A stretch of 64,000 bases of DNA from IMG/VR virus record IMGVR_UViG_3300020182_000008, positions 62,001 to 126,000 of that record. One strand, written 5' to 3'. Shown in pieces: positions 1 through 64,000 of the stretch. The position numbers and the translations under genes were made by a program. Within the stretch, counting starts at the first letter, position 1. Every line of letters begins with the position of its first letter. The notes under the pieces are model-generated. The model was not told the origin of the DNA, searched no databases, and saw only the letters and a list, made by a program, of their open reading frames with translations. The stretch is from a virus.

Positions 1-1
1 A

Positions 2-145
2 ATTTTACCAACGGGCGCTACTATACCTTCTAAGTTTATTAAACATATTTATCTTACAAAAAACAACGTTTGGGAATGTTACGAATTTGAAAACGAACGC
101 CCTGAATATGATTATTTAGAGTACAAAGTAGAACATATACATTAG
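2..145 (+). CDS. C-terminal fragment of an unidentified protein
   Basis: Open frame from the window edge to a TAG at 143-145, encoding about 47 residues and ending EYKVEHIH. Codon use resembles the downstream genes and the frame stays open to the edge, so it is probably the 3' end of a longer gene. Sixteen bases separate it from the glycosyltransferase, suggesting one transcript. Too little is visible to assign a function. Confidence 0.5.
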   Translation: MLPTGATIPSKFIKHIYLTKNNVWECYEFENERPEYDYLEYKVEHIH

Positions 146-161
146 TTATAAAAAATGGGTT

Positions 162-1046
162 ATGGAAGAAAAATATTTAATTTGGCACGTCCAAGGTGGG
201 ATAGGTAAGAATGTTGCCTCTACATCTTTAATTCCAGATCTAAAAAAACAATACCCAGGAAGGAAACTTATAATGGTAGTTTCCTGGCCGGAAGTATTTT
301 TAAATCATCCCTATATAGATAAAGTTTATTCATTAGGTAACCATCCTTATTTTTACGAAAAATATATTGAAAATAAAGATGTTATTATTTTTAAACATGA
401 ACCTTATGATCAAACAGGTCATATAACTAAGAAAAAACACCTAATTGAAAATTGGTGTGATCTATTAGGAATTGAACATAAAGAACAAATTCCTTATTTT
501 TCTATTAACTATGCTCAAAATAAATTACAATTACAATGGGTAAGAGAAAAACCTGTTTTATTATTACAAACTACAGGAGGTCCCTTTTTATCTTCTGAAG
601 GCCCCCCTAAACCTTATGTATGGACTAGAGATTTACCAATAGAAATAGCCCAAACTATAGTAAACAAATATAGCCAAGATTACCATATTATACAAGTTAC
701 AAAAGATGGTGGGTATGGGTTACAGGGTGTAGAAAGATTAGATAAGCAGTTAAGTAATATAGAACTATTTTCTTTAGTAGCAGCCTCTCAAAAACGTATA
801 TTAATTGATTCTTCACTACAACATGCTGCTGCAGCATTTAGAATGCCTTCAACAGTATTTTGGGTAGGAACTTCACCTAAAGTATTTGGTTATAAGATGC
901 ATACTAATATAACAGCTAAATTACCTGAAAAAGCCAATCAACTTATAAATTCATATATGTTTGATTTTAATTTTGATAATAATACTCATGAATGTCCCTA
1001 TATGTCAATAAATGAAATGTTTGATATAGAAAATTTGGATATTTAG
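162..1046 (+). CDS. GT9-like (heptosyltransferase-type, GT-B) glycosyltransferase
   Basis: 294 aa. The N-terminus has a glycine-rich loop (GGIGKNVASTSLIPDLKKQYP, residues about 12-32) followed by a Rossmann strand and a HPYIDKVY segment, the pattern of the first half of ADP-heptose:LPS heptosyltransferases (GT9). The C-terminal half has a SLVAASQ stretch, then a DSSLQHAAAAFRMPS motif (about 222-236) and a VFWVGTSPKVFGY stretch, matching the GT9 donor-binding region (usually DSGPxHxAAAxG). The serine replacing the usual glycine is a small deviation. Substrate unknown. Because it lies near a second glycosyltransferase and several oxygenases, it may modify a virion component, DNA or host surface glycan; that is inference. 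Confidence 0.7.
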   Translation: MEEKYLIWHVQGGIGKNVASTSLIPDLKKQYPGRKLIMVVSWPEVFLNHPYIDKVYSLGNHPYFYEKYIENKDVIIFKHEPYDQTGHITKKKHLIENWCDLLGIEHKEQIPYFSINYAQNKLQLQWVREKPVLLLQTTGGPFLSSEGPPKPYVWTRDLPIEIAQTIVNKYSQDYHIIQVTKDGGYGLQGVERLDKQLSNIELFSLVAASQKRILIDSSLQHAAAAFRMPSTVFWVGTSPKVFGYKMHTNITAKLPEKANQLINSYMFDFNFDNNTHECPYMSINEMFDIENLDI

Positions 1047-1065
1047 AATTAAAATCGTATATTAA
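1034..1065 (+). promoter_or_regulatory. early-type promoter, TTTG-N20-TATATTAA
   Basis: TTTG at 1034-1037, 20 nt spacer, TATATTAA at 1058-1065, 27 nt before the ATG at 1093. The -33 element lies in the end of the upstream glycosyltransferase gene. It fits the Bacteroidota primary-sigma layout (-33 TTTG, -7 TAnnTTTG) and the same spacing recurs at ten further sites in this window. Confidence 0.6.
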
Positions 1066-1092
1066 ATATATTAATCAATAAAGTTATAAACA

Positions 1093-1299
1093 ATGAGTTA
1101 TTTTTCAGTATTAGTTGAGTTGGAAGGAGAACCAAAACGAAATGGTGCCCCAACCAAAATCCGTGAAATGTATTTAGTAGATGCTATGTCATGTACAGAA
1201 GCAGAAGCAAAAACCGTAAGTAAGTTACGTGAGGAGGGAACTATTCAAGACTTCCGTGTTACCAAAACCACAGAAACAAAATATTTAGCTGTTATCTAA
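1093..1299 (+). CDS. DUF4494-like small protein
   Basis: 68 aa. The central segment MYLVDAMSCTEAEAKTV is the recognisable signature of DUF4494, a small family I know from Bacteroidota genomes and their phages (YLVDALSxTEAEA). Function unknown. The gene follows a well-formed early-type promoter and overlaps the next small ORF by one base, so it probably heads a short early operon. It is one of the stronger indications that the host belongs to Bacteroidota. Confidence 0.75.
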   Translation: MSYFSVLVELEGEPKRNGAPTKIREMYLVDAMSCTEAEAKTVSKLREEGTIQDFRVTKTTETKYLAVI

Positions 1300-1448
1300 T
1301 GAGTTATTTTGATGTTAAGCAAAAACACTACACTGAAATACTTCGTTTAATTGATGAAGTAGTCTCTTCGGGTGGTAGCGTACAAGAAGTACGTAATAAA
1401 TTAACTAACTTAATAACAGAAATAGACGAAATAAAAGCACAAATATGA
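1299..1448 (+). CDS. small hypothetical protein (49 aa)
   Basis: ATG at 1299 shares its A with the TAA of the DUF4494-like gene, and the stop at 1446-1448 overlaps the next ATG. The product starts MSYFDVKQKHY and is helical with amphipathic heptads (ILRLIDEVV, VRNKLTNLITEIDEI), so a small coiled-coil or DNA- or RNA-polymerase-binding peptide is possible. No family recognised. Confidence comes from the tight translational coupling on both sides. Confidence 0.55.
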   Translation: MSYFDVKQKHYTEILRLIDEVVSSGGSVQEVRNKLTNLITEIDEIKAQI

Positions 1449-1579
1449 GCAAAATATCATCCAAACAACGTTATTTACAATTGAAGGATTGGTTACCTAC
1501 ATTTGTAAAGTCAACACCAAAAACAAACCAACCAAAAAAAGAATCACGTATAAATTATTATAAACAAAAAGGAAATTAA
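1445..1579 (+). CDS. small basic hypothetical protein (44 aa)
   Basis: ATG at 1445 overlaps the preceding stop as ATGA; TAA at 1577-1579, one base before the next ATG. The peptide is basic (MSKISSKQRYLQLKDWL, then KKESRINYYKQKGN) with a Lys/Arg/Tyr-rich tail. No known family. Coupling to both neighbours supports translation. Confidence 0.5.
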   Translation: MSKISSKQRYLQLKDWLPTFVKSTPKTNQPKKESRINYYKQKGN

Positions 1580-1580
1580 A

Positions 1581-2336
1581 ATGAATAATGAAATTAATTG
1601 GGATGATTCAGTATCAACAAATGATATCCCTAACTTTAATTGGGAAGAACCCGTAGAATCCACAGAATCAACAAATGATATCCCTAACTTTAATTGGAAA
1701 GAACCTACTACAGATCTCTCAGAAAATCCCCAAAACAATTATCCTCAACCTGAACCAGTAGAAGATTCTGTAGTTACTAATGAGTTCAATACTGAAGATA
1801 GTATTATTGAGATAGAAGATTTAAATAATAATCAACTTGAAAGAAATTTTAATTATTTAGGAAATATTCCTTCTTTAACAGTAAATACTAAATTATGGAA
1901 GGTTAATACTGATAATGATGAAATTTTATCTAAAGATATAAATTTAAATGAATTAACTTCTATAGATAATGAATGCAAGTTTCAATTAAATTTACAACCA
2001 GAAACATCTTTATCAAATTTACTTCTTTCTATAAGTAAAACAGGGTTAAAACATGGGTTAAAACTTAGTAGTGCATTTTTGTATAGAGTAAAACCTAATG
2101 AATCTACACTTAATATATTTAAAGGTAATCCACGTTCACACTTTATTTATTTTCTTCAAGCTGATTATAATAGTGGAGAAGTATTACTAGATCTATCTGC
2201 CATAAATGGCCCTACAACTAAAATCCTAGATTCAACCCCTGGATTACTTGTTATATTTGATGGATGGGTTCCATATAGAATATCTAAAAACCAAAACCAA
2301 AAAGATTTAATAGCAGTTGCAGGTACTTTTGTTTAA
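1581..2336 (+). CDS. hypothetical protein with N-terminal tandem motif and oxygenase/cupin-like C-terminus
   Basis: 251 aa. The N-terminal 50 residues carry two copies of STNDIPNFNW(E/K)EP plus an earlier INWDDS, followed by an acidic Asn/Glu-rich linker to about residue 85. The C-terminal domain (about 90-251) contains GNPRSHFIYFLQADYNSGEVLLDL, PGLLVIFDGWVPYRI and a terminal KDLIAVAGTF, which resembles the double-stranded beta-helix end of phage 2-oxoglutarate/Fe(II) oxygenases. However, the distal His and the Arg are not in their usual places (WVPYRI instead of LxHxV), so it may be a catalytically dead relative. The next gene starts at its stop codon. Confidence 0.45.
   Translation: MNNEINWDDSVSTNDIPNFNWEEPVESTESTNDIPNFNWKEPTTDLSENPQNNYPQPEPVEDSVVTNEFNTEDSIIEIEDLNNNQLERNFNYLGNIPSLTVNTKLWKVNTDNDEILSKDINLNELTSIDNECKFQLNLQPETSLSNLLLSISKTGLKHGLKLSSAFLYRVKPNESTLNIFKGNPRSHFIYFLQADYNSGEVLLDLSAINGPTTKILDSTPGLLVIFDGWVPYRISKNQNQKDLIAVAGTFV
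1614..1697 (+). repeat. 30-bp direct repeat within CDS (two copies, 54-nt period)
   Basis: A 30-base string starting TCAACAAATGATATCCC is present identically at 1614-1643 and 1668-1697. It encodes the STNDIPNFNW repeat of the surrounding gene. Identity at the nucleotide level, including third positions, implies a recent duplication or conversion. Confidence 0.85.
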
Positions 2337-2683
2337 TGGATTATAGATTATTAACATTAGGTTTTATTTACTTCGTTGTAGGTCAAATTTTAATTTGGTT
2401 CCAATCACATTTACAATTTATATCTAGTTGGAGTAAAGATAACCCTTTATTAGTTGCAGTACCAGGTGTTTTAGTATCATATGTTTCAATTTTAGCAACT
2501 AAACATCTAGCAGAAGCATTTGATGGTTTAGTTTGGCCTAGTAGGCTAATCGGTTTTGGAATAGGGATAATATTATTTAGTTTATTAACTTGGATATTAT
2601 TAGGTGAAAAAATTGAGATGAAAAGTGCTATTTGTGTAGTATTAGCATTTTGTATTTTATTAATTCAATTATTTTGGAAGTAA
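2336..2683 (+). CDS. small multispanning membrane protein
   Basis: 115 aa with about four hydrophobic segments: 5-20 (LLTLGFIYFVVGQILIW), 38-56 (LVAVPGVLVSYVSILA), 70-89 (RLIGFGIGIILFSLLTWILL) and 95-114 (SAICVVLAFCILLIQLFW). The GEK turn before the last helix resembles small DMT/SMR-type transporters, but no family can be assigned with confidence. Inner-membrane location expected. Starts on the stop of the preceding gene and overlaps the start of the next. Confidence 0.6.
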   Translation: MDYRLLTLGFIYFVVGQILIWFQSHLQFISSWSKDNPLLVAVPGVLVSYVSILATKHLAEAFDGLVWPSRLIGFGIGIILFSLLTWILLGEKIEMKSAICVVLAFCILLIQLFWK

Positions 2684-3210
2684 TCCCTTTATTTGCTATT
2701 AATACTTTTAAATTTAGATTAAATACCAGTTATTTTGCTAGATTAATTGATGGTTTATATAAATTAAAGCAAAATGATAAAGAAGGGCGTGAAGTAAGTA
2801 ATCAAGGTGGTTGGCAATCTAATGATATAACAAATAGTGAATTATTTAACTCATTATTACCTTTTTTAAATAAAAAAATATCCAAATTTTTTAAAGAAGA
2901 ATATAAAGTAGAAGAAGTATGGGCAAATATTTCACCTAAATATTCTTATAATTCAATTCATACCCATTCTTTTATAGGAATGGGAAACTTTCCATATAAC
3001 CAACTCTCGGGAGTAATGTATTTGCAATGTACTAAGGATAGTGGAGATTTAAATTTATATAACCCTCATTTTGTTGGTAGTGTATTTAATTATTCTCCTA
3101 AAGTAGGAGATGTGATATTGTTTCCTAGTACACTCCCTCATTCTGTAGGGAGAAATAATACTGATGTGGATAGAATTTCTATAGCTTTTAATTCAAATAG
3201 AATTGAATAA
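2674..3210 (+). CDS. 2-oxoglutarate/Fe(II) oxygenase (phage PF13759/TIGR02466-like)
   Basis: 178 aa from a TTG at 2674. That start gives MEVIPLFAINTF, the usual N-terminus of this family, and overlaps the upstream gene by only 10 nt. An ATG at 2632 would add 14 residues inside the upstream gene. The body shows iron-binding H96-T-H98, the strand SGVMYLQ with SGDLNLYNP, then VGDVILFPSTLPHSV (distal H156) and R167 in DRISIAFNS for 2-oxoglutarate. This is a complete catalytic set. Substrate unknown; in marine phages such enzymes are numerous and mostly uncharacterised. It is followed directly by a DXD glycosyltransferase. Confidence 0.75.
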   Translation: MEVIPLFAINTFKFRLNTSYFARLIDGLYKLKQNDKEGREVSNQGGWQSNDITNSELFNSLLPFLNKKISKFFKEEYKVEEVWANISPKYSYNSIHTHSFIGMGNFPYNQLSGVMYLQCTKDSGDLNLYNPHFVGSVFNYSPKVGDVILFPSTLPHSVGRNNTDVDRISIAFNSNRIE

Positions 3211-3852
3211 ATGAATATACATTTAATAGCTCCTAAAGATAAAAATAAATGGAACCCAATATGGCATCATTGTTATAAAATTTTTAATTCATCTCCATAC
3301 ACAATAAAATTATGGCACGATGAAGAAATTGATAAAGAACTAAACAATGATGACCCAGATTTTTTTAATATATTAAATAAATGTCCTAACATATATAAAT
3401 GGGATTATTTTCGTTATCTATTATTAGAGAAATATGGGGGAGCTTACTTTGATATGGATATAGAAGTCAAAAGAGACTTTTTTTCACTATTAGATTCTAA
3501 TAAAATATATTTAGCAGGGGGATATTGTTCAAGTGGAGTAGAACCCTCAATCATGATTGCAAACCGAAACCAATTTACTTCTACCTTTTTTTATTCATTA
3601 AAATTATTTATTCAAGATAGAGTAATGAAGGAAGATGTATATCCCAATACTTGGGTAAATGTAGTTTGGAAAACTGGTCCTTGGGCTTTATCTTTTTATT
3701 TAAACCATTGGATAATGAATAATACCGATAAAAATATTGACATTTTACCATACGATTTATTTTCAAAACAAGAACACAGTTTATCTTATAGTGTACATCA
3801 TTTTACTAATGAATGGCATGAAGGTGAATCAATTAAATCACCTAGTATATAA
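3211..3852 (+). CDS. DXD-type glycosyltransferase (Gly_transf_sug / capsular-polysaccharide type)
   Basis: 213 aa. The hallmark KWDYFRYLLLEKYGGAYFD motif with D81-M-D83 is the nucleotide-sugar/metal site of the PF04488 group (GT-A fold, as in TcdA/TcdB-like and Och1-like enzymes). The N-terminal WNPIWHHCYKIF replaces the usual IPKxIHxxW. Downstream NxxW-TGPWALS and DILPYDLFSKQEH match the acceptor part. Likely transfers a sugar to a protein, DNA or glycan acceptor; acceptor unknown. It sits between two oxygenase genes with single-base junctions, suggesting hydroxylation followed by glycosylation (inference). Confidence 0.8.
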   Translation: MNIHLIAPKDKNKWNPIWHHCYKIFNSSPYTIKLWHDEEIDKELNNDDPDFFNILNKCPNIYKWDYFRYLLLEKYGGAYFDMDIEVKRDFFSLLDSNKIYLAGGYCSSGVEPSIMIANRNQFTSTFFYSLKLFIQDRVMKEDVYPNTWVNVVWKTGPWALSFYLNHWIMNNTDKNIDILPYDLFSKQEHSLSYSVHHFTNEWHEGESIKSPSI

Positions 3853-4496
3853 TGCTTAACAATTCAAATACAGATTTGGGATACCATGAATTATTACCTA
3901 ATTTTGGATATTTTATAGATACAGTACCAAAAAAATTATTAGATGAGTTAAAAGAACATGTTAATTTAATTCAAAATAATTTTTCTATAGGTAATAAAGC
4001 TAATGGTTCCTTAGCAGGTGAAATACAAAAAGAATATTTTATATCCCCAAAGTTAAAGAATATAAAATATATCCATGAATTAGTTAATAAATTTGAACAA
4101 GCTAGTAACTATATTACTTCACAGAAAAATTCAAATTCGATTTCTTTATCATTGGATGAGTTGTGGATAAATTATCAATCAAAACATGAATATAATCCAA
4201 TACATAGACATGGCGGTTTACTTTCATTTGTTATTTGGTATCAAATACCCTATTTAATTATAGAAGAAAAAGAACAATATAGTTCTAAACCTAATAAATC
4301 TACTTCAACTCATGGTGATTTTCATTTTGCATTTCCTAAAAACAGATATGAAGTAGAATCAATCCCACTTTACATAGATAAACAAAAAGAAGGTACTATA
4401 GCAATATTTCCTGCAAATTTATATCATACAGTACATCCCTTTTATAGTTCGGATGATTATAGAATAACAATAGCAGGTAATATTATAGGTAAATAA
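3852..4496 (+). CDS. 2-oxoglutarate/Fe(II) oxygenase-like protein
   Basis: 214 aa. Iron ligands can be read as H118-R-H120 in NPIHRHGG and H192 in ANLYHTVHPF; R204 in DDYRITIAGNI fits the co-substrate arginine. The strand GTIAIFPANLYHTV is typical of the family, and an insertion of about 40 residues (140-180) separates the two halves. Start ATG shares its A with the stop of the glycosyltransferase gene. Substrate unknown. Confidence 0.7.
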   Translation: MLNNSNTDLGYHELLPNFGYFIDTVPKKLLDELKEHVNLIQNNFSIGNKANGSLAGEIQKEYFISPKLKNIKYIHELVNKFEQASNYITSQKNSNSISLSLDELWINYQSKHEYNPIHRHGGLLSFVIWYQIPYLIIEEKEQYSSKPNKSTSTHGDFHFAFPKNRYEVESIPLYIDKQKEGTIAIFPANLYHTVHPFYSSDDYRITIAGNIIGK

Positions 4497-4505
4497 AATA
4501 ATAAT

Positions 4506-4667
4506 ATGGTTTTAGAAATAGGTAACAAACAAGGTCATGTAGTAATAGATGATAACACAGGTAAAATAATGACTGTACTAGTTAAAAACATAGTTGAGGG
4601 TAAACACGATTTTTTAACAACAACAAGTTATAAGAGAGAAGGGGATAAACATTATAATATAAGGTAA
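4506..4667 (+). CDS. small hypothetical protein (53 aa)
   Basis: Begins MVLEIGNKQGHVVIDDNTGKI and looks like a short beta-rich domain (alternating V/I residues with DNTGK turns). Nine bases after the upstream stop and five before the next small ORF. No recognised family. Kept because the spacing is continuous and the frame is clean. Confidence 0.5.
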   Translation: MVLEIGNKQGHVVIDDNTGKIMTVLVKNIVEGKHDFLTTTSYKREGDKHYNIR

Positions 4668-4672
4668 GCATC

Positions 4673-4801
4673 ATGAGCAGTAAGTATTTCGGGAATAAAC
4701 ACGATAATAAAACGCAAGGGCAAAAGGGTAAACCAATGGCCCCAAACAAAAATAAAAGCGCTAAACAAACGCAAATAAAAAAATCGGGTAGGGGAAAATA
4801 A
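4673..4801 (+). CDS. small basic hypothetical protein (42 aa)
   Basis: MSSKYFGNKHDNKTQGQKG at the start, then Lys/Asn/Gln-rich and ending KKSGRGK; strongly basic and predicted disordered. Such peptides can bind nucleic acid, but nothing specific can be said. Followed by a 137-base stretch without a gene. Confidence 0.4.
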   Translation: MSSKYFGNKHDNKTQGQKGKPMAPNKNKSAKQTQIKKSGRGK

Positions 4802-4871
4802 TTAATAAAAAAGCATACAATAAATCCAGCGACGGTGAACATAACGAATAAGACTCAGACTCGAAAGTTTC

Positions 4872-4902
4872 TTGATGGATGTGTCCATTCCAAATACGTA
4901 TA
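4872..4902 (+). promoter_or_regulatory. possible early-type promoter (weak -7)
   Basis: TTG at 4872-4874, exactly 20 nt, then TACGTATA at 4895-4902, 37 nt before the ATG at 4939. Spacing matches the other promoters but the -7 box deviates from TAnATTnA. Confidence 0.3.
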
Positions 4903-4938
4903 TACAATCCTAAACCATACCAACCATAAACACGTTAG

Positions 4939-5082
4939 ATGAAAGCACTACAACGTAACACCCGAGTTAAATGGCATAATCCAACAGGCGAGTTGGTCAA
5001 CATAATATGCCATAAATTAAATGTATACAAACGTTATAAACGACGATATCCTAAAAGTCGATATGATATAGGAGGCATATAA
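4939..5082 (+). CDS. small basic hypothetical protein (47 aa)
   Basis: MKALQRNTRVKWHNPTGEL followed by KLNVYKRYKRRYPKSRYD. Very rich in Lys/Arg/Tyr in its second half, so nucleic-acid binding is plausible. The end of this ORF carries the GGAGG (5071-5075) that serves as ribosome binding site for the oxygenase gene at 5084. Family unknown. Confidence 0.4.
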   Translation: MKALQRNTRVKWHNPTGELVNIICHKLNVYKRYKRRYPKSRYDIGGI

Positions 5083-5083
5083 A

Positions 5084-5602
5084 ATGAATTATTATTATTT
5101 ACAAGCACCAACGGTTATAGGAGAGTTACAATTAGGAGCCTCGGGGGAGTTGAGGGAGAAATGGGCTAAGGAGGCTTATAATTTAAACCATTCTTCATAT
5201 CAAACAAGTTTATATAGTCAAATGTCTAGTTATCACGTTTGGAAGGAAACAAAGACATACAATAAACTCATCAATAATATCCAAATTAAAATAAACCAAG
5301 AATACGGCAAAGGGCTATTAAAACAATACAAATATCAGATCGATGAAGCATGGACCGCCGTATATAAGGAAGGTGAATACGCGGAACCACACCACCATAA
5401 TGAATATAAAATAGCGTTTTGTTATTACATTAAGGTAGGTCAAAGTACCTCACCATTAGTGTTTGATCATTTAGGATTTAATATAGTACCTAAGGATGAT
5501 ATGTTAGTGATATTTGATGCTAATTTGGTTCATAGTGTGCCGCCTCATAAGGGGGAAGATCGTATAATGATGGCTGGGAATTGCTCGTTAACTACAATAT
5601 AA
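5084..5602 (+). CDS. 2-oxoglutarate/Fe(II) oxygenase-like protein
   Basis: 172 aa. Iron-site histidines in EPHHHNEY (103-105), distal H150 in FDANLVHSVPPH and R160 in GEDRIMMAGN; KDDMLVIF precedes the distal His as in other phage members of the family. One of the few genes here with a strong Shine-Dalgarno (GGAGG, 8 nt before the ATG). GC content looks higher than in the preceding oxygenases, hinting at a different origin. Substrate unknown. Confidence 0.65.
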   Translation: MNYYYLQAPTVIGELQLGASGELREKWAKEAYNLNHSSYQTSLYSQMSSYHVWKETKTYNKLINNIQIKINQEYGKGLLKQYKYQIDEAWTAVYKEGEYAEPHHHNEYKIAFCYYIKVGQSTSPLVFDHLGFNIVPKDDMLVIFDANLVHSVPPHKGEDRIMMAGNCSLTTI

Positions 5603-5948
5603 ACACGCTGGTGTTCATGATGTAAATGCGATTTAATGCGCTCACTATCCTCAACCACCATACCCCGTTATTTAATAATTTAAATGCGTTAAACGCGTTA
5701 CCTATATAGCTATGGGTTACACCTGCCGGTGGGTTATACACAAGGGCACGTACAACCCAATATAGTGTATTACAAGTCGGTATGCCACACCTATTGGTAT
5801 TAAATACCGGTGTGTACACTTGCATGTTGATGCAACCAAATTTCTCTATGAACAAAAGTATATACGCTTGTTCACAAATTAATGCGCGTTTTATTTGGAA
5901 AAGCAAATAATTCAGCGTATATTTACGTGTTAATTTAAAAGCGAAAAT
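5603..5948 (+). other. gene-free structured region
   Basis: About 346 bases without a supportable gene on either strand. It is rich in inverted repeats: AACAC/GTGTT around 5603-5616; GCGTT/ACGC near 5687; and a long hairpin at 5786-5814 (CACACC, bulge TATT, GGTATT, then AATACC and GGTGTG). It also has two related strings, GGGTTACACC and GGGTTATACAC, near 5714-5740. Ends in an early-type promoter. It could hold a small RNA or a regulatory or origin element. No tRNA cloverleaf was found. Confidence 0.4.
5894..5925 (+). promoter_or_regulatory. early-type promoter, TTTG-N20-TATATTTA
   Basis: TTTG at 5894-5897, 20 nt, TATATTTA at 5918-5925 within CGTATATTTACG. Full match to the recurring early consensus; 23 nt upstream of the ATG at 5949. 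Confidence 0.65.
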
Positions 5949-6080
5949 ATGAACACATTAAAATCAATTACCAAAAATTACAAACCATTTTATTATTTCA
6001 ACACTGAATCAAGATTGAATTTACTTGATAAGTCTAAATTTATTAAAATTAATGATAAAACTTATTACAAAATTAAATAA
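5949..6080 (+). CDS. small basic hypothetical protein (43 aa)
   Basis: MNTLKSITKNYKPFYYFN followed by a Lys/Ile-rich tail ending YYKIK. Supported mainly by the well-placed promoter 23 nt upstream and a clean stop. No family recognised. Confidence 0.45.
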   Translation: MNTLKSITKNYKPFYYFNTESRLNLLDKSKFIKINDKTYYKIK

Positions 6081-6096
6081 AAAAAATTAAATAACG

Positions 6097-6128
6097 TTTG
6101 GCTACGCAAGTAGCCATTCGTATATTTA
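6097..6128 (+). promoter_or_regulatory. early-type promoter with a perfect dyad in the spacer
   Basis: TTTG at 6097-6100, 20 nt, TATATTTA at 6121-6128 (in TTCGTATATTTACG). The spacer contains the perfect inverted repeat TGGCTAC-GCAA-GTAGCCA (6099-6116), which could be an operator or, in RNA from upstream, a GNRA-capped hairpin. The ATG of the next gene lies 23 nt downstream at 6152. Confidence 0.65.
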
Positions 6129-6151
6129 CGGTGAAATTAAAATTAAAGGTT

Positions 6152-6406
6152 ATGACATATTCAGAGTTAAAAGCGTTAGGATTAGATTTAGCACAATTAA
6201 AACAACTGAAGCGTAATGCTCAAATGTTAATTGAAGATGCTGTGTATGAGGAGGCACGTCAGTTTCGTATTGGATCTAAAGTAAAAATTAACCATCGTAA
6301 GGCTCCAGGTACATGGACGATATCTAAGATAAACCGTAAAACGGTTATCGTGGAGCAAGATGGTAGACGTGTAAAATCATCAATGGGATTGTTGGTTGCC
6401 GCATAA
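6152..6406 (+). CDS. hypothetical protein, SH3/KOW-like C-terminus
   Basis: 84 aa from the ATG at 6152. A longer reading from a TTG at 6098 is unlikely because it would run through the promoter at 6097-6128. The N-terminal half is helical (MTYSELKALGLDLAQLKQLKRNA). The C-terminal half looks like a small beta-barrel: RIGSKVKINHRKAPGTW, TISKINRKTVIVEQ, RRVKSSMGLLV. This resembles Bacteroidota/phage proteins with a helix plus SH3-like fold that may bind nucleic acid. Function unknown. Confidence 0.65.
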   Translation: MTYSELKALGLDLAQLKQLKRNAQMLIEDAVYEEARQFRIGSKVKINHRKAPGTWTISKINRKTVIVEQDGRRVKSSMGLLVAA

Positions 6407-6422
6407 TCAATTCGTACATTAA
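6391..6422 (+). promoter_or_regulatory. early-type promoter, GTTG-N20-TACATTAA
   Basis: GTTG at 6391-6394 (inside the end of the preceding gene), 20 nt, TACATTAA at 6415-6422 in TTCGTACATTAACG. Precedes the ATG at 6440 by 17 nt. Confidence 0.55.
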
Positions 6423-6439
6423 CGTATAAATAAAGCATC

Positions 6440-6628
6440 ATGAGCGCACTAGACGACTTTGAAATAGAACCAGGTGAGGGAATACCATTGGGGTTCAAAT
6501 TGGAGGTAACGCACCCCCGAGCAGGTTGTCTAGTGGGAGCTCAATATTGGGAGGCCGATGGCCAAGATGATTACAACACGTTTAAAATACATTTCCTATG
6601 GATAGCCCTTCGTTGGGATTGGGAGTAG
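6440..6628 (+). CDS. small hypothetical protein (62 aa)
   Basis: MSALDDFEIEPGEGIPLGFK at the start, a central AGCLVGAQYW segment and a tryptophan-rich end (HFLWIALRWDWE). Acidic overall; GC-richer than the neighbours. No recognised family. It has its own promoter and is followed by a hairpin, so it looks like a single-gene transcription unit. Confidence 0.55.
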   Translation: MSALDDFEIEPGEGIPLGFKLEVTHPRAGCLVGAQYWEADGQDDYNTFKIHFLWIALRWDWE

Positions 6629-6666
6629 CATATTTCCGCTTCACACTTAATTGTTCTACTACCCGC

Positions 6667-6713
6667 AACCACAACTTACCCGCTCACTAGCTTGGGCGGG
6701 GGTTATCCTTTTT
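6667..6713 (+). terminator. possible terminator hairpin
   Basis: CCCGC (6679-6683) pairs with GCGGG (6696-6700), extended by AACC (6667-6670) with GGTT (6701-6704) across a bulge, followed by TTTTT at 6709-6713. The gap between stem and T-run is atypical. The hairpin loop contains the CTTG that serves as -33 element of the next promoter. Confidence 0.4.
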
Positions 6714-6722
6714 GTATATTTA
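6691..6722 (+). promoter_or_regulatory. early-type promoter, CTTG-N20-TATATTTA
   Basis: CTTG at 6691-6694, 20 nt, TATATTTA at 6715-6722 (TTTGTATATTTA). The ATG of the acidic-protein gene follows 18 nt later at 6741. Confidence 0.6.
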
Positions 6723-6740
6723 ATGTCATAAAATTATAAT

Positions 6741-6971
6741 ATGGCAACATTAAACGAAATATACGACGAACTGGACAGAATATTGGGCGATGTACAAGAA
6801 TACATCGAAGACAGCGACAATGGCAATCTATCCAGCGATTTAACCGGCAACGTGGAAAATCCATTGGAATCCATACTAGTCGCGCTAGATAACATAATTG
6901 ACGACAAGACCGACGGAATATACGATCTTGACGGAGAAAGTGATTTTTTGGAAGAAGATGAGGATTTTTGA
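6741..6971 (+). CDS. small acidic hypothetical protein (76 aa)
   Basis: MATLNEIYDELDRILGDVQEY at the start; helical and very acidic, ending ESDFLEEDEDF. Small acidic early phage proteins are often DNA mimics or inhibitors of host enzymes, but no family is recognised here, so this is only a possibility. It has its own promoter and is followed by a GC-rich tandem repeat. Confidence 0.6.
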   Translation: MATLNEIYDELDRILGDVQEYIEDSDNGNLSSDLTGNVENPLESILVALDNIIDDKTDGIYDLDGESDFLEEDEDF

Positions 6972-6977
6972 AAGATC

Positions 6978-7010
6978 GGGCCGATAGCGGGCCGATAGCG
7001 GATCATTAGC
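6978..7010 (+). repeat. 11-bp GC-rich tandem repeat (three copies)
   Basis: GGGCCGATAGC at 6978-6988 and 6989-6999, then a degenerate GGATCATTAGC at 7000-7010. Part of a GC-rich stretch running to about 7057, conspicuous in an AT-rich genome and outside any supported gene. Confidence 0.75.
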
Positions 7011-7126
7011 GGGATGCTCCCACGTTAGCCGCGGTCCATCGATGGTGCGGGGCCGGGTAAAGGAGTGTTGATGGATTAAGAGATCTATAACAGATCTACA
7101 CATCGATTAATATATACGAATATACT

Positions 7127-7243
7127 ATGATAAACAGTGGCCGAGAATGGGATTTTATTGAGGATGCATGGACATGCACATGCGGAGCATTAAACGCAGC
7201 TTATTTAGAAAAATGTGGAAATTGTGAAAAAGAAAAAAATTAG
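7127..7243 (+). CDS. RanBP2-type zinc-finger mini-protein (38 aa)
   Basis: The product ends in AWTCTCGALNAAYLEKCGNC, which fits the RanBP2/NZF zinc-finger pattern W-x-C...C-x3-N-x6-C-x2-C, except that the first cysteine pair is separated by one residue instead of two to four. Such fingers bind RNA or protein partners. A promoter is not obvious, but the motif is unlikely to arise by chance. Overlaps a basic ORF at its 3' end. Confidence 0.55.
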   Translation: MINSGREWDFIEDAWTCTCGALNAAYLEKCGNCEKEKN

Positions 7244-7373
7244 TTTAGAACAAGTAGAATTAGAGAGAGATCTATGGAACGCCGCGCTCCGTACCCCTCC
7301 TCCCTATACCCCTAAGACTAAATATACTCGTAAGGGTAAAACCCGTTTTAATCCTTTTCGACGTGAGGACTGA
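7224..7373 (+). CDS. small basic hypothetical protein (49 aa, GTG start)
   Basis: GTG at 7224, overlapping the zinc-finger ORF by 20 nt in another frame; TGA at 7371-7373. MKKKKISLEQVELERDLW at the start, then a proline/lysine/arginine-rich tail ending NPFRRED. No ATG is available in frame, and support is limited to a clean frame and basic composition like that of neighbouring small ORFs. Confidence 0.35.
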   Translation: MKKKKISLEQVELERDLWNAALRTPPPYTPKTKYTRKGKTRFNPFRRED

Positions 7374-7411
7374 AATCTTAATCTTCTTTTTTAAAAAAAA
7401 TTTTTATATCG

Positions 7412-7963
7412 ATGAATTTTATTAGACATAATCCGTTTTTTCATGAGTATGATTTTCCTGTTAGTAAAGTGCTAGAAAAATATGGGGATGAATTAATTGA
7501 GCTTTATAAAACAACACCACGCCCTAAAGATACTCATAATATTTTATTAGAAAACCAAAAAATTTATAATTACCTCTCTCCTAATTTTTATAAACTTATT
7601 CAGTATTGGTATAATGTTCCTTTTCCTAAAGAATTTGTGAATATAGCATTATATGTTCAAGATAAAATTAACTATAAAAGTGTATTCCATTCCCATATCG
7701 ATAAAGGAATTACACAGACTGCTTTAACTGCTACTTTTTATCTCCATGATTTAAAAGATGATGAGGGTGGTGAAATTGAAATAGCTATCCCTTCAGACCC
7801 ACCTATTAAAATCAAAACTCAAAAAGATAAAATATACCTTTTCCCTAATTGGTTATTACATAGACCTCTTCCTCAAACCTCAAATAATATAAGAATATGT
7901 TTTAATTGGGGATATATAACAGACAAAAAATTTATACATAGAACTTCGGGAGACGCTTGGTAA
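7412..7963 (+). CDS. 2-oxoglutarate/Fe(II) oxygenase-like protein
   Basis: 183 aa. Iron-binding H93-S-H95 in SVFHSHIDKG, strand TALTATFYLHDL, the turn DDEGGEIEIAIPSD, and KIYLFPNWLLHRPLP with distal H150; R161 in NNIRICFNWGY is the likely 2-oxoglutarate contact. A complete catalytic set, resembling phage prolyl-hydroxylase-like proteins. Substrate unknown. Lies alone between small ORFs and a lipoprotein gene. Confidence 0.7.
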   Translation: MNFIRHNPFFHEYDFPVSKVLEKYGDELIELYKTTPRPKDTHNILLENQKIYNYLSPNFYKLIQYWYNVPFPKEFVNIALYVQDKINYKSVFHSHIDKGITQTALTATFYLHDLKDDEGGEIEIAIPSDPPIKIKTQKDKIYLFPNWLLHRPLPQTSNNIRICFNWGYITDKKFIHRTSGDAW

Positions 7964-7987
7964 TCTAAATTTTTGTTCGTATATTTA
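7956..7987 (+). promoter_or_regulatory. early-type promoter, CTTG-N20-TATATTTA
   Basis: CTTG at 7956-7959 (within the end of the oxygenase gene), 20 nt, TATATTTA at 7980-7987 in TTCGTATATTTACC. The lipoprotein ATG follows at 8011 with AAAGG upstream. Confidence 0.65.
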
Positions 7988-8010
7988 CCCGAATTTAAAA
8001 GGTTATATAT

Positions 8011-8550
8011 ATGAAAACAGGTGAATGGATATTATTCCTATTATTATGCTTATTAGTCGCAATATCATGCGATACACCCCAATTTGAAGAAGAATTATAC
8101 TATGAACACGAGCGTGTTGAGGCTAGAGCCTTCGCTACTACTAATGGTTCCCAGGACTATATACAAACAATTTACTTAGATACTCTTGAATCATTTACCT
8201 ACACAAAAATCTATGCCGAATCAACCGATATGGCCGAACATCAGAAATACAATGGTGAGGCTAATATACGAGCTACTTTCTCTACTGATAAACATTGGTA
8301 TTATAGCGACGGTATTTTTCATGATTATCCTGTTTATTATGTTTATCCTACTAGCGTTAGGTTTGTGGAACCTGCAAGTAATCACCAATACGAACCATCC
8401 GAATTGGCTCTCTTTACTCAACAAATGGTTGGACCAATACCTAGATCGGCAATTATAAACCGCGAGCAAGTTAAAATTTATATGGATGTATCATATGATG
8501 GAGAATATCACGTTAAAGATTCGTTATTAATTGAATTACGCCCAAGATAG
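8011..8550 (+). CDS. predicted lipoprotein
   Basis: 179 aa. Type II signal peptide: positively charged start, hydrophobic ILFLLLCLLV, lipobox VAISC with lipidated C20, then DTPQFEEE. The aspartate/acidic stretch after the cysteine resembles Bacteroidota surface-export signals. The mature part is beta-rich with repeated Tyr-containing strands (YYSDGIFHDYPVYYVYP). An early-expressed phage lipoprotein may act in superinfection exclusion; that is inference, and no family was recognised. Confidence 0.65.
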   Translation: MKTGEWILFLLLCLLVAISCDTPQFEEELYYEHERVEARAFATTNGSQDYIQTIYLDTLESFTYTKIYAESTDMAEHQKYNGEANIRATFSTDKHWYYSDGIFHDYPVYYVYPTSVRFVEPASNHQYEPSELALFTQQMVGPIPRSAIINREQVKIYMDVSYDGEYHVKDSLLIELRPR

Positions 8551-8627
8551 TATATACGTATTGTTGAATATACTCATAGTAAGTTAGCTTTTTCGCTGAG
8601 GAGTCTACTGAGTCAAATTTAAAAGTT

Positions 8628-9116
8628 ATGTTAAAAAGAATAAATAAACAAGAAGCTGAAAAATATATTTCGATTAAAGAAGATTATACCGGTGGTGGTT
8701 TAGAGAATGCTGCTTTTTTTACCTTAACCCCCTCTACTAATAAAAAATATCCCTCTAGTGAGGGTTGGGAGGATGTTACTTATTATACCCCACGTAAGAA
8801 AAATATGTTTGTTGAAAGGGGAGAGGGAGACCAATGGGTTTATATTTTATCTAACCCTACTACCCCTAATCTACTTAAAATAGGGTATACTAAATTAGAT
8901 CCTGATACTCGAGCAGCGCAAATTTCTCGTGCTACGGGTGTCGCATTACCATACAAAGTAGAGTGGGCTTTTAAGTGTTTTAACGGTGAGCAATTAGAAG
9001 GTGAGGTACACCGTTATTTAAATGAGTATCGCGTTAATAATAACCGAGAATTTTTTGAAATAGAATTAACTGAAGCTAAGAAAGCTGTAATGAAATTAGG
9101 AGAAAATTATGTTTAA
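8628..9116 (+). CDS. T5orf172 / GIY-YIG-related protein
   Basis: 162 aa. From about residue 63 the pattern WVYILSNPTTPNLLKIGYT, then DTRAAQISRATGVALPYKV, EGEVHRYLNEYR and REFFEI matches the T5orf172/MUG113 family, a GIY-YIG-fold group found in phages (YIL, KIGxT, R, E..H). The preceding 60 residues are a separate N-terminal extension. Likely a DNA-binding or nuclease protein; catalytic role unproven. A weak promoter (TTG 8561, TAGCTTTT 8585) may precede it. Overlaps the next gene by 8 nt. Confidence 0.75.
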   Translation: MLKRINKQEAEKYISIKEDYTGGGLENAAFFTLTPSTNKKYPSSEGWEDVTYYTPRKKNMFVERGEGDQWVYILSNPTTPNLLKIGYTKLDPDTRAAQISRATGVALPYKVEWAFKCFNGEQLEGEVHRYLNEYRVNNNREFFEIELTEAKKAVMKLGENYV

Positions 9117-9381
9117 TTTAGAAGATACACTTAACGAATTAGAAAAAGACTTTAAAGAAGTTAACAAGATGAAATTTGGTCTTTTAGCTGCTTCTTTAGA
9201 ACCATTTGATTTCTTATATCAGGATGTAAATGGTAAAAAGGCATATGAAACTCTAGAGGAAAATCAAAGAAAAGAAATACTTTCCTCTTTAAAAGGAGAT
9301 TTGTTACCTTTATTTGAAGAAAACAAATATAAAGAAGGAATAGAAAAGGTAAAGTCTTTAATAAAGGATTTGGAGAAGTAA
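9109..9381 (+). CDS. small helical hypothetical protein (90 aa)
   Basis: Starts MFNLEDTLNELEKDFKEV and continues as charged amphipathic helices to KSLIKDLEK. A GGAGAAAATT Shine-Dalgarno-like stretch lies just before the ATG, inside the preceding gene. Translationally coupled to the T5orf172 protein and perhaps a partner of it. No family recognised. Confidence 0.6.
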   Translation: MFNLEDTLNELEKDFKEVNKMKFGLLAASLEPFDFLYQDVNGKKAYETLEENQRKEILSSLKGDLLPLFEENKYKEGIEKVKSLIKDLEK

Positions 9382-9427
9382 AAAATGTCCATTACCTTGG
9401 GGGTACGGTTGATTTTAAAAAATAAAA

Positions 9428-9760
9428 ATGGTAGAAGAGAAAATAGGAAAAAAAGGGGAGGGGGAAATAACGGTTTATTCACTTCCATATTGTGATTATT
9501 GTAATTTGTTAAAGGGCACCCTTGACAAATTAGAAATCCCCTATACAGATATAGATGTTGATACAAATGTTTTAATGGGTGATTGGTTAGAAAATAACCT
9601 TAAAACCGAATCCTATCCTATTATATACTTCAGAAAATCCCCAGGAGAATATATTTATATACTATCCGAAACAAACTTGGAATCCCTAAATAGCGTTCGT
9701 ATATTTAACACAATCGAGGAAGCTATAGAAATCCTTGCACAATATTATTATGAGATATAA
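9428..9760 (+). CDS. glutaredoxin
   Basis: 110 aa. Thioredoxin-fold start EITVYSLPYCDYC with the redox pair C22-x-x-C25, LLKGTLDKLEIPYTDIDVD, and the cis-proline in ESYPIIYF (about residue 63). Probably supplies electrons to a phage or host ribonucleotide reductase, as T4 NrdC does. The C-terminal part is less typical and codes, within its DNA, for the promoter of the following operon. Confidence 0.85.
   Translation: MVEEKIGKKGEGEITVYSLPYCDYCNLLKGTLDKLEIPYTDIDVDTNVLMGDWLENNLKTESYPIIYFRKSPGEYIYILSETNLESLNSVRIFNTIEEAIEILAQYYYEI
9676..9708 (+). promoter_or_regulatory. early-type promoter inside the glutaredoxin gene
   Basis: CTTG at 9676-9679, 21 nt, TATATTTA at 9701-9708 in TTCGTATATTTAAC. 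Lies within coding sequence (encodes SVRIFN) and 42 nt before the ATG at 9750, so it could drive the HD-protein/late-sigma operon independently. Confidence 0.5.
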
Positions 9761-9923
9761 AGAATTAATAGAACGACAATTAACACAAGTTGCTAACCAG
9801 CTTAATGTTTTAAAGCATCACTCACAACGTGGTGAACACGTTCAAGTAAATCAAACGATTGACAATATAAAAGAAATTTTAGAGCAGTCACAAACTTATT
9901 TAAACAACGAAACACAACAATAA
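9750..9923 (+). CDS. small coiled-coil protein (57 aa)
   Basis: From the ATG at 9750 (a TTG at 9735 would add five residues). MRYKELIERQLTQVANQLNVL then heptads to QTYLNNETQQ; one helical hairpin or coiled coil is expected. Overlaps the glutaredoxin stop by 11 nt and shares a base with the HD gene start. Function unknown. Confidence 0.55.
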   Translation: MRYKELIERQLTQVANQLNVLKHHSQRGEHVQVNQTIDNIKEILEQSQTYLNNETQQ

Positions 9924-10678
9924 TGGTTTTAACAGCGGAGCAAATTAAGGATAACTATGAGGTACTCCTTAAGGGTATTGATAAATACGTTACTGGGGAT
10001 CGTAAACAGCAGTTTCTAGACTTTTATAATAGTTTAGACGAACGTATTGCCCTGCTCCCAGCCTCTCACAAGAAGGCGTATCACAATTGTTTTCCCGGGG
10101 GTTATGTTGAACACGTTATACGTGTAATTACTGCCGCATTTAAAATAAGTGCTATATGGCAGGAAATGGGAACAAGAGATACGTATACTGAAGAAGAGCT
10201 ATTTGTCTCCGCTTTAAACCATGATTTAGGTAAAATTGGATCTCTAGAACACACTTCTGTTTTCCCATCTCAGGATGAATGGAGAAAGAAAAATCTAGGT
10301 GAAATGTATACCTTTAATACTGCAAACGAATACATGACGGTCCCAGACCGCTCTTTATTCTTATTACAACAAGCAGGAATCCAACTTACAACTAACGAGT
10401 GGATTGCTATAAAAACACACGATGGTTTATACGATCAGGCAAATGAATCTTACCTTAAAGGGTTTATGCCCGAGACTAAACCTCGTACTTCACTTCCCTT
10501 TATTTTACACCAGGCTGACCTTATGGCAGCGCGAATTGAGTTTGAACGCGAATGGTTGGATAAATTTGGCAAATCCCAACCTAAGGAAAAAACTACAAAA
10601 CAGGATCGAGTTAATACTAACTTAGATAAAATAGGTTCTAAAGATAACAATTTAATGGATTTAGTAAAGAATCTCTAA
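9923..10678 (+). CDS. HD-domain metal-dependent phosphohydrolase
   Basis: 251 aa. HD-superfamily motifs are in order: H64 in FPGGYVEHVIRV, H100-D101 in SALNHDLGKIG, a THDGLYD segment and a late aspartate in HQADLMAARIEFE. The family cleaves phosphoester bonds in nucleotides (dNTPase, 5'-nucleotidase, cyclic nucleotide or alarmone hydrolysis). The neighbouring glutaredoxin hints at nucleotide metabolism; clearing a host signalling nucleotide is an alternative. Translationally coupled on both sides. Confidence 0.75.
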   Translation: MVLTAEQIKDNYEVLLKGIDKYVTGDRKQQFLDFYNSLDERIALLPASHKKAYHNCFPGGYVEHVIRVITAAFKISAIWQEMGTRDTYTEEELFVSALNHDLGKIGSLEHTSVFPSQDEWRKKNLGEMYTFNTANEYMTVPDRSLFLLQQAGIQLTTNEWIAIKTHDGLYDQANESYLKGFMPETKPRTSLPFILHQADLMAARIEFEREWLDKFGKSQPKEKTTKQDRVNTNLDKIGSKDNNLMDLVKNL

Positions 10679-10963
10679 ATGACTACAACCACTATTATTT
10701 TAATCAATGTTGGTATCCTCACTTTCGGGGTCATTTCCTATATTATTTGGAATTTGATGCGTAAAAATGAGAAACTAGAAGATGCTGTCAATAAACGAGA
10801 CGAGTATATAGATGCTATGTCTTTAATAATGACCGAATCTAATCGTAAAATTAAGGAAATTGATTCAAAACAAATATTCGAATCAGACGATGAAATAGGG
10901 TGGTTTTTTAAGGGCATAAAGGAGATTCAAGAACTTATAAACGAGTACAACACCCAAAGATAA
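10679..10963 (+). CDS. membrane-anchored coiled-coil protein (94 aa)
   Basis: N-terminal membrane helix TIILINVGILTFGVISYIIW (about 5-24), then a basic RKNEK stop-transfer and a charged helix (KLEDAVNKRDEYIDAMSLI). N-out or N-in topology cannot be told. Sits between the HD protein and the late sigma factor with one-base spacing. No named family. Confidence 0.6.
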   Translation: MTTTTIILINVGILTFGVISYIIWNLMRKNEKLEDAVNKRDEYIDAMSLIMTESNRKIKEIDSKQIFESDDEIGWFFKGIKEIQELINEYNTQR

Positions 10964-11773
10964 ATGGATCTCCCAATAGACGAGAGCCTTCAGGGCAACA
11001 TTCTAACCCCTCCAAAACGAGACGAGGGGCCTATGTATACCAAAAAAGGTACATTACGCCAAAGACGACCAAAAACAAAAAATCAATATTTTACAGCTGA
11101 TACTGAGGAAGCAATCATCGAGTATTTAAATACTACTGATGAACGTTTGCGTAATAAAATATATAACGAACGTATATGGTATGGCTTCCATAAGCTAACA
11201 GAAAACATCATTCATACATTCAAATTTTACTATACAGAGGTAGAAACTATAGGAGAATTACAACATGAAGTAACAGCTTTCCTTTTAGAGAAACTTCACT
11301 TATATAAACAAGATAAAGGTAAAGCCTTTTCTTATTTCGGTACTATCGCCAAACGTTATTTAATTCTATATAATAATAATAATTATAAAAAACTAAAACA
11401 ACGAGCCGAAGTAGATGCTATAGATAACGATCAGTCAATTACAATTGATATCATTAATAACCATTCAGATTTAGATAAATCTAAAGACGAGGCAACCGAG
11501 TTTATAGAATATCTTTTAAAATACATGGATTTATATTTGTTTGATCATTTTCCAAAGGAAGAAGATGCTCGGACAGCCGATGCTATTATGGAATTATTCC
11601 GTAAAAGAGAAAATATAGAATTATTTAATAAAAAAGCTATATATATTTATATACGCGAAATGACAGATCAATCTACTCCTCAAATTACTAAAGTAATTAA
11701 GAAAATGAGAAAAGTATATAAAAAGTTGATGACCCAATACATTGAAACGGGAGCTGTTAGTATGAGGTTCTAA
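10964..11773 (+). CDS. 55: late-transcription sigma factor, T4 gp55-like
   Basis: 269 aa. After a basic, proline-rich N-terminus, residues about 60-140 form a sigma-region-2-like helical block: NKIYNERIWYGFHKLTENI, LQHEVTAFLLEKLHLY, and KGKAFSYFGTIAKRYLI, comparable with the AYITQACFNAF segment of T4 gp55. A C-terminal helical part (ITKVIKKMRKVYKKLM) may be a region-4-like or clamp-binding tail. In T4, gp55 directs host polymerase to a bare -10 late box together with the sliding clamp. Here it would recognise the (A/T)ATATTTATA boxes found before structural genes. Longer than T4 gp55 (about 185 aa). Confidence 0.7.
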   Translation: MDLPIDESLQGNILTPPKRDEGPMYTKKGTLRQRRPKTKNQYFTADTEEAIIEYLNTTDERLRNKIYNERIWYGFHKLTENIIHTFKFYYTEVETIGELQHEVTAFLLEKLHLYKQDKGKAFSYFGTIAKRYLILYNNNNYKKLKQRAEVDAIDNDQSITIDIINNHSDLDKSKDEATEFIEYLLKYMDLYLFDHFPKEEDARTADAIMELFRKRENIELFNKKAIYIYIREMTDQSTPQITKVIKKMRKVYKKLMTQYIETGAVSMRF

Positions 11774-11787
11774 ATCTCTAGTATATC

Positions 11788-11797
11788 TATATTTATA
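11788..11797 (+). promoter_or_regulatory. late promoter box TATATTTATA
   Basis: TATATTTATA, 15 nt before the ATG at 11813 and right after the late sigma gene; no TTG at the -33 distance. Start of the tail module. Confidence 0.55.
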
Positions 11798-11812
11798 TCC
11801 AAAGCACCGCTT

Positions 11813-12172
11813 ATGGATTTTTCGCAAGTAAATTTATTTGGAAAGAAAAGTTTCTCTGATTTATTAAAAGAGATACATACTAATCAAAAGGATAAAGAAG
11901 TTCAATTACGTTCGTTAATTGAAGGACTAAAACCATTAATCACCGATCCAGGTGAGGCAACAATGATTGTTCCATTAATTAAGGAATATATGGAATTAGC
12001 CATCAAAAACGATGATGCCCTAATTAAAATGGCAGGTATCGTTCAACGTGCTATGAATAGTAAGATGGCTGATACAGACGAGATACTTTCAGATGAAGAC
12101 AAAGAGATGTTATTTAGCTCTCTCCAAGAATTAGATAAAAAAGTAGAAGAAATAAAGGTAGAGGATGAGTAA
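11813..12172 (+). CDS. helical hypothetical protein, first gene of tail module
   Basis: 119 aa, MDFSQVNLFGKKSFSDLLKE at the start, all-helical with an acidic C-terminus (KVEEIKVEDE). Preceded by a late box and overlapping the spike gene by 8 nt, so it is expressed with tail genes; a baseplate assembly chaperone or tail component would fit the context. No sequence family recognised. Confidence 0.55.
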   Translation: MDFSQVNLFGKKSFSDLLKEIHTNQKDKEVQLRSLIEGLKPLITDPGEATMIVPLIKEYMELAIKNDDALIKMAGIVQRAMNSKMADTDEILSDEDKEMLFSSLQELDKKVEEIKVEDE

Positions 12173-13166
12173 AAATTTTCCTACTTTAGGGAACTCCGCT
12201 ATTGCATCAAAAACACCCTCACTATCTAAAACGGATAGTAACAAATTATTTTTTGCTAGGGTAATTGATGTTAATATCGAACCATCTAGTGATGGTCAAT
12301 CTATCTTTCAAACATCTGGAGGATGGTCGGCTATTGGGTGTATCAAATTTGAAACACTTAACCGCTCATCCAATCAACCCGGAAATATTTTTCCACAAGG
12401 TAATATAGCTATACCTTTAGATAACAACATTAAAAAAATCCCTGCTTTAAACGAGATTGTTCTTATACATCCTGGTCCTTCACCTAAAGAACTTCAAGCA
12501 GGAGACAACGATACAGTTCAATATTTTTATTCTACAACTACAGTTTGGAATAGAAGTCATTTGAATATGCTCCCTTCACCTAACAGTTCAGCTACACAAA
12601 CTAAAAATAATATAGATGTGCAAGCTGTAAGTTTAGGTATAGAAAATACAGAAGAACAAGTAGTAGTAGAACCATCCCCAGGTAAAACCTTTATAGAAAA
12701 ATCTACAATACGTAATTTATATCCTGTAGAAGGTGATGTTTTAATAGAAGGACGTTTTGGGAATTCACTTCGTTTTTCTTCTACAGCTAAAGTATCGGGA
12801 AGTGATACTCAAAGCCCATGGAGTGAAGAAGGTTCAGATGGCAAACCAATTACTATATTAAGAAATGGACAAGGTTCAGAAGATGCATTTAATAATTGGT
12901 TTCCTATATATGAGGATATACAAGCTGATAATTCATCAATTTACCTTACCTCAGGACAAACCATACCTGTTGCACTAGCTTCAACAAATTTTGCGTCTTT
13001 TGGTGTAGATGCTACACCTATTGCTAATACTACGAAGTTAATTCAAGAAGTACAAGTAAATGGTCCAACAGTATCACCTAAAGAAGCAGATTCTACAGGT
13101 AGTGTTTCGGATATTATCAACCAAGAACCAGATTTATCAACAGAAAATACAGGATCAAATGGCTGA
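12165..13166 (+). CDS. putative baseplate hub/spike protein (gp5-like OB-fold region)
   Basis: 333 aa. Residues about 25-120 look like a beta-barrel (FFARVIDVNIEPSSDG, GCIKFETLNR, IPALNEIVLIHPGP), comparable with the OB-fold of gp5/VgrG proteins. Around 195-235 comes PVEGDVLIEGRFGNSLRF, then GSDGKPITILRNGQG, a pattern I associate with the gp5-like proteins of marine T4-like phages. No lysozyme domain is visible, unlike T4 gp5. The Ser/Thr-rich C-terminus overlaps the following beta-helix gene by 8 nt. Confidence 0.5.
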   Translation: MSKNFPTLGNSAIASKTPSLSKTDSNKLFFARVIDVNIEPSSDGQSIFQTSGGWSAIGCIKFETLNRSSNQPGNIFPQGNIAIPLDNNIKKIPALNEIVLIHPGPSPKELQAGDNDTVQYFYSTTTVWNRSHLNMLPSPNSSATQTKNNIDVQAVSLGIENTEEQVVVEPSPGKTFIEKSTIRNLYPVEGDVLIEGRFGNSLRFSSTAKVSGSDTQSPWSEEGSDGKPITILRNGQGSEDAFNNWFPIYEDIQADNSSIYLTSGQTIPVALASTNFASFGVDATPIANTTKLIQEVQVNGPTVSPKEADSTGSVSDIINQEPDLSTENTGSNG

Positions 13167-13596
13167 AGAAAAGAAAAAAAAATACCAACCCGAATTTCCG
13201 TATAGAGGTAACCAAATTATTATAGATTCTGATAGAGTTTTACTTAATTCTAAGGAAGATTCAACATTTATTGTAGGAAAAAAAGCAGTGGGCATATCTT
13301 CTGGTGGAACTATTAACTTAGATAGCGATGATAAATGTATAATTAATTCACCTGAAATAAGATTAGGCTTAGATGCATCACATCCTTTAGTATATGGTGA
13401 TGAATTAGCAAATCTATTAAATCAATTTTGTGTTATAATGACCGAAACTGTAGTTCCTGATATGAAGGATGCTGTTGATAGTAATGGAACAAAAGTAACT
13501 GGGGTAGCTACAGCAGCTATAGGAATGGAAAAAGCAATTAAAGGTTTAAATGATGGTTTATCAAAAATATTATCAACCACAAACTTTACTAGATAA
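13159..13596 (+). CDS. putative spike-tip / beta-helix protein (gp5 C-terminal-like)
   Basis: 145 aa from the ATG at 13159, which overlaps the upstream gene by 8 nt; a start at 13060 would overlap by more than 100 nt. After a lysine-rich start, residues 15-75 show short repeated strands (NQIIIDSDRVLLNSKED, FIVGKKAVGIS, GTINLDSDD, CIINSPEIRLG) typical of the triple-stranded beta-helix in gp5/VgrG spikes. It ends with a helix (VYGDELANLLNQF). This suggests the gp5 functions are split between two genes. Confidence 0.55.
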   Translation: MAEEKKKKYQPEFPYRGNQIIIDSDRVLLNSKEDSTFIVGKKAVGISSGGTINLDSDDKCIINSPEIRLGLDASHPLVYGDELANLLNQFCVIMTETVVPDMKDAVDSNGTKVTGVATAAIGMEKAIKGLNDGLSKILSTTNFTR

Positions 13597-16500
13597 TGCC
13601 TAACGGATTAAAAAAAGCTGTTAATAATACCGATAATTCTTCTACTAAGTTTTTAGAAGGGATTAAACGTCAAACTTTAAACATTATCTATGGTAAAGGC
13701 AAAACAGCCTCTACATTTGTTAACTTTTCAGATTCAGCTGAAAGACAACAATTTATAAAGGGGATAAAAAATATAAGAGAAAACCCCGCTCTAGTCCCTA
13801 TAACTGAAACCATTAAAGTATTTAACACTTACGATATATGTAATCCACTTCAATTTATAGCTACCCAAGCTTTCCCTCCTGGAAGTGATGTAGCTAATGG
13901 TATTAATAAGTTTGAAGGACAGGTAGGTAAATTATTAAATATTTTTAAACAGTTTCAATTTGTTCAAGGAAATCAAACAGCAGAGGGGGTTTACGGTTAT
14001 CCTGATCCTTTAAAAGAAGAAAACCCCTTAATTACTTTTAATCCTGGAAAAATTACTTTAGTGGTTCCTAGAGAACAACCTGGAGGAGAGGTAAATGCAC
14101 CTGTCCATAAAGGATCTCAAGTAGTTCTTAAACAAACTGAAGATCCAAAAATAGGATCTAAAATGATAGGAAATATAGATAAATCTTTCCCAGTTACAGG
14201 TGAAGAATTAGGTTTGTTTTCTGATGAAATTATTGGAGTTGGATATATAATAGAAGTAACAAGTATTTCCCCATCAGATCCTCCTTATGCTACAGATAAA
14301 AATGGAAATACTTTAAAAGATGAAGATGGTGATCCTATTTTAAGAGGATTTGAATTGTTTACTATGGATTTTGAAGCTGATCCTTCTACAACTGATGTAC
14401 GAGAATTAGCTACTGAATTAAATGGTTTACTTACTACTATACGAGAATTAGGTATTGAAGGAATAAAAAACGATTTAGCTCAACTCCCAGATACTATACC
14501 TTTTGTAGCTAAATTAAAAGCTCCATTTGAAAAATTTGTTAAAATATTAGAAGGAGACCCAGAAAATAATCAAGAAGGTGTGTTAGCACCTATAAATGAC
14601 GCAGCTACAGATGTAGGAGGATTGCAAGCAACTTTAGAAGGAGGTCTTAATGCTCAACAAGTATTAGAAAGAGTAAGAATTGTAAGAGATATTCAATCTA
14701 AAATTTTACCTTTTACAAATGTAACTTCTTTTGTAGAAGAAAAATTTAAAAAACAAATTGGAGATGTAAATAAACTTTTAAAAGATTTTATTCCATTTGA
14801 TGCACCTTTAGGACCTAATGGAAAACCAAAATTTAGTTTAAGATTAGTTGTTCAAACATTAGTAGATTTTGCTACATATATAGAAGGTGCTATCACGTTT
14901 ATTTTAGCTTTACTTCGTACTGTAAACATGATGATTAAAATTATTACTATAGTACTTAAAGTATTAAAAGTAGTAATTAAAGTAATCAAAGCTGTTATTA
15001 AAGCATTACCTGCTGCATTTATACCTGTTGGGGCAATACAACTAGTAACAGAAAAGTTAGCATATGTTGATGATGCTATTCAAACTGCTATTGATTTCTT
15101 AGATAAATTGTCTAAAAATATAGATCTTGTAATTAGTAGTTTAACTTTAATTAAAAAGTTCCTAACCGTCTTTATTAAAGAATTAGCTAAATTTGCTGAA
15201 AAACTAGATAGTTGTGAAACATTCCCAAATGAAGATAGAGATCTTATAGAAAAAGCTTTAAGAGGTTCATATACAGCTCTTAACAACCTAATTTCAGTAA
15301 CCCCTAAAGGTAAGGGTCCGGGGGGTCAATCGGGGGCTGTAACTAATATAATTAATTCTACAGATGATGATGTAACAGTTATAACATTAGAAGATGGTTC
15401 ATTAATGGTATTACCTGGTTCAGTTTATGGATTTGATAAAGATGGTAATATAATATTTAATGGTAAATTAGTTTCTTTAGCAACCGGAGTTGTATTTGAT
15501 GATGCTAGGGGTCAAGATTTAAGAGATTTGTTTGCTGAAGGTAATCAATTAAGATATTATACATACAATAAATTTACAGCTGCTAACCAAGGTTTATTAG
15601 AGGCAGCTGAAAAAGCATTTTTTGATTTACAAAAACAAGTAGATCCTGAAGATCGATTTGGTAATTTTGTTGAAACATACTTAGGTTATGTTTTAAAAAT
15701 TCAAGAAGAAAGACCTATAGATAAAAACGATAATAAATTAACTAGAAGAAGAGGTGTAGCTTTAGATTCAAATGAACGTATTGTAGCTGGAACCGAATTA
15801 ACCTTCTCTACTAATTTATCTACTATAATTCAGGAATTAAAATTTAAATTAAAACGTGACGTTGAGGCCGGTATTATAGGTGTTAATACCTCAGATAAAG
15901 ATCCAAACGAAATAGATGATGATTCCGCAGTTGAAATAGCTAAAACAACTGGTGCTAACCCAATAGCTATATCTAATATTAAAGCTGAACAAGCTAATAG
16001 AGCAGCTGCTTTACCCGAATTAGAAGATAATCCTGATCCAACACCAATAGAAGGAAGAGTTGGAAATTCTTCTTATAGTTCTTTAGAAGACAATACTGCT
16101 GCTTCTTCAAAACCTAACCCTTCAGTCAAACAAAGGCCCCTTGATACACAAAAATTAGTTAGAGAACCTTTAAATGAATTTATTCAATCAAATCCTTCCT
16201 TAGCTAAAATATCAAATACATATTCTGTATTAAGTGGAGCATCTTCAAATCAATTATCCCAAATTTTAAGCCAACCTGGAGTAGAAGAGTTATCTGAAGA
16301 TGAACTTATAGCAAATTTAAAAGAATCTATTTTAAGTGAAATGGATCCTAACCCTGATAAAATAAAAGAGGTTCAAAACAAAACAGATCAGTGGTATAAT
16401 GGGTTAAAAGAAAAAGCTAAAGCCGATTACGATAGAATGGTAGCTAGAACACCAGGTATAGCTAGAAAAATATTACCTTCATTTGAGAAATACTTTAATA

Positions 16501-16673
16501 AAATAGAAAAACAAGAACTTCCAAAATGGATTAAATTACTTTTAAGACAAAAGTATACCGAAACAGAAGTAGAATATGGTATTTCTAATGACGATATTAG
16601 AGAAGAATACCGAATTAAAATAGATGGTACTAAAGTTAAAGTAAAACGTAAACGAGGTAAAGAAAAAGAGTAA
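13596..16673 (+). CDS. large tail/baseplate protein with hydrophobic central segment (tape-measure candidate)
   Basis: 1025 aa. Residues about 60-290 are mixed alpha/beta with Gly/Pro-rich loops. About 435-545 is a long run of hydrophobic helices (FILALLRTVNMMIKIITIV, VIKVIKAVIKALPAAFIPVGA). The C-terminal 250 residues are helical and charged, ending KVKVKRKRGKEKE. Hydrophobic helices in a large tail protein are a tape-measure feature, and its position between spike and gp25 genes matches a tail/baseplate role. It lacks obvious homology to T4 gp29, so hub (gp27-like) or tape-measure function remains open. Confidence 0.5.
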   Translation: MPNGLKKAVNNTDNSSTKFLEGIKRQTLNIIYGKGKTASTFVNFSDSAERQQFIKGIKNIRENPALVPITETIKVFNTYDICNPLQFIATQAFPPGSDVANGINKFEGQVGKLLNIFKQFQFVQGNQTAEGVYGYPDPLKEENPLITFNPGKITLVVPREQPGGEVNAPVHKGSQVVLKQTEDPKIGSKMIGNIDKSFPVTGEELGLFSDEIIGVGYIIEVTSISPSDPPYATDKNGNTLKDEDGDPILRGFELFTMDFEADPSTTDVRELATELNGLLTTIRELGIEGIKNDLAQLPDTIPFVAKLKAPFEKFVKILEGDPENNQEGVLAPINDAATDVGGLQATLEGGLNAQQVLERVRIVRDIQSKILPFTNVTSFVEEKFKKQIGDVNKLLKDFIPFDAPLGPNGKPKFSLRLVVQTLVDFATYIEGAITFILALLRTVNMMIKIITIVLKVLKVVIKVIKAVIKALPAAFIPVGAIQLVTEKLAYVDDAIQTAIDFLDKLSKNIDLVISSLTLIKKFLTVFIKELAKFAEKLDSCETFPNEDRDLIEKALRGSYTALNNLISVTPKGKGPGGQSGAVTNIINSTDDDVTVITLEDGSLMVLPGSVYGFDKDGNIIFNGKLVSLATGVVFDDARGQDLRDLFAEGNQLRYYTYNKFTAANQGLLEAAEKAFFDLQKQVDPEDRFGNFVETYLGYVLKIQEERPIDKNDNKLTRRRGVALDSNERIVAGTELTFSTNLSTIIQELKFKLKRDVEAGIIGVNTSDKDPNEIDDDSAVEIAKTTGANPIAISNIKAEQANRAAALPELEDNPDPTPIEGRVGNSSYSSLEDNTAASSKPNPSVKQRPLDTQKLVREPLNEFIQSNPSLAKISNTYSVLSGASSNQLSQILSQPGVEELSEDELIANLKESILSEMDPNPDKIKEVQNKTDQWYNGLKEKAKADYDRMVARTPGIARKILPSFEKYFNKIEKQELPKWIKLLLRQKYTETEVEYGISNDDIREEYRIKIDGTKVKVKRKRGKEKE

Positions 16674-16675
16674 TA

Positions 16676-16689
16676 TATAAATATTTATA
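16676..16689 (+). promoter_or_regulatory. late promoter box in a perfect palindrome (TATAAATATTTATA)
   Basis: The 14-base palindrome contains the late ATATTTATA in the sense direction and the T4 consensus TATAAATA. It ends 3 nt before the ATG at 16693, much closer than at other late genes. Confidence 0.5.
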
Positions 16690-16692
16690 ATC

Positions 16693-17157
16693 ATGAAAAT
16701 AGAAGCTTTTAGAAAAATTATTCGAGAAGAAGTAAGAGATGTAATTAAGGAAGAACTTTCTTTAATTATGAGTACTCCTGTTACTGAAACAAAAGTAGTT
16801 CAGAAGCCAGTTGTAGAACAAAAAACACAAAGACCTTCATTATCTGAATTAACTGAAGAACCACAACCACAACAACCAACCCAACCTTTATTTGAAGGAG
16901 CAGGTGCTATAGCTAGTATCCTAAATCAAACACATGCTGAAGGTGGGTGGAGAAATATTAATGGTGGTGGATATAGTGCACAAGACGCTGTTGGTTTTCA
17001 AGGTGGGATGCCTGGAGGTGAAACTAAAGTAGTAAAATCTGTAGATGAAATGATGGCATCACAACCCAAAACTTCAGATATAAATCAAATATCCATTGAT
17101 GCCGTACCAGATTTTTCGGGGCTAATGGGTAAAATGAAAGAACAAGGTAAAATATAG
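16693..17157 (+). CDS. hypothetical protein with LIREE-type N-terminal tag
   Basis: 154 aa. N-terminus MKIEAFRKIIREEVRDVIKE is an amphipathic helix like those of several gene products between 36 and 50 kb. It is followed by a Gln/Pro-rich linker (50-72) and a Gly-rich region (GGWRNINGGGYSAQDAVGFQGG), and ends VPDFSGLMGKMKEQGKI. No family recognised. Its position directly before gp25 and the late box suggest a virion or assembly role. Confidence 0.55.
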   Translation: MKIEAFRKIIREEVRDVIKEELSLIMSTPVTETKVVQKPVVEQKTQRPSLSELTEEPQPQQPTQPLFEGAGAIASILNQTHAEGGWRNINGGGYSAQDAVGFQGGMPGGETKVVKSVDEMMASQPKTSDINQISIDAVPDFSGLMGKMKEQGKI

Positions 17158-17615
17158 TGGCTTACATATTTAAAAATATTGATGTTTTAGATCTTAACCC
17201 TTCAACGGGAGTAGGAATATCTGTACCCTTTAATGGTCCTACAGGTGTTAATACAACCTACACAACTCAAGACGCTATAAAATCAAACCTTTTAAATTTT
17301 ATTTTAACAGGAAAAAGAGAAAGAGTAATGAATCCTGGTTTTGGAGCCGGGTTATTAGGTTTAGCTCCTTCTTTAGAAGATCCAATTGGAGAACCTGGGG
17401 TTTTATTTAATCAAATAACAGAAGAAAGAATAGACGAGATTGAAAATCTTATTTATGGTGGTGTTGATCTATATTTTCCTACTGTTCAAATAGAAAGTTT
17501 AAATGTAGAATTAGAACCTGATTCTAAAACTATTACTATATATTTAAAATATACTGTAGTCAATACAAATATTGAAGACGAATTACAAATAAACCTCAAC
17601 AATGGCGGAGTCTAA
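17157..17615 (+). CDS. 25: baseplate wedge protein gp25
   Basis: 152 aa from a GTG whose G is also the last base of the upstream TAG. Segments DAIKSNLLNFILTGKRERVMNP with GFGAGLLGL and a C-terminal beta part (VQIESLNVELEPDSKTI) match the GPW/gp25 family (PF04965), whose conserved core includes an xExxR-like turn. In T4, gp25 joins gp6 and gp53 in the baseplate wedge and initiates sheath assembly. Followed by gp6 with a 14-nt overlap, the usual order. Confidence 0.85.
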   Translation: MAYIFKNIDVLDLNPSTGVGISVPFNGPTGVNTTYTTQDAIKSNLLNFILTGKRERVMNPGFGAGLLGLAPSLEDPIGEPGVLFNQITEERIDEIENLIYGGVDLYFPTVQIESLNVELEPDSKTITIYLKYTVVNTNIEDELQINLNNGGV

Positions 17616-19473
17616 ACAAATACAATATTTAAATAAAGATTTCGACGGATTCAAGCAAAAATTACTTGAATTCGCTCAAGTTTATTACCCTGAAACTTAC
17701 AATGACTTTTCAGAGACATCCGCTGGTTTGATGTTAATTGAAATGGCCTCATATGTAGGTGATGTTTTAGCATATTATGGTGATAATCAAATTCAAGAAA
17801 ACTTTTTGGAGTATGCTAAACAAAGAAACAACTTACTTTCTTTAGCTTATAACCACGGTTATTTCCCTCAAGTAACAAATGCTTCTACAGTTGATGTAGA
17901 TATATACCAAACATTACCTGCTACTACAGCCGGAGGTTCAGTCCAACCAGACTGGAACTATGCAATGATATTATCTGAAGGTGCACAGTTACAATCTTCT
18001 AACAATACAAGTGTTTTCTTTTATATAGAAAATAAAGTAGATTTTACAATATCTGGAAGTGCAGATCCAACTGAGGTATCTGTTTATTCTATTGATGGTG
18101 CTAACCAACCTAATTTTTATCTATTAAAGAAAAAAGCTAAAGCAACAGCAGGTACACTTAAAACAAAAACATTTACATTTACAACTCCACAAAGATTCTC
18201 TACTGTAGAAATCGAAGATACTAATGTAATTGAAATTGTAAAAACAACAGATAGTGATGGGAATAGATGGTATGAAGTGCCATACTTAGCCCAAGAAACC
18301 ATTTTTGATCCTGTTACTAACACAGCAGCAAACGATCCACAACTATATCAATATAATGGAACTACACCTTATCTTTTAAAAATTAAAAAAGCACCTCGTA
18401 GATTTACAAAACGTTTTAAATCAAACAATAAACTTGAAATACAATTTGGACCAGGTGTTTCTTCAAACCCAGATGAAATCATTACCCCAAATTCAGATAA
18501 TATAGGATTAGGATTACCTTATGGCACGGATAAATTAACCACAGCCTGGGATCCAGCTAACTTCTTATATACTAAAACTTATGGCATTGCACCTTCAAAT
18601 ACTACTTTAACTGTAGAATATCTTGTAGGAGGAGGAGCTACCTCAAACGTTACAGCTCAATCATTAACAATTTTATCTTCTGGTACAGTAACGTTCTTTG
18701 GTTCAAGCTTAGATTCTACACTACAATCTACAGTTAGAAATTCTTTAGCGTTTACAAACACTAAACCTGCTATTGGAGGTGGAGATGGAGATACAAATGA
18801 AGATATTAGACGTAAAGCAATAGCTCAATACCCTACCCAGTTACGTACTGTAACTAAAGACGACTATGCTATTAGAAGTTTATCTTTACCTTCTAAATTT
18901 GGTAAAGTAACTAAAGTATATGTTTCACAAGAGAATGGTAGAAGAGATAGATCACAAGAGGAAAGATATGATACAAATGCTTTAGCAATGTATATTTTAT
19001 CAAGTAATTCTCAAGGTAATCTTGTAGTAGCTGATCCTGCTTTAAAGGAAAACTTAAAAACATTCTTAAACGAATATAGAATGTTAACAGATGCTCTTAG
19101 AATAAAAGATGCATTTGTAATTAATATTGGAGTTGAATTTGATATTATAATTCAACCTAACTATAATAATAGATTAATTATTAATAACTGTATAGATGCC
19201 CTTAAAACTTATTTTGATATTGATAAGTGGCAAATCAACCAACCTATCTTATTAAATAACGTTCGTAACGTAATTGATAATGTAGAGGGTGTTCAAACAG
19301 TTAAAAAACTACAAATTGTAAATAAAGTAGGAGAATCTTTAGGTTATTCAAAATATGCTTACGATATAAAAGGATCAACCATAAACGAGATTTTATACCC
19401 ATCTTTAGACCCTTCAATATTTGAATTAAGATACCCAGACACTGATATTAAAGGACGAATAGTAACAAACTAA
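17602..19473 (+). CDS. 6: baseplate wedge protein gp6
   Basis: 623 aa, close to the 660 aa of T4 gp6. The N-terminus (YLNKDFDGFKQKLLEFAQVYYPETYNDFSE, then SAGLMLIEMASYVGDVLAYYGDNQIQENFL) is highly characteristic of gp6/gpJ-type wedge proteins. The C-terminal half has the EDIRRKA...RTVTKDDYAIRSL segment and the domain with LKTYFDIDKWQINQPI. In T4, gp6 dimers form the inner iris around the hub. Assignment supported by the adjacent gp25. Confidence 0.85.
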   Translation: MAESKQIQYLNKDFDGFKQKLLEFAQVYYPETYNDFSETSAGLMLIEMASYVGDVLAYYGDNQIQENFLEYAKQRNNLLSLAYNHGYFPQVTNASTVDVDIYQTLPATTAGGSVQPDWNYAMILSEGAQLQSSNNTSVFFYIENKVDFTISGSADPTEVSVYSIDGANQPNFYLLKKKAKATAGTLKTKTFTFTTPQRFSTVEIEDTNVIEIVKTTDSDGNRWYEVPYLAQETIFDPVTNTAANDPQLYQYNGTTPYLLKIKKAPRRFTKRFKSNNKLEIQFGPGVSSNPDEIITPNSDNIGLGLPYGTDKLTTAWDPANFLYTKTYGIAPSNTTLTVEYLVGGGATSNVTAQSLTILSSGTVTFFGSSLDSTLQSTVRNSLAFTNTKPAIGGGDGDTNEDIRRKAIAQYPTQLRTVTKDDYAIRSLSLPSKFGKVTKVYVSQENGRRDRSQEERYDTNALAMYILSSNSQGNLVVADPALKENLKTFLNEYRMLTDALRIKDAFVINIGVEFDIIIQPNYNNRLIINNCIDALKTYFDIDKWQINQPILLNNVRNVIDNVEGVQTVKKLQIVNKVGESLGYSKYAYDIKGSTINEILYPSLDPSIFELRYPDTDIKGRIVTN

Positions 19474-19477
19474 TAAC

Positions 19478-20539
19478 ATGGCAGTATACAAAATATTTCC
19501 CGAAAAAGATGCTTTTATCCAATCTAAATTTCCTGCTCAAAATACAGGTTTAGATGAGATTTTAGATATTTCAAATTATAATGGAATTAATGTTCAGTCA
19601 TCTGCTCAAGGTGACTTGCCTGCTGTTACACGTGCGTTAGTTCAATTCAAAACAACGGATATAAACAATGTAGTTAACAATACAATAGGCGACGCGGCAT
19701 TCCAAACAAACTTGAAATTATACATGGCATACGCTGAAAACGCGCCATTAAACTATACCCTAGAAGCATATCCTATATCTGGAGCTTGGGATATGGGAAC
19801 TGGTAGAGTAAGTGATGTTCCACAAACTACAAATGGTGTTTCATGGGGTTGGAGAAGCGAATCTGGTTCAAATGCTTGGACTACAGACGGAGGAGACTGG
19901 TATACAGATCAATCAGGTTCATCTCAAGATTTTGTTTACACAAGTGATAAAGACATTTTAATGGATGTTACTGACATGGTTAAACTATGGAATAGTAGCT
20001 CAATTGATAATCACGGCTTCATAGTTAAACACAGTGCGAGTATCGAATTTTCATCTTCATACGTTGAAACCGCTTATTTTTCCGTAGATACACACACAAT
20101 ATACCCACCTACACTAGAATTTAAGTGGGACGATTCAACTTATTCAACTACATTACCTCCCGTAACTGGTAGTGATTTCATTTTGTCTTTTACAAATTTA
20201 AAACAAGAATTTGAAGACAGTGGAATATATAACTTTAAACTAAGAGCAAGAGATACTTATCCTGCTAGGTCATTCCAAACTAGTTCTGTATATTTAGATG
20301 CTAAAGTACTTCCTACATCCTCTTATTGGGGTCTAAAAGATTCAAAAACAGGAGAAATGGTAGTAGATTTCGATACTTCATATACAAAAATTAGCTCCAA
20401 CAATGACGGAAACTATTTTACAGTTTACATGGATGGGTTAGAACCAGAAAGGTACTATCAACTAATGGTTAAAACTGTAGTTGGAAGTGAAACAATGATA
20501 ATTGAAGATAAAGGAAACTATTTTAAAGTAGTTAGATAA
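19478..20539 (+). CDS. virion structural protein with DNRLRE-like beta domain
   Basis: 353 aa. Residues 1-215: YKIFPEKDAFIQSKFPAQNTG, a LVQFKTTDI strand, an AYPISGAWDMGTGR segment and a GFIVKHSASIEF strand. These match the DNRLRE/CBM-like beta-sandwich seen in cell-surface and phage proteins (KDAxI...xxLIxFD). The remainder is a fibronectin-like beta domain (TYPARSFQTSSVY, LEPERYYQLMVKT). Likely an exposed baseplate or fibre-attachment component. Part of the gp25-gp6 operon. Confidence 0.55.
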   Translation: MAVYKIFPEKDAFIQSKFPAQNTGLDEILDISNYNGINVQSSAQGDLPAVTRALVQFKTTDINNVVNNTIGDAAFQTNLKLYMAYAENAPLNYTLEAYPISGAWDMGTGRVSDVPQTTNGVSWGWRSESGSNAWTTDGGDWYTDQSGSSQDFVYTSDKDILMDVTDMVKLWNSSSIDNHGFIVKHSASIEFSSSYVETAYFSVDTHTIYPPTLEFKWDDSTYSTTLPPVTGSDFILSFTNLKQEFEDSGIYNFKLRARDTYPARSFQTSSVYLDAKVLPTSSYWGLKDSKTGEMVVDFDTSYTKISSNNDGNYFTVYMDGLEPERYYQLMVKTVVGSETMIIEDKGNYFKVVR

Positions 20540-20886
20540 TGGCTAAACAAGAGGTAAAACTTAATAAACAGGTATTTGGAAAAATATCTTATCCTAACGT
20601 TGTAGATACTGAATTTAGACAACTAGTTCAACCAGAACAAGCTGTAGAAATAGAAGCACCTATGACTGTAGCAGAATTCTTTGCTGAATATGATCGTTTA
20701 TTTTATGAAATACCTCAAAGAGGTAGCTTTGGTTCTCATGAAGAAATAGTAAATCGAAGCGCTGGATATATAGGTGTAGTTGGTCAATCAGAAGAAATTC
20801 AAGCATTGCTTGATGAAATCAATGATTTAAGAACTCAACTAATAACAGCACAACAAGAAATTGTAAACTTGAGTACTACAATATAG
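20539..20886 (+). CDS. small tail-module protein with C-terminal coiled coil
   Basis: 115 aa. Begins MAKQEVKLNKQVFGKISYPN; the middle has FFAEYDRLFYEIPQRGSFGSHEEI and the end is a helix (EIQALLDEINDLRTQLITAQQEIVNL). One-base junction with the previous gene and two bases to the next, so it is coupled to the giant tail protein and may be a trimerising connector. No family recognised. Confidence 0.6.
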   Translation: MAKQEVKLNKQVFGKISYPNVVDTEFRQLVQPEQAVEIEAPMTVAEFFAEYDRLFYEIPQRGSFGSHEEIVNRSAGYIGVVGQSEEIQALLDEINDLRTQLITAQQEIVNLSTTI

Positions 20887-20887
20887 T

Positions 20888-23800
20888 ATGGAAAAAACTA
20901 GCGTTGTATATAACCCTCTAGATCCTTACATAGCGCAGGACTACACCACACAAGATGTTAACTTATTAAATGAGTTTTCAATTAATCGTGAATTTGGTGC
21001 TGAACAAGATACGGTAGAATATCAAGTATATTCTACTACAAATCAATTACTGGCTGTAAATTATAGTTTTAAAAATTATACAGTCCAAACTACAAAAGAT
21101 AATTCTAGTGTATTTGATACATTATATTTAGACCCTACCCAAGATGTAAAAGATGCTGGTTTTGATATAGGAAAATATAATACTGTATATTATTTTTACA
21201 GACCTATATTTTTAAGTAATTCAAGCACTAGATACTACATTAAAGAAATTTCTTCGGATAGAACTGAAGTTAAAATTTCTACAAACGATTTATCTTACAA
21301 TGCTGTAAGTACTTCATACTTAAATTATCTTACATCTAAAAACTCTAAAAGTTTCTATTCTGATTTTATTCTTAATTTTGGAAATAATAGAACATTAATT
21401 GGAGTTAATAGTTTACTAGATACAGATAATACAGCTGAACCAGGAATATTCATTAAATTATATGAACCTCTCCCAGCTGATTATAATGTAAAAGATACTT
21501 TATGGGTTGTAGAACAGGTATCCGACCCTTATGCTTTCAATGTTAATATTGAATTTGAAGATGAAACTGAAGAGCAAGTTGAATATTTAAGAGGCCCAAA
21601 TACAGATATTGAGTTGAACAAATCAACCAATATGCCTACTACGTACTTTAACTTAAACGAAGTATTAGATACCTCTTTAACTTCTTCATACCAACAAGTA
21701 AAATCAATTTTAGAAGAAAAAAGTGTCGATATTAATATTGATCATACTGACTACACAAACTTTGTTCACTTTTCTTCTGCATATGAAAGGTTAGCTAACT
21801 TTAAATACAAGCTAACCCAAATACAAAATTATCAAAGTGATTTAAACCAATTAAATTCACTTGATGCTTTAACAGATCAATCTGCTATTTCGGCTTCAAA
21901 AGCAACTATCCAAGAAAATATAGATACCCTAATTGAACAATTTGACAATTATGAATACTATCTATACTTTGAATCTGGAAGTAAAGCTTGGCCTAAGTCA
22001 AATACAACCCTACCATATGATAATTACGCTGTAACCTCAGATTCATCTTCAGTATGGTATGGTTCAACTGACGAAGATAGCGCTTACTATGGTGGTCAAA
22101 TATTATCTGCTTCATTATATGATGATGATAACAGAAATTATATTTGGAATACTTTACCTGCATATATAAAAGAAGATCCACAAAATCAAAACTTAGAGTT
22201 ACTTGTAGCAATGTTAGGTCAACATTTCGATTATGTTTGGACTTATACTAAAGCAATTGGGGATCTAAAAGAAGCAGATAACAGACCTGACTATGGTATT
22301 TCAAAAGATCTTGTAGCAGATACACTTCGTTCTTTAGGTATTAAACTATATACCTCAAATAAAACAAACGAAAACTTATTCTCTGCTCTAACAGGACTTT
22401 CACCATCAGGTTCACTTGTACCAGATACTGGTTCATATAGAATAGAAAACTACGTTTCAGCTTCAAATGAACCTATTACATATGATAATGTAAATAAAGA
22501 GATATATAAACGTATTTACCACAATTTACCTTATCTATTAAAAACTCGTGGTTCATATAGAGGTTTAAGAGCACTTTTAAACTGTTTTGGTATTGAAGAT
22601 ACCATTTTAAGAATACACGAATATGGAGGTATAGAGAAAAACGTACCTCAAACAACTCAATATTACGAAAATCACGTTTATGCTTTAGCTACAAACACAT
22701 CTAGTGTAGTAGAAGTTCCTTGGTTACCTGCTATAATGCCTATGGTAGGGGAATTTTGGGAAGAAATGGACGTTGATTGGAACAACATTGAAGGTTGGTG
22801 GAATGGAGTATTAGCTGAAGATCAAGTACCAGATACAATCGAATTTAGATTTAAAACAAATGGTATACCTTCAGCATCTCACCATACTCAATCCCTTTTT
22901 CAGGTAAATAATAGCGATTCATCTTCTCAATTTGGTATTCAACTTTTATACCCCTCTGAATCGATTGCTACCTCAAATGGTGTTTATGACCATTATGGTG
23001 AATTAAGATTTATTTTATCTGGCTCACAAGGATATGCTTCTACAGATGCTATTTTCTTACCTTTCTTTACAGGTAGTTTCTTTAACTTAAAGTTAGATAG
23101 ACAACCATCTAAAATGAACCTACAAGATACAGGTTCAGATGCGTTTTATGAACTTATAGTAAAACAAGGCAAATATGATGGACATAGTGGATTTATAGAG
23201 CAACAAGGCTCAGCTAGTTTATTTATCTCAGGTTCAACTTCTTCTTCATATAATGAAGGATGGTCAAATTATACATTTAGCTCGGGTAACCAACAACTAT
23301 ATGGTTTCTTAGGTGGAGCAAGCAGTAGTAACGTTATAGCACCTGATGGTGTTATATTTGATGGTGAATACCAAGAATTTAGATATTGGATTACAAATCT
23401 ATCTCAATCGGTATTTGACCAACACGTACTTAACCCAACCTCATATGCTGGTAATGATATTACAGCCTCATACTATGATTTAGTTTATCGTTTACCTTTA
23501 GGAAATTACGATAGAATTTCGGGTTCAAGAAGAGTATCTGTCCACCCCATGGTTACAGGTTCTTCTGCTCCAACATCTTCTTTCTTAGGAACAGGTTCTT
23601 CAACTGTAAATTACGGTATAATAACAAACCTTACAGCTAATAGTTTTGTATCTGAAAGTAAAATAGATTTAATTCAAGGTCCTGATATGGGTGCCTTTAC
23701 TCTAAACGAAGATAAAATTAGAGTAACAAACAACGAAATTATATCTGGTTCAACACTCTCAGCTTATGTTTCTGTACAACAAAATATCTTAAGTAGTTCA

Positions 23801-26248
23801 AATATAGATTTTACAGCAGATTTAGATATAGCCCAAATTGCTGTTTCACCTCAAGATAGTATAGATAGAGATATTGAAAATCAAATGGGATGGTTTGATA
23901 TTGACACTTATATAGGTGATCCAACTAACTCAAGTTCATTAACTTACCCTGGTTTAGAAGAAATTAAAAAATTCTATTTCCAAAAATATTATAAAAAGAC
24001 AAGTGTTTTAGAATCGGTTAAATTATTATCATATTTTGATAGTTCTTTATTTAAAATGTTAAAGGATTTTGTTCCTGCTAAAACACAACTTAATACTGGT
24101 TTAGTAATCAAACCTACTATTCTAGAAAGAACTAAACAACAACGCTTTGAACCTACTTTTGTCCAATATGATTATAGTGGATCTTTAGTAGTACCTAGTA
24201 TTACTGGTTCAAACCCAATGAGTCAAAATTTAAATACTACATTTACTGAAGCAATTCGTATCCCATCTAGCTCAGCGGATACAATTACAGCTTCATATGT
24301 GCTATATACACATACAGATAATAGAGAACCATTTACAGGTGAATATAGTGGTAGTGAATTTACAGTTTACTCTCAACCTACTACTAATATTGTAACCGAG
24401 TTAAGTTTATTTAGAGTAGAAGCAGATAATGATACTTATGTTTCTTATTCTGCTATACCTTTTAACCCTACATTTAATAATATATCTGAAGCAAGAAAAT
24501 CAGTTCAATATATGGACTTAGATTACTCTTCGAATATAATTACACCTGTTAATATTGGGTTTATTACAAGTAGATCATTTGGTGAAATAACAGAAGCTGC
24601 TACTTCATTTTTAGATGCTCCTATTCAAGATAGTAATTATACTTTAAGACGTAATATAAATCCACGTTATTTAGGTAGTAAAACTACTTCTAAATTATAT
24701 AATACTTATACTTTAGGAGATAATTCATATGGACAAACAGCAGCCATAGATTTAAATTCACTTAAATTTGCTTACTTTTCAGAAGTAGTAGAAACAGGTT
24801 CTTTCTTCCCAGATAGATCAAACGTATATATTAAGTATTTAATTGATGGTAGATCAAATGTTACAGAATTAACTCGTAAAAATGAAACTATATTTGAAGT
24901 ACAAAATATATTCAATGCTAAAAAACAAGCTAACATTTCATTAGATAATAACCAGGAATTTTCAGATCAAAAATATCTTGATGGTTTAAAACCTGTATAT
25001 GCTGGTGGATATCGTTATTTACCTACACTACAAAACCCAACTGGTAGTTCTACTTTATATTATAACTTTATCTCAGGATCTATCTCTAATATAACAAAAG
25101 AAGATTTAAGAGAAATACCTACTAGTTTAGGAGGAGACTTTATTAAAATAGGAAACTTTAATTTAGGTACAATTGAAATAACAAGTGGTAGTAATGTAGT
25201 TAATGTAGGAGGATATCCTTCTATAACATTAACTCGAAATACTCCTATAAACCAATCTTCAATTTGGTGGGATAATGATTTATTAATTAATGTTGAAGGT
25301 CAAGTTGAACTTGAAATTAATATACCTAAAAATGTTTCTGCTTCGTTTAATGATATAACTTGGAATCCATTTAATGGTTCACAACCTATACTATCTTCTT
25401 CAACTGATTTAGGTGAATTTACTTTACTTAAAGCAACTTATCACGTAACTAACTCTGTTATTTTACCTAAAAATACAAACGAGATAGCAGCCATATTAGA
25501 TGATTCACCTTCTGCTATGGGCGGTAGGTTTGAAACTAGTTTTGGAGATCCACAAATTGTAAGTGCTTCAATTAGTATAGGACAAGAATCAGCTAACCAC
25601 TCAGAACCAAAATATACTTACTATTTCCCTTCTGATCCTGTAGTTTCTTTAACTTCAAGTATTACAGATGGAGGGGATGCATCTAATGGAAACGCTTTCT
25701 TTGTAAGAAATAATACAGGTTCATTCAACATATTAACAGCATCTGTTTCAATGTCATATTGGTATGAAAATATAATCCAAACCTCTTCAGTTTATATTAG
25801 TGGTTCAGATTCATACGGTATAATAGATGAAGCATTCTCAATTCAAGAAGGAGACCTATTTAGATTTGTAGATGTAAACGCAGGTGAACCCGGAACAGGA
25901 AGTGGGGTATTCCCTAAAGAATTTGAACGTCAAGTAAAACGTGTAAACGTTATACTAAGAGACGAGGTAACAAATACAAACCGTTTAGCAATTGAATTTG
26001 ACAAAGACATCCCAGCTAGAGCCTGTGAAGACTTTCCAGGAGCAACTTTACCTGAAGATGCTAGACAAATTAAACGATTTGTTATATTAAAAAAAGTACA
26101 AGATGAGACAAACATAGTACTTGACTTTGCTAAGCAACCTGGTAGAACCTCTTCAGGAATTGTCTTACCAGCTGATATACCAAAAGCTTTACAAGAAAAA
26201 GCAGGTAACATTGTAAAAGAACTTAAATCACAGAATTTAATATCATAA
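20888..26248 (+). CDS. giant tail/baseplate protein (1786 aa)
   Basis: The N-terminal 550 residues include YIKEDPQNQNLELLVAMLGQ and YHNLPYLLKTRGSYRGLRALL with NCFGIEDTILRIHEYGG. The latter is the signature of P2 gpI/tail-protein-I-like regions in large phage wedge proteins (LLKTKGTxxGLxALLxxYGI). Later parts are beta-rich with SGSxSS loops, including a concanavalin-like stretch near 650-850 (IEFRFKTNGIPS, FFNLKLDRQ) suited to glycan binding. Ends in basic helices. By size and position it may take the role of T4 gp7 or carry long tail fibres; the exact equivalence is inferred. Confidence 0.65.
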   Translation: MEKTSVVYNPLDPYIAQDYTTQDVNLLNEFSINREFGAEQDTVEYQVYSTTNQLLAVNYSFKNYTVQTTKDNSSVFDTLYLDPTQDVKDAGFDIGKYNTVYYFYRPIFLSNSSTRYYIKEISSDRTEVKISTNDLSYNAVSTSYLNYLTSKNSKSFYSDFILNFGNNRTLIGVNSLLDTDNTAEPGIFIKLYEPLPADYNVKDTLWVVEQVSDPYAFNVNIEFEDETEEQVEYLRGPNTDIELNKSTNMPTTYFNLNEVLDTSLTSSYQQVKSILEEKSVDINIDHTDYTNFVHFSSAYERLANFKYKLTQIQNYQSDLNQLNSLDALTDQSAISASKATIQENIDTLIEQFDNYEYYLYFESGSKAWPKSNTTLPYDNYAVTSDSSSVWYGSTDEDSAYYGGQILSASLYDDDNRNYIWNTLPAYIKEDPQNQNLELLVAMLGQHFDYVWTYTKAIGDLKEADNRPDYGISKDLVADTLRSLGIKLYTSNKTNENLFSALTGLSPSGSLVPDTGSYRIENYVSASNEPITYDNVNKEIYKRIYHNLPYLLKTRGSYRGLRALLNCFGIEDTILRIHEYGGIEKNVPQTTQYYENHVYALATNTSSVVEVPWLPAIMPMVGEFWEEMDVDWNNIEGWWNGVLAEDQVPDTIEFRFKTNGIPSASHHTQSLFQVNNSDSSSQFGIQLLYPSESIATSNGVYDHYGELRFILSGSQGYASTDAIFLPFFTGSFFNLKLDRQPSKMNLQDTGSDAFYELIVKQGKYDGHSGFIEQQGSASLFISGSTSSSYNEGWSNYTFSSGNQQLYGFLGGASSSNVIAPDGVIFDGEYQEFRYWITNLSQSVFDQHVLNPTSYAGNDITASYYDLVYRLPLGNYDRISGSRRVSVHPMVTGSSAPTSSFLGTGSSTVNYGIITNLTANSFVSESKIDLIQGPDMGAFTLNEDKIRVTNNEIISGSTLSAYVSVQQNILSSSNIDFTADLDIAQIAVSPQDSIDRDIENQMGWFDIDTYIGDPTNSSSLTYPGLEEIKKFYFQKYYKKTSVLESVKLLSYFDSSLFKMLKDFVPAKTQLNTGLVIKPTILERTKQQRFEPTFVQYDYSGSLVVPSITGSNPMSQNLNTTFTEAIRIPSSSADTITASYVLYTHTDNREPFTGEYSGSEFTVYSQPTTNIVTELSLFRVEADNDTYVSYSAIPFNPTFNNISEARKSVQYMDLDYSSNIITPVNIGFITSRSFGEITEAATSFLDAPIQDSNYTLRRNINPRYLGSKTTSKLYNTYTLGDNSYGQTAAIDLNSLKFAYFSEVVETGSFFPDRSNVYIKYLIDGRSNVTELTRKNETIFEVQNIFNAKKQANISLDNNQEFSDQKYLDGLKPVYAGGYRYLPTLQNPTGSSTLYYNFISGSISNITKEDLREIPTSLGGDFIKIGNFNLGTIEITSGSNVVNVGGYPSITLTRNTPINQSSIWWDNDLLINVEGQVELEINIPKNVSASFNDITWNPFNGSQPILSSSTDLGEFTLLKATYHVTNSVILPKNTNEIAAILDDSPSAMGGRFETSFGDPQIVSASISIGQESANHSEPKYTYYFPSDPVVSLTSSITDGGDASNGNAFFVRNNTGSFNILTASVSMSYWYENIIQTSSVYISGSDSYGIIDEAFSIQEGDLFRFVDVNAGEPGTGSGVFPKEFERQVKRVNVILRDEVTNTNRLAIEFDKDIPARACEDFPGATLPEDARQIKRFVILKKVQDETNIVLDFAKQPGRTSSGIVLPADIPKALQEKAGNIVKELKSQNLIS

Positions 26249-26263
26249 AAACTTAAAAAACAC

Positions 26264-26273
26264 TATATTTATA
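26264..26273 (+). promoter_or_regulatory. late promoter box TATATTTATA
   Basis: TATATTTATA in the 42-nt gap after the giant tail gene, 17 nt before the ATG at 26291; no -33 TTG at the expected position. Confidence 0.55.
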
Positions 26274-26290
26274 TACAACAAGACTAAACC

Positions 26291-26950
26291 ATGGGATATT
26301 TAAATAATAACACAGTTACTGTTGATGCCATCCTCACTAAAAAAGGGCGCGAGTTGTTAGCTCGAAACGATGGCTCATTTAGAATTACACAATTCTCTTT
26401 AGCAGATGACGAAATCGATTATACTTTGTATAATCCAAATCACCCATCTGGTTCTGCATTTTACGGAGAGGCAATTGAAAATATGCCTATTCTAGAAGCA
26501 TTCCCAGATGAAACACAAACAATGAAATATAAGTTGTTAACTTTACCTAGAGGTACAGCTAAATTACCTGTACTTGAACTAGGATATACAACTATTACAT
26601 TAAAACAAGGTTCTTCATTGTCAATTACACCTCAAACACTAAACTATTTAGGTACAGATTCAACATTTGAAGCTAGTGGATATACAGCTACAATTGGAGA
26701 TTCAAGAACACTTTCAAACTTTGAAGGAGTAGGTGTAAACACTGCTACAGCAGCTAACTTAAATACAACAACTACTGTAGGTACAAACGTATCTAGAACA
26801 GTAATTGGAACAACAATTAATTTAACTGCAACTACAGTTAATACATTGTTTGGAACATCAAATACATTGAACACTATCTTAACAGTAACAGGTAGAGATT
26901 CAGGAGCAAGATTAACAATCCCACTTAACATAACAAAAGTAACATCGTAA
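26291..26950 (+). CDS. virion structural protein (219 aa)
   Basis: N-terminal NTVTVDAILTKKGRELLARN then GSFRITQFSLADDEIDYTLYN is a conserved module I recognise from tail proteins of Bacteroidota and marine T4-like phages. The second half is Thr/Val-rich beta structure (TTVGTNVSRTVIGTTINLTA), probably an immunoglobulin-like or fibre shaft domain. Probably a baseplate-peripheral protein or fibre adaptor. No T4 gene number assignable. Confidence 0.55.
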   Translation: MGYLNNNTVTVDAILTKKGRELLARNDGSFRITQFSLADDEIDYTLYNPNHPSGSAFYGEAIENMPILEAFPDETQTMKYKLLTLPRGTAKLPVLELGYTTITLKQGSSLSITPQTLNYLGTDSTFEASGYTATIGDSRTLSNFEGVGVNTATAANLNTTTTVGTNVSRTVIGTTINLTATTVNTLFGTSNTLNTILTVTGRDSGARLTIPLNITKVTS

Positions 26951-26954
26951 TATT

Positions 26955-28001
26955 ATGAGCTTTGTAAGTTTAAACGCTAGTGATTTTGTAGTAAGTGCGG
27001 ATTCTATCACTTCTACTCTGTGGACAGGTCAAACACCTACACTAAATCAATTTTTTACTTCATCCCAAACATCTTCATTTAACACTTATTTAGATGTCTA
27101 CCAAACATCCTCTTTAAGATCAGATGCTGAAGTACAATTTTCAATTGCCTATGGTGAAGTAGCAGGTTCAGGATCTGCCCCTTATAACAATTTAGTAACT
27201 GGAAGTTCTCCTTCTAAAGTAACCTATGGTCAATTTAGAACTTTAGTAAACGGAGACGAAAATACTAACTTTAGTTTTGGAACTGGAAATACAGATTCAA
27301 GAGACATTTATGTATTAAATGTTAATAGAGCAAGATATAAAGAAAAACTATTCCCTGGTACATTCAATCTTGTTTTATCTGGTTCAGATGGAACTGAAGT
27401 AACACGTTTACAGTTAACAGACAACTCTAAAGACGTAACTACATTAACATTTACAGATGCAGGACGTGTATTCGATATTGTAAGTGGATCAAATGGTTCA
27501 GCTACAACTGCTGTTCCAATCTCAGCCTCTACTACAACAGCAGGATACACACCTTCAGGATCATATGGAAAATATTTACCTGATGTTGGTTTAATTGTAT
27601 TAAACCCTAGAGCACTTGCTCTATCAGGATCACAAGGAGGTTTAGGTATAACTGTAAATAATGATTTAACAGATGAAGCTCTTATAACTAACCACAGTCA
27701 ATTATTTGAATCAATTAAACTAGCCCAAACATTCTCACTTAACTCAGAAGAAACTATAACATCTGATTATATTTTTGTAAGAGTAAGAAATACCGATTTT
27801 AACTACTCTACTAACCCATCTATGATTAGTGGTAGTGGAGAGTTCGTATATTCAAGTTTGATCAATAATCCCCAAACCTTTATAACAACTGTAGGTTTGT
27901 ATAATGATGCTAACGAATTATTATCTGTAGCTAAATTATCGAAGCCATTAGTTAAAGATTTTACAAAAGAAGCTCTAGTAAGAGTAAAATTAGATTTTTA
28001 A
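26955..28001 (+). CDS. virion structural protein with GLYND module (348 aa)
   Basis: Starts MSFVSLNASDFVVSADSI; beta-rich with Ser/Gly loops. The region 60-150 contains VQFSIAYGEVAGSGS and DSRDIYVLNVNRARYKEKLFPG, which looks like an assembly interface. The C-terminal 80 residues (YIFVRVRNTDFNYSTNPSMI, TTVGLYNDANELLSVAKLS) recur as a separate 99-aa protein at 32990-33289. Likely part of the tail fibre network. Confidence 0.55.
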   Translation: MSFVSLNASDFVVSADSITSTLWTGQTPTLNQFFTSSQTSSFNTYLDVYQTSSLRSDAEVQFSIAYGEVAGSGSAPYNNLVTGSSPSKVTYGQFRTLVNGDENTNFSFGTGNTDSRDIYVLNVNRARYKEKLFPGTFNLVLSGSDGTEVTRLQLTDNSKDVTTLTFTDAGRVFDIVSGSNGSATTAVPISASTTTAGYTPSGSYGKYLPDVGLIVLNPRALALSGSQGGLGITVNNDLTDEALITNHSQLFESIKLAQTFSLNSEETITSDYIFVRVRNTDFNYSTNPSMISGSGEFVYSSLINNPQTFITTVGLYNDANELLSVAKLSKPLVKDFTKEALVRVKLDF

Positions 28002-28004
28002 TGA

Positions 28005-31000
28005 ATGAGTTTTGCATACAAAAAACTAAACCCTGCTGAAATAAAATCAGTACCATACGTTGCTAATAAGCAGTATGAGTACGATTCATCTTCATATGCA
28101 GATAATAACATTCAAACTTATATAGGGGAATATATTCCTATCACTACAGATCAACCCTTTGATGCTGTAAATGATAACTTAACTACTGATGGAAATTATA
28201 GACGTTTGATTTATGAATCAATTCGTCACTTATACTACCAAAATTACGTTACAAAATCCTCTCAAGATCAAGATATTGACTCTGATGATTTAATTTATCC
28301 CGATAACGTAAATTATTTTTGGCATTCATCTTCATACGATAATTATATTCAAAATACTATGGCTTCGGGTACATTCCCGAACTTTAGAGAATTTCCTTAT
28401 TTTGAAACAGTAGAATATGATTTTGATGCTACTTCATCCCAATATGGTGATGCACTTTACTTTATAGAAAATGCTGCTAAAATTAGAGTAATTTCTATCC
28501 CAAAAGACAAATATGGTGAAGGAATTAAACCAAATACATTTGTCATTTCAGGATCTAACTTTTATATGGCAGATGATGGTCAAGGAAACATCTATGACTA
28601 TATTAAAGTAATAGCTCGCTATGGTGAACGTTTCTATTCAGCTGCTCCTGGCTATTATTCAGGTGAAGGATTAGCTACACCTGTAGGAAATGTATTTTAC
28701 AATCATGGTTTAGCTGTAATTACAAATGTAGATTACCTTTGCTTTATAGAAGGTAACCCCGTAGCTCGTAATGATTATATTACTCTTCTTAATACCCAAG
28801 AAGAAAAAATATTAAATATTATAGAGAGAGACTTTGATGATTGTGTATCTCTAGATTCAGGATCGGTATCTACTTCTCCTATTGAAGGATATTCATTCCC
28901 TGATTATAGTATAAGTGGAAGTGGAGATATAGTAATTACCCCTAATTTAAATAGTATTATACCTGGGGGATATCGTTTACAATATACAGTAGACAATACT
29001 TTAGGGTTAACAAGCAACACAGCTTCACTTTATTTAAATATCACATCTGAACCTTTAACCTCATCAGTTAATTCAGTAACTCAAACATGTTGGCAAGGAG
29101 ATATATCATCTTCAGTAACATTTTCAATAGATAAAGGCATTCCACCTTATAGCTGGTCTATAGATGGGATAAATTATACACCTACAAACGATTTATTTCA
29201 ACCAATATTAAGTGCTTCATTAACCCCAACCCGTTCTTTAGTATTAAGTATTAAAGATAATGCAGGTGAAATTGTAACTCAATCAATTAATACTGCCTTT
29301 ATTCCTATAGATAGCCATATATTCCAAAATGATGTATCTAATTGTAGTACAAATGATGGTAGTATAATTGTAAGTGCAAGTGGGGCAGAAGGAGTAATAT
29401 CAGCTTCCTTAACAGCATCCTTTTCTAACTCCTTAGAAACACCTTGTGAACTTACAGGACTAGAAGTAGGAACTTATACGGTATATCTTCAAGATTCTAA
29501 TTTATGTACTAGTTCTTCTATAATAGAAGTAACTAAAACAACCCCAGTTACAGCAAGTTATACAATTACACACATAGATTGTTTTGGAACAGCAAGTGGT
29601 AAAATTATCTTAGATGAATTAGATGAAAATGATGAACCTCAAGATTATTTTTTAACGGGAGGAACAGAACCTCTAACATGGAGTTGGTCAGGTCCCGATG
29701 GGTTTTCAACTTCATCACAAAATGTAATTAATGCTACAAGTGGGTCTTATATATTAAATATATTTGATGCTGATGGATGTAATTATTCATTTAATTATGA
29801 AATTACTTCTTCAACCCAAATTACGTATACCGCTAGTTTAAATTATAACTCCCCAGAATCTTCATCTATAGATATAACTAATATAACAGGGGGTACTGAA
29901 TTATATTCATATATTGTTACTACTGATCTCTCTATATACAGTGGATCACTTACTACTCCTGGTATTACAATTGGCCTCCCAGCAGATAATTTAAATTCAG
30001 GTTCTGCTAGTATAGAATTATATGATAATCAATTAAATTGTTATGCTTATACTACTAGTTTAGAAATTTATAGCAGAGCATGGGAAACAAGTGAATCTTT
30101 TTGTGAAGATGGTACAGGTAGTGTATCACAACGTAACCTTAATTTCTATACAAATGAACCAACAGGTGCAGAATGGGTAACAGTAAAAATACATTCTGGA
30201 AGTGAAACACCTGTTGAATTAGCCACCTCTGGTAGCGCTACAGGAAGTTATTCTTGGAATGGAAATGATACAATTTATATAGATATATTTACGGGTTCTA
30301 ATGATGATTTTTATTTAAGAAGAGAATTTAGTGGATCAAGTGATACGGGTACACCTGCTACTATAACAGGTAGTGAAATAACAAATTCAGTATTATTAAC
30401 GGGTAATGCTAATATGGTACATTTTGAGGAAAACTTAGATGTATCCTTAACATTTGGACCGGATTATGGAATATCTTCTTTGCATTTAACTGCTTCTAAA
30501 ATTAATACTGAAGAATTAACTACAGATATAAACTTTAAATTTGATCGTCAAATTCCATTATCCAAAATTAGAGATAATTTTACAGCTAGTGCTGCTACCT
30601 TAATTACAACTGGTAGTGATGGAAGTGGATCTAACTTTATAGCACGTGATAATGAATTTATAGATACAAAATATGGAGATACAGGTAGCTTTATAGGACC
30701 AAATAAAAAACTATTCAGAGATAGTTACGCTTTTGGAAATATTATAAACACAATCTCTGGCTCAAGCGTAGAGTATACTAGTGGATCTATATTTAGTGGA
30801 TCAATTTCAGCAAGTATATTTGGTGGAGATAATGGGCATTATTTTACCCAACGCACAGATAAAATTTGGTTAATGACAGCTGATGTAGATAATATTGAAT
30901 ATTTAGAAGTATTCTCATACACAGATGCTGATGAATACGAAAATGACCCTATAGGAACTAGAACAAATACTAAATATACTCACAGAGAATATAAAATATT

Positions 31001-31256
31001 TGCAGGTTCTCAACGAATGGAACATGATCTTATGTATATTATGATATTACATGAAGATGAGTATGCTGAAATGCCTTTACCCGCTGGATTGGGTGGTGGA
31101 GAAATATTTAATAGAAAACTTCAAAACTTAAAAGACGTTAACCGAGTTTACTATTTATTTATGTCTCCGATTGGATCATCTGCCTCACAAGCAGAATTAG
31201 ATTCTAGAGCAATAGCAGTTGGACAATACTTTATAGATAACGTAATTTATGGCTAA
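28005..31256 (+). CDS. large tail fibre-like protein with SprB-type repeats (1083 aa)
   Basis: N-terminal 290 residues are a virion-attachment-like domain (YQNYVTKSSQDQDIDSDDL, then FYNHGLAVITNV). From about 350 to 690 come Ig-like repeats. The clearest has CFGTASGKI at about 525, TGGTEPLTWSWSGPDGFST and SGSYILNIFDADGC, which match the SprB repeat (C.G..G.I...GG..PY.Y.W...G...GtY...v.D..GC) known from flavobacterial gliding adhesins. The C-terminal 390 residues contain a beta domain and a helical end (YLFMSPIGSSASQAELDSRA). Likely exposed on the tail for host recognition. Confidence 0.65.
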   Translation: MSFAYKKLNPAEIKSVPYVANKQYEYDSSSYADNNIQTYIGEYIPITTDQPFDAVNDNLTTDGNYRRLIYESIRHLYYQNYVTKSSQDQDIDSDDLIYPDNVNYFWHSSSYDNYIQNTMASGTFPNFREFPYFETVEYDFDATSSQYGDALYFIENAAKIRVISIPKDKYGEGIKPNTFVISGSNFYMADDGQGNIYDYIKVIARYGERFYSAAPGYYSGEGLATPVGNVFYNHGLAVITNVDYLCFIEGNPVARNDYITLLNTQEEKILNIIERDFDDCVSLDSGSVSTSPIEGYSFPDYSISGSGDIVITPNLNSIIPGGYRLQYTVDNTLGLTSNTASLYLNITSEPLTSSVNSVTQTCWQGDISSSVTFSIDKGIPPYSWSIDGINYTPTNDLFQPILSASLTPTRSLVLSIKDNAGEIVTQSINTAFIPIDSHIFQNDVSNCSTNDGSIIVSASGAEGVISASLTASFSNSLETPCELTGLEVGTYTVYLQDSNLCTSSSIIEVTKTTPVTASYTITHIDCFGTASGKIILDELDENDEPQDYFLTGGTEPLTWSWSGPDGFSTSSQNVINATSGSYILNIFDADGCNYSFNYEITSSTQITYTASLNYNSPESSSIDITNITGGTELYSYIVTTDLSIYSGSLTTPGITIGLPADNLNSGSASIELYDNQLNCYAYTTSLEIYSRAWETSESFCEDGTGSVSQRNLNFYTNEPTGAEWVTVKIHSGSETPVELATSGSATGSYSWNGNDTIYIDIFTGSNDDFYLRREFSGSSDTGTPATITGSEITNSVLLTGNANMVHFEENLDVSLTFGPDYGISSLHLTASKINTEELTTDINFKFDRQIPLSKIRDNFTASAATLITTGSDGSGSNFIARDNEFIDTKYGDTGSFIGPNKKLFRDSYAFGNIINTISGSSVEYTSGSIFSGSISASIFGGDNGHYFTQRTDKIWLMTADVDNIEYLEVFSYTDADEYENDPIGTRTNTKYTHREYKIFAGSQRMEHDLMYIMILHEDEYAEMPLPAGLGGGEIFNRKLQNLKDVNRVYYLFMSPIGSSASQAELDSRAIAVGQYFIDNVIYG

Positions 31257-32979
31257 TACAGGTTACCAAATATCACCCACAGTAAGACAATACTTTACTT
31301 CTGGACCAAATTCAGGTAGTGTAGTAACGGCTTCTTTTGATGTTGATTTAACTGTAGCCCCTTTTAGCGCTTCGTTAAACAACGAAGATTATTTTTATAG
31401 AGCATATGATCCTATCGATTGTGAACCTGGATTTGAAGACTGTCAAGTACCACTTTTAACTAGTTTAAATACTGGTTCTCGTAGAGGGAGATTTGCTATA
31501 AATTATTTAACAGCCTCTAGTTATTTAGGATCAAATGACCCCTTAGCTATAACTGCTTCTGTATCAAATGACCCTAACTTTGGAACATCAGAAATATTTT
31601 CTTCTTCTATAGGAGATCTCATACCAGTTACAACTTCTTTTGTAAGTGGTACAGTATATTTTAAAGCATTTGCTTCATGTAGTGGTCCCGACCAGTCCCC
31701 AGATTCATCTCCTTTATCATTTACATATGATTTACTACCTCCTCCTTTATCAGTAGGTAGTGTAAATGTTATATTTAAAAATAACCTTTCCTCTCCTATG
31801 GAGGTACAAATTCGTAGCACTAGAGGAAATGCAGACTATAAAATAGCAGCTGGAAATTCTGTAACTTATGATTATAGTACATCCCCTGATCCGGGTGCCT
31901 GGACATCTACAGGTCGTTCAGAAGATTTAACAGTTACGATAAAAGGAGGATCTAGAAGTGCTTATGGAAATTTTATCCAAAGAACTACTTCAGGTATAGA
32001 AAAAGAAACTTATACTACAGGAGGAGGATATGATGCCCCTACCGCTAATTCAGATAATAGTTCAACTTTTACACCTGATAAAGGAGTAACATTTAATATA
32101 AGACAATTAGTTTTACCTGCTAATGGTACTACTACAACTACTACTTTTACTTTATTAACAAATACCCCACCTCCACCCCCACCAACACCTGAACCTGAAC
32201 CAGACCCAGGACCTGGACCCGCCCCAGCTTCTACACCTTATGTTGCAACTCAATTTGGTTCTGTACCTTATTCTACACAAGACACCGTTTGTGCTAATAC
32301 AGGTGTAAATTATAGAGAAAAAACTTATTTTAAAAAAAACGGATATCTTTATAATTCTAGAGCGGATGCCTTGGATAATACAAGGGCAGTATTTCCTTCT
32401 TCTGTAAACTATATACTTACAAGTCTAACTGTTTATTTAATTGTTAATAAAGATGGATATATTCAAAATAGAGGAGGATGTATACTACCTTCTATTTCAA
32501 TATACACTGTTAGAGGATCATTCCCTGATCAAGAATCTGCTTGTAAAAGAAGCAAAACAAATGCTGGTTCAAATACTTTTTCATATAAAGATAATAAGCT
32601 ACAAGGTTCAAGTCTTTCAGGTAGATACCCCCTAGGTGGAACTGGTAGAGGAGGACGCAATGTTATTTTAAGTGCTGGAAGAATTATAGGATATGAAACT
32701 TGTGGAACAGAACTTAGTAATGTTTCTTATGGATCTACTGGATGGAGCAACTCAACTTACCCACTACTCACCCCAGAAAATATTAACCCTAGATCCTTAA
32801 ATAGAATTTGTGGAAATTCCTTAGCTACTTATAAACTAGGACCCTCAGGAACTATATATTATGCTACAAGTCCTTATGTTCCATTAGGAGGAAGCACAGG
32901 CCGATGGTTCAAAACAACCTCAGGTACGTTTGTAAGAATACAAAGTGGTACTATAATTGATACAGCATCCCCTTGTTAA
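31249..32979 (+). CDS. tail fibre/adhesin with Pro-rich hinge and Cys-bounded repeats (576 aa)
   Basis: Overlaps the previous gene by 8 nt. Residues 1-165: beta-sandwich with two Cys (IDCEPGFEDC). About 165-300: Ig-like domain. About 303-328: proline-rich hinge (PPPPPTPEPEPDPGPG). About 328-576: three units of 55-70 residues, each beginning with Cys and ending at GC/TC/PC with a G-(Y/I)-(L/I)-Y core (C...NGYLYNS...GYIQNRGGC; C...IIGYETC; C...GTIYYAT...DTASPC). A likely distal receptor-binding tip. No family named with confidence. Confidence 0.6.
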   Translation: MANTGYQISPTVRQYFTSGPNSGSVVTASFDVDLTVAPFSASLNNEDYFYRAYDPIDCEPGFEDCQVPLLTSLNTGSRRGRFAINYLTASSYLGSNDPLAITASVSNDPNFGTSEIFSSSIGDLIPVTTSFVSGTVYFKAFASCSGPDQSPDSSPLSFTYDLLPPPLSVGSVNVIFKNNLSSPMEVQIRSTRGNADYKIAAGNSVTYDYSTSPDPGAWTSTGRSEDLTVTIKGGSRSAYGNFIQRTTSGIEKETYTTGGGYDAPTANSDNSSTFTPDKGVTFNIRQLVLPANGTTTTTTFTLLTNTPPPPPPTPEPEPDPGPGPAPASTPYVATQFGSVPYSTQDTVCANTGVNYREKTYFKKNGYLYNSRADALDNTRAVFPSSVNYILTSLTVYLIVNKDGYIQNRGGCILPSISIYTVRGSFPDQESACKRSKTNAGSNTFSYKDNKLQGSSLSGRYPLGGTGRGGRNVILSAGRIIGYETCGTELSNVSYGSTGWSNSTYPLLTPENINPRSLNRICGNSLATYKLGPSGTIYYATSPYVPLGGSTGRWFKTTSGTFVRIQSGTIIDTASPC

Positions 32980-32989
32980 AAAATAAATT

Positions 32990-33289
32990 ATGGCTATAAC
33001 AGTAGGACCAAATAAAATATTATTTAAAAATAACTATACAGTTTACGAAAACGAGATTGTATGTACTGTTGATGCTGGTGAATTTAACATGAGCCAAAAT
33101 CCTACTATCGCTACTGATAGTTCGGGTTTATTAAGAGATTTTGCTACTGGTTCAGATTTTATGCCTTATGCTACAACTATAGGGCTTTACAATGATAATA
33201 ATGAATTATTAATGGTTGGTAAATTTGGCCAATCAATTCCTATCTCAAATGAGGTAGATACAACGTTCGTAATTAGATACGATCAATAA
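32990..33289 (+). CDS. small virion protein, paralogue of a tail-protein C-terminal module
   Basis: 99 aa. The stretches IVCTVDAGEFNMSQNPTI and ATTIGLYNDNNELLMVGKF, with a final FVIRYDQ, align with the C-terminus of the 348-aa protein at 26955-28001 (VRNTDFNYSTNPSM; TTVGLYNDANELLSVAKL). Probably a duplicated assembly or capping domain of the fibre apparatus. Last gene of the tail cluster. Confidence 0.55.
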   Translation: MAITVGPNKILFKNNYTVYENEIVCTVDAGEFNMSQNPTIATDSSGLLRDFATGSDFMPYATTIGLYNDNNELLMVGKFGQSIPISNEVDTTFVIRYDQ

Positions 33290-33298
33290 AAACACAAT

Positions 33299-33769
33299 AT
33301 GTGGTTATATAAAGGAGAGGTTATAGGGAGCATTGAACAAATGCCCAAAGATACATTTGGCTTCATTTACGAAGTTACGTACATTCCAACAAACGAAAAA
33401 TATCTAGGTAAAAAAGTATTATACTTTGAACGTAATAAACGTTTAGGTAAAAAAGCCTTAGAGACGTTACGTGAAGAAAGGAAAACTAAAGGTTTAAGAG
33501 GTAAAACACCTTTAAAACAAAAAATAGTAACTGAATCTGATTGGTTAACATATTATGGTTCACACAATAGAATTAAACAATTAGTTAAAGAAGGTAAAGA
33601 CGATCAATTTTCTAAAAAAATATTAGAATTTGCATTTGATAAAAAACATCTTACGTATCTTGAAACAAAACACCAATTCAGTAATTCCGTTCTAGAGAAT
33701 ACTGAATATATTAATGATAACATTTTAGGTAAATTTTTCAGAAAAGACTTGGTCAACCCAAACACTTAA
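33299..33769 (+). CDS. GIY-YIG-like endonuclease
   Basis: 156 aa. GFIYEVTYIPTNEKYLG (21-37) gives the GIY...YIG pair with normal spacing. A basic segment follows, then SDWLTYYGSHNRIKQLVKEG and FDKKHLTYLETKHQF with the likely metal-binding glutamate near 120. This arrangement is typical of phage GIY-YIG nucleases, often mobile homing types. It separates the tail cluster from the replication block, a common place for such an insertion. Whether it is a free-standing homing nuclease is inference. Confidence 0.65.
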   Translation: MWLYKGEVIGSIEQMPKDTFGFIYEVTYIPTNEKYLGKKVLYFERNKRLGKKALETLREERKTKGLRGKTPLKQKIVTESDWLTYYGSHNRIKQLVKEGKDDQFSKKILEFAFDKKHLTYLETKHQFSNSVLENTEYINDNILGKFFRKDLVNPNT

Positions 33770-33779
33770 CGTACATTCA
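33748..33779 (+). promoter_or_regulatory. early-type promoter, CTTG-N20-TACATTCA
   Basis: CTTG at 33748-33751 (in the end of the nuclease gene), 20 nt, TACATTCA at 33772-33779 in CGTACATTCACG, 16 nt before the ATG at 33796. Would drive the primase-exonuclease operon separately from late tail transcription. Confidence 0.5.
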
Positions 33780-33795
33780 CGTCTAAAGATAGGTT

Positions 33796-33987
33796 ATGGC
33801 TAGGAAAAAAGTTAAAATTGGAGATAAAGTAAAATACGATTTTATCATATCTAAAGGTATAGGTGAACTAATAAATATAAGAACCGAAACATATGGAACT
33901 GTATCTAACACTTGGTATTCAGTAAAAGGTGAAGATGGAACTATATATCCTTGTCGAAAAGAAGCAGTAACATTATTTAATGATTAA
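33796..33987 (+). CDS. small SH3-like hypothetical protein (63 aa)
   Basis: MARKKVKIGDKVKYDFIISK, GTVSNTWYSVKGEDGTIYP and a CRKEAVTLF end form the beta-strand pattern of a KOW/SH3-like barrel with a basic start. Overlaps the primase gene by 8 nt, so it may be a nucleic-acid-binding partner in replication. No family confirmed. Confidence 0.6.
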   Translation: MARKKVKIGDKVKYDFIISKGIGELINIRTETYGTVSNTWYSVKGEDGTIYPCRKEAVTLFND

Positions 33988-34909
33988 TCAAATATTACTT
34001 GGATTAGTCCAATCCGTTTTAGGTAGAAGCAATCCTACAGCTAGAGGTAACCACTCCTTTAATTGTCCTTTTTGTAATCACAAAACACCTAAACTAGAGG
34101 TTAACTTAATCCCAAATAAGAAAAACGAAAATTTTTGGCATTGTTGGGTTTGTGATGCAAAAGGTAAAACGTTATTTAGTTTATTTAAACGTTTAAAAGT
34201 ATCAACTGAAAAACGTACTCAATTAAGTGAAATATTAGGTACAACAGACAAATACGATACTATAGTAGCTAGTAGTAATGTAGAATTACCTAAAGAATAT
34301 AAACCATTATATAACCTAACCAAATCAGATATACATGCCCGGCATGCTTTAGCTTACCTTAAAAAACGAGGTTTAACAATGGTTGATATTTTAAAGTATC
34401 AAATTGGGTATTGTGAAAATGGGCGTTATGCAAATAAAATTATTATACCTACATATAGTGCTGAAGGTACATTAGAATATTTTGTAGCTCGTTCATTTGA
34501 AAGAGAACCATCTAGAAAATATGATGCACCATCTTCAGATAAAAATCTTATAGGGTTTGAAAATATGATAAATTGGAATGTACCTATTGTATTATGTGAG
34601 GGTGCATTTGATGCTATCGCTATAAAACGAAATGCTATACCATTATTTGGTAAAAACATTTCAAGAAAACTGATGCAAAAATTAGTTACATCAGATGTTA
34701 AAAAAGTTTACCTAGCTTTAGACAGTGACGCTATAAAGGCAACTTATAAAATAGCAGATCAGTTATTAAAAGCGGGTAAAAAATTATTTGTAATAGAGTT
34801 AGACGATAAAGACCCTGCCGACATGGGTTTTGCTTTATTTACAAATAAAATACAGGAAGCACAAGAATTTACATTTTCTTCACTCCTTAATTTAAAATTA
34901 TCTATATGA
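33980..34909 (+). CDS. 61: DNA primase (DnaG/T4 gp61-like)
   Basis: 309 aa. N-terminal zinc ribbon C29-P-F-C32 ... HC55-WVC58, then a YLKKRGLTMVDILKYQIGYC segment typical of the DnaG core. The Toprim signatures are IVLCEGAFDAIAI (glutamate near 207), LALDSDA (about 243) and DDKDPADMG (about 272). Makes RNA primers at the phage fork together with a replicative helicase, which is not in this window. Length similar to T4 gp61 (342 aa). Coupled to the small SH3-like gene and to the exonuclease gene. Confidence 0.85.
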   Translation: MINQILLGLVQSVLGRSNPTARGNHSFNCPFCNHKTPKLEVNLIPNKKNENFWHCWVCDAKGKTLFSLFKRLKVSTEKRTQLSEILGTTDKYDTIVASSNVELPKEYKPLYNLTKSDIHARHALAYLKKRGLTMVDILKYQIGYCENGRYANKIIIPTYSAEGTLEYFVARSFEREPSRKYDAPSSDKNLIGFENMINWNVPIVLCEGAFDAIAIKRNAIPLFGKNISRKLMQKLVTSDVKKVYLALDSDAIKATYKIADQLLKAGKKLFVIELDDKDPADMGFALFTNKIQEAQEFTFSSLLNLKLSI

Positions 34910-35673
34910 TATTACGTAAAGCGAATTTTCCTAAACAGGAATACAATCGAACATTTACGCAGATTACAACAAACGATTCTCGTTTTTATGAGGATGGGGA
35001 AAAAACATACCCCTCTGTAACTTATGTTTTATCTTACTATCCTAAAGGAAGACACTTTGAGGAATGGCTTAAAAAAGTAGGCCACTCAGCTGATTATATA
35101 GCTAAAAAATCTGCAGATGAAGGTACAATAGTACATAACTTAGCAGAGGCATATCTATTAGGTAAAGAAATTAAACTAATGGATGAAGGTGGAAATCCTA
35201 AATATGATCTTAAAGTTTGGAAAATGTTCTTAGCATTTGTAGATTTCTGGGAAACTAGTGGAGCTGAACTATTAGAGACAGAAGTATTCTTATACTCAGA
35301 TACACTTAAGGTTGCTGGAACGTGCGATCTTGTGTGCAAAATCAACGGAGAACTATGGGTAATCGACTTGAAAACATCTAATCACCTACAGACGACGTAT
35401 GACCTACAGACCGCGGTTTATACGCGCTGTTTTGAAGAATGTTACGATCAAAAAGTAGATAGAGTAGGTGTGCTTTGGTTAAAATCCAAATCAAGAGGAC
35501 CAGATAAAACAGGTAAAAGACTTAAAGGTAAAAAATGGGAAGTATATGAATCACCACGTACTGTAGATGAAAATTTAGAAATATATTCCCATGTACGTGC
35601 TTTATTCGATTTAGAAAACCCTAATCTCAAACCTATCTCAGAAAAATGGCCAACAACTATTAAGAAAAAATGA
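34906..35673 (+). CDS. PD-(D/E)XK exonuclease (RecB-family-like)
   Basis: 255 aa. N-terminal PSVTYVLSYYPKG and GTIVHNLAEAYLLG (H77) and catalytic VAGTCDLV (D141), WVIDLKTS (D154, K156) and YDLQTAVYT (Q168) are the complete RecB/Cas4-type nuclease motif set. No four-cysteine iron-sulphur cluster of Cas4 is visible. Presumably processes DNA ends in recombination-dependent replication or repair. ATGA overlap with the primase gene. Confidence 0.8.
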   Translation: MILRKANFPKQEYNRTFTQITTNDSRFYEDGEKTYPSVTYVLSYYPKGRHFEEWLKKVGHSADYIAKKSADEGTIVHNLAEAYLLGKEIKLMDEGGNPKYDLKVWKMFLAFVDFWETSGAELLETEVFLYSDTLKVAGTCDLVCKINGELWVIDLKTSNHLQTTYDLQTAVYTRCFEECYDQKVDRVGVLWLKSKSRGPDKTGKRLKGKKWEVYESPRTVDENLEIYSHVRALFDLENPNLKPISEKWPTTIKKK

Positions 35674-36356
35674 ATTTAATCCCTGCTACTATACTAGATA
35701 ATTTTTTAGAAAATCCTAATGAAATTAAAGATTGGGCCTTATCTTTAGATTATTCTAAATTAGGTGAAAATGGTAGATATCCTGGAAAAAGAACTAAATT
35801 ACTTGAAAATATTAACCCTCCTTTCCATAAATACATAACAAAAAAAATTATTTCTATTTTTGCAGATTCTAATAATGTTATAGGGGAATCTAGTAGTTCA
35901 TTTCAATTAATTCCAAATTTTGAAGGTAACGGGTGGATACATCAAGACACAGATTCTCAAATTACAGCTATAATTTATTTAAGTAAAGAAAATACAATAA
36001 ACTGTGGAACTTCCTTATATGAAATAAATTCATCTAATATTTTTAATCTTACCCCTGAAAGAAAAGCTTATAGTCAATATAGAAAAATCCATCATTCTAC
36101 TGGTAAATTACCTCTTAATATTTTAGAACAAAAAACTATATTTGAAAATAATAACTTTAATAAAATTTTAGATGTTAAAGATAAATTTAATAGGATTTTT
36201 TGTTTCTCTAGCAGTCAATACCACTCAGCAAATTTTTTTTCACCTAATAATGGAGAAGACAGACTAACTTATATTTCTTTTTTATATAATCTTCGTACAT
36301 TAGATGGAAGTCCCTTTTTCCCCGTAATGCGTACACAAAATATTTCATTTCAATAA
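35670..36356 (+). CDS. 2-oxoglutarate/Fe(II) oxygenase-like protein (DUF6445-like)
   Basis: 228 aa. H91-Q-D93 in GWIHQDTDSQITAIIYLS gives the HxD iron motif; distal H185 in SSQYHSANFFSPN and R198 in GEDRLTYISFLYN complete the facial triad and co-substrate site. The NPNEIKDWALSLDYS start and PGKRTKLL segment resemble phage DUF6445-type proteins. AT-richer than the primase and nuclease genes it overlaps by four bases, like the oxygenases near the left end, suggesting a separate origin. Confidence 0.7.
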   Translation: MNLIPATILDNFLENPNEIKDWALSLDYSKLGENGRYPGKRTKLLENINPPFHKYITKKIISIFADSNNVIGESSSSFQLIPNFEGNGWIHQDTDSQITAIIYLSKENTINCGTSLYEINSSNIFNLTPERKAYSQYRKIHHSTGKLPLNILEQKTIFENNNFNKILDVKDKFNRIFCFSSSQYHSANFFSPNNGEDRLTYISFLYNLRTLDGSPFFPVMRTQNISFQ

Positions 36357-36364
36357 TAAATTTA

Positions 36365-36396
36365 TTAGGCTCCCTCACCTCTTTTTCGTATATTTA
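36365..36396 (+). promoter_or_regulatory. hybrid promoter, TTAG-N20-TATATTTA(TA)
   Basis: TTAG at 36365-36368, 20 nt, TTCGTATATTTATATG with TATATTTA at 36389-36396. The box also fits the late TATATTTATA, so it may be read both early and late. Precedes the ATG at 36417, the first gene of the tagged-protein cluster. Confidence 0.5.
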
Positions 36397-36416
36397 TATG
36401 TTGACAATGTAACCCT

Positions 36417-37217
36417 ATGTATAAATTACGAGATATAATCTTAGAACAATCCGTTAATCCTAAGGCACTTATACTCGCTGGCTCCCCTGGTGCTGGCAAA
36501 TCGTCTTTTATAGAAGGAGTTAAAAATGCTCTTATCTTAAATGTAGACGATTACTACATGCGCAATTTAAAGGATATGGGAGTGTCTTTAGATTTAAAAA
36601 ACGCAGATGCTGAAGAAAGAAGCAAAGCAGCCTCAGCAATGGCAGCAGCAAATAAAGAATTTCGCCCTTATATGCGAGATATCATCTTAGGTAAAAAGAA
36701 TTTTATACTAGATGGTACAGCTGCTTCTTCTAGACCAACTTTAAAGTTAAAAGAAGAACTAGAAAATCTAGGTTACGATATACTAATGGTATATGTGTTT
36801 GCTTCACTAGAGAAAGCATTAGATAGAAACGAGACACGCTTTCAGCGCTCACAAGGTGAAGATAGAAGTTTATCACCTGCTATTGTATTACGTACCTGGA
36901 ACAATATAACTCAAAACTACGAGTTGTATCAAAAAGAATTTGGAGACAATTTCGTTTCTGTTGTAAACGATAAAGCGTTAGAAAAAGGTGAACCTATGAG
37001 CTCACTAGAATCTCTAGTAGACAAATACATCACACCATACGCTCCAAAAGATACAAAACCAAAAACAGATAAAGAGAAAGCTCGCTCTGAAAAATCAAAA
37101 TCAGAATTAGCACAACAAATCAACGACTTTGTAGAATCAGATAAAGTAGAAGATATCAAATCAAATTCCGTATCTAAAGACGAGGCAAAGTCTCGTGTAA
37201 ATTCATTTTTCTCATGA
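36417..37217 (+). CDS. zeta-toxin-like P-loop kinase with N-terminal tag
   Basis: 266 aa. A short leader MYKLRDIILEQS is followed at once by the P-loop kinase core: Walker A GSPGAGKSS (22-30), LNVDDYYMRNL (42-52), FILDGTAASS and ALDRNETRFQRS. This is the zeta toxin/UMP-kinase-like fold (PF06414), which in plasmid systems phosphorylates UDP-GlcNAc. No antitoxin gene is seen nearby. The Lys/Ser-rich C-terminal 60 residues are extra. The leader ends ILE|Q, like a prohead-protease site. ATGA overlap with the next gene. May be a packaged or early kinase; substrate unknown. Confidence 0.65.
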   Translation: MYKLRDIILEQSVNPKALILAGSPGAGKSSFIEGVKNALILNVDDYYMRNLKDMGVSLDLKNADAEERSKAASAMAAANKEFRPYMRDIILGKKNFILDGTAASSRPTLKLKEELENLGYDILMVYVFASLEKALDRNETRFQRSQGEDRSLSPAIVLRTWNNITQNYELYQKEFGDNFVSVVNDKALEKGEPMSSLESLVDKYITPYAPKDTKPKTDKEKARSEKSKSELAQQINDFVESDKVEDIKSNSVSKDEAKSRVNSFFS

Positions 37218-38293
37218 ACCCAGAAAAAATAGGTAGTCAAATAGCGAAATCTATCCTATTAGAGGAAGTTGTAGAGAAAGTTGCTCTATATCCTGGTGCA
37301 TTCAAACCACCTCATAAAGGACACGTTGCTACTGCTTTAAGAGCAAAAGAAGGAGACATAGATCGTGTTATTGTCTTTATGTCTACAAAAGAAAGAGATG
37401 GTGTTTCTGTAGAAGAAGCTCAACAAGTTTGGGATTTATATAAACAAAATAACCCAGAATTAGAGAATGTAGAGATTGTTCAAACACCCACCCCAGTAAA
37501 AGACGTTTACGATTATGCTAAAGACAACCCAGCTAATTTAGTTAGAGCTGTATTTGGTAAAGGGGAAGAAGATAGATTCAAATCACTATTAGATAAAGAA
37601 AAATATCCCCACGTAGAGGTATTCGATGCTGGAATGGAAGGAACATATTCAGCAACTGAATTGCGTAAAGCAATACGAGATAATGATTTAGAAACTGTAA
37701 ATGATTTTATACCTGATGGTCTTAATGTAGATGATTTTATGTCTATATTTCAGTTAAATGAAGCTATATCCGAATCAATAGTAGGTGATAAAATAGTATG
37801 CGATAACTGTGGATGGGAATGGGAAATAGCAGATGGTGGAGACGATTTGTATATATGTCACAAATGTGGACACGATAATACACCACGTAAAGATTATCTA
37901 AAAGAAGCTAGATATAAAAAATTCCTAAACGAAGGTTGGGACAATTCAAAAGGCAAAGTAATAGGAGATTTTGTAAATTATGTTAGCGAATATCTTTCTA
38001 TAAATAAACCTAAAATTAAACTAATCAACTCACCAGACTATACTCAAGAATATCACAGTTTTGGTGGTTATCTACCTTCAGAAGAAAAAATAATGGTTGT
38101 TGTTCACAATCGTAACATGGCTGATATATTAAGAACCGTAGCACACGAGATGGTTCACCATATGCAAAATCTAGACGATAGATTAACACCCAAATCAGGT
38201 GAAGACGGATCACCAGATGAAAATGAAGCTAATTCGTTAGCGGCGGTTATAATGAGAAAATTTGGACGTGAAAATCCACACATATATGAATAG
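37214..38293 (+). CDS. nucleotidyltransferase - zinc ribbon - zincin metallopeptidase fusion
   Basis: 359 aa with three readable domains. Residues 20-170: cytidylyltransferase-like, with YPGAFKPPHKGH (HxGH at 34-37) and YSATELRKAI near the end in place of the usual ISSTxIR. About 193-225: zinc ribbon C-DNC-GW...C-HKC-GH. About 260-359: HExxH zincin (AHEMVHHM around 310-316, third ligand probably in DENEANSLAA), with a conserved FGGYLPSEEKIMVVV strand. The N-terminal leader MNPEKIGSQIAKSILLEE resembles the tags of neighbours. The combination is unusual; function unknown. Confidence 0.7.
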   Translation: MNPEKIGSQIAKSILLEEVVEKVALYPGAFKPPHKGHVATALRAKEGDIDRVIVFMSTKERDGVSVEEAQQVWDLYKQNNPELENVEIVQTPTPVKDVYDYAKDNPANLVRAVFGKGEEDRFKSLLDKEKYPHVEVFDAGMEGTYSATELRKAIRDNDLETVNDFIPDGLNVDDFMSIFQLNEAISESIVGDKIVCDNCGWEWEIADGGDDLYICHKCGHDNTPRKDYLKEARYKKFLNEGWDNSKGKVIGDFVNYVSEYLSINKPKIKLINSPDYTQEYHSFGGYLPSEEKIMVVVHNRNMADILRTVAHEMVHHMQNLDDRLTPKSGEDGSPDENEANSLAAVIMRKFGRENPHIYE

Positions 38294-38837
38294 AATAAAG
38301 GGTAGTTTAATGGATTTATTGCAAGAAGATCTTGCTAAAGCATACGATGTTTTTGTCGATATGGATGGGGTGTTAACAGACTTTGAAAGACGTTTTGAAC
38401 AATTCGCTGGTGTAACCCCAGACGAATACACTTCTCAAAAGACAATCCAATTTGGTAAAGAAAAAGCAGATGAACAATTTTGGAATCTAATAGATAAAGA
38501 AATTGGAGTACGTTTTTGGGCTGGAATGCCATGGATGCCTGAAGGAGAAAACCTATACAAACATATCAAAAAATATAAACCCACCATTTTAACATCTCCC
38601 TCCAGAGACGAATCATCTCGCATAGGAAAAGGTGTATGGGTTAAAAGAAACATGTCTGGTGTACCAGTAAAATTTGGGTACAAAGCATCTGGTAAAGCAA
38701 AATATGCTGGACCAAACAAAATATTAATAGACGATAGAGAAGATAATATAGCAGCTTGGAAAGCAGCAGGAGGAATTGGTATATTATTTAAATCAACAGA
38801 ACAAGTTAAAAACGAGTTATCTAAATTAGGGTTATGA
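38286..38837 (+). CDS. HAD-superfamily phosphatase (5'(3')-deoxyribonucleotidase-like)
   Basis: 183 aa from the ATG at 38286, which overlaps the preceding stop by 8 nt; an ATG at 38262 would add eight residues. Leader MNRIKGSLMDLLQEDLAKA, then motif I FVDMDGVLTDF, motif II PTILTSPSRDE, a lysine in SGKAKYAG and motif IV NKILIDDREDN. This is a complete HAD set like C-type phage nucleotidases (PF06941). Could dephosphorylate deoxynucleotides or act as a polynucleotide 3'-phosphatase. The leader again fits the tag pattern (DLLQE|D). Confidence 0.7.
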   Translation: MNRIKGSLMDLLQEDLAKAYDVFVDMDGVLTDFERRFEQFAGVTPDEYTSQKTIQFGKEKADEQFWNLIDKEIGVRFWAGMPWMPEGENLYKHIKKYKPTILTSPSRDESSRIGKGVWVKRNMSGVPVKFGYKASGKAKYAGPNKILIDDREDNIAAWKAAGGIGILFKSTEQVKNELSKLGL

Positions 38838-39409
38838 GCGAATCACGCTTAAATAAAGAATTCTCTGAACGCGACATCCAGAGAATGCGCAATATAGTTT
38901 CTGGAAATACAGCTGAACGCACTAGAGTTCAAGCAGGTTACCAAAAACAATCAGTAGAACATGGCGAGGGCGATGTATGGGAAGAATCAGGTAAAACCTG
39001 GACTATAAAAAACGGTATTAAACAAACCGTCACCAAACATGACAAACTAAGGGAAATGGTTAACATGCCCTTAAAATGTCCTAAATGTGAAAATGCAATG
39101 AAATCTACCAAATTGAATCAAAAGATGTGGTCTATACACGGCAAATGTTTCGATTGCGTAGTTGAATATGAAGCACATTTAAAAGCTACAGGAGGGTATG
39201 AAGAGTATGCTAAAAAATTAATGAACGCTAATAAAAATTCATTTGTTACTGACTACGAGCAAGCCGTAGAGGCATATATAAATGATAAAGGAGACACATT
39301 TATGTCTGAGGCTGGAGATTTAGAAAATTGGTCAAAAGCTAAAATAAATCCCGAAACAATTAAAATTTTAAAGGAAAACATCAAACAGCTAAAAGAACTA
39401 GAGCTGTAA
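38834..39409 (+). CDS. zinc-binding hypothetical protein (191 aa)
   Basis: ATGA junction with the HAD gene. Starts with MSESRLNKEFSERDIQRMRN; residues about 70-115 hold LKCPKCENAMKST ... HGKCFDCVVEYE, a four-cysteine zinc knuckle. The C-terminal half is helical. I recognise the arrangement (RDIxRxRNL, CPxC...CxxC) from many T4-like marine phages, where function is unknown. No N-terminal LIRE-type tag. Confidence 0.65.
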   Translation: MSESRLNKEFSERDIQRMRNIVSGNTAERTRVQAGYQKQSVEHGEGDVWEESGKTWTIKNGIKQTVTKHDKLREMVNMPLKCPKCENAMKSTKLNQKMWSIHGKCFDCVVEYEAHLKATGGYEEYAKKLMNANKNSFVTDYEQAVEAYINDKGDTFMSEAGDLENWSKAKINPETIKILKENIKQLKELEL

Positions 39410-39417
39410 TATCCTTA

Positions 39418-39427
39418 TATATTTATT
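39418..39427 (+). promoter_or_regulatory. late promoter box TATATTTATT
   Basis: TATATTTATT in the gap before the ATG at 39447 (19 nt away); last base differs from the consensus TATATTTATA. Confidence 0.45.
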
Positions 39428-39446
39428 ATAGAATAATTCTACAAAC

Positions 39447-40064
39447 ATGAAAAAACAAGAACTACGTAAACTTATTAAAGAAAATATTACAGATTGGCTA
39501 TCTGAGCGTAATCTTCCCGAAACTGAGGAAACACAACAAGCTCCTGTAAAAGAAAAAGTAGCTAAAATCGAAGATCAAATTGCTGAATTCTACTACGTTA
39601 CAAAACCTACTAAAGAATCTTCTGTTGAAGAACTAGTAAAAAGTGGAGACGTATTTGAATTTGCTATGAGTGGTCTAACTCGTGAAGACATTTCAGGTAT
39701 CTACAAATCTGAAAGCAGAGCAAAATCAGCTGCAAATAAAGTAATTAAAGAAAGAGACATTAAGCTTAAAGAAACCTATAAAAAAGGTCAAGACAAACTT
39801 AAGCAAATGGAAGCTTCAATTGACGAAATTAAAGGTCAAATCGAAGGTAAAATGTCTGAAGCAACTTCTAACCCAGATATGCGTGAAGCACTTACATCTG
39901 AATCTAATGGTTTAATGGAAAAATTATCCATGCTAGAAATGCAAATGGATAAACTACGTGAGGCATTAGAAAAAGAAGGTTTACGTTTCGAGAAAAAATC
40001 ATCTAAAAAGTCTAAAAAAGAAGACGAAAAAGAAGACAAAAAAGACGAAAAGGAAGATAAGTAA
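39447..40064 (+). CDS. tagged coiled-coil protein with Lys/Asp tail (205 aa)
   Basis: N-terminus MKKQELRKLIKENITDWLSE is the clearest form of the shared leader (LRxLIxE). The middle is a long charged coiled coil (KLKQMEASIDEIKGQIEGKM; LMEKLSMLEMQMDKLREAL). The end is an alternating KKSKKEDEKEDKKDEKEDK tail. Preceded by a late box. Possibly an internal head or scaffold-associated protein; no family recognised. Confidence 0.6.
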   Translation: MKKQELRKLIKENITDWLSERNLPETEETQQAPVKEKVAKIEDQIAEFYYVTKPTKESSVEELVKSGDVFEFAMSGLTREDISGIYKSESRAKSAANKVIKERDIKLKETYKKGQDKLKQMEASIDEIKGQIEGKMSEATSNPDMREALTSESNGLMEKLSMLEMQMDKLREALEKEGLRFEKKSSKKSKKEDEKEDKKDEKEDK

Positions 40065-40067
40065 TCT

Positions 40068-41030
40068 ATGGACAAGCTAAAACTCAGATACTTAATCCGA
40101 GAGGCTATAGAAAACGTTGTTGGAGTTTCAGCAAAATTCTCTATAGGGGATAAAGTAACTACGGTAGATGGAGACACTGCTACTGTTACAATGGCAGAAC
40201 ATCCGTTCTACACTGTAGAGTTAGAGGAGACTGGAACAACTAAATCGTTTAACTTTAAAGATTTAGCTCCATTCCAAGAAAAAGAAATATCTAAAACATC
40301 AGAAGGCATTATGCTCCAAGAAGGCGCGATTGCCTCTCCTGGTTTAATGTTCCATCAACAACACAAAAAACCACTATCAGAGTGTATTTTTAGAATAGGT
40401 TCAGAAGCATACGTAGACTTCTATGCCGAAGCAAGAGAATTATTCAACGAAGGCGTTCTAAAAGTAAACGAACTTGATAGAGATTTAATTCGCAACACTG
40501 ACATAGGCGAATATGGAATATTTGAAGGCAAAAAAATTGCTTTAGATATTCCTTTTATTAATGAAAGAGAAGATGCCTTAGGTATTTACGATGATGGTAG
40601 AGGAAATTCCGCTGCAATTGGATGGACACCTGATGGGTATCTAGCTACAGTAGATGGTGAATACGATTTTCAAATCGGACCTGCTAAAACAGTAGAAGAG
40701 CTAATTAAGATGTTAGCTGATGAAGGTTTTACAAATAAAATATTTGAAGCCGAATTTAAAGGTAAAGACGTTCCACTAAACAAACCAAAACGTGGTGGTT
40801 CAAAAGCATACTATGTTTACGTTAAAGACGGGGACAAAGTTAAAAAAGTATCATTCGGGTCTGGTGGCCTAAGAGCAAAAATTAACAACCCAGAAGCACG
40901 TAGAGCTTTTGCGGCACGACACAATTGCGACAAAAAGAAAGATAGAACAAAAGCAGGTTATTGGTCATGCAATTTACCACGTTACGCGAAGGCCCTAGGA
41001 TTAGGTGCTAACAAAAACACATTTTGGTAG
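40068..41030 (+). CDS. tagged protein with DUF5872-like C-terminal domain (320 aa)
   Basis: Leader MDKLKLRYLIREAIENVVG, then an SH3-like stretch (SIGDKVTTVDGDTATVTM, 25-65), a middle domain (about 120-240) and a C-terminal basic domain from about 245. The latter has YYVYVKDGDKVKKVSFGSGG, then EARRAFAARHNCDKKKDRT and YWSCNLPRYAKALGL, matching DUF5872-type domains common in marine phages. The domain is cysteine- and lysine-rich and may bind DNA. LIRE|A fits a T4 prohead protease site. Confidence 0.65.
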   Translation: MDKLKLRYLIREAIENVVGVSAKFSIGDKVTTVDGDTATVTMAEHPFYTVELEETGTTKSFNFKDLAPFQEKEISKTSEGIMLQEGAIASPGLMFHQQHKKPLSECIFRIGSEAYVDFYAEARELFNEGVLKVNELDRDLIRNTDIGEYGIFEGKKIALDIPFINEREDALGIYDDGRGNSAAIGWTPDGYLATVDGEYDFQIGPAKTVEELIKMLADEGFTNKIFEAEFKGKDVPLNKPKRGGSKAYYVYVKDGDKVKKVSFGSGGLRAKINNPEARRAFAARHNCDKKKDRTKAGYWSCNLPRYAKALGLGANKNTFW

Positions 41031-41031
41031 A

Positions 41032-41487
41032 ATGGAAAATTTTAATTTAAAAAAATATTTAGCTGAAGGTCGCTTACTAAAAGAAATTGACGGAGATTTT
41101 GGTGTTAATTTAAATACACCTGAAAATGCAGTTAAATTTAAAGATCTCCTATCCCAAATGGGTATACCAGCTGAAGTTGATGGTATTTTTGTACAATTTG
41201 ATGGTAGTATTGATGATATGCGAAAAGTAAGTGTTTTAGCCGATAAATTTTTAGGCGCATCACAAGATTCTTCACCATTTAAAGATGAAAGACCAAGTGA
41301 CACTATAACACTAGCTGTAGATAAAGCATATTATGATGACGATAAAGGTGAGTTTACTCTAACACCTACAGATGTTATAGTAACAGCTGATAACTTTGAA
41401 GATATTATATTTGACGAAGTAGGAGATGAAGAGGTAGATTTTACAAGTTATGTTCGCACATATCCTAAAATCTTTAAAAGAGTTTAA
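41032..41487 (+). CDS. tagged hypothetical protein (151 aa)
   Basis: ATG at 41032, two bases after the previous stop, gives the leader MENFNLKKYLAEGRLLKEID; a start at 41005 lies inside the upstream gene. The leader is nearly the same as in the products at 43555 and 49399 (xNFNLKxxxxE), and YLAE|G is a T4-type prohead cleavage sequence. The rest is an acidic alpha/beta domain (VDGIFVQFDGSIDDMRKV; DVIVTADNFEDIIFDEVGDE). No family recognised. Confidence 0.6.
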   Translation: MENFNLKKYLAEGRLLKEIDGDFGVNLNTPENAVKFKDLLSQMGIPAEVDGIFVQFDGSIDDMRKVSVLADKFLGASQDSSPFKDERPSDTITLAVDKAYYDDDKGEFTLTPTDVIVTADNFEDIIFDEVGDEEVDFTSYVRTYPKIFKRV

Positions 41488-41488
41488 A

Positions 41489-41749
41489 ATGGCAACTTAC
41501 ACCGACTACGAATATAAAGGATACCACGTTAGACATTTTTCACACGATACAGAAAGTGCTGATCTAGTATGGCATCGTGATAGAAAAGATAGAGACATTA
41601 CTCCAATAGGAAAAACAGATTGGCAAATACAATTTGACAACGAGTTGCCTAGGCCAATAGATGATTGTATCTTTATACCAGAAGGTAAATGGCACAGAGT
41701 AATTAAAGGTAGTGGGTGCCTAAAAATATTAATAAACGAATATGCTTGA
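41489..41749 (+). CDS. small cupin-like protein (86 aa)
   Basis: From the ATG at 41489, just after the upstream stop. LVWHRDRKDRDI provides HxD, and CIFIPEGKWHRVIKG a distal His before a KILINEY strand, giving a minimal cupin/2-oxoglutarate-oxygenase-like metal site. The TDWQIQFDNELPRPIDD segment is conserved in T4-like marine phage proteins I recall. Too small for a complete oxygenase fold; may be a metal-binding regulator. Confidence 0.6.
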   Translation: MATYTDYEYKGYHVRHFSHDTESADLVWHRDRKDRDITPIGKTDWQIQFDNELPRPIDDCIFIPEGKWHRVIKGSGCLKILINEYA

Positions 41750-41876
41750 GTTAATCATTATATTTAGTTTTTCAGTAGCCGCAGTAGGTTACTTAGTTGT
41801 ATCTACAAGAAATAAAATAAAACAGCCAGGATGCTGTGGACAAAATTGTAATTGCCATGAAAATAAGTCAAGTTAA
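41742..41876 (+). CDS. 44-aa membrane peptide with Cys-rich tail (FeoB-associated-like)
   Basis: ATG overlaps the cupin gene end by 8 nt; TAA at 41874-41876. One N-terminal membrane helix (MLELIIIFSFSVAAVGYLVV), then STRNKIKQPGCCGQNCNCHE with four cysteines. This is the layout of FeoB-associated Cys-rich membrane proteins (PF12669). Could bind iron or zinc at the inner membrane. Its own 3' end overlaps the next gene's start by 20 nt. Confidence 0.5.
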   Translation: MLELIIIFSFSVAAVGYLVVSTRNKIKQPGCCGQNCNCHENKSS

Positions 41877-42666
41877 AGAAGTACTTAATTCAATATTTGA
41901 AGAGGACGAAAGTCTAAAATACGCTTTAGCTACTAACCTAGCTAAATATGGTCGTCCTCAATCTAAAAAATCAGATCAACCTTCTAAACTAACTAAAGGT
42001 TTAGAGAAGGGTAGAGAAAAATACGTTAAAGATTTAAAGAAATCTATGTCTGAATTAGATGATAGTGGTTTAAGCAAAGGATATCTTGAAGCTAGAAAAC
42101 TTATTGATAATTTAAGAGCAACTACATTCAGAAAACTAAATGACGACGAATTAGAAGAGTTTAGAAAAACAATTGCGGATGCGTTTGATTTTGATTTAAA
42201 AGAAGGTTTAAGTGAAGATAAGGCAGATGCTACGAGATGGTTTAGTAATCTAAAATATTTCTATCAAAAAGCATTTAGAGAGTTAAAAGGTGAAGATAGA
42301 GAAACGTACAAACAGTTAGCTAAAGATTTCTTTTCTAAATTAGAAATAGACGATAAAGTACGTCCTGTAGGCTTAGACGAAGACGAAGGCACATTAAATA
42401 AAATAGCAGATATGCTATCTCGTAAATTTGACGATTTACGTTTTGATGTAAACACAATGGCTGATCGTATTGATGTTCGTGGCTCACAACAAGATTTAAT
42501 GAATTTTGGAACTGAATTATCGGGTAAAAAAATATTCGACTATGAAGTGTTCCATACAGATGATGACGATAGAGGAGAAATAGTTCGCATTGTTAAATCA
42601 GATTCTATATCTAGAGGTGGTGTAAACGAAGAAGAAAAAAAAAAGCTGACCGCTGCCTTAGAATAG
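41857..42666 (+). CDS. tagged helical protein, 0-frame product (269 aa)
   Basis: From the ATG at 41857, leader MKISQVKEVLNSIFEEDESL; a start at 41836 would add seven residues with no leader logic. Lys-rich helical region 25-130, a domain with DATRWFSNLKYFYQKAFREL (about 125-160), then an alpha/beta part with MADRIDVRGSQQDLMNFGT and EIVRIVKSDSISRGG. The 0-frame ends shortly after a ten-A run with KLTAALE. A -1 shift there would append a conserved basic domain (see 42639 and 42645). Function unknown; internal head protein suspected. Confidence 0.6.
   Translation: MKISQVKEVLNSIFEEDESLKYALATNLAKYGRPQSKKSDQPSKLTKGLEKGREKYVKDLKKSMSELDDSGLSKGYLEARKLIDNLRATTFRKLNDDELEEFRKTIADAFDFDLKEGLSEDKADATRWFSNLKYFYQKAFRELKGEDRETYKQLAKDFFSKLEIDDKVRPVGLDEDEGTLNKIADMLSRKFDDLRFDVNTMADRIDVRGSQQDLMNFGTELSGKKIFDYEVFHTDDDDRGEIVRIVKSDSISRGGVNEEEKKKLTAALE
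42639..42645 (+). promoter_or_regulatory. putative -1 ribosomal frameshift heptamer A AAA AAG
   Basis: In frame 0 the codons are AAA-AAA-AAG (42637-42645) within an A10 run (42635-42644). The heptamer at 42639-42645 is the same as the slippery sequence of E. coli dnaX. Slipping back one base continues into a 36-codon frame coding a conserved domain. An assembly or sequencing indel in the A-run would give the same picture. Confidence 0.5.
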
Positions 42667-42755
42667 CACGTAGAAAAATGCCACAATCATCTGCTTATCG
42701 TTCTGGATTGATCGTAAAATGTAGAAAAGGAATGATATGGAAAAAGGAGAAATAA
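42645..42755 (+). CDS. -1 frame extension: basic SAYxSG/VKCRK domain
   Basis: Reading from GCT at 42645 in the -1 frame gives ADRCLRIARRKMPQSSAYRSG, then LIVKCRKGMIWKKEK and TAA at 42753-42755. The pattern DxC...R.....SAYxSGxxVKCRK is a recurrent C-terminal domain in T4-like marine phage proteins. There is no start codon before its conserved DRC part (only an ATG at 42678 inside it), so it is most simply expressed as a fusion with the gene at 41857, giving about 299 aa. Overlaps the next gene by 19 nt. Confidence 0.55.
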   Translation, partial: ADRCLRIARRKMPQSSAYRSGLIVKCRKGMIWKKEK

Positions 42756-43009
42756 AAAAATTAATTCGAGAAGTCCTATTAAGCGAGAAAGAAACCTTAC
42801 GTACTTGGTTTTCTCGTAAAGGGTCGCCTGGTAAAAAAGGTGGTTGGGTTGATTGTAATTCTCCAATCCGTAAAGACGGCAAAATCACAGGTTACAAACC
42901 TTGTGGAAGACAAAAAGGCGAAAAACGAGCAAAATACCCATCTTGTAGACCTACACCAGCGGGGTGTAAAGACAAAGGTAAAGGTAAATCATGGGGAAAA
43001 AAGAAATGA
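42737..43009 (+). CDS. tagged small basic protein, DUF6321-like (90 aa)
   Basis: Leader MEKGEIKKLIREVLLSEKE, followed by LRTWFSRKGSPGKKGGWVDC, SPIRKDGKITGYKPCGRQKG and YPSCRPTPAGCKDKGKGKS. This is the Gly/Lys/Cys-rich DUF6321-type domain, known from phage and some cellular proteins, function unknown. Four cysteines may bind zinc; the high charge suggests DNA binding. Overlaps the lipoprotein gene by four bases. Confidence 0.7.
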   Translation: MEKGEIKKLIREVLLSEKETLRTWFSRKGSPGKKGGWVDCNSPIRKDGKITGYKPCGRQKGEKRAKYPSCRPTPAGCKDKGKGKSWGKKK

Positions 43010-43530
43010 GATATTTAATAGTTTTATTGGCATTTTCATTAATGAGCTGTGGCTCATTCACACACACTTCGTATCGTGTTGAAAGCGTATTAGCAATTAC
43101 CGAAAAAGGTGATACAATTGCTGTACCATTACGCGAATTTGAAAGACAAAAGTATAACACTTATACAAGATTTAACTACAATAACAACTGGTACTGGAAC
43201 AACTGGCGCTACGATTTTAATTGGAGATGGCAACAACCCTTCTTTGCTTACCCAAATCAATTTTGGTGGGGTAATAATCTTCGCTATACTAATCCTAGCA
43301 GGGGTTATCGCGCACCTAGTAGACCGCAGGTTAAACCACAAACAAGACCACGGACAAGACCTCAAAGACCAAGAGTAGCTACACCTAGAGGTAGCAGATC
43401 AGAATATACCCCTAGAACACCTCAACGCATTCAACGAAATACAACCCCAACTAGAACAAGAACTACACCAAATGTGCAAACACGTGTAAATGTAGGTCGC
43501 AACTCTAGTGGAGGTAGACGAAATAATTAA
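43006..43530 (+). CDS. predicted lipoprotein, Arg/Pro/Asn-rich (174 aa)
   Basis: From the ATG at 43006 (ATGA overlap); an ATG at 42991 would add five residues. Signal peptide MRYLIVLLAFSLMSC with lipobox and C15. A short beta region (SVLAITEKGDTIAVPL) is followed by an aromatic stretch of Trp/Asn/Tyr (NNNWYWNNWRYDFNWRW, about 62-78) and a basic Pro/Arg/Thr-rich disordered tail. Resembles small Bacteroidota surface lipoproteins. Could be an o-spanin or adhesion/exclusion factor; not assignable. Confidence 0.6.
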   Translation: MRYLIVLLAFSLMSCGSFTHTSYRVESVLAITEKGDTIAVPLREFERQKYNTYTRFNYNNNWYWNNWRYDFNWRWQQPFFAYPNQFWWGNNLRYTNPSRGYRAPSRPQVKPQTRPRTRPQRPRVATPRGSRSEYTPRTPQRIQRNTTPTRTRTTPNVQTRVNVGRNSSGGRRNN

Positions 43531-43538
43531 TATTTATA
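43528..43538 (+). promoter_or_regulatory. late promoter box TAATATTTATA
   Basis: TAATATTTATA starting at the stop codon region of the lipoprotein gene and 16 nt before the ATG at 43555. Confidence 0.55.
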
Positions 43539-43554
43539 TTAAAATATACCTACA

Positions 43555-44568
43555 ATGGATAACTTCAACTTAAAAATTTTCATCAACGAAAATAACCTTG
43601 GTGCTTATTCTAAACTAGAAGGCCAAAAACGCGACATTGATGGAGACGGAGATATAGATTCAGACGATTACAGGGCTGCAAAAGATGCTGCTATTAAAAA
43701 AGCAACTGGTAAAACCGAAGCCATCGCTGACCCAGATTCACTTACCTCAATCATTATGGGAGGTTTAGCCGCGGTTGGTGCTGTTAAAGCATTACCTAAA
43801 CTAGTTGATCTATTAGGAGACGAGACTGGAGATATCACTGTCGATAGCTTAAAAAAAGCATTGTCTAAAAAAGATACAAACGAGGCATCTAAAGAAGAAG
43901 AAGAAACATTCCATAAAAAATTAGATACTTTAGTTCACAAAACATTTGGTCCAAGCAGTGATGAAAAGGACATGAAAGAAGATAGATTTGTAGCTTCATC
44001 TATGGAAGATCTAGAGCAAGTAATCAGAAATCTAGCCCATACTGCTAACATATCAGAAGACGAAGCATTAGAAATGGCTATTAAAAAGCTAGAAAATATG
44101 CTAGATGGTAGAGATGATATGGATGAAGATTTAGACGTAGGACATCAGGATGATGAACCAAACATGTTAAAGAAAAAAATGTATAGAGCAGCTAAAATGG
44201 CAGCTATGTTATACAAAGAACTAGACAAATTTGATTCATTACCTAACGAAGTTGACTTCCCAGATTGGTGGCAAGCTAAATTAACCAAAGCAGCTGACTA
44301 TTTAAACTCAGCATTCGATTATCTAGATGGCGAACAACAAACAGCTAAGCTAGATGCTATGGGTGAAGAAGTAGAGGAAATGAAAAACCCAGGATATTCT
44401 TCATCTAGCCAGAAAAACCAATATGCTAACAGAGTATCTAGACCAACTAAATTTGGTAATGCTCCTGAATTAGATAAAGAATTAGGAGATACAGCTCAAA
44501 GAGCAATGGATATTCTAAAAAGAAAAGGATTAGCTGAAGACAACATCAAACTCTCAGACGCACTTTAA
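43555..44568 (+). CDS. tagged structural protein with EF-hand/dockerin-like loop (337 aa)
   Basis: Leader MDNFNLKIFINENNLGAYSK, then a calcium-loop sequence RDIDGDGDIDSDDYRAAKDA (28-45) fitting DxDxDGxIxxxD. A hydrophobic segment SIIMGGLAAVGAVKALPKLV (about 65-85) and several acidic helical regions follow. The C-terminus has KKKMYRAAKMAAMLYKELDK and FPDWWQAKLTKAADYLNSAF, a conserved module of T4-like marine phage proteins. Late box upstream; likely virion-associated. Confidence 0.6.
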   Translation: MDNFNLKIFINENNLGAYSKLEGQKRDIDGDGDIDSDDYRAAKDAAIKKATGKTEAIADPDSLTSIIMGGLAAVGAVKALPKLVDLLGDETGDITVDSLKKALSKKDTNEASKEEEETFHKKLDTLVHKTFGPSSDEKDMKEDRFVASSMEDLEQVIRNLAHTANISEDEALEMAIKKLENMLDGRDDMDEDLDVGHQDDEPNMLKKKMYRAAKMAAMLYKELDKFDSLPNEVDFPDWWQAKLTKAADYLNSAFDYLDGEQQTAKLDAMGEEVEEMKNPGYSSSSQKNQYANRVSRPTKFGNAPELDKELGDTAQRAMDILKRKGLAEDNIKLSDAL

Positions 44569-46172
44569 TGAATAGCAAACAATTAATACAACTTTTAGAG
44601 CAAGAAGTAGAAGACTTCATGCAAACTCAAGCCGAAAAGATCGTTAAATTCGAAGACGATCCTAAGGAATACATTCTACAAAAATATCCTTCACTAAAGG
44701 CTACTCTAGAAGATTTAATGACAAATAGTTTTGACGAGTACATTACTGGAATCTATGTAATGGCTCCTAAACCAACTACATTCAAAATATTACTTCACAA
44801 TGGTCAACATTTTTTCCTTATCTATGCTAGAGATTCTTACATAGCAAAAATACAAGGAAAAAAATATTACCTACTTAACTTAGGTGAAGAAGAATATGCT
44901 ATTAAAGCAATAGCAGATCTACTTACAATGGGTATGCCTCCTGGAGCAAAAGGACCAGAAGGTGAAGAAGAAAATGATACGACAGCAGGCGCAGATGAAA
45001 CACCAGATGAGGCACCAGCTGACGATGCAGGAGGAGACGATGAAGAATTGGCTGAAACTAAAGAGGAAACTAAGGAAGAAAAGCCAAAACGTAAAACTCC
45101 ACTTAAGTTTAAGATTTTAAAAGAGGACATAGAAAAAAAAAAGTCACCTCTTAAATTTAAAATTTTAAAAGAAGCCCTATCTCCCGAGGCTCAACAAGCA
45201 AAAGACATTCTAAAACAAAACTTTGATCTAGAAGATAAAAATTTTCTAGAAATGACATCTACTAGTTTTAAAGTTTTAATGGACAATAGCGAACGTAGAG
45301 ATTTCCTTAAAAAAGCATCTGAACTAGACGATTTTGAATTTGAATTAAAAGGTGCTTCTGTAGGTAGATTAAAATATCAACCTGAAGATCAAGCTAAACC
45401 TATCTTAATTTATGCTAAACCAGCAAATGTTCAAGGTTTAGGTTCAGCAGGTAAACAAAACGAGGATAATTTCATTAGAAATATTAATGAAAAAATAGCA
45501 GAGGCTGGAGGATCAGCAGATATTGATATTGTTGCCCCAAACTCCGAAACATTAACTACTAAAGGTATAACTGAAGTAAGAGATTCTTCAACAGCAGGTG
45601 CTGGTAAAGGAGACAAATCAGATGCTCAATTTTTAGCGGACGGTAAAGTACTCCAAAACATATCTTTAAAACAAGCCGAAGGATTTAGATGGGCTTCTGT
45701 AAAATCGGACCCTGAATTTGCTCCTTTTATTAAAACATTCATTGATAAAGCCTTGGCTGGTAACATAAAGGGTCTTAAATTAGAACGTAATACAGAAGTA
45801 GCAGGAGAAAAATATCTCATGTTTAACGATGAAGGTGAAAGAATCACCTTAGTTGTTATAGATGACTTCCCAGAAGGATTCGAAGAAAGAGTAGTATTTG
45901 GACCTGAAACACCCAAAACAGTAGTAGTAGGTGGTACTTTCAGTAAAGACGATAAAGATTTTAAATTAAATGGTAATAAAATTACTGTTCAAGCTGCTGG
46001 GATCTATAGAACACTAGAAGACATTGAAAAAACAGGACAAGAACCTGTATTTGTTATAGCACAACACGCTAAAATGTCTTATGGTTTAGATTTTAGAATC
46101 TTCCCAGCTAATAAAGCAAAATTAGGTCCTAGATCTAGAGGGGTAAAATTATCATATAACGACGTAGTATAA
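44568..46172 (+). CDS. tagged protein with duplicated PLKFKILKE motif and nuclease-like C-terminus (534 aa)
   Basis: Starts MNSKQLIQLLEQEVEDFMQT. Residues 1-130 form one domain; an acidic linker leads to two copies of PLKFKILKE (about 178-205). The C-terminal 320 residues contain NEDNFIRNINEKIAEAGG, KSDAQFLADGKVLQNISLKQ and RWASVKSDPEFAPFI. The E...D...SxK arrangement resembles a PD-(D/E)XK nuclease core, though this is tentative. Ends just before a strong terminator, so it closes the transcription unit. Confidence 0.5.
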   Translation: MNSKQLIQLLEQEVEDFMQTQAEKIVKFEDDPKEYILQKYPSLKATLEDLMTNSFDEYITGIYVMAPKPTTFKILLHNGQHFFLIYARDSYIAKIQGKKYYLLNLGEEEYAIKAIADLLTMGMPPGAKGPEGEEENDTTAGADETPDEAPADDAGGDDEELAETKEETKEEKPKRKTPLKFKILKEDIEKKKSPLKFKILKEALSPEAQQAKDILKQNFDLEDKNFLEMTSTSFKVLMDNSERRDFLKKASELDDFEFELKGASVGRLKYQPEDQAKPILIYAKPANVQGLGSAGKQNEDNFIRNINEKIAEAGGSADIDIVAPNSETLTTKGITEVRDSSTAGAGKGDKSDAQFLADGKVLQNISLKQAEGFRWASVKSDPEFAPFIKTFIDKALAGNIKGLKLERNTEVAGEKYLMFNDEGERITLVVIDDFPEGFEERVVFGPETPKTVVVGGTFSKDDKDFKLNGNKITVQAAGIYRTLEDIEKTGQEPVFVIAQHAKMSYGLDFRIFPANKAKLGPRSRGVKLSYNDVV

Positions 46173-46216
46173 CATTTAGACTGATTCATAGCCAGTCGAT
46201 TTTAAAAATTATATAG

Positions 46217-46254
46217 GAGCTGTGGCCCATTTATTGGAGCCACAGCTCTTTTTT
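46217..46254 (+). terminator. rho-independent terminator
   Basis: Perfect 10-bp stem GAGCTGTGGC (46217-46226) / GCCACAGCTC (46239-46248), 12-nt loop, then six Ts (46249-46254). Strongest terminator in the window; it ends the 39-46 kb late unit. Confidence 0.9.
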
Positions 46255-46264
46255 CGTATATTTA
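46233..46264 (+). promoter_or_regulatory. early-type promoter overlapping the terminator
   Basis: ATTG at 46233-46236 in the loop of the terminator, 20 nt, TATATTTA at 46257-46264 in TTCGTATATTTAAC. The FAD-protein ATG follows at 46284. Confidence 0.65.
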
Positions 46265-46283
46265 ACAGTTAAATAAATAGTAA

Positions 46284-47603
46284 ATGTCTAAAAACGTAGT
46301 AATTATTGGAGCAGGAGTAGCGGGTGTAAACGCTGCCACTAAACTAATTGACAACAATTTTAAAGGTAAAATCACCATCATTGATATGGGAAAAAACCCA
46401 TACGAAAGACCATACGAAGACGTAATGACCGGATTCTTAGGAGCAGGTGGTTGGTCTGATGGTAAATTAACTTACCATACAGCAATTGGTGGTCAACTCT
46501 CAAAGTACACAGGCGAAGATAAAGCCATGGAATTGATGGATCAGGTGATCACTAACTTTAAACGTTTTCACCCTAAACCAGAAGAAGTACAATGTTCAAA
46601 CCCAGTAGAAGAACCAGATTTTATTAAACCATACTTTGGTTTACGTTTGTTTCCTGTATGGCATGTAGGTACAGATTACCTACATGAGATAGGTAAAAAT
46701 TGGTACGATTTTCTAGTAGAAAATGGTGTAGAATTTCATTGGGAAACTAAAGTTACAGATATTGATTTTAAATTATCATTAATTACAATGCGTTCTGTAA
46801 AACCTGAATTTTCCCAAATGGATGATGATAATATTTTTTATGATCAACTTATATTTGGTGTAGGAAAATCAGGTATCGACTTTGGAAAACAACTAGCAGA
46901 AAAATATGAGCTACCTACTGAACCAAAATCAGTACAAATTGGGGTACGCTTTGAAGCACCACAAAAACACTTCCAAAAACTAATCGATGTATCATATGAT
47001 TTCAAACTTTATCGCAAATTTGAAGATGCTGGCGTATCGCTTCGCTCTTTTTGTACAAACAATAATGCAGCTTATGTGGCCGTAGAGCAAACATATGGAG
47101 ACCATAGTTACAATGGACACGCTAAGAAAGACGAGGCGTTTAGAAACGATATGACCAATTTTGGTATCTTAATGGAAATTAATGGTATTGAAAAACCATT
47201 TGACTGGTCAAGAAATGTAGTACAATCTGTAAACAAAGAAGGTACAGGTTTATATTATAGCCCATCTCGTAGACCATCAACCACATCTGAAGGTGTAGAT
47301 GTATCCGCTATTCAAATTAATAGCAAAGAGCTAGAAACCGTTAGAGAACAATTTGAAGGATACTTTCAATATATAGACGATTTTATTGCTGATATGAAAA
47401 AAGTATTCCCAACATTACAACACGATTGGGGTATTTACATACCCGAAGTTAAATATTTATCACCAGAACCATTAGTTAATTATAACAATTTAAGTCTAAC
47501 AAAGTATGAAAATGTCCACTTCGTCGGAGACGCTCTCTCAGCTCGAGGAATTACTGTCAGTGGAGCACAAGGAATCTACGTTGCCGAAGACCTTATCAAA
47601 TAA
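46284..47603 (+). CDS. FAD-dependent oxidoreductase
   Basis: 439 aa. N-terminal Rossmann VVIIGAGVAGVNAATKL (GxGxxG at 9-14) with an acidic end of strand 2 (IIDMG), a GAGGWSDGKLTYH segment contacting FAD, and the C-terminal FAD-closing motif VHFVGDALSARGITVSGAQG. The overall pattern (GWSDGKL, VGKSGIDFG) matches a family of FAD/NAD(P)-binding proteins found in bacteria and plastids; reaction unknown. It has its own early promoter, so it probably acts as an auxiliary metabolic gene during infection. The last 98 nt overlap another ORF. Confidence 0.75.
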   Translation: MSKNVVIIGAGVAGVNAATKLIDNNFKGKITIIDMGKNPYERPYEDVMTGFLGAGGWSDGKLTYHTAIGGQLSKYTGEDKAMELMDQVITNFKRFHPKPEEVQCSNPVEEPDFIKPYFGLRLFPVWHVGTDYLHEIGKNWYDFLVENGVEFHWETKVTDIDFKLSLITMRSVKPEFSQMDDDNIFYDQLIFGVGKSGIDFGKQLAEKYELPTEPKSVQIGVRFEAPQKHFQKLIDVSYDFKLYRKFEDAGVSLRSFCTNNNAAYVAVEQTYGDHSYNGHAKKDEAFRNDMTNFGILMEINGIEKPFDWSRNVVQSVNKEGTGLYYSPSRRPSTTSEGVDVSAIQINSKELETVREQFEGYFQYIDDFIADMKKVFPTLQHDWGIYIPEVKYLSPEPLVNYNNLSLTKYENVHFVGDALSARGITVSGAQGIYVAEDLIK

Positions 47604-47760
47604 GGAACTTGGCGATTTGTTAGAGGCTATTGATTTATATTTTCTAATGAATTATGATGTAATGTCTTTCTATGAGAAAGGTACACAAGATGAAATAAAA
47701 TTATTTTTAGATCTGCGTAGTGAGGTTTTAAGTAAATATAAAGGCCCGGTTCAAGCCTAA
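47506..47760 (+). CDS. small hypothetical protein, start uncertain (up to 84 aa)
   Basis: The frame from ATG 47506 overlaps the FAD gene by 98 nt. A TTG at 47581 gives 59 aa (start LPKTLSNKELGDLLEAIDLY) with a 23-nt overlap, more usual here. The unique part after 47603 (YFLMNYDVMSFYEKGTQDEI, KLFLDLRSEVLSKYKG) is helical. No family known. End coordinate is firm; start is not. Confidence 0.5.
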   Translation: MKMSTSSETLSQLEELLSVEHKESTLPKTLSNKELGDLLEAIDLYFLMNYDVMSFYEKGTQDEIKLFLDLRSEVLSKYKGPVQA

Positions 47761-47768
47761 TATTTATA
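47758..47768 (+). promoter_or_regulatory. late promoter box TAATATTTATA
   Basis: TAATATTTATA overlapping the preceding TAA, 24 nt before the ATG at 47793; no TTG 20 nt upstream. Confidence 0.5.
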
Positions 47769-47792
47769 TGTACAATAACAAAACCCTCTACA

Positions 47793-48113
47793 ATGGACGA
47801 AAACATAATACACGTTCTATTAACCTTGATTTCAGCACTTGGTAGTGTTGGGGCTTGGAGGTTCTATGAGACTAAATTAAAATCTAAAGCTGCTAGATTT
47901 CAAAATCCACAAAAGGCAAACGAAAACTTTATAGCTGATTTACAAGCTAGAGTAGCAAAATTAGAGACTTTATTAATCGAATCATCTGAAGAAAAAGATG
48001 AAATGCGTAACATTATTACGGGTTTATCCTCAGAGGTATCTGCTTTAAAGGTAAAAATAGAATATCTTGAAGAAGAAAATGCGTACCTTAAGGGAAAAAG
48101 ATCGCGAAAATAG
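47793..48113 (+). CDS. membrane-anchored coiled-coil protein (106 aa)
   Basis: N-terminal membrane helix (IIHVLLTLISALGSVGAWRF, about 5-24), then a basic patch and a long coiled coil (FIADLQARVAKLETLLIE; EVSALKVKIEYLEEENAYL) ending in KGKRSRK. The layout is that of an inner-membrane spanin or other lysis accessory, but no partner gene is adjacent. Late box upstream. Confidence 0.6.
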   Translation: MDENIIHVLLTLISALGSVGAWRFYETKLKSKAARFQNPQKANENFIADLQARVAKLETLLIESSEEKDEMRNIITGLSSEVSALKVKIEYLEEENAYLKGKRSRK

Positions 48114-48144
48114 TTGGATGTTTAAAAAAGCATTCGTATATTTA
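48113..48144 (+). promoter_or_regulatory. early-type promoter, GTTG-N20-TATATTTA
   Basis: GTTG at 48113-48116, 20 nt, TATATTTA at 48137-48144 in TTCGTATATTTACG; ATG at 48168. Drives a small gene and the NadR-like pair. Confidence 0.65.
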
Positions 48145-48167
48145 CGCCTAATTTAAATGTTATATAT

Positions 48168-48416
48168 ATGCCTAAAGTAAAAGAAGATTGGTCAACAAGA
48201 TCAATTACAACCCCCGAAGGAATTAAAATTACCTTTTTCAACAACAAACTTCACAATTGGAATGGTCCTGCTATAGTTTACAATGATGGCAGTAGAAGAA
48301 AATCTGAATACTATCTATATGGTATCCAAAGAACTAAAGACGATTGGTTAGAATTTAGACGAGATCGTAATGGTGTCCCTCCGGACAAGAATCCACAAGT
48401 ACAATCAAGATTTTAA
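48168..48416 (+). CDS. MORN-like small protein (82 aa)
   Basis: MPKVKEDWSTRSITTPEGIK, then LHNWNGPAIVYNDGSRRKSE with YYLYGIQRTKDDWLEFR. The H...GPA.....G....YYL.G pattern is a repeat widespread in phage proteins (MORN-like, one copy here). Function unknown. First gene of the operon with the nucleotidyltransferase. Confidence 0.6.
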   Translation: MPKVKEDWSTRSITTPEGIKITFFNNKLHNWNGPAIVYNDGSRRKSEYYLYGIQRTKDDWLEFRRDRNGVPPDKNPQVQSRF

Positions 48417-48417
48417 T

Positions 48418-48837
48418 ATGAGAAAAGCCGTTATAGTGAGTGGGTACTTCAACCCACTCCATAAGGGCCATCTAGAGTTATTTAGAACGGCCCGAGAATT
48501 TAGTGATGATTATTTAATTGTAATTGTAAATTCTGATTTACAAAGAGAATTAAAAGGTTCTAAAGAATTCCAAGACGAGAATGAAAGACTAGAAATAGTC
48601 AAATCAATCAAATACGTTAGCGAAGCAAGAATCTCACAAGATTTAGATAAAACACAATGCGAAACCCTAAGACAAATTTACAATGATTATGGTAAAATTT
48701 GGGACTTACATTTCGCAAATGGTGGTGATCAAGATAACAAATCTATACCAGAAAGCGTGGTTTGTGAAAAACTAGGTATTAAATTAATAGATGGGTTTGG
48801 TGATAAAATTCAAAGTAGTAGTTGGTTATTAAAATAG
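48418..48837 (+). CDS. cytidylyltransferase-family nucleotidyltransferase
   Basis: 139 aa from the ATG at 48418; the longer frame from 48370 would overlap the previous gene. KAVIVSGYFNPLHKGHLELF has the HxGH catalytic motif (HKGH near 15-18) and GxFxxxHxGH context; later LIVIVNSDLQREL and a short LDGFGDKIQSSSWLL end where an ISSTxxR is usual. Related to RfaE/HldE, TagD and NMN adenylyltransferases. Directly followed by a NadR-like kinase, so NMN adenylyltransferase is attractive but unproven. Confidence 0.75.
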   Translation: MRKAVIVSGYFNPLHKGHLELFRTAREFSDDYLIVIVNSDLQRELKGSKEFQDENERLEIVKSIKYVSEARISQDLDKTQCETLRQIYNDYGKIWDLHFANGGDQDNKSIPESVVCEKLGIKLIDGFGDKIQSSSWLLK

Positions 48838-48843
48838 TAAAGT

Positions 48844-49374
48844 ATGAAAATAGGTTTATGTGGTACAATGAGTGTAGGTAAAACTACATTAGTTAATGAA
48901 TTAAAGAAATTAGGTCAATTTAAAGGTTTTGAGTTTGCTACTGAACGTAGTGAATATTTGCGTGATTTAGGTATTCCATTGAATACTGATTCAACATTAA
49001 ATGGTCAAACTATATTTTTAGCAGAACGTGTTGCTGAATTAATAAAAGAAAATATTATAACTGATAGAACTGTATTAGATGTTATAGCATTTACTAATTT
49101 AGCTGAATCAATTGATTGGAAAGATAAAGAATATTTTGAAGATTATGCTAGAGTATTTGTAGGTCAATATGATTATATTTTCTATATTTCTCCTGAGGGT
49201 ACTATTATGGAAGATAATGGTGTTAGAGAAACTGATTTAGAGTATAGAGAATTAATTGATCAGGCTATTATTAAAGCAATGAACACTTATGGACATAGAT
49301 GTAAAAATGTACATATGTTAAAGGGTACAACACTTGAGCGAATTGAGCAGATGCTTGGAGTAATTCAATTTTAA
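48844..49374 (+). CDS. NadR-like P-loop kinase
   Basis: 176 aa. Walker A GTMSVGKTTL (7-16), FATERSEYLRDLG with the conserved ER-S, TIFLAERVAELI and ITDRTVLDVIAFTNL are typical of the NadR ribosylnicotinamide-kinase/AAA_28 group; ETDLEYRELIDQ near the end fits its lid. Six bases separate it from the nucleotidyltransferase. Together the two resemble the halves of NadR, which makes NAD from nicotinamide riboside. Other small-molecule kinases are possible. Confidence 0.65.
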   Translation: MKIGLCGTMSVGKTTLVNELKKLGQFKGFEFATERSEYLRDLGIPLNTDSTLNGQTIFLAERVAELIKENIITDRTVLDVIAFTNLAESIDWKDKEYFEDYARVFVGQYDYIFYISPEGTIMEDNGVRETDLEYRELIDQAIIKAMNTYGHRCKNVHMLKGTTLERIEQMLGVIQF

Positions 49375-49384
49375 ATATTTATAA
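49373..49384 (+). promoter_or_regulatory. late promoter box AAATATTTATAA
   Basis: AAATATTTATAA starting at the stop of the NadR-like gene, 14 nt before the ATG at 49399. Confidence 0.5.
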
Positions 49385-49398
49385 TAAAATATTATATC

Positions 49399-50094
49399 AT
49401 GCAAGATAATTTTAGCATCCGTAATTGGAAAAATACAGTATTACACGAAGATGCCTTCAACGAAGGTGCAGGTGAAGTAGATGTATACGGATATAGAACC
49501 CAACATTTTGATATGTGCCCCGCTGCTACAACTTTATTTAAAAATATAATGGCGGGTCAATATACAGATGGTGTACCCTCAGCCAGAGAAGAAGCATCAG
49601 TTATAGCAATGGCTAAATTACATGATGCTCTTTTTAATATGGAGAAAAAAGCTCTAGGATATGGTGAGGTAGACAAATCATACTTAGATCAAGCTGAAAG
49701 ATTAGAGAACGAAATATATATGCAAGCAAGAAATCTCGATTTAGAAGATGAAGTTAAAGCATATATCCCTGGTCATATAGATAGAATTGCAAATGTTGTA
49801 GTTAATCCTGCAGATGTGTCTGAACAAGACGAGCTAGAAGATGACGATATTGAACTTGAAATCCCAGGTGAAACACCTACTGTAGATAAAAAATTACAAG
49901 CTAAAGCATCTAGACAAGATGTTAAAATTAAAGCATATAAGGAAATTACTTCTAAAATGAAGGATGCTCTTGAAAAATTCAAATCAGCAGAAGGTGATGC
50001 TAAGGAAACGGCTAAAGAAGAACTTAAAGCATTAACCCCTGAATTTCAAGCAGCTAAGAAAGAATACGAAAAACTAAAAGGCGTTAAGCTTTGA
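49399..50094 (+). CDS. tagged hypothetical protein (231 aa)
   Basis: Leader MQDNFSIRNWKNTVLHEDAF followed by NEGAGE; VLHE|D and FNE|G resemble prohead-protease sites. A conserved region YGYRTQHFDMCPAATTLFKN with IMAGQYTDG follows. Then an acidic linker and a helical Lys/Ala/Glu-rich C-terminus (FKSAEGDAKETAKEELKAL). The first 120 residues resemble a family of T4-like marine phage proteins near terminase. Function unknown. Confidence 0.6.
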   Translation: MQDNFSIRNWKNTVLHEDAFNEGAGEVDVYGYRTQHFDMCPAATTLFKNIMAGQYTDGVPSAREEASVIAMAKLHDALFNMEKKALGYGEVDKSYLDQAERLENEIYMQARNLDLEDEVKAYIPGHIDRIANVVVNPADVSEQDELEDDDIELEIPGETPTVDKKLQAKASRQDVKIKAYKEITSKMKDALEKFKSAEGDAKETAKEELKALTPEFQAAKKEYEKLKGVKL

Positions 50095-50462
50095 ACAGAA
50101 TAAATACAGTTATAATTTGTATTGCGGCTATTGCTATATTCTATATCTTAAATAAAGAATCGGATATAGACATAACCCAATATGAAACTGAAATTAACCT
50201 TTTACAAATTCAATTAAATGAATTACAAGAGGTTAACGACAGTTTACAAACTGTAGAAAAGGAATTAGAAGCCAAAATGGCTTCTTATGATAATACCATT
50301 AGAAATTTAAAAGGTCAAATAAATGTTATCAAAAAAGAAACTAAACGCAAACTTGATTCTGTTGATCAGTTTGGTGATGATGAGCTGGAACAGTTTTTCG
50401 CAAAGCGATACAAGCAGCTCAACGATTCAATTAATAAAACCAGTAGCGAAACTGGTAATTAA
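50091..50462 (+). CDS. membrane-anchored coiled-coil protein (i-spanin-like candidate)
   Basis: 123 aa from a TTG that overlaps the upstream TGA. N-terminal membrane helix (TVIICIAAIAIFYIL, about 6-20) followed by an almost continuous coiled coil (INLLQIQLNELQEVNDSLQ; EKELEAKMASYDNTIRNLK). Type II membrane topology and a second gene embedded in its 3' third are features of Rz/Rz1 pairs. Located just before the terminase gene. Assignment tentative. Confidence 0.55.
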   Translation: MNRINTVIICIAAIAIFYILNKESDIDITQYETEINLLQIQLNELQEVNDSLQTVEKELEAKMASYDNTIRNLKGQINVIKKETKRKLDSVDQFGDDELEQFFAKRYKQLNDSINKTSSETGN

Positions 50463-50751
50463 AGACTTAATTCAGTTCGATGGTTTAACTCAAGAAATGC
50501 AATCAATGCAAACCATCCTATCTGAGACAAATCAAAAATTAATTATTCAAGGAGAATTGGTATCTAATTTAAGAATACAGGTATTAAATACCCAAAGCAT
50601 GTTAGAGAAAAAAGATAACCAATTAAATTCTCAAAAAAACGCTACTATTTCTCTACAAAAGTCATTAAAAAAAGAAAGACGAAAAACCAAATTATATAAA
50701 ATCACCTCTACAATTGGAGGTGCGGCTATTCTTCTACTTTTAGTACAATAA
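50323..50751 (+). CDS. secreted coiled-coil protein with C-terminal membrane helix, overlapping the preceding gene
   Basis: 142 aa, starting 140 nt before the end of the upstream gene in another frame. N-terminal signal peptide (LILLISLVMMSWNSFSQSD; no lipobox cysteine), periplasmic coiled coil (QSMQTILSETNQKLIIQ; KKDNQLNSQKNATISLQKSL) and a C-terminal hydrophobic helix (TIGGAAILLLLVQ). Could be an envelope-spanning lysis partner of the upstream protein, though lacking the lipoprotein anchor of classic o- and u-spanins. Confidence 0.55.
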   Translation: MLSKKKLNANLILLISLVMMSWNSFSQSDTSSSTIQLIKPVAKLVIKDLIQFDGLTQEMQSMQTILSETNQKLIIQGELVSNLRIQVLNTQSMLEKKDNQLNSQKNATISLQKSLKKERRKTKLYKITSTIGGAAILLLLVQ

Positions 50752-50755
50752 ACAC

Positions 50756-52339
50756 ATGGCTGAAAATTTAAAAAGTATAATTAAAAGTGAATTTATAAAA
50801 TGTGCCAAAGATCCGGTATATTTTATGAAAAAATATTATACGATTCAACACCCACAAAGAGGTAGAATTAAATTCAATCTATACCCTTTCCAAGAAAAAG
50901 TTCTTATGCACATGCATAATGAAGACTATATTATTATTAATAAGTCTCGACAGTTAGGTATATCTACTTTATGTTCTGCATTTGCCTTATGGATGATGTT
51001 ATTTCAAAAAGATAAAAACGTGCTGTGTATCGCTACAAAGCAAGAAACAGCCAAAAACATGGTAACAAAGGTACGCTTTGCCTACGATAATTTACCACAA
51101 TGGTTGAGGATTAAAACAGTCGAACACAACAAACTATCGCTACGCCTAGCAAATGGTTCACAAATTAAAGCAACATCCGCAAGTTCAGATGCTGGTCGAT
51201 CAGAAGCAGTATCTTTGCTACTAATTGATGAGGCCGCCTTTATTGATGGAATTGATGAAATATTTGCCTCAGCTCAACAAACACTAGCCACTGGGGGTGG
51301 GTGTATCGCATTATCTACCCCATATGGTACTGGAAACTGGTTCCATTCTACATGGGTTAAAGCAGAAGCAAGAGAAAACACATTCTTACCAATTAGGTTA
51401 CCATGGACTGTACATCCAGAGCGTAGCCAACCTTGGAGAGACGAGCAAGACGTTATATTAGGGCCTAGAATGGCAGCACAAGAATGTGATTGCGATTTTA
51501 GTACCTCCGGGGATACAGTAGTAGAACCAGATATATTAAATTTTTATGAGAAAACATATATTCAAGAACCTGTTGAACGCAGGGGAATGGATGGTAACTT
51601 TTGGGTGTGGCAAATAGCAGACTATTCAAGAGACTATATGGTAGTAGCTGACGTTGCCCGTGGAGATGGAAACGATTATTCAGCATTCCACGTATTTGAT
51701 ATAGAGGAAGCAACTCAAGTTGCCGAATATAAGGCACAAGTACAAACTAAAGACTATGGTAATTTACTATATGCCGTAGCTACAGAATATAACGATGCTC
51801 TACTAGTAGTAGAAAACGCTAATATTGGGTGGGCTGTAATACAACAATTAATTGATAGAGGTTACAGAAACCTATATTATTCACCTAAAATGGATGTATC
51901 AATGACCAATGCTGATCAATATCTTTCAAGATATGAAAATGGTCAAGGTATGGTTCCTGGATTTACTACATCAATGAAGACAAGACCACTTGTTGTCTCC
52001 AAATTAGTTTCGTATCTTCATGAAAAATCTGTAACAGTTCGTTCTAAACGATTGTTAGAGGAATTAAGAACATTTATTTGGAAACATGGTAAAGCACAAG
52101 CACTATCAGGATATAACGATGATTTAACTATGGCCTTTGGTATATCAATGTTTTTAAGAGATACAGCACTACACTTTAGACAACAAGGTGTAGATATGGT
52201 TCGTGCAACATTAGGAGGAATACATTCTACTAATCACGAAGCTCCTAGAATTTATAGTGGAAACCCACAAATAAAAAATCCTTATGAAATGGAAAACCCA
52301 CGTGGAGGTAAAGAGGACATCTCCTGGTTATTAGGGTAA
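50756..52339 (+). CDS. 17: terminase large subunit gp17
   Basis: 527 aa (T4 gp17 has 610). N-terminal ATPase: NLYPFQEKVL, Walker A NKSRQLGIST (62-71), LLLIDEAAF Walker B with catalytic Glu (about 155-163), and the coupling motif ALSTPYGTGNWF. C-terminal RNase H-like nuclease: VVADVARGDGNDYSAF, LLVVENANIGW and GYNDDLTMAFG supply the acidic triad. Packages concatemeric DNA through the portal. No small terminase is seen in this window. Immediately precedes the portal gene, as in T4-like phages. Confidence 0.93.
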   Translation: MAENLKSIIKSEFIKCAKDPVYFMKKYYTIQHPQRGRIKFNLYPFQEKVLMHMHNEDYIIINKSRQLGISTLCSAFALWMMLFQKDKNVLCIATKQETAKNMVTKVRFAYDNLPQWLRIKTVEHNKLSLRLANGSQIKATSASSDAGRSEAVSLLLIDEAAFIDGIDEIFASAQQTLATGGGCIALSTPYGTGNWFHSTWVKAEARENTFLPIRLPWTVHPERSQPWRDEQDVILGPRMAAQECDCDFSTSGDTVVEPDILNFYEKTYIQEPVERRGMDGNFWVWQIADYSRDYMVVADVARGDGNDYSAFHVFDIEEATQVAEYKAQVQTKDYGNLLYAVATEYNDALLVVENANIGWAVIQQLIDRGYRNLYYSPKMDVSMTNADQYLSRYENGQGMVPGFTTSMKTRPLVVSKLVSYLHEKSVTVRSKRLLEELRTFIWKHGKAQALSGYNDDLTMAFGISMFLRDTALHFRQQGVDMVRATLGGIHSTNHEAPRIYSGNPQIKNPYEMENPRGGKEDISWLLG

Positions 52340-52340
52340 T

Positions 52341-52351
52341 TAATATTTATA
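52341..52351 (+). promoter_or_regulatory. late promoter box TAATATTTATA
   Basis: TAATATTTATA two bases after the terminase stop and 16 nt before the portal ATG at 52368; no -33 TTG. Confidence 0.55.
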
Positions 52352-52367
52352 TACATATACAATAAAA

Positions 52368-54290
52368 ATGGCAGATACTTCATTATTTGGTAGATTAAGG
52401 AGATTATTCTCTACGGATGTAGTAATCCGAAATGTAGGAGGAAATCAACTTAAAGTAGTCGATTCTAACCAAATACAATCTCTCGGACAATTACAAACAA
52501 ATTCACTATATGACCGATTTAACAAGTTATATAGTACAGTTGGTGGTCTAAACTTCACAAACCAACAACAAATTAATTTCCCATCTACCCGTATTCAGCT
52601 ATATACTGATTATGAAGCGATGGATACAGATTCAATTGTTGCTTCTGCCTTGGATATTGTTTCAGATGAATCATGCTTACGAAATGATATGGGCGAGGTA
52701 TTACAGATTCGCTCTGCAGATGAAACTGTACAAAAAATATTATATAACCTATTTTACGATGTTTTAAATATCGAGTTTAACCTATGGTCTTGGACTCGTA
52801 ACATGTTAAAATATGGTGATTTTTATCTTAAATTAGAAATATCTGAAAAATTTGGTGTATATAATGTTGTACCGTTTTCTTCTTATACTATTATTAGAGT
52901 AGAAGGTAGCGATCCTCAAAACCCATCAGATGTAAAATTCAAATATGATCCTAGCTATTCAGTATCTGAAAACCCACTAGGATTCCAACAAATATCACCT
53001 TCAATGGGTGTAAATACAGGCGAAGAAGTATTTTTCGATAATTACGAGATGGCTCACTTCCGCCTACTTTCAGACTTTAACTATCTACCTTACGGAAGAT
53101 CATATCTTGAACCGGGTAGAAAAGTATGGAAACAAATGACATTGATGGAAGATGCAATGTTAATCCACCGTATTGTAAGAGCGCCTGAAAAACGTACTTT
53201 CTTCGTGAATGTCGGTAATATCCCACCAAATGAGGTAGAGACCTACATGCAAAGAATGATCAACAAAATGAAGAAAACACCTTATGTTGATCCAAATACA
53301 GGTGATTACAATTTAAAATTCAATATGCAAAACATCTTAGAGGATTTCTATATTCCTGTTAGAGGTGGAGATGCAACTACAAGAATCGAGACCACAAAAG
53401 GTCTAGATTACGCTGCTATTGAAGACGTTACATATCTAAGAGACAAATTATTTTCAGCACTTAAAGTACCGAAAGCCTATTTAGGATATGAAGGTGATTT
53501 AGAGGGTAAAGCAACATTAGCTGCTGAAGATATTAGATTTGCTCGTACAGTAGAACGTATTCAAAAAATATTAATATCTGAATTAACTAAAATTGCTTTA
53601 GTACACTTATATGCTCAGGGGTATGATGGAGCTTCACTTACAAACTTTGAATTATCATTAACTACTCCTTCTATCATTTATGACCAAGAAAGAATAGCAT
53701 TATTGAAAGAAAAAGTTGATTTAGCTCAACAAATGACAGATAGTAAATTAGTTCCTTCTGATTGGATTTACGATAACATCTTCCACTTTAGTGAAGACCA
53801 ATATCAAGAATATAGAGATCTAATTATTGAAGATCAAAAACGTGCATTTAGAAGAAATCAAATTTCTGAAGAAGGAAACGATCCTGCAGAATCAGGTGAA
53901 GCATATGGAACACCACATGCACTAGCCTCATTATACGGAGCAGGTAGATACCCAGGCAGTAAAGGAGTGCCACAAGGATATGATGTAAACGATTCTGAAT
54001 ATCCAGATGATGCACTTGGTCGCCCCGGAGAAAATGCTTCAGACTACAATACCCAAGACAGTAATTTAGGTAGAGATACCTTAGGTAAAGACAGAATGAA
54101 AGGTAGAATGGGAGATGAAGAAAGACCTGGATTATCTAATACTGGTTTAACGATTGAGAATTTAAACACTAAAGCTGTATTCGCTAAAAACGAAAGAAGT
54201 CTAAAATCAATGTTTCCTAAACAAAAAGTATCACTTTTTGAAGGTGAAAATTTACTAGATGAGGACCAAATTCGTGAAGAAGTTGAATAG
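52368..54290 (+). CDS. 20: portal protein gp20
   Basis: 640 aa (T4 gp20: 524). Characteristic segments: INFPSTRIQLYTDYEAMDTD with SIVASALDIVSDES, FNLWSWTRNMLKYGDFYLKL, FRLLSDFNYLPYGRSYLEPG, YVDPNTGDYNLKFNM and LKVPKAYLGYEGDLEGKATL. The extra C-terminal 110 residues are Gly/Asp-rich (GRPGENASDYNTQDSNLGRD) and probably disordered. Dodecamer at the head vertex; nucleates prohead assembly and docks terminase. Confidence 0.93.
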   Translation: MADTSLFGRLRRLFSTDVVIRNVGGNQLKVVDSNQIQSLGQLQTNSLYDRFNKLYSTVGGLNFTNQQQINFPSTRIQLYTDYEAMDTDSIVASALDIVSDESCLRNDMGEVLQIRSADETVQKILYNLFYDVLNIEFNLWSWTRNMLKYGDFYLKLEISEKFGVYNVVPFSSYTIIRVEGSDPQNPSDVKFKYDPSYSVSENPLGFQQISPSMGVNTGEEVFFDNYEMAHFRLLSDFNYLPYGRSYLEPGRKVWKQMTLMEDAMLIHRIVRAPEKRTFFVNVGNIPPNEVETYMQRMINKMKKTPYVDPNTGDYNLKFNMQNILEDFYIPVRGGDATTRIETTKGLDYAAIEDVTYLRDKLFSALKVPKAYLGYEGDLEGKATLAAEDIRFARTVERIQKILISELTKIALVHLYAQGYDGASLTNFELSLTTPSIIYDQERIALLKEKVDLAQQMTDSKLVPSDWIYDNIFHFSEDQYQEYRDLIIEDQKRAFRRNQISEEGNDPAESGEAYGTPHALASLYGAGRYPGSKGVPQGYDVNDSEYPDDALGRPGENASDYNTQDSNLGRDTLGKDRMKGRMGDEERPGLSNTGLTIENLNTKAVFAKNERSLKSMFPKQKVSLFEGENLLDEDQIREEVE

Positions 54291-54293
54291 CTT

Positions 54294-54304
54294 TAATATT
54301 TATT
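54294..54304 (+). promoter_or_regulatory. late promoter box TAATATTTATT
   Basis: TAATATTTATT four bases after the portal stop, 18 nt before the ATG at 54323. Confidence 0.45.
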
Positions 54305-54322
54305 GATAGTAGCGCACTACTT

Positions 54323-55171
54323 ATGAAAATAAAACATAACAAGTACAAGAATACTGGAATTCTGTTTGAACTGTTAGTAAGAAAAATTACTGCAGATACT
54401 CTATCAAGCGGTAATTCTAAAGCAGCCTCGCTAGTAAAAAAATATTTTACTAAAAGCGAGTTAGCTAATGAAAATAAACTTTATCAGACTATCAACAATT
54501 CAATCTCTTTATCGGAAGGTAAAGCAGAGACTGTATTATCTACAGTACTTGAACTATCTAAAAAATTAGATAGAGATAGATTAGCAAAAGAAAAATACAA
54601 TTTAATTAAAGAAATTAAAGAAAATTTCGATTTAAATGACTTCTTTCAAGCTAAAATTAAAAATTATAAGCTACTAGCTTCTACTTATGTTCTGTTTGAA
54701 TCATCAAACAATAAAGGCTTCGGAAACCCCGAATCAATTATTACCTCAAAAATTACCATTTTAGAACACATCACATCTACCCCAGATTCTAAAATGTCTT
54801 TATCTCCATTAGTAGAAGAACTAATGGCCTTAGATAAAGGTACACGTGCGCTTACCTACAAAATAATGCTCGAAAAATACAACACAAAATTTGACGGGCT
54901 ATCTAAAGAACAAAAAGAAGTATTAAAAGAATATATAAATAGTGCTACGGATGCTCCAAAGCTTAAAGAATTTTTGAATTCTAAGTTTAAAAGTATATCT
55001 ACTACGCTGAAAGAAAACGTAGATAAAATAGAGGAGCCGGCACTTAAAATAAAAATTCAAGAAGTTATAAATCTTATCGATCCTATCCTAGAGACTAGAA
55101 AGTTAAAAGACGATCATTTAGTTGCGCTACTACAATATCTCGATCTTTCTAATGAAATAGTGACAGTATGA
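54323..55171 (+). CDS. head-module hypothetical protein (282 aa)
   Basis: Starts MKIKHNKYKNTGILFELLVR with KITADTL, a highly conserved N-terminus among marine T4-like phages at this place between portal and protease. All-helical throughout (KKLDRDRLAKEKYNLIKEI; YNTKFDGLSKEQKEVLKEYI). Probably part of the prohead core or a head-assembly factor by position; function not established. ATGA overlap with the next gene. Confidence 0.65.
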   Translation: MKIKHNKYKNTGILFELLVRKITADTLSSGNSKAASLVKKYFTKSELANENKLYQTINNSISLSEGKAETVLSTVLELSKKLDRDRLAKEKYNLIKEIKENFDLNDFFQAKIKNYKLLASTYVLFESSNNKGFGNPESIITSKITILEHITSTPDSKMSLSPLVEELMALDKGTRALTYKIMLEKYNTKFDGLSKEQKEVLKEYINSATDAPKLKEFLNSKFKSISTTLKENVDKIEEPALKIKIQEVINLIDPILETRKLKDDHLVALLQYLDLSNEIVTV

Positions 55172-56046
55172 AACTAAAAGTAACAGGTTTAAAGCAAGAG
55201 ATGAGCACCACTGGAACTGGTGCTTCCTTTGCAGCTGGCTCCGGCGAGCAATATGCCTCACCTAAAGCGTTTAAAATACGCAAAGATGAAATAGGCGAAC
55301 CTTTTACTGACCCCAATCCTTCTATTCCAAACCGACCTTCGAAATTCATTGACTACAAACAATTGTTTGAAAAAGCGATTGAAGAATTATATAGCCCTAT
55401 TAAAGACATGACCAGTAGTCAATCAAACATAGGCGATAATTCAGGATACGATATGGATACTCAAGACGCAGCATCTGTATTAGAATTATCTCAATTTTCA
55501 AAAGGAGAATATACTGTAGGAGATACTGAAACTGAAAAGGGTACAAAATATACTGTAACAGATATCGATCCTGAAACAGGAAGAATATCTTGGGATGTAG
55601 AATATGTTCCCGCATTCGATTCTGTCTATAAAGAATTTGACGATTTACGTAAAGTAATTGCTAAACTCGATCAAAAAACAGACGACAAAGTGGTAGACGA
55701 TATTGCTGCTAGAATCAAAACTGAATTCAACAGATATCGCACCCACATCAGAAAAAATTACCCTGAAGAATACAAAAAATTCACTATAAACGAAGCTCGT
55801 TATAGTCAATTCAAAAAGAAATCTCAATTCCGTACACCTACACAACAATTACATTCAGCTGTACGTGAAATTAGACGTAAAATTGACGAAATGACCAAAG
55901 TAGTGGCGTTTACTGAAAGAATGCGCACAGAATTAAAAGCAAGTAATGAAGGCATGTCATATCTAAATCGTACTCGTGAAGCCATTTCTAAAATAAACGA
56001 AAAATTACAAGAATTAAATAATAGAATAAAAGGTTTAACTGAATAA
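55168..56046 (+). CDS. head-module protein sharing a motif with the capsid protein (292 aa)
   Basis: Residues about 15-30 read TGTGASFAAGSGEQYASP, almost the same as the TGTGASFTPGTGEQYA segment just after the predicted maturation site of the capsid protein. The rest: a disordered segment with Pro-rich DPNPSIPNRPSKF, an acidic middle and basic helices (YRTHIRKNYPEEYKKFTINE; TQQLHSAVREIRRKIDEM) ending in a coiled coil. Likely a prohead core or capsid-interacting protein; no T4 number assigned. Confidence 0.6.
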   Translation: MKLKVTGLKQEMSTTGTGASFAAGSGEQYASPKAFKIRKDEIGEPFTDPNPSIPNRPSKFIDYKQLFEKAIEELYSPIKDMTSSQSNIGDNSGYDMDTQDAASVLELSQFSKGEYTVGDTETEKGTKYTVTDIDPETGRISWDVEYVPAFDSVYKEFDDLRKVIAKLDQKTDDKVVDDIAARIKTEFNRYRTHIRKNYPEEYKKFTINEARYSQFKKKSQFRTPTQQLHSAVREIRRKIDEMTKVVAFTERMRTELKASNEGMSYLNRTREAISKINEKLQELNNRIKGLTE

Positions 56047-56183
56047 TGGCAAAAGGTTTAACGCTTGGTAACTATTTATCCAAGCCAAAGAAAAAACGTC
56101 CAGGTGTACACGCTAAAAGCAAAACATCAAAAATAAAAAATAGTAAAAATTACGTTAAGACCTACAGAGGTCAAGGTAAATAA
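56046..56183 (+). CDS. small basic head-module protein (45 aa)
   Basis: ATG shares its A with the previous stop; TAA at 56181-56183. MAKGLTLGNYLSKPKKKRPG, then VHAKSKTSKIKNSKNYVKTY and RGQGK. This Lys-rich peptide with the LSKPKKKRPGVHxK core is conserved at this position in T4-like marine phages. May bind DNA or scaffold during head assembly. Function unknown. Confidence 0.7.
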   Translation: MAKGLTLGNYLSKPKKKRPGVHAKSKTSKIKNSKNYVKTYRGQGK

Positions 56184-56192
56184 ATATTTATA
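56182..56192 (+). promoter_or_regulatory. late promoter box AAATATTTATA, very close to the start codon
   Basis: AAATATTTATA overlaps the upstream stop and ends 3 nt before the ATG at 56196, as at 16693. If it is a -10 box, transcription would start in or near the start codon. Confidence 0.45.
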
Positions 56193-56195
56193 TAC

Positions 56196-57002
56196 ATGAC
56201 AACACAAGACTTATATACCAAACTGGTAACTGGTGAAATTACAGAACAAAAGTTCTTGTATGAAGTGCGTCGTGACGCTAGATTGCCCTGGATTACCTCA
56301 TCTAATAATTTTACAGATACAGTAAAGATCCTTAAAAATAAGGGTATGATATCTGAAAAACAAACAAAAGAATCTACAGGAAAGCAAGAAGTAGATATTA
56401 TTGCTAAAACTATTGATATGGTTAACCCATATGAATACGCTAGAGGTATGGATATTGAACTAGGTCTTGAAAACGAAGCTGTTGGTAATGTAGATATTAC
56501 AGAAGACGACGTTAAAAAAGCACAGAAAAAAGTACTTAAAAATCTTACTAAAGACCCTAACTATTACTCTAAAAAGAGAATAGCATCTATGGGTGATAGC
56601 GAATACGAAGTAGAAGTAAACGCAAAATCTATTGCTGCTTTAGAAAAGCAAAAAGGCAAAATTATCCGTGAAGGAGATGATGATGGATTCGCATCAGAAG
56701 ACGAAAGAGAAAACTATTACTTAGATTTAGACGATGTAAATGAACACGGAGAAGAATACGATAGAGTAGCTGATGTAAACGCTGATTCAACTCCACTAGA
56801 AGAAGAAAGTGTTGAAGAACTAGGTAGAACTAGAGATGCTATCTACGAAAAATACGCTAAAAAATATGGTGTTGATGTAGATGAACTTAAAGATAAAGTT
56901 GAAGCACTTAGATTAGAAGCAATCGAGGTAGACAATGAACAAGATGCAATTAATGTTCAAAAGAAAGCCCCCGATGCTGACGTTCGTATAGTAAAAAAGT
57001 AA
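56196..57002 (+). CDS. head-module hypothetical protein (268 aa)
   Basis: N-terminal MTTQDLYTKLVTGEITEQKF, LYEVRRDARLPWITSSNNFT and DTVKILKNKGMI form a conserved start seen upstream of gp21 in related phages. Residues 60-150 include DMVNPYEYARGMDIELG. The C-terminal half is acidic helices. Probably a prohead core component by position. Two bases separate it from the protease gene. Confidence 0.65.
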   Translation: MTTQDLYTKLVTGEITEQKFLYEVRRDARLPWITSSNNFTDTVKILKNKGMISEKQTKESTGKQEVDIIAKTIDMVNPYEYARGMDIELGLENEAVGNVDITEDDVKKAQKKVLKNLTKDPNYYSKKRIASMGDSEYEVEVNAKSIAALEKQKGKIIREGDDDGFASEDERENYYLDLDDVNEHGEEYDRVADVNADSTPLEEESVEELGRTRDAIYEKYAKKYGVDVDELKDKVEALRLEAIEVDNEQDAINVQKKAPDADVRIVKK

Positions 57003-57003
57003 G

Positions 57004-57621
57004 ATGGCTCAAAAACTATTAATAGAATATTCCGTATTTACACCTAAAAATACCCAAATTACAGAGGGTATTTCTGGTAATAAAAATATGATGGTTGAAG
57101 GTGTTGTTCAGCGTGCTGAAGAATTTAACCATAACGGAAGACGCTATCCATTTGATATACTAAAAAGAGAAGTAGACAAATATATAGGTGGCCCTATCGC
57201 TGAAAATAGAGCACTAGGTGAATTAGATCACCCAGAATCATCTGTCATTAATTTAAAAAATGCTTCTCACAATATTAAAGAGTTATATTGGGATGGAAAC
57301 GATTTAATGGGTAAAATTGAAGTTTTACCAACCCCATCAGGCAATATATTAAAAGAATTATTCAATAATAATATTACTGTTGGTATTTCATCTCGTGGTA
57401 TGGGTTCTGTTAAACCTTTAGGTGAAGGTAGAGTAGAAGTAGACGATGATTTCGAACTATTATGTTGGGATTTTGTTTCTACCCCTTCTACACATGGTGC
57501 TTTTATGAAACCTACAGGATTAAACGAAAGTAGAAAATATACTACTAACAAATACACAAAACTACACGAGATAGTTTCAGATATTATCTGCACCCAGTCA
57601 GGTATTTGTTGCCTACGCTAA
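57004..57621 (+). CDS. 21: prohead core protease gp21
   Basis: 205 aa, as T4 gp21 (212 aa). GVVQRAEEFNHNGRRYPFDI, the ALGELDHPES motif (catalytic His near 76), the strand LMGKIEVLPTPSGNIL and TVGISSRGMGS (catalytic Ser near 129) are the hallmarks of the T4-type S77/S78-like protease, with a later LLCWDFVSTPS. It cleaves scaffold, capsid and internal proteins after (L/I)xE, which makes it the expected processor of the tagged proteins in this genome. Confidence 0.9.
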   Translation: MAQKLLIEYSVFTPKNTQITEGISGNKNMMVEGVVQRAEEFNHNGRRYPFDILKREVDKYIGGPIAENRALGELDHPESSVINLKNASHNIKELYWDGNDLMGKIEVLPTPSGNILKELFNNNITVGISSRGMGSVKPLGEGRVEVDDDFELLCWDFVSTPSTHGAFMKPTGLNESRKYTTNKYTKLHEIVSDIICTQSGICCLR

Positions 57622-57647
57622 ATTTCCTTATTTTTTTATACTCCCTA

Positions 57648-57657
57648 TATATTTATC
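57648..57657 (+). promoter_or_regulatory. late promoter box TATATTTATC
   Basis: TATATTTATC in the 132-nt gap before the scaffold gene, leaving an unusually long leader of almost 100 nt that contains ATCTACAGATAAGATAGAT-type inverted sequence. Consistent with a strong separate unit for scaffold and capsid. Confidence 0.5.
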
Positions 57658-57753
57658 TACAGATAAGATAGATATTCCCAATAATATCTCACTCAAGATA
57701 TAAACTCTTATATTACTTCCCTTAATAAGTAATCCCGACAAAATTTTATTACA

Positions 57754-58917
57754 ATGTCAAACACAAAGTTTTTCAACGATGCTATCGCTGAAGCTAAAGC
57801 TATTCGTGAGACTGCTCTAGCCAATGCCAAACTCGCTCTTGAAGAGGCTTTTACTCCACAAATCCAATCTATGCTTGAAAAGAAGCTTTCAGAAGAAGCA
57901 GACGAGCTAGATGAGGAAAAAGATCTTGACGAATCTACTGTAGAAGAAACTACAAATGTAGATGAGAAAAAAGATATGGATGAAGCTAAAAAAGACGATA
58001 TGGACGAGGCTAAGAAGGACGTTGACGAAGCCAAAAAAGATGACATGGATGAAGCAAAATCTGATGTAGATGAAGCTAAAGACATGGAAGAGGCTAAGAA
58101 AGACGTAGACGAAGCTAAAGCTGACGTAGATGAAGCAAAAGTTGACGAGAAAAAAGACATGGAAGAAGCTGCTGTAGAAGAAGCATCTGACATGGAAGAA
58201 GGTTCAATTGAAGAAATTGACCTAGATGAATTATTAGCTGAACTTGAAGCTGCTGAAAGCCAAGTATCAGAAGAAACTGTAGAAGAAACAGCACCTGTTG
58301 CTGAAGAGCCTGTAGCTGAAGAAGAAGTTGCCCTTGGGGAAGCTGAAGCTGAAGACGAAGTAGGTGAAATTACAGTAGATGAGCTTAAAGACATTATCCG
58401 TGACGTCCTTGCTGATGTAATGGGTGGTGGTGCTGGTGAAGGCGAAGATATGGAAGTTGACGTAGATGGAGATGGTGACATGGATGTTGCTATTGACGGA
58501 GACGAAGACGGAGATATTGAAATTGACGAAACAAAAGTTGAAGAGAAAAAAGAAGTTGAAGAAGTTAAAGCTGAATTAAACGAAGCTATTACTGTAATCA
58601 ACACTTTGAAATCAGAACTTAACGAAGTTAACCTTCTAAACGCTAAGCTATTATACGTGAACAAATTGTTCCGTAGCAAAACCTTAACTGAATCACAGAA
58701 AGTAAAAGTAATCAATGCATTTGATAGAGCTGAATCTGTGAAAGAAGTTAAAAACATTTTTGAAACAATCAAGGATGCTGTAACAACAGAAGCTAAAAAG
58801 CCTGTAAACGAATCTCGTTCATTCGCTTCTAAAGCTGCTGGAGTTGCACCTAAGAAACCTATTGTTGAAAGTAACGATTTCGTAGCTAGAATGCAAAAAC
58901 TAGCCGGAATTATTTAA
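57754..58917 (+). CDS. 22: prohead core scaffold protein, gp22-like, with DEAK repeats
   Basis: 387 aa, located between gp21 and gp23 as in T4. Leader MSNTKFFNDAIAEAKAIRET, with AIAE|A fitting a protease site. Residues about 70-130 are degenerate repeats of D(V/M)DEAK(K/S/A)D; then acidic region with EEE..AEE and two calcium-loop-like strings (VDVDGDGDMDVAID, DGDEDGDIEID near 232-255). The C-terminal 130 residues form the conserved gp22 helical part (LNEAITVINTLKSELNEVNL, KTLTESQKVKVINAFDRAES) and end VARMQKLAGII. Longer than T4 gp22 (269 aa) because of the acidic repeats. Confidence 0.8.
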   Translation: MSNTKFFNDAIAEAKAIRETALANAKLALEEAFTPQIQSMLEKKLSEEADELDEEKDLDESTVEETTNVDEKKDMDEAKKDDMDEAKKDVDEAKKDDMDEAKSDVDEAKDMEEAKKDVDEAKADVDEAKVDEKKDMEEAAVEEASDMEEGSIEEIDLDELLAELEAAESQVSEETVEETAPVAEEPVAEEEVALGEAEAEDEVGEITVDELKDIIRDVLADVMGGGAGEGEDMEVDVDGDGDMDVAIDGDEDGDIEIDETKVEEKKEVEEVKAELNEAITVINTLKSELNEVNLLNAKLLYVNKLFRSKTLTESQKVKVINAFDRAESVKEVKNIFETIKDAVTTEAKKPVNESRSFASKAAGVAPKKPIVESNDFVARMQKLAGII

Positions 58918-58940
58918 TAACGACTTAAAATTTATTTAAA

Positions 58941-60575
58941 ATGTCAAACGTAGTAAACCAACTATTAGAGACCGCTAACCCATACAAGTCAGTACAAAAA
59001 GATGCTGCTAGACTTGCTGGAAAGTGGGACAAGTCAGGGTTACTAGAAGGAATTTCTGGTGACACTGATAAAGCTAACATGGCAATCATGTTAGAAAACC
59101 AAGCTAAACAACTTGTTGTTGAAGCAAACCAAACTGGAACTGGCGCAAGCTTTACTCCCGGAACTGGTGAGCAGTATGCTGCAGTAGCTCTACCCCTAGT
59201 ACGTAAAGTATTCGGACAAATCGCTGCTAAAGAATTTGTTTCTGTTCAACCAATGAGCCTTCCTGCTGGACTAGTATTTTATCTAGACTTCCAATACGGA
59301 ACAACTCAAAAACCATTTACAGATGGTAATTCAATGTACGGTACTCCAACTGAGCACTTCGGTAACACAAACGAAGGTGGACTTTATGGAGCTGGAAGAT
59401 TTGGATACTCTATCAATGAGCACACTGCTTCTGCTGCTGGTGTATTTGCTACAGCTTCTTGGGCTGACGCAAACTTTGATTCAAACTTCTCAGAATCTGT
59501 AGCTCAAGCTGCTGGATCTGATTATTTGAAAACTCTTACATTCACTACAGCTTCTATTTCTGCTGATATCGATACTGATGCAGTACGTTCATTCGTACCT
59601 TCTTCAGGATCTTGGCTAGAGGCTAATACTTTATCTCAATTTACTAAACTTAGTGGTGGTAACTTAGTATTTGTAGTATCTGGATCTGCTACTAACCTAT
59701 TAGATGATACTATATCTGTATACTATTCTAAGAAAACTGCTGATAATGCACGTGGTGATTATGAAGATGGTTCAACACTAGCTACAACTGACCCAGCAAG
59801 AACTGAGATCTCTATCCCAGAAATTGATGTACAGTTAAGAAGTGAAACTATTGCTGCTAAAACACGTAAGTTAAAAGCACAATGGACACCAGAATTTTCT
59901 CAAGACCTTAACGCTTTCCATTCACTAGATGCTGAAGCTGAATTGACTAATATCCTTTCAGAATACATCTCATTGGAAATCGATCTTGAAATTCTTGATA
60001 TGTTAGTACAAAATGTACCTACTTCTCAAGTTGCTAACTGGTCTGCGAGAGTAGGCGAGGAAATCAACTCTGCAGGAACAGGATTCAATTCTAACACTAA
60101 CGGTGTATATTATACTCAAATGAGCTGGTTCCAAACACTTGGAATTAAATTACAGAAAATCTCTAACTTGATTCACCAGAAAACTCTACGTGGTGGTGCT
60201 AACTTTATGGTAGTATCTCCAACTGTAGCAACTGTACTAGAATCAATTCCAGGATTTGCTGCTGATACTGATGGTGATGTAACTAAAGCTACTTATGCTT
60301 TCGGTGTACAGAAAATCGGTGCTTTAAACAGCCGTTACAAAGTTTACAAGAACCCATACATGAACGAATCAACAATCTTGATGGGCTTCAGAGGAAATCA
60401 ATTCCTAGAAAGTGGTGCAGTTTACGCTCCATATATTCCATTAATCATGACACCTCTAGTGTACGATCCAAATACCTTCACTCCAAGAAAAGGTATCATG
60501 ACTCGTTATGCTAAGAAAATGGTACGTCCTGAATTCTATGGTAAAGTAAATGTATCTGGATTAAACGTAATCTAA
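58941..60575 (+). CDS. 23: major capsid protein gp23
   Basis: 544 aa (T4 gp23: 521). VRKVFGQIAAKEFVSVQPMS, LPAGLVFYLDFQYG, KLKAQWTPEFSQDLNAFHSL with DAEAELTNILSEYISLEID, and YAPYIPLIMTPLVYDPNTF are gp23 landmarks in order. The N-terminal pro-region contains a likely cleavage LVVE61|A62, matching T4 gp23 E65|A66. Forms the hexameric shell after cleavage by gp21. Followed by a strong terminator. Codon use looks more GC-balanced than its neighbours, as expected for a highly expressed gene. Confidence 0.95.
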   Translation: MSNVVNQLLETANPYKSVQKDAARLAGKWDKSGLLEGISGDTDKANMAIMLENQAKQLVVEANQTGTGASFTPGTGEQYAAVALPLVRKVFGQIAAKEFVSVQPMSLPAGLVFYLDFQYGTTQKPFTDGNSMYGTPTEHFGNTNEGGLYGAGRFGYSINEHTASAAGVFATASWADANFDSNFSESVAQAAGSDYLKTLTFTTASISADIDTDAVRSFVPSSGSWLEANTLSQFTKLSGGNLVFVVSGSATNLLDDTISVYYSKKTADNARGDYEDGSTLATTDPARTEISIPEIDVQLRSETIAAKTRKLKAQWTPEFSQDLNAFHSLDAEAELTNILSEYISLEIDLEILDMLVQNVPTSQVANWSARVGEEINSAGTGFNSNTNGVYYTQMSWFQTLGIKLQKISNLIHQKTLRGGANFMVVSPTVATVLESIPGFAADTDGDVTKATYAFGVQKIGALNSRYKVYKNPYMNESTILMGFRGNQFLESGAVYAPYIPLIMTPLVYDPNTFTPRKGIMTRYAKKMVRPEFYGKVNVSGLNVI

Positions 60576-60602
60576 GACTAGATAATTTTACTTATTTAAA
60601 AG

Positions 60603-60629
60603 AACCCGCCCCGTAAGGCGGGTTTTTTT
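60603..60629 (+). terminator. rho-independent terminator after the capsid gene
   Basis: AACCCGCC (60603-60610), loop CCGTAA, GGCGGGTT (60617-60624) and a T-run to 60629. Perfect 8-bp GC-rich stem. Confidence 0.9.
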
Positions 60630-60638
60630 ATTTTAAAA

Positions 60639-60648
60639 TATATTTATA
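60639..60648 (+). promoter_or_regulatory. late promoter box TATATTTATA
   Basis: TATATTTATA directly after the capsid terminator, 6 nt before the ATG at 60655. Confidence 0.5.
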
Positions 60649-60654
60649 GTATAT

Positions 60655-60924
60655 ATGTTAATAGAAGAAGTACCATTTAAAGTCTTCCTTGAAAGGAACC
60701 CACATCTAAAGAATCGACCTATTAACGAGCAGTCGTTTCATTATCACGATTATATATCTAAATGTCAAATGCAACTAAGATATATGATAGAGTGTGGAGG
60801 TCAAGGAGCATCTTCTACTACAAGTGAGGGTGGAGGACCAGTAACTGATACTTATTTTATATTACAAGAAAACGCTGACTATGTGTTACAAGAAGATGGC
60901 GATAAACTAATTTGGACAATCTAA
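60655..60924 (+). CDS. small hypothetical virion-module protein (89 aa)
   Basis: N-terminal MLIEEVPFKVFLERNPHLKN and SFHYHDYISKCQMQLRYMIE; Gly/Ser/Thr linker, then TYFILQENADYVLQEDGDKL containing a short repeat (LQENADYVLQEDGD) of the type that often ends head or fibre proteins. Follows its own late box. Four bases to the next gene. No family recognised. Confidence 0.55.
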   Translation: MLIEEVPFKVFLERNPHLKNRPINEQSFHYHDYISKCQMQLRYMIECGGQGASSTTSEGGGPVTDTYFILQENADYVLQEDGDKLIWTI

Positions 60925-60928
60925 TACC

Positions 60929-61996
60929 ATGGCTGACAAGAAAATAACAGAATTAAACGAACTCTCCTCAGCATCTTTAAATGACATATTTGCTGTAGTA
61001 GATATAGCTGGGAGTGAAACTAAAAAAATTACTAACGAAAGCTATATCACAAATGTTAGAAATCACGAATCTCCTTTAACCGCCTCTGGTGTGGTAATAT
61101 CAGGTGATTTAATTCCAAAATTTCCTTCTGGCTCAACTTTAGGTACAGCAGACAAACCATTCGCCGAACTATATCTACAATCAGGCTCTATCTACGTAGA
61201 ATCTGATACACCTGGGGATCCACCAGCTGTTATTTCAAATGTAAGTGGTAACTTAGAGATATCAGTCGGTGGTATGTTACTAATAGAACCCGGCAACTCA
61301 TTTATAGCAGATACAGGCTCATTTAAATATCTTTCTGGTAGCTTAGAACATATTGGATCACTTATCCGATCAGGTTCAACTGATATATCAGGATCACTTA
61401 CAGCATCTTTAACAAATGAACACGTTTGGATAGGAGATGAAAATAATAGAAGCACCGAAATATCGGCCTCGGCATTAGCTACCTACCTTACTTCCTCATT
61501 TGTTACACCAGAACAGACAGGCTCATTTGTTGAATCAGCTTATATATCACTTTACTCTTCAGCATCTCAACAATTAGCAGTATCTGGAGCAGCACAACCA
61601 GTTACTTTTAATAGTGTGTGGGCACAAGATGGAGTAAGTCTATCGGGGGGTTCTCAACTAGTAATGGAAAAAGCAGGGACTTATCAATTTAATTTTGTTG
61701 CTCAAGTTCAAAATACAGAAAACGCAGTACATGATTCGTACTTTTGGATAAAATACAATGGAAATAATTTTCCAAACTCAGCAACTCAAATGTCTTTACA
61801 GCCAAGAAAGAATGAAAGTACTCCATCTGCTCAATTGATGACTGTGAATATAGTAGGTGTTGCACAAAACGATGATGATTATATTGAATTATATTGGACA
61901 GGTGATAGTAATACTATACAGTTAAATGAAACTCCAGGTAATGGAGTTAAACCAGAAACACCTTCGGTAATTGCAAACATAATAAGGGTAGGTTAA
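60929..61996 (+). CDS. virion fibre/decoration protein with C1q-like C-terminus (355 aa)
   Basis: N-terminal MADKKITELNELSSASLNDI, a motif (KITELxELxxxxxxDxFxVVDI) common at the start of phage fibre and decoration proteins. The middle has GTADKPFAELYLQSGSIYVE, as in fibre shafts, and SGS-rich repeats. The last 130 residues (MEKAGTYQFNFVAQVQNTEN; SYFWIKYNGNNFPNSATQMS) look like a C1q/TNF-type jelly roll. Probably a head or tail fibre; position after the capsid gene favours a capsid fibre. Confidence 0.6.
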   Translation: MADKKITELNELSSASLNDIFAVVDIAGSETKKITNESYITNVRNHESPLTASGVVISGDLIPKFPSGSTLGTADKPFAELYLQSGSIYVESDTPGDPPAVISNVSGNLEISVGGMLLIEPGNSFIADTGSFKYLSGSLEHIGSLIRSGSTDISGSLTASLTNEHVWIGDENNRSTEISASALATYLTSSFVTPEQTGSFVESAYISLYSSASQQLAVSGAAQPVTFNSVWAQDGVSLSGGSQLVMEKAGTYQFNFVAQVQNTENAVHDSYFWIKYNGNNFPNSATQMSLQPRKNESTPSAQLMTVNIVGVAQNDDDYIELYWTGDSNTIQLNETPGNGVKPETPSVIANIIRVG

Positions 61997-62004
61997 TATT
62001 TATA
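61994..62004 (+). promoter_or_regulatory. late promoter box TAATATTTATA
   Basis: TAATATTTATA overlapping the preceding stop, 44 nt before the phoH ATG at 62049. Confidence 0.5.
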
Positions 62005-62048
62005 TGTGAACGTTCTTTCACATGTATTAACCCTTTAACAAACCGTTT

Positions 62049-62783
62049 ATGGCAAGTAAACCCCATACGGACGAAGTATATCGTCCAAAGAGGATACCTA
62101 AAAACCCAATTAATTTTAAATTACAATTAAACGAAGAGCAAAAAGAAGCAAAAGCTAAAATATTAGACAATACAATAACCCTCCTAGCAGGGCAAGCAGG
62201 TTCTGGAAAAACGTTATTAGCATGTAATGTCGCACTCGATGGTCTATTCAGACGAATGTATGATAAAGTAATCATAACCAGACCAACTGTATCAAAAGAA
62301 GAAATCGGATTTTTACCCGGAGATTTAAGAGAAAAAATGGACCCTTGGGTTCAACCCATATATCAAAATATGTTTTTACTATATGACAAAGTCAAAATAG
62401 AAAAATGTATTGAAGATGGTACTATAGAAATTGTACCTGTATCGTTTATGCGAGGTAGAACATTTCTAGATTCTGTTATTATAGTAGATGAAGCACAAAA
62501 CGTTACACACGATCAAATGGAAATGATCGCAACACGTATTGGAAAACGATCCAAAATGATAGTGTGTGGTGATACACATCAAGTAGACCTTAAAAATAAA
62601 GGTGATTCAGGATTCAAATTCCTATATAATGCTGCTAAAAAGGTCAAAAATATGGAATCCATTACTTTGATGACAAACAATAGAGACGAAGTAGTTCAAG
62701 ACCTTATTGATTACTATAACGAAGCATACGACAAAAAACAAATTGTAGGTACCGCGGGTAGCAGTGGAACAACAAGAAGGTAA
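62049..62783 (+). CDS. phoH: PhoH-like ATPase
   Basis: 244 aa. LAGQAGSGKTLLACNVALDG (Walker A at 48-55), VIITRPTVSKEEIGFLPGD, FMRGRTFLDSVIIVDEAQN (Walker B) and KMIVCGDTHQVDLKNKGDSG are diagnostic of PhoH. The Thr/Gly/Ser-rich end is variable. Widespread in marine phages; proposed RNA-related helicase/ATPase roles remain unsettled. Here it is embedded among head and neck genes with late boxes on both sides, so it is expressed late. Confidence 0.93.
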   Translation: MASKPHTDEVYRPKRIPKNPINFKLQLNEEQKEAKAKILDNTITLLAGQAGSGKTLLACNVALDGLFRRMYDKVIITRPTVSKEEIGFLPGDLREKMDPWVQPIYQNMFLLYDKVKIEKCIEDGTIEIVPVSFMRGRTFLDSVIIVDEAQNVTHDQMEMIATRIGKRSKMIVCGDTHQVDLKNKGDSGFKFLYNAAKKVKNMESITLMTNNRDEVVQDLIDYYNEAYDKKQIVGTAGSSGTTRR

Positions 62784-62792
62784 ATATTTATA
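62782..62792 (+). promoter_or_regulatory. late promoter box AAATATTTATA
   Basis: AAATATTTATA overlapping the phoH stop codon, 13 nt before the ATG at 62806. Confidence 0.5.
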
Positions 62793-62805
62793 ACAAAATC
62801 TAATT

Positions 62806-63957
62806 ATGTCTCAAACCCCTATTATATGGACGGGTGCTTCCACATTCGCAGGTGGTCAAACTCCATTTGGCTTTTATGATAGTGATACTCAATTTTCTAC
62901 AGATGCTGATAAAGTAGCACAATTTTGTGCTTCACGTTTAGGATATCCTACAGTTGATGTTGAAATGGGTAGTGGTTCGTTTTATGCTTGTTTTGAAGAA
63001 GCTGTAACTACATATGGTAACGAGCTTTATTTATATCAAATACGAAATAACTTTATAAATTTAGAAGCCTCTAATACAGGTTCTGAATTAAATCAATCTG
63101 TAATTAACCCTAACTTAGGAAACGTTATTAGATTAGCTGAAAATTATGGGTCAGAGGCAGGTTCAGGTGGTAATGTAACTTGGTATTCAGGCTCAATCCC
63201 ACTAACAGCATCAGTTCAAGAATACGATTTAAATGCTTGGAAAGATACCCAAGGTATTACAGGTTCAATTGAAGTAAAACAAGTATTTTATCAAAATACT
63301 CCTGCAATTGTTAGATATTTTGATCCTTATGCTGGTACAGGATATGGATCTCAACAATTACTTGATGTATTTGGGTTTGGAAACTATTCTCCTGCAATTA
63401 ACTTTTTGTTAATGCCAATCTATTATGATATTTCTGTAATTCAAGCAATTGAACTAAATGATCAAATTAGAAAATCAGCATTCTCATTTGAATTAGTTAA
63501 TAACAAATTAAGAGTATTCCCTATCCCAAACTTACCAGGACAATTATTCATTCAGTACATTAAAGTAGATGAAAGAAATGCCCCTACATCATCTAATTTC
63601 TCAGGTGGCGATATGGTAACAGACATTTCAAATGTTCCTTATGAAAACCCAACATATGAATATATCAATGCACCTGGTAGATATTGGGTATTTGAATATA
63701 CTTTAGCATTAGCAAAAGAACTATTAGGATACATAAGAGGTAAATACTCTCAGGTACCAGTACCAGGAGCTGAAGTAACATTAAATCAAGCTGATTTAAT
63801 TGCTGCTGCAAATACAGAAAAAGCAGCATTAATTGAAAAACTAAGATTAGATCTAGATGAAAACTCTAGAAAAATGCAATTACAACGTAAAGCAGAAGAA
63901 GCAGATGCAATGGGCAGAACATTAGAACAAGTTCCCCTACCAATTTATATAGCATAA
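62806..63957 (+). CDS. 13: neck protein gp13-like
   Basis: 383 aa (T4 gp13: 309). KVAQFCASRLGYPTVDVEMG, SFYACFEEAVTTYGNELYLY and QIRNNF near the start and YEYINAPGRYWVFEYTLALA with KELLGYIRGKYSQVPVPGAE near the end are typical of gp13-like head-completion proteins in marine T4-like phages. The end is a charged helix. Joins the portal vertex to the tail together with gp14, whose gene starts next. Confidence 0.7.
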   Translation: MSQTPIIWTGASTFAGGQTPFGFYDSDTQFSTDADKVAQFCASRLGYPTVDVEMGSGSFYACFEEAVTTYGNELYLYQIRNNFINLEASNTGSELNQSVINPNLGNVIRLAENYGSEAGSGGNVTWYSGSIPLTASVQEYDLNAWKDTQGITGSIEVKQVFYQNTPAIVRYFDPYAGTGYGSQQLLDVFGFGNYSPAINFLLMPIYYDISVIQAIELNDQIRKSAFSFELVNNKLRVFPIPNLPGQLFIQYIKVDERNAPTSSNFSGGDMVTDISNVPYENPTYEYINAPGRYWVFEYTLALAKELLGYIRGKYSQVPVPGAEVTLNQADLIAAANTEKAALIEKLRLDLDENSRKMQLQRKAEEADAMGRTLEQVPLPIYIA

Positions 63958-63958
63958 T

Positions 63959-64000
63959 ATGGCCCTATACGGAAAAAATAGAGATGTATTACTATTTCAG
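63959..64000 (+). CDS. start of a probable gp14-like neck protein (truncated by window)
   Basis: ATG at 63959, one base after the gp13 stop, reading MALYGKNRDVLLFQ to the window edge. Short N-termini of this type and the position directly after gp13 fit gp14 of marine T4-like phages. Only 14 residues are visible. Confidence 0.4.
   Translation, partial: MALYGKNRDVLLFQ

Follow-up and report, generated by a model that had tools for sequence, protein, structure and literature searches.

Short interchangeable leaders on late proteins of a T4-like phage of marine bacteria and its relatives, and their possible role in capsid targeting

In a T4-like phage genome of 166 kb (194 predicted proteins; host group, marine bacteria), unrelated late proteins begin with similar short leaders, which in related phages form three interchangeable tag classes, accompany head genes and stand on bodies that are depleted in gp21 cleavage sites. 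With a probability of about 0.83, these leaders are capsid-targeting signals that are cleaved by gp21 and load the cargo for injection. The window, to which all positions refer, is the whole analysed stretch of 64,000 nucleotides from this genome; all features described lie on its plus strand.

Leaders and tagged genes in the window

Similar leaders on unrelated proteins had been proposed in a sequence-only reading of this DNA, and all ORFs listed there were present, with ATG starts, no internal stops and the leaders as quoted. The strict regex [LIF][KR]x[LIFY][LIV]xE, scored in the first 22 residues of each protein, was derived from that reading's own examples; Flavobacterium phage immuto and IMG/VR contigs served as out-of-sample checks. 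Leaders of the L[KR]x[LI][LI]xE type were found in 7 of the 194 genes, where internal 22-mers predict 0.29 (p = 2e-8), and six of the seven fall in the 20-gene block directly upstream of the terminase (window positions 36400-50100; 0.03 expected). The tail region contained one match among 18 genes, the early part none among 110 and the region after position 50700 none among 45. The same regex matched 9 of 224 immuto proteins (0.48 expected), including 5 of 21 in the homologous region and 2 of 147 early genes, so that the motif is not equally frequent in early proteins of either genome. Upstream of TerL in related IMG/VR contigs, non-redundant matches numbered 11/113 against 0.27 (p = 7e-15). 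The top scores in the window genome with a PSSM trained on immuto leaders belonged to 39447, 42737, 16693 and 40068, while the looser leaders scored no better than background.

The block opens with the leader MYKLRDIILE (36417..36446; gene 36417-37217) on a P-loop kinase (Zeta_toxin/AAA_33), whose Pfam match begins at residue 11 (PF06414, E 3.5e-14) and which has a homologue in HTVC008M (E 2e-20). The next leader, MNPEKIGSQIAKSILLEE (37214..37267; gene 37214-38293), precedes a cytidylyltransferase-zincin protein with a PPAT/NMNAT fold and an HExxH domain in which HEMVH is conserved. In its predicted structure residues 1-19 have low pLDDT and residues 20-180 are folded, and the low-confidence interdomain linker (residues 183-247, pLDDT <50) contains the internal tag RYKKFLNE (37910..37933). 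An NT5C-like phosphatase (gene 38286-38837; Pfam NT5C, 2.8e-5) carries the loose leader MNRIKGSLMDLLQE (38286..38327), with its L/I-x-E present as MDLLQE; its immuto homologue bears MKKVMGNLADLLLEE.

Class A leaders, as defined below, are MKKQELRKLIKENITDWLSE (39447..39506; gene 39447-40064), which matches the regex and has the top PSSM score, MDKLKLRYLIRE (40068..40103; gene 40068-41030), recovered by both PSSM and regex, and MEKGEIKKLIREVLLSE (42737..42787; gene 42737-43009), recovered by PSSM, on a basic Cys-rich protein. The 40068 protein ends in a domain with RGGSKAYYVYVK..RHNC (phrog_7595), and the counterpart of 42737, immuto_187, is tagged at the same domain boundary, but within a longer protein. 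Class B is represented by MENFNLKKYLAEGRLLKE (41032..41085; gene 41032-41487), the first 18 residues of which are 89% identical to the leaders of B-tagged proteins with other bodies, and by MDNFNLKIFINE (43555..43590; gene 43555-44568; PSSM and regex), whose body has a homologue in immuto_192. The class B-like leader MQDNFSIRNWKNTVLHE lies at 49399..49449 (gene 49399-50094); a homologous body in L054 has a class A leader instead, MKKSALTAFIKEEILGTLNE. The genes at 38834 and 41489, within the tagged stretch, are untagged.

The loose class A leader MNSKQLIQLLEQE (44568..44606; gene 44568-46172) was assigned from its homologues, in which a class A tag is N-terminal (G013) or internal at a fusion junction (immuto and G012). 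Two direct repeats, PLKFKILKE(D/A), at 45099..45176 between the halves of this protein are likely internal gp21 sites. The looser leaders at 37214, 38286 and 44568 thus gain support from relatives, although they do not match the strict regex. Evidence for the proposed leader MKISQVKEVLNSIFEE (41857..41904; gene 41857-42666) is weak: it does not match the regex, its PSSM score is 5.8 and no homologue turned up in the protein sets compared. L/I-x-E occurs inside the first 20 residues of every listed window leader.

The gene at 16693..17157, also put forward as a class A example, does carry a matching leader, but it is a conserved gene whose downstream neighbour is a gp25-like baseplate gene, and it is probably separate from the cargo-tag set. 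Similar genes occur in immuto (81525), G003, G013 and G004, in the last three far from the gp21 locus. Class A-like helices are present both in TerL and in this neighbour of a baseplate gene, neither of which is necessarily packaged.

Tag classes and their modularity in relatives

The leaders, 10-20 aa long, belong to three interchangeable classes: A (MKKSxLKxIIKEE), B (MDNFDLKKFLxEN) and C (RMQKLAGIITE). The last of these was absent from the earlier list, and its occurrence in the window is the gp22 C-terminus. Among the listed IMG/VR matches of a DNA-pattern search, the tag lay within 15 aa of the ORF start in 93 of 97 cases for class B and 87 of 116 for class C; a rarer variant pattern of tag B was seen in eight stretches. 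Among the matches listed, at least 276 tagged bodies in at least 168 families were counted, and at least 10 body families bear more than one tag class; one body, 85% identical between two loci, is preceded by tag A in L455 but by tag B in L239. Fused genes retain the tag at the domain junction, and N-terminal leaders here correspond to internal tags in fused relatives.

Pfam and PHROGs gave an identity for few tagged bodies: when 71 representatives were scanned, only six Pfam families were matched, once each. At least one Acb1-like anti-CBASS enzyme is among the cargo of relatives. In a tblastn search of the consensus tags against isolates, B and C were found in immuto only and A had no match, which leaves a single cultured genus for laboratory work. 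The phage collection contained no close DNA match to the cargo block, and the genes near the head of RM378 had no clear tags, its scaffold ending in LERIKRLAGL. We found no paper describing these tags in the open-licence literature, the coverage of which is incomplete.

Head genes, cleavage sites and alternative explanations

As the sequence-only reading had stated, a gp21 homologue is encoded in the window (57004..57624; Peptidase_S77, PF03420, E 1.9e-32), and this prohead protease is the predicted tag-removing enzyme. It is followed by a gp22-type scaffold (57754..58917), which begins FNDAIAEAK... and is enriched in L/I-x-E, and by a gp23-type major capsid protein (58941..60575; PF07068, E 1.4e-75) with an L/I-x-E-rich propeptide. 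The extreme C-terminus of the scaffold, RMQKLAGII (58888..58914), has the same sequence as the class C tag, and this identity is conserved in relatives of the clade. Both gp21 and gp23 were present in 15 of the 16 large contigs examined (13/14 picked by tag, 2/2 by portal). Among the listed IMG/VR matches, 110 of 117 loci picked by tag A alone contain a second tag or genes homologous to those of this genome, with gp23 in 38 and gp21 in 37 of the 117; a head gene accompanies 72 of the 205 listed B/C loci, compared with 12% of random slices.

The L/I-x-E code is depleted in tagged bodies, with an observed/expected ratio of 0.75 [0.63-0.87]. For bodies with tags B or C the ratio was 0.72 [0.58-0.86], versus 1.15 [1.07-1.23] in untagged genes; the replicate with class A only gave 0.79 [0.55-1.03], an interval that touches 1. 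No depletion of L/I-x-D, -N, -Q or -K was found in tagged bodies, and [LI]xxE was also slightly low (0.88). Ratios were high in gp22 (1.71), in the post-portal protein (2.58) and in the gp23 propeptide of relatives (3.85, versus 1.13 in mature gp23). The non-core proteins TerL (1.33) and AAA28 (1.55) also exceed expectation, so enrichment alone is no proof of cleavage. Depletion of the cleavage code in cargo could be used on other phages to test, from sequence alone, whether a protein is exposed to the prohead protease.

Packaging and cleavage of the tagged proteins, which the sequence-only reading had inferred, are strongly supported, though indirectly, by the tag shared with the scaffold, the co-occurrence of gp21 and gp23, the depletion confined to tagged bodies and the homologous cargo in Kyanoviridae. 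We give a small chance to the alternative that tagged proteins are prohead core proteins needed in assembly, degraded by gp21 and inactive in the next host. One class A family, MKKSELKNIIKECV, would fit it, being 3.1-fold enriched in L/I-x-E like gp22 and the post-portal protein, but the other tagged bodies are depleted, contrary to what is expected of proteins destined for shredding. Moreover, the kinase, NT5C, nucleotidyltransferase and Acb1-like enzymes have no evident assembly role, and the S-SM1 cytidylyltransferase persists in virions according to the published passages (PMC3037559).

It is still less probable that the leaders have no role in the head and instead direct proteins to degradation or to another place, such as the membrane, a replication compartment or the baseplate. 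The class A-like leader on 16693 and its homologues, and the similar start of TerL in relatives, agree with this; the sequence that tag C and the scaffold C-terminus have in common, the position of tags near head genes and the specificity of the depletion for tagged bodies speak against it. Although low-complexity K/E/L/I helices are common in AT-rich phages and the looser leaders score at background, chance and simple gene duplication are ruled out for classes A, B and C by the 7 matches against 0.29 expected and by the clustering of tags at the N-termini of at least 168 unrelated families; individual loose leaders, 41857 for example, may have arisen by chance.

Proposed mechanism and comparison with known systems

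As capsid-targeting signals, the leaders would act like those (CTS) of T4 internal proteins, with sequences from the clade's own repertoire. Late in infection, a tagged protein would be recruited into the growing prohead core through an affinity probably held in common with the gp22 scaffold, whose own C-terminal peptide is tag C. The gp21-type protease would then cut the leader after L/I-x-E and, in fused cargo, between domains; we infer that the released bodies remain in the head, and by analogy with T4 they would be ejected with the DNA into the next host. The cargo would include enzymes of nucleotide metabolism, a zincin and basic Cys-rich proteins and, in relatives, at least one Acb1-like enzyme, but most of it would consist of uncharacterised proteins. 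No published virion proteomics was found for this phage or immuto.

With less confidence, we lean towards a broader view in which T4-like phages of the immuto clade possess a general, secretion-like address system of interchangeable peptides, by which a large, fast-changing effector repertoire is loaded into the head for time-zero delivery. These effectors would be mostly unknown and include anti-CBASS enzymes and gp21-cut polyproteins, one of the peptides matching the scaffold C-terminus. If this is true, the three tag classes, which occur on at least 168 families of proteins across a widespread group of uncultured phages, would provide a simple sequence-only rule for predicting phage proteins that enter the cell with the DNA and a signal for mining injected effectors. 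They would also point to a reservoir of proteins that act early in anti-defence and takeover, and supply new targeting peptides for phage capsid loading.

The principle is already known from T4, in which a handful of proteins are packed via one leader type; what appears to be new is the scale, the set of tags and the derivation of one tag from the scaffold. In T4, IPI-III and Alt, like the proteins described here, are unrelated late proteins with short N-terminal leaders, which gp21 cuts by the L/I-x-E rule; a 10-residue CTS is sufficient, and injection is documented (PMC9026906). Both genomes encode gp21, gp22 and gp23 homologues and leaders with L/I-x-E. Unlike in T4, there are three leader classes here, none of which equals MKTYQEFIAEA (by inspection against ipII/ipIII of NC_000866), so the likeness is one of working and homology to the T4 CTS is not claimed. 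There are also many more cargo families, tags inside fused cargo and one tag that is the scaffold C-terminus, while packaging is here predicted from sequence.

Kyanoviridae (S-SM1, HTVC008M and Melnitz) have homologous kinase, NT5C, RGGSKxFYVYVK-domain and cupin-like genes, which adjoin cytidylyltransferases; some of the leaders resemble MKxFxxFLxEA. The S-SM1 cytidylyltransferase, with the leader MKKFSAFLNEA, was detected by MS in virions (PMC3037559), and the published passages give no interpretation of such leaders. Unlike here, the leader type is T4-like and the block lies beside replication genes rather than the terminase. Similarity of the 37214 protein to the S-SM1 protein is weak and confined to 42 aa (pairwise E 4e-5). 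Its alignment with the HTVC008M cytidylyltransferase is not significant (E 0.78), so no orthology with the latter is claimed.

Phages of the SPN3US/phiKZ type, as described in passages of PMC5694885 and PMC10052503, also package many proteins that a diverged prohead protease cuts after a short Glu-ending motif and that are ejected, but they belong to a different head lineage; an interchangeable set of short tags is not described in those passages. Polyvalent proteins (PMC5512222) are likewise predicted to be injected, multidomain and equipped with zincin domains, but their processing is ascribed to the zincin itself, whereas domain junctions here have predicted gp21 sites and tags. No ART, ParB or MuF domain occurred in the proteins scanned, and the 37214 protein joins a nucleotidyltransferase fold to HExxH.

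Head genes and relatives

The window spans bases 62001-126000 of a virus record 166,268 bases long and encodes a gp23-type major capsid protein (Pfam Gp23, E 1.4e-75) and a gp21-type S77 prohead protease (E 1.9e-32), as well as genes that match the gp22 scaffold, portal and terminase (TerL) in position and type. Based on the capsid protein, the closest cultured relative is Flavobacterium phage immuto (58% identical), followed by Microcystis phage Mel-JY01 (50%) and Rhodothermus phage RM378 (38%). Genes outside annotated records were predicted with our own simple caller.

Inside the protein encoded after the portal-adjacent gene, the stretch LKQEMSTTGTGASFAAGSGEQYA (55189-55257) is very similar to the N-arm predicted for the mature capsid protein (QTGTGASFTPGTGEQYA, 59130-59180), and such stretches are present in relatives too. 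A tiny basic protein (KKKRPGVHAKSKTSKIKNSKNYVKTYRGQGK; 56046-56183, immuto_186), possibly a DNA-binding head protein, is common to both phages and lies near head or cargo genes. At 26-48 kb of the genome, outside the window, an extended gene block encodes proteins that resemble, at their N-termini, glycosyltransferases and sugar-nucleotide enzymes; in immuto, glycosyltransferase genes are annotated as a block at 49-60 kb.

Leaders, tag classes and fused cargo

The ORFs to which the sequence-only reading had ascribed similar short leaders are all present in the window, each starting with ATG. Of the 194 predicted proteins, 7 show the pattern [LIF][KR]x[LIFY][LIV]xE within their first 22 residues, where the frequency in internal stretches predicts 0.29; this bears out the shared leaders. 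Six of the seven are among the 20 genes of positions 36400-50100, while none of the 110 genes before 13000 and none of the 45 beyond 50700 carry the pattern; the leader is therefore not equally frequent in early genes. As the pattern was modelled on the examples of that reading, the independent checks weigh more. In immuto it occurred in 9 of 224 proteins (0.48 expected) and in 5 of the 21 within the homologous block, with starts taken from our caller and not from the depositors. In related contigs it was present in 11 of 113 non-redundant proteins upstream of TerL (0.27 expected) and in 0 of 32 past the capsid gene. A PSSM trained on the immuto leaders placed four of the originally listed leaders at the top. 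The looser leaders at 37214, 38286, 41857 and 44568 were each not significant alone; homologues back those at 37214, 38286 and 44568, as well as the leader at 49399, but 41857 had no homologue in the sets searched. The neighbouring genes 46284, 48168, 48418 and 48844 are leaderless in the window and in the relatives listed. A class A-like leader is also found on a conserved gene (16693-17157) directly upstream of a gp25-like baseplate gene, likewise in immuto (81525); its counterparts in three other genomes (G003 150926, G013 125870, G004 31592) are far from the gp21 locus.

Annotated immuto proteins bear the same leaders (MKKSQLRQIIKEA, MKKSELVKLIKEE and, in three proteins, the MENFDLKKFLVENKLT type), and immuto_188 carries a third type, RMQKLAGIITE (tag C). 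Stripped of its final TE, this tag forms the very end of the gp22 scaffold, at the C-terminus, in the window (RMQKLAGII, 58888-58914) and in almost every relative examined; the scaffolds of Mel-JY01 and RM378 end in ERMKKLAGIVK and ERIKRLAGL. Five loci (L125, L175, L180, L104, L163) encode proteins of about 150-206 aa with tag C near the C-terminus, like the scaffold.

The leaders also mark domain junctions. Genes 43555 and 44568 are separate in the window, each with its own leader, and their homologues are fused in immuto_192 (841 aa), where an internal class A element of 22 letters stands right before the second part, as it does in the relative G012. Likewise, the Cys-rich domain that begins with a leader at 42737 comes after VKQAIQELLQE in the interior of immuto_187. 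The AlphaFold model of the 37214 protein, based on six sequences, is of modest quality as a whole (mean pLDDT 62); confidence is low for residues 1-19 and for residues 183-247, which contain KKFLNEG, and higher for the two flanking domains. The first domain resembles PPAT/NMNAT structures (Foldseek E 3e-6), and in the second HExxH is invariant. In the 44568 protein (44568-46172), two PLKFKILKE repeats separate the second half (residues 206-534), which, judged by eye, might be a nuclease-like domain, from the first.

Taken together, Pelagibacter phage HTVC008M and Methylophilales phage Melnitz encode homologues of four cargo elements near cytidylyltransferases: the kinase (E 2e-20), NT5C (4e-21), a cupin-like gene (6e-22) and the RGGSKxFYVYVK domain. 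Some Melnitz leaders (MQGFKTFLSEA, MKKFSEIIEA, MKNFKNHIAEE) are similar to MKTYQEFIAEA, the N-terminus of T4 ipII and ipIII. The cyanophage S-SM1 cytidylyltransferase T4-GC190 begins with MKKFSAFLNEA and was found in purified virions by mass spectrometry (PMC3037559). The 37214 protein is weakly similar to it (E 4e-5 over 42 aa) and is thus treated as a member of the same broad family, with orthology unproven. By function the tags very probably work like the T4 capsid-targeting system; they are not classed as the T4 leader itself because their sequences do not match it.

Tags across IMG/VR

IMG/VR was scanned for the three tags by DNA pattern, and the counts derived from it are among the matches listed. 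Tag B lay no more than 15 aa from the start in 93 of 97 left-closed ORFs and tag C in 87 of 116, the latter occurring elsewhere at scaffold C-termini and in the interior of longer proteins; the ATG that opens the tag A pattern partly dictates an N-terminal position for this tag, and the terminal Glu of tags B and C was built into their patterns. When clustered by BLAST (single linkage, E<1e-3), at least 276 tag-stripped bodies formed at least 168 families, at least 10 of which contained more than one tag class. In the clearest swap, bodies 85% identical over 136 aa carry tag A in locus L455 and tag B in L239.

Both gp21 and gp23 were encoded in 13 of 14 large contigs picked by tag alone and in two further contigs picked by portal. 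Among the matches listed, 110 of 117 tag A loci had homologues of the window genome or another tag (gp23 in 38, gp21 in 37), and 72 of 205 tag B/C loci contained a head gene, compared with 12% of length-matched slices taken at random from four of the group's genomes.

Cleavage code and cargo functions

T4 gp21 cleaves after L/I-x-E (PMC9026906). Using one body per family and the ratio to shuffled expectation (95% bootstrap), L/I-x-E reached 0.72 (0.58-0.86) in B/C-tagged bodies and 1.15 (1.07-1.23) in untagged genes, and the B/C test showed no depletion of L/I-x-D, L/I-x-N, L/I-x-Q, [FMYW]xE, [AST]xE or [LI]E. Class A bodies alone gave 0.79 (0.55-1.03), agreeing in direction without being significant, and all classes combined 0.75 (0.63-0.87; 164 families), with [LI]xxE slightly low (0.88). 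In an initial small-scale test, 19 tagged genes from four genomes were not depleted (1.18). Ratios were high in proteins that gp21 should cut (gp22 1.71, post-portal protein 2.58; gp23 propeptide 3.85 vs mature part 1.13) and in a class A-tagged family of a sister group (MKKSELKNIIKECVKEVIFEEG; L389-L504, e.g., L392, L406, L424; 3.09) that looks like a prohead core protein. Since some uncut proteins also exceed 1 (TerL 1.33, AAA28 1.55), the informative part is the depletion in cargo and not the enrichment. In our reading, this depletion reflects selection that disfavours gp21 sites inside the cargo, and it would imply that tagged proteins meet gp21.

That the tags target cargo to the head and are trimmed is well supported, albeit indirectly, and we infer that the cargo is injected into the host. 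Several features appear to be new: how many families the cargo spans, that the tag classes can replace one another, that one tag resembles the scaffold, that fused cargo carries tags at its junctions, and that cargo bodies are depleted in the cleavage code.

The window cargo comprises a P-loop kinase, a nucleotidyltransferase with a zincin, an NT5C phosphatase and basic Cys-rich proteins; almost none of 71 body representatives matched known families. Among the relatives, one C-tagged protein has an above-cut-off hit to the anti-CBASS family Acb1 of Pfam (E 8.6e-7). The class C-tagged Acb1-like 2H phosphoesterases (L200:4273-4833, L128:4266-4826) are candidate virion-packaged anti-CBASS enzymes, and anti-defence cargo has a precedent in T4 IPI, an injected restriction inhibitor (PMC9026906).

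Follow-up and report, generated by a model that had tools for sequence, protein, structure and literature searches.

The closest described systems to the locus analyzed here are the dnaX-type -1 ribosomal frameshift and the tssM1 gene of Citrobacter rodentium. In tssM1, an A11 run lies just before the stop codon that interrupts the gene, and RNA polymerase adds As on this run, so that 20-25% full-length protein is made (PMC4256274). The slippage, its frequency and the need for both protein forms have all been demonstrated experimentally. The dnaX frameshift takes place on the heptamer A_AAA_AAG, and the product in that case is a truncated protein. A third point of reference is Pfam family DUF5872 (PF19197), to which the basic domain described below can be compared, and a fourth is the Immutovirus isolate Flavobacterium phage vB_FspM_immuto, in which this domain (76% identity) is encoded by a separate short gene, immuto26A_187, with its own start and no frame break.

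We analyzed a window of 64,000 nucleotides, belonging to a virus record of 166,268 bases (IMGVR_UViG_3300020182_000008), in which a phage gene is interrupted right after an A10 homopolymer. As in tssM1, a conserved C-terminal domain lies out of frame, a single added A restores it, and there are no frameshift stimulators nearby; in contrast to tssM1, the run is one A shorter and the phage gene is described from its sequence only. The gene shares with dnaX the same heptamer in the same phase, but a shift here would add a domain instead of truncating the protein, and the stem-loop, the well-placed Shine-Dalgarno (SD)-like element and the conservation of the site are all missing.

The virus and its interrupted gene

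Matches to phage families were obtained for terminase, portal and major head protein, and the closest isolate is vB_FspM_immuto, with a portal protein 58% identical over its full length. The host is therefore likely to be of the Bacteroidota type. A scan of GTDB genomes found no relatives, and in the phage collection neither a DNA match nor a protein similar to the upstream part of the interrupted gene turned up. Elsewhere in the window, what is one gene in immuto, immuto26A_155, has its counterpart in two ORFs that overlap each other (12165-13166 and 13060-13596) and match neighboring stretches of it. A TGA inside ATGGCTGA closes the upstream ORF; the downstream protein can begin at this point, and an A9 run follows; judging from this arrangement, we read the pair at 12165-13596 as a gene fission or fusion and not as a frameshift.

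The interrupted gene lies on the plus strand. Its 0-frame ORF (41857-42666) encodes a phage protein of 269 aa containing DRIDVRGSQQDL...TDDDDRGEIVRIVKSD, or of 276 aa if an alternative GTG start at 41836 is used. From the ATG at 41857, this frame ends with the codons GAA GAA GAA AAA AAA AAG CTG ACC GCT GCC TTA GAA TAG, in which the A10 homopolymer (42635-42644, with a G on either side) encodes a lysine linker and marks the frame break, and the stop codon TAG occupies 42664-42666. The heptamer A_AAA_AAG (42639-42645) has the same 0-frame phase here as in dnaX. Read from G42645, the -1 frame encodes the basic domain, ADRCLRIARRKMPQSSAYRSGLIVKCRKGMIWKKEK, in 36 codons and closes with a TAA at 42753-42755, so that the feature as a whole spans 42645-42755. 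A -1 shift at the heptamer would give a product of 299 aa. The split at the A10, the AAA-AAA-AAG codons with a stop downstream, and predicted products of 269 and about 299 aa had all been reported in an earlier note on this DNA, and each was recovered from the sequence. That note had also named 9 or 12 As as the tract lengths that would point to a plain assembly indel; these values are wrong, since it is 8 or 11 As that would join both parts in one frame.

Upstream, the open -1 frame is limited by a stop at 42612-42614, and no ATG, GTG or TTG occurs in this frame between that stop and the domain, confirming the earlier description of 36 codons without a start before the conserved part. The earliest ATG in the -1 frame (42678-42680) lies within the domain, soon after the 0-frame stop; it is a possible re-initiation site, the product of which would drop ADRCLRIARRK. 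We therefore rejected an independent start for the basic domain in the window. The next gene on the same strand (42737-43009, 90 aa), which encodes a GGWVDCN...CGRxKGEKR module, begins before the -1 frame has ended, and the same overlap is found in two homologous loci in which the basic domain is fused to the upstream protein (L007 and L009). In locus L008 (4330-4734), this module, a separate gene in the window, follows the basic domain as a fusion, and the DUF5872 match there covers both.

Relatives of the basic domain

The domain in the window was compared with the C-terminus of its fused relative L004. All 36 residues are identical, and the two coding sequences differ by 10 synonymous and 0 nonsynonymous codon changes, an outcome with a probability of about 4e-7 under neutrality. 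The domain is thus not a chance ORF. The same upstream protein and the domain occur in one uninterrupted frame in five viral contig loci (L004, L005, L007, L009 and L031), and these fused homologues indicate that the basic domain is part of the upstream protein, as had been claimed before. Free-standing copies with their own ATG are found in L008 and in immuto gp187, and many further copies likewise have a start of their own. Independent starts in homologues, which the earlier note had listed as evidence against its proposal, thus do exist in L008 and immuto gp187, though not in the window. A scan for the domain returned 63 distinct frames, one of them that of the window; three are cut off by the edge of a contig, whereas all of the others have a start codon upstream and an open frame. 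Within the collections searched, the broken arrangement was found only in the window phage and in one near-identical contig, IMGVR_UViG_3300020187_000025.

Within the DUF5872 profile, the 36-aa domain aligns to positions 12-40, and 9/9 sampled members match the profile as well (best E 4.9e-5). By itself, the window copy scores 15.2 bits against a gathering cut-off of 27.5, and it differs from the family members in being the tail of another protein behind a frame break; the free-standing copies in L008 and L045 score 28.4 and 28.7 bits. Sequence searches of the PDB gave no convincing match, and the predicted structure of the fused relative L007 (mean pLDDT 60, pTM 0.33) was too poor for a fold search. 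Another protein, encoded at 40068-41030, likewise ends in a basic module that contains Cys (ARRAFAARHNCDKKKDRTKAGYWSC...), with a match to phrog_7595; C-terminal modules of this type give the impression of being exchanged between genes of the cluster.

Beyond the domain itself, the C-terminus varies among relatives: L006 has another tail, L008 stops before the domain, and L010 and L012 continue differently. Furthermore, the window gene is without a segment of about 90 residues that is present in L004 between GGVNE and the lysines. This freedom of the C-terminus in L006, L008, L010 and L012, together with the lineage-specific nature of the break, would be in keeping with a plain loss, in which a fixed indel removed the domain and left a fresh pseudogene remnant with no useful read-through. 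The absence of nonsynonymous changes relative to L004 argues against such a loss, as does the overlap of the domain end with the next gene, retained as in intact relatives; neither argument would settle the matter for a recent break, and we regard plain loss as rather unlikely. The conservation of the domain would mostly reflect the time preceding the break, which could be very recent.

Poly(A) runs and frameshift signals

The earlier note had proposed that the heptamer directs a -1 ribosomal frameshift. Under a programmed frameshift of the dnaX kind, two products would be made in a set ratio, and the heptamer is suited to the task: it has the form X_XXY_YYZ, lies in the right phase, and, given stimulators, ranks with the heptamers most prone to shifting in E. 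coli (PMC4066793). Four stretches downstream of the heptamer, folded without pseudoknots, were no more stable than shuffled sequences (z +0.23 to +1.11), giving no indication of a stimulatory structure. Likewise, no SD-like element is located 6-17 nt before the motif, the distance criterion of Sharma et al. (PMC4066793); the nearest candidate, GGTGG, has its last base at 42620, at a distance of 20 nt from the second base of the motif, which is too far upstream. Finally, the slippery site and the frame transition are conserved in no other relative: where homologues could be compared, the domain is fused or has its own start, and it is not split at A-runs save in the one near-identical contig. 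A conserved programmed -1 frameshift thus fails three tests, those of structure, SD-like element and conservation.

An internal control is provided by a second A10 (45133-45142, plus strand), which has the identical heptamer context, GAA_AAA_AAA_AAG, and lies in frame inside the ORF at 44568-46172. The surrounding gene is intact (534 aa), and its L004 relative is in the same frame at this point. In the whole record, which comprises the window plus loci L023-L028, in-frame A_AAA_AAG occurs 11 times in 175 genes, about the number expected by chance (15.4 in synonymous shuffles). Longer runs are scarcer in genes than the same type of shuffle predicts: 15 runs of at least 8 As were seen against 49.5 expected, 4 of at least 9 against 20, and 2 of at least 10 against 8.1, with 0/100 shuffles as low for each of the three lengths. 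This avoidance of A-runs suggests that slippage or hypermutability is costly.

The linkers of relatives were also inspected. Their EKKK and EKKKK stretches contain A-runs of 7 or fewer, mostly interrupted by AAG, and an A-run longer than 9 was found in 0 of the 49 distinct linker DNAs from relatives. Runs of at least 7 are slightly commoner in linkers (39%) than in other K-rich windows (24%), yet none reaches 10, and we rejected the idea that the family as a whole favors long A-runs at this place.

With open frames at the other loci, no linker run of at least 10 As, and the same heptamer context read in frame at 45133, we consider a programmed frameshift very unlikely. What stands of the earlier proposal is that A_AAA_AAG is slip-prone and in dnaX phase, whereas its programmed use is unsupported; two products are possible, more plausibly through unprogrammed slippage on the A10.

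Assembly accuracy and population variants

Homopolymers are places where assembly errors fall. An erroneous consensus or assembly at the A10 would explain the break, as would a mixed population that is mostly in frame and from which the assembler chose A10. The identical A10 is present in contig IMGVR_UViG_3300020187_000025, which is 100% identical to the window over a shared 23 kb and differs beyond it by a few substitutions and one repeat; with so little divergence, both contigs may derive from one sample series. Exact searches of viral contigs for further population variants returned this one contig besides the window and no more. As a side observation, L023 and L021 (G001) 2800-3560, beyond the window, hold tandem or dispersed repeats, and the two near-identical contigs show lower identity to each other over a repeat stretch there.

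Comparison with the related contig G002 revealed that 1 of 75 compared genes is frame-broken, namely the A10 gene. General assembly noise is thus unlikely, and genome-wide frame errors were rejected as the cause. The same count can be read the other way at the level of the single site, since the A10 gene stands alone, and frame breaks in lone, unclustered genes mostly go back to sequencing errors or indel mutations (PMC3711429). Against a local error speak the recovery of A10 in two contigs that differ by substitutions elsewhere and the assembly in frame of the other A10 of the genome (45133). An error at this site, although conceivable, therefore appears unlikely to us.

The two contigs also bear on selected phase variation, in which the tract length would toggle and part of the phage population would carry the basic domain. 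An unbroken A10 is hypermutable, and in Listeria inlA, variation of a poly(A) tract is about 1000 times as frequent as point mutations are on average (PMC2831843). No length variant separates the two contigs, both of which are A10 (n=2 only), the lysine-rich linkers of relatives keep short tracts, and the phage itself avoids long A-runs overall. We consider selected phase variation extremely unlikely.

Discussion

On balance, we consider it probable that the window comes from a Flavobacterium-phage-like (Immutovirus-related) myovirus in which a lineage-specific one-base break has arisen in a slip-prone poly(A) lysine linker, with some full-length protein probably still made by slippage. The ancestral gene would have consisted of one continuous frame, encoding the upstream domain, a lysine-rich linker and the DUF5872-like basic domain. 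In the lineage of the window, the linker is an unbroken poly(A) tract, one base off frame, and thus, as the sequence shows, standard decoding yields the 269-aa protein without the basic domain. The break may have originated by contraction of the tract, or it may have arisen with the junction of the modules, given that the segment of about 90 residues is gone relative to L004. Within the collections searched, the sequence comparisons show the break to be lineage-specific instead of a programmed frameshift kept across relatives.

Most of the protein made would be the truncated form. At the frame transition, the A10 constitutes a run of 9 or more A/T at which base addition leads into the conserved frame, and the basic domain is entered both when the transcript gains one A and when the ribosome slips by -1 on A_AAA_AAG. 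Because the tract is slip-prone and both events lead into the domain, the full-length protein of 299 aa is probably still produced as a minority, mainly through slippage of RNA polymerase; on A/T runs, transcript insertions dominate and rise exponentially with run length (PMC5574713). The slippage rates quoted here come from enterobacteria and Buchnera, and the host of the window phage is likely to be of the Bacteroidota type. A stronger version of this reading, in which the A10 would be a built-in transcriptional-slippage switch, new in one Immutovirus-like lineage and fixing the ratio of the short form to the form with the domain, is distinctly unlikely in our assessment.

We regard the locus as a slip-prone frame break of an ordinary kind, instructive all the same, for which the precedent has been studied well. 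For annotation, it illustrates that a dnaX-type heptamer beside a frame break is no proof of programming, and that relatives decide. If slippage rescues the gene, it would be a phage case of poly(A)-tract decoding, with two proteins made from one gene; if it does not, the locus would show unbroken A-runs, otherwise strongly avoided in this phage, in the act of breaking genes.
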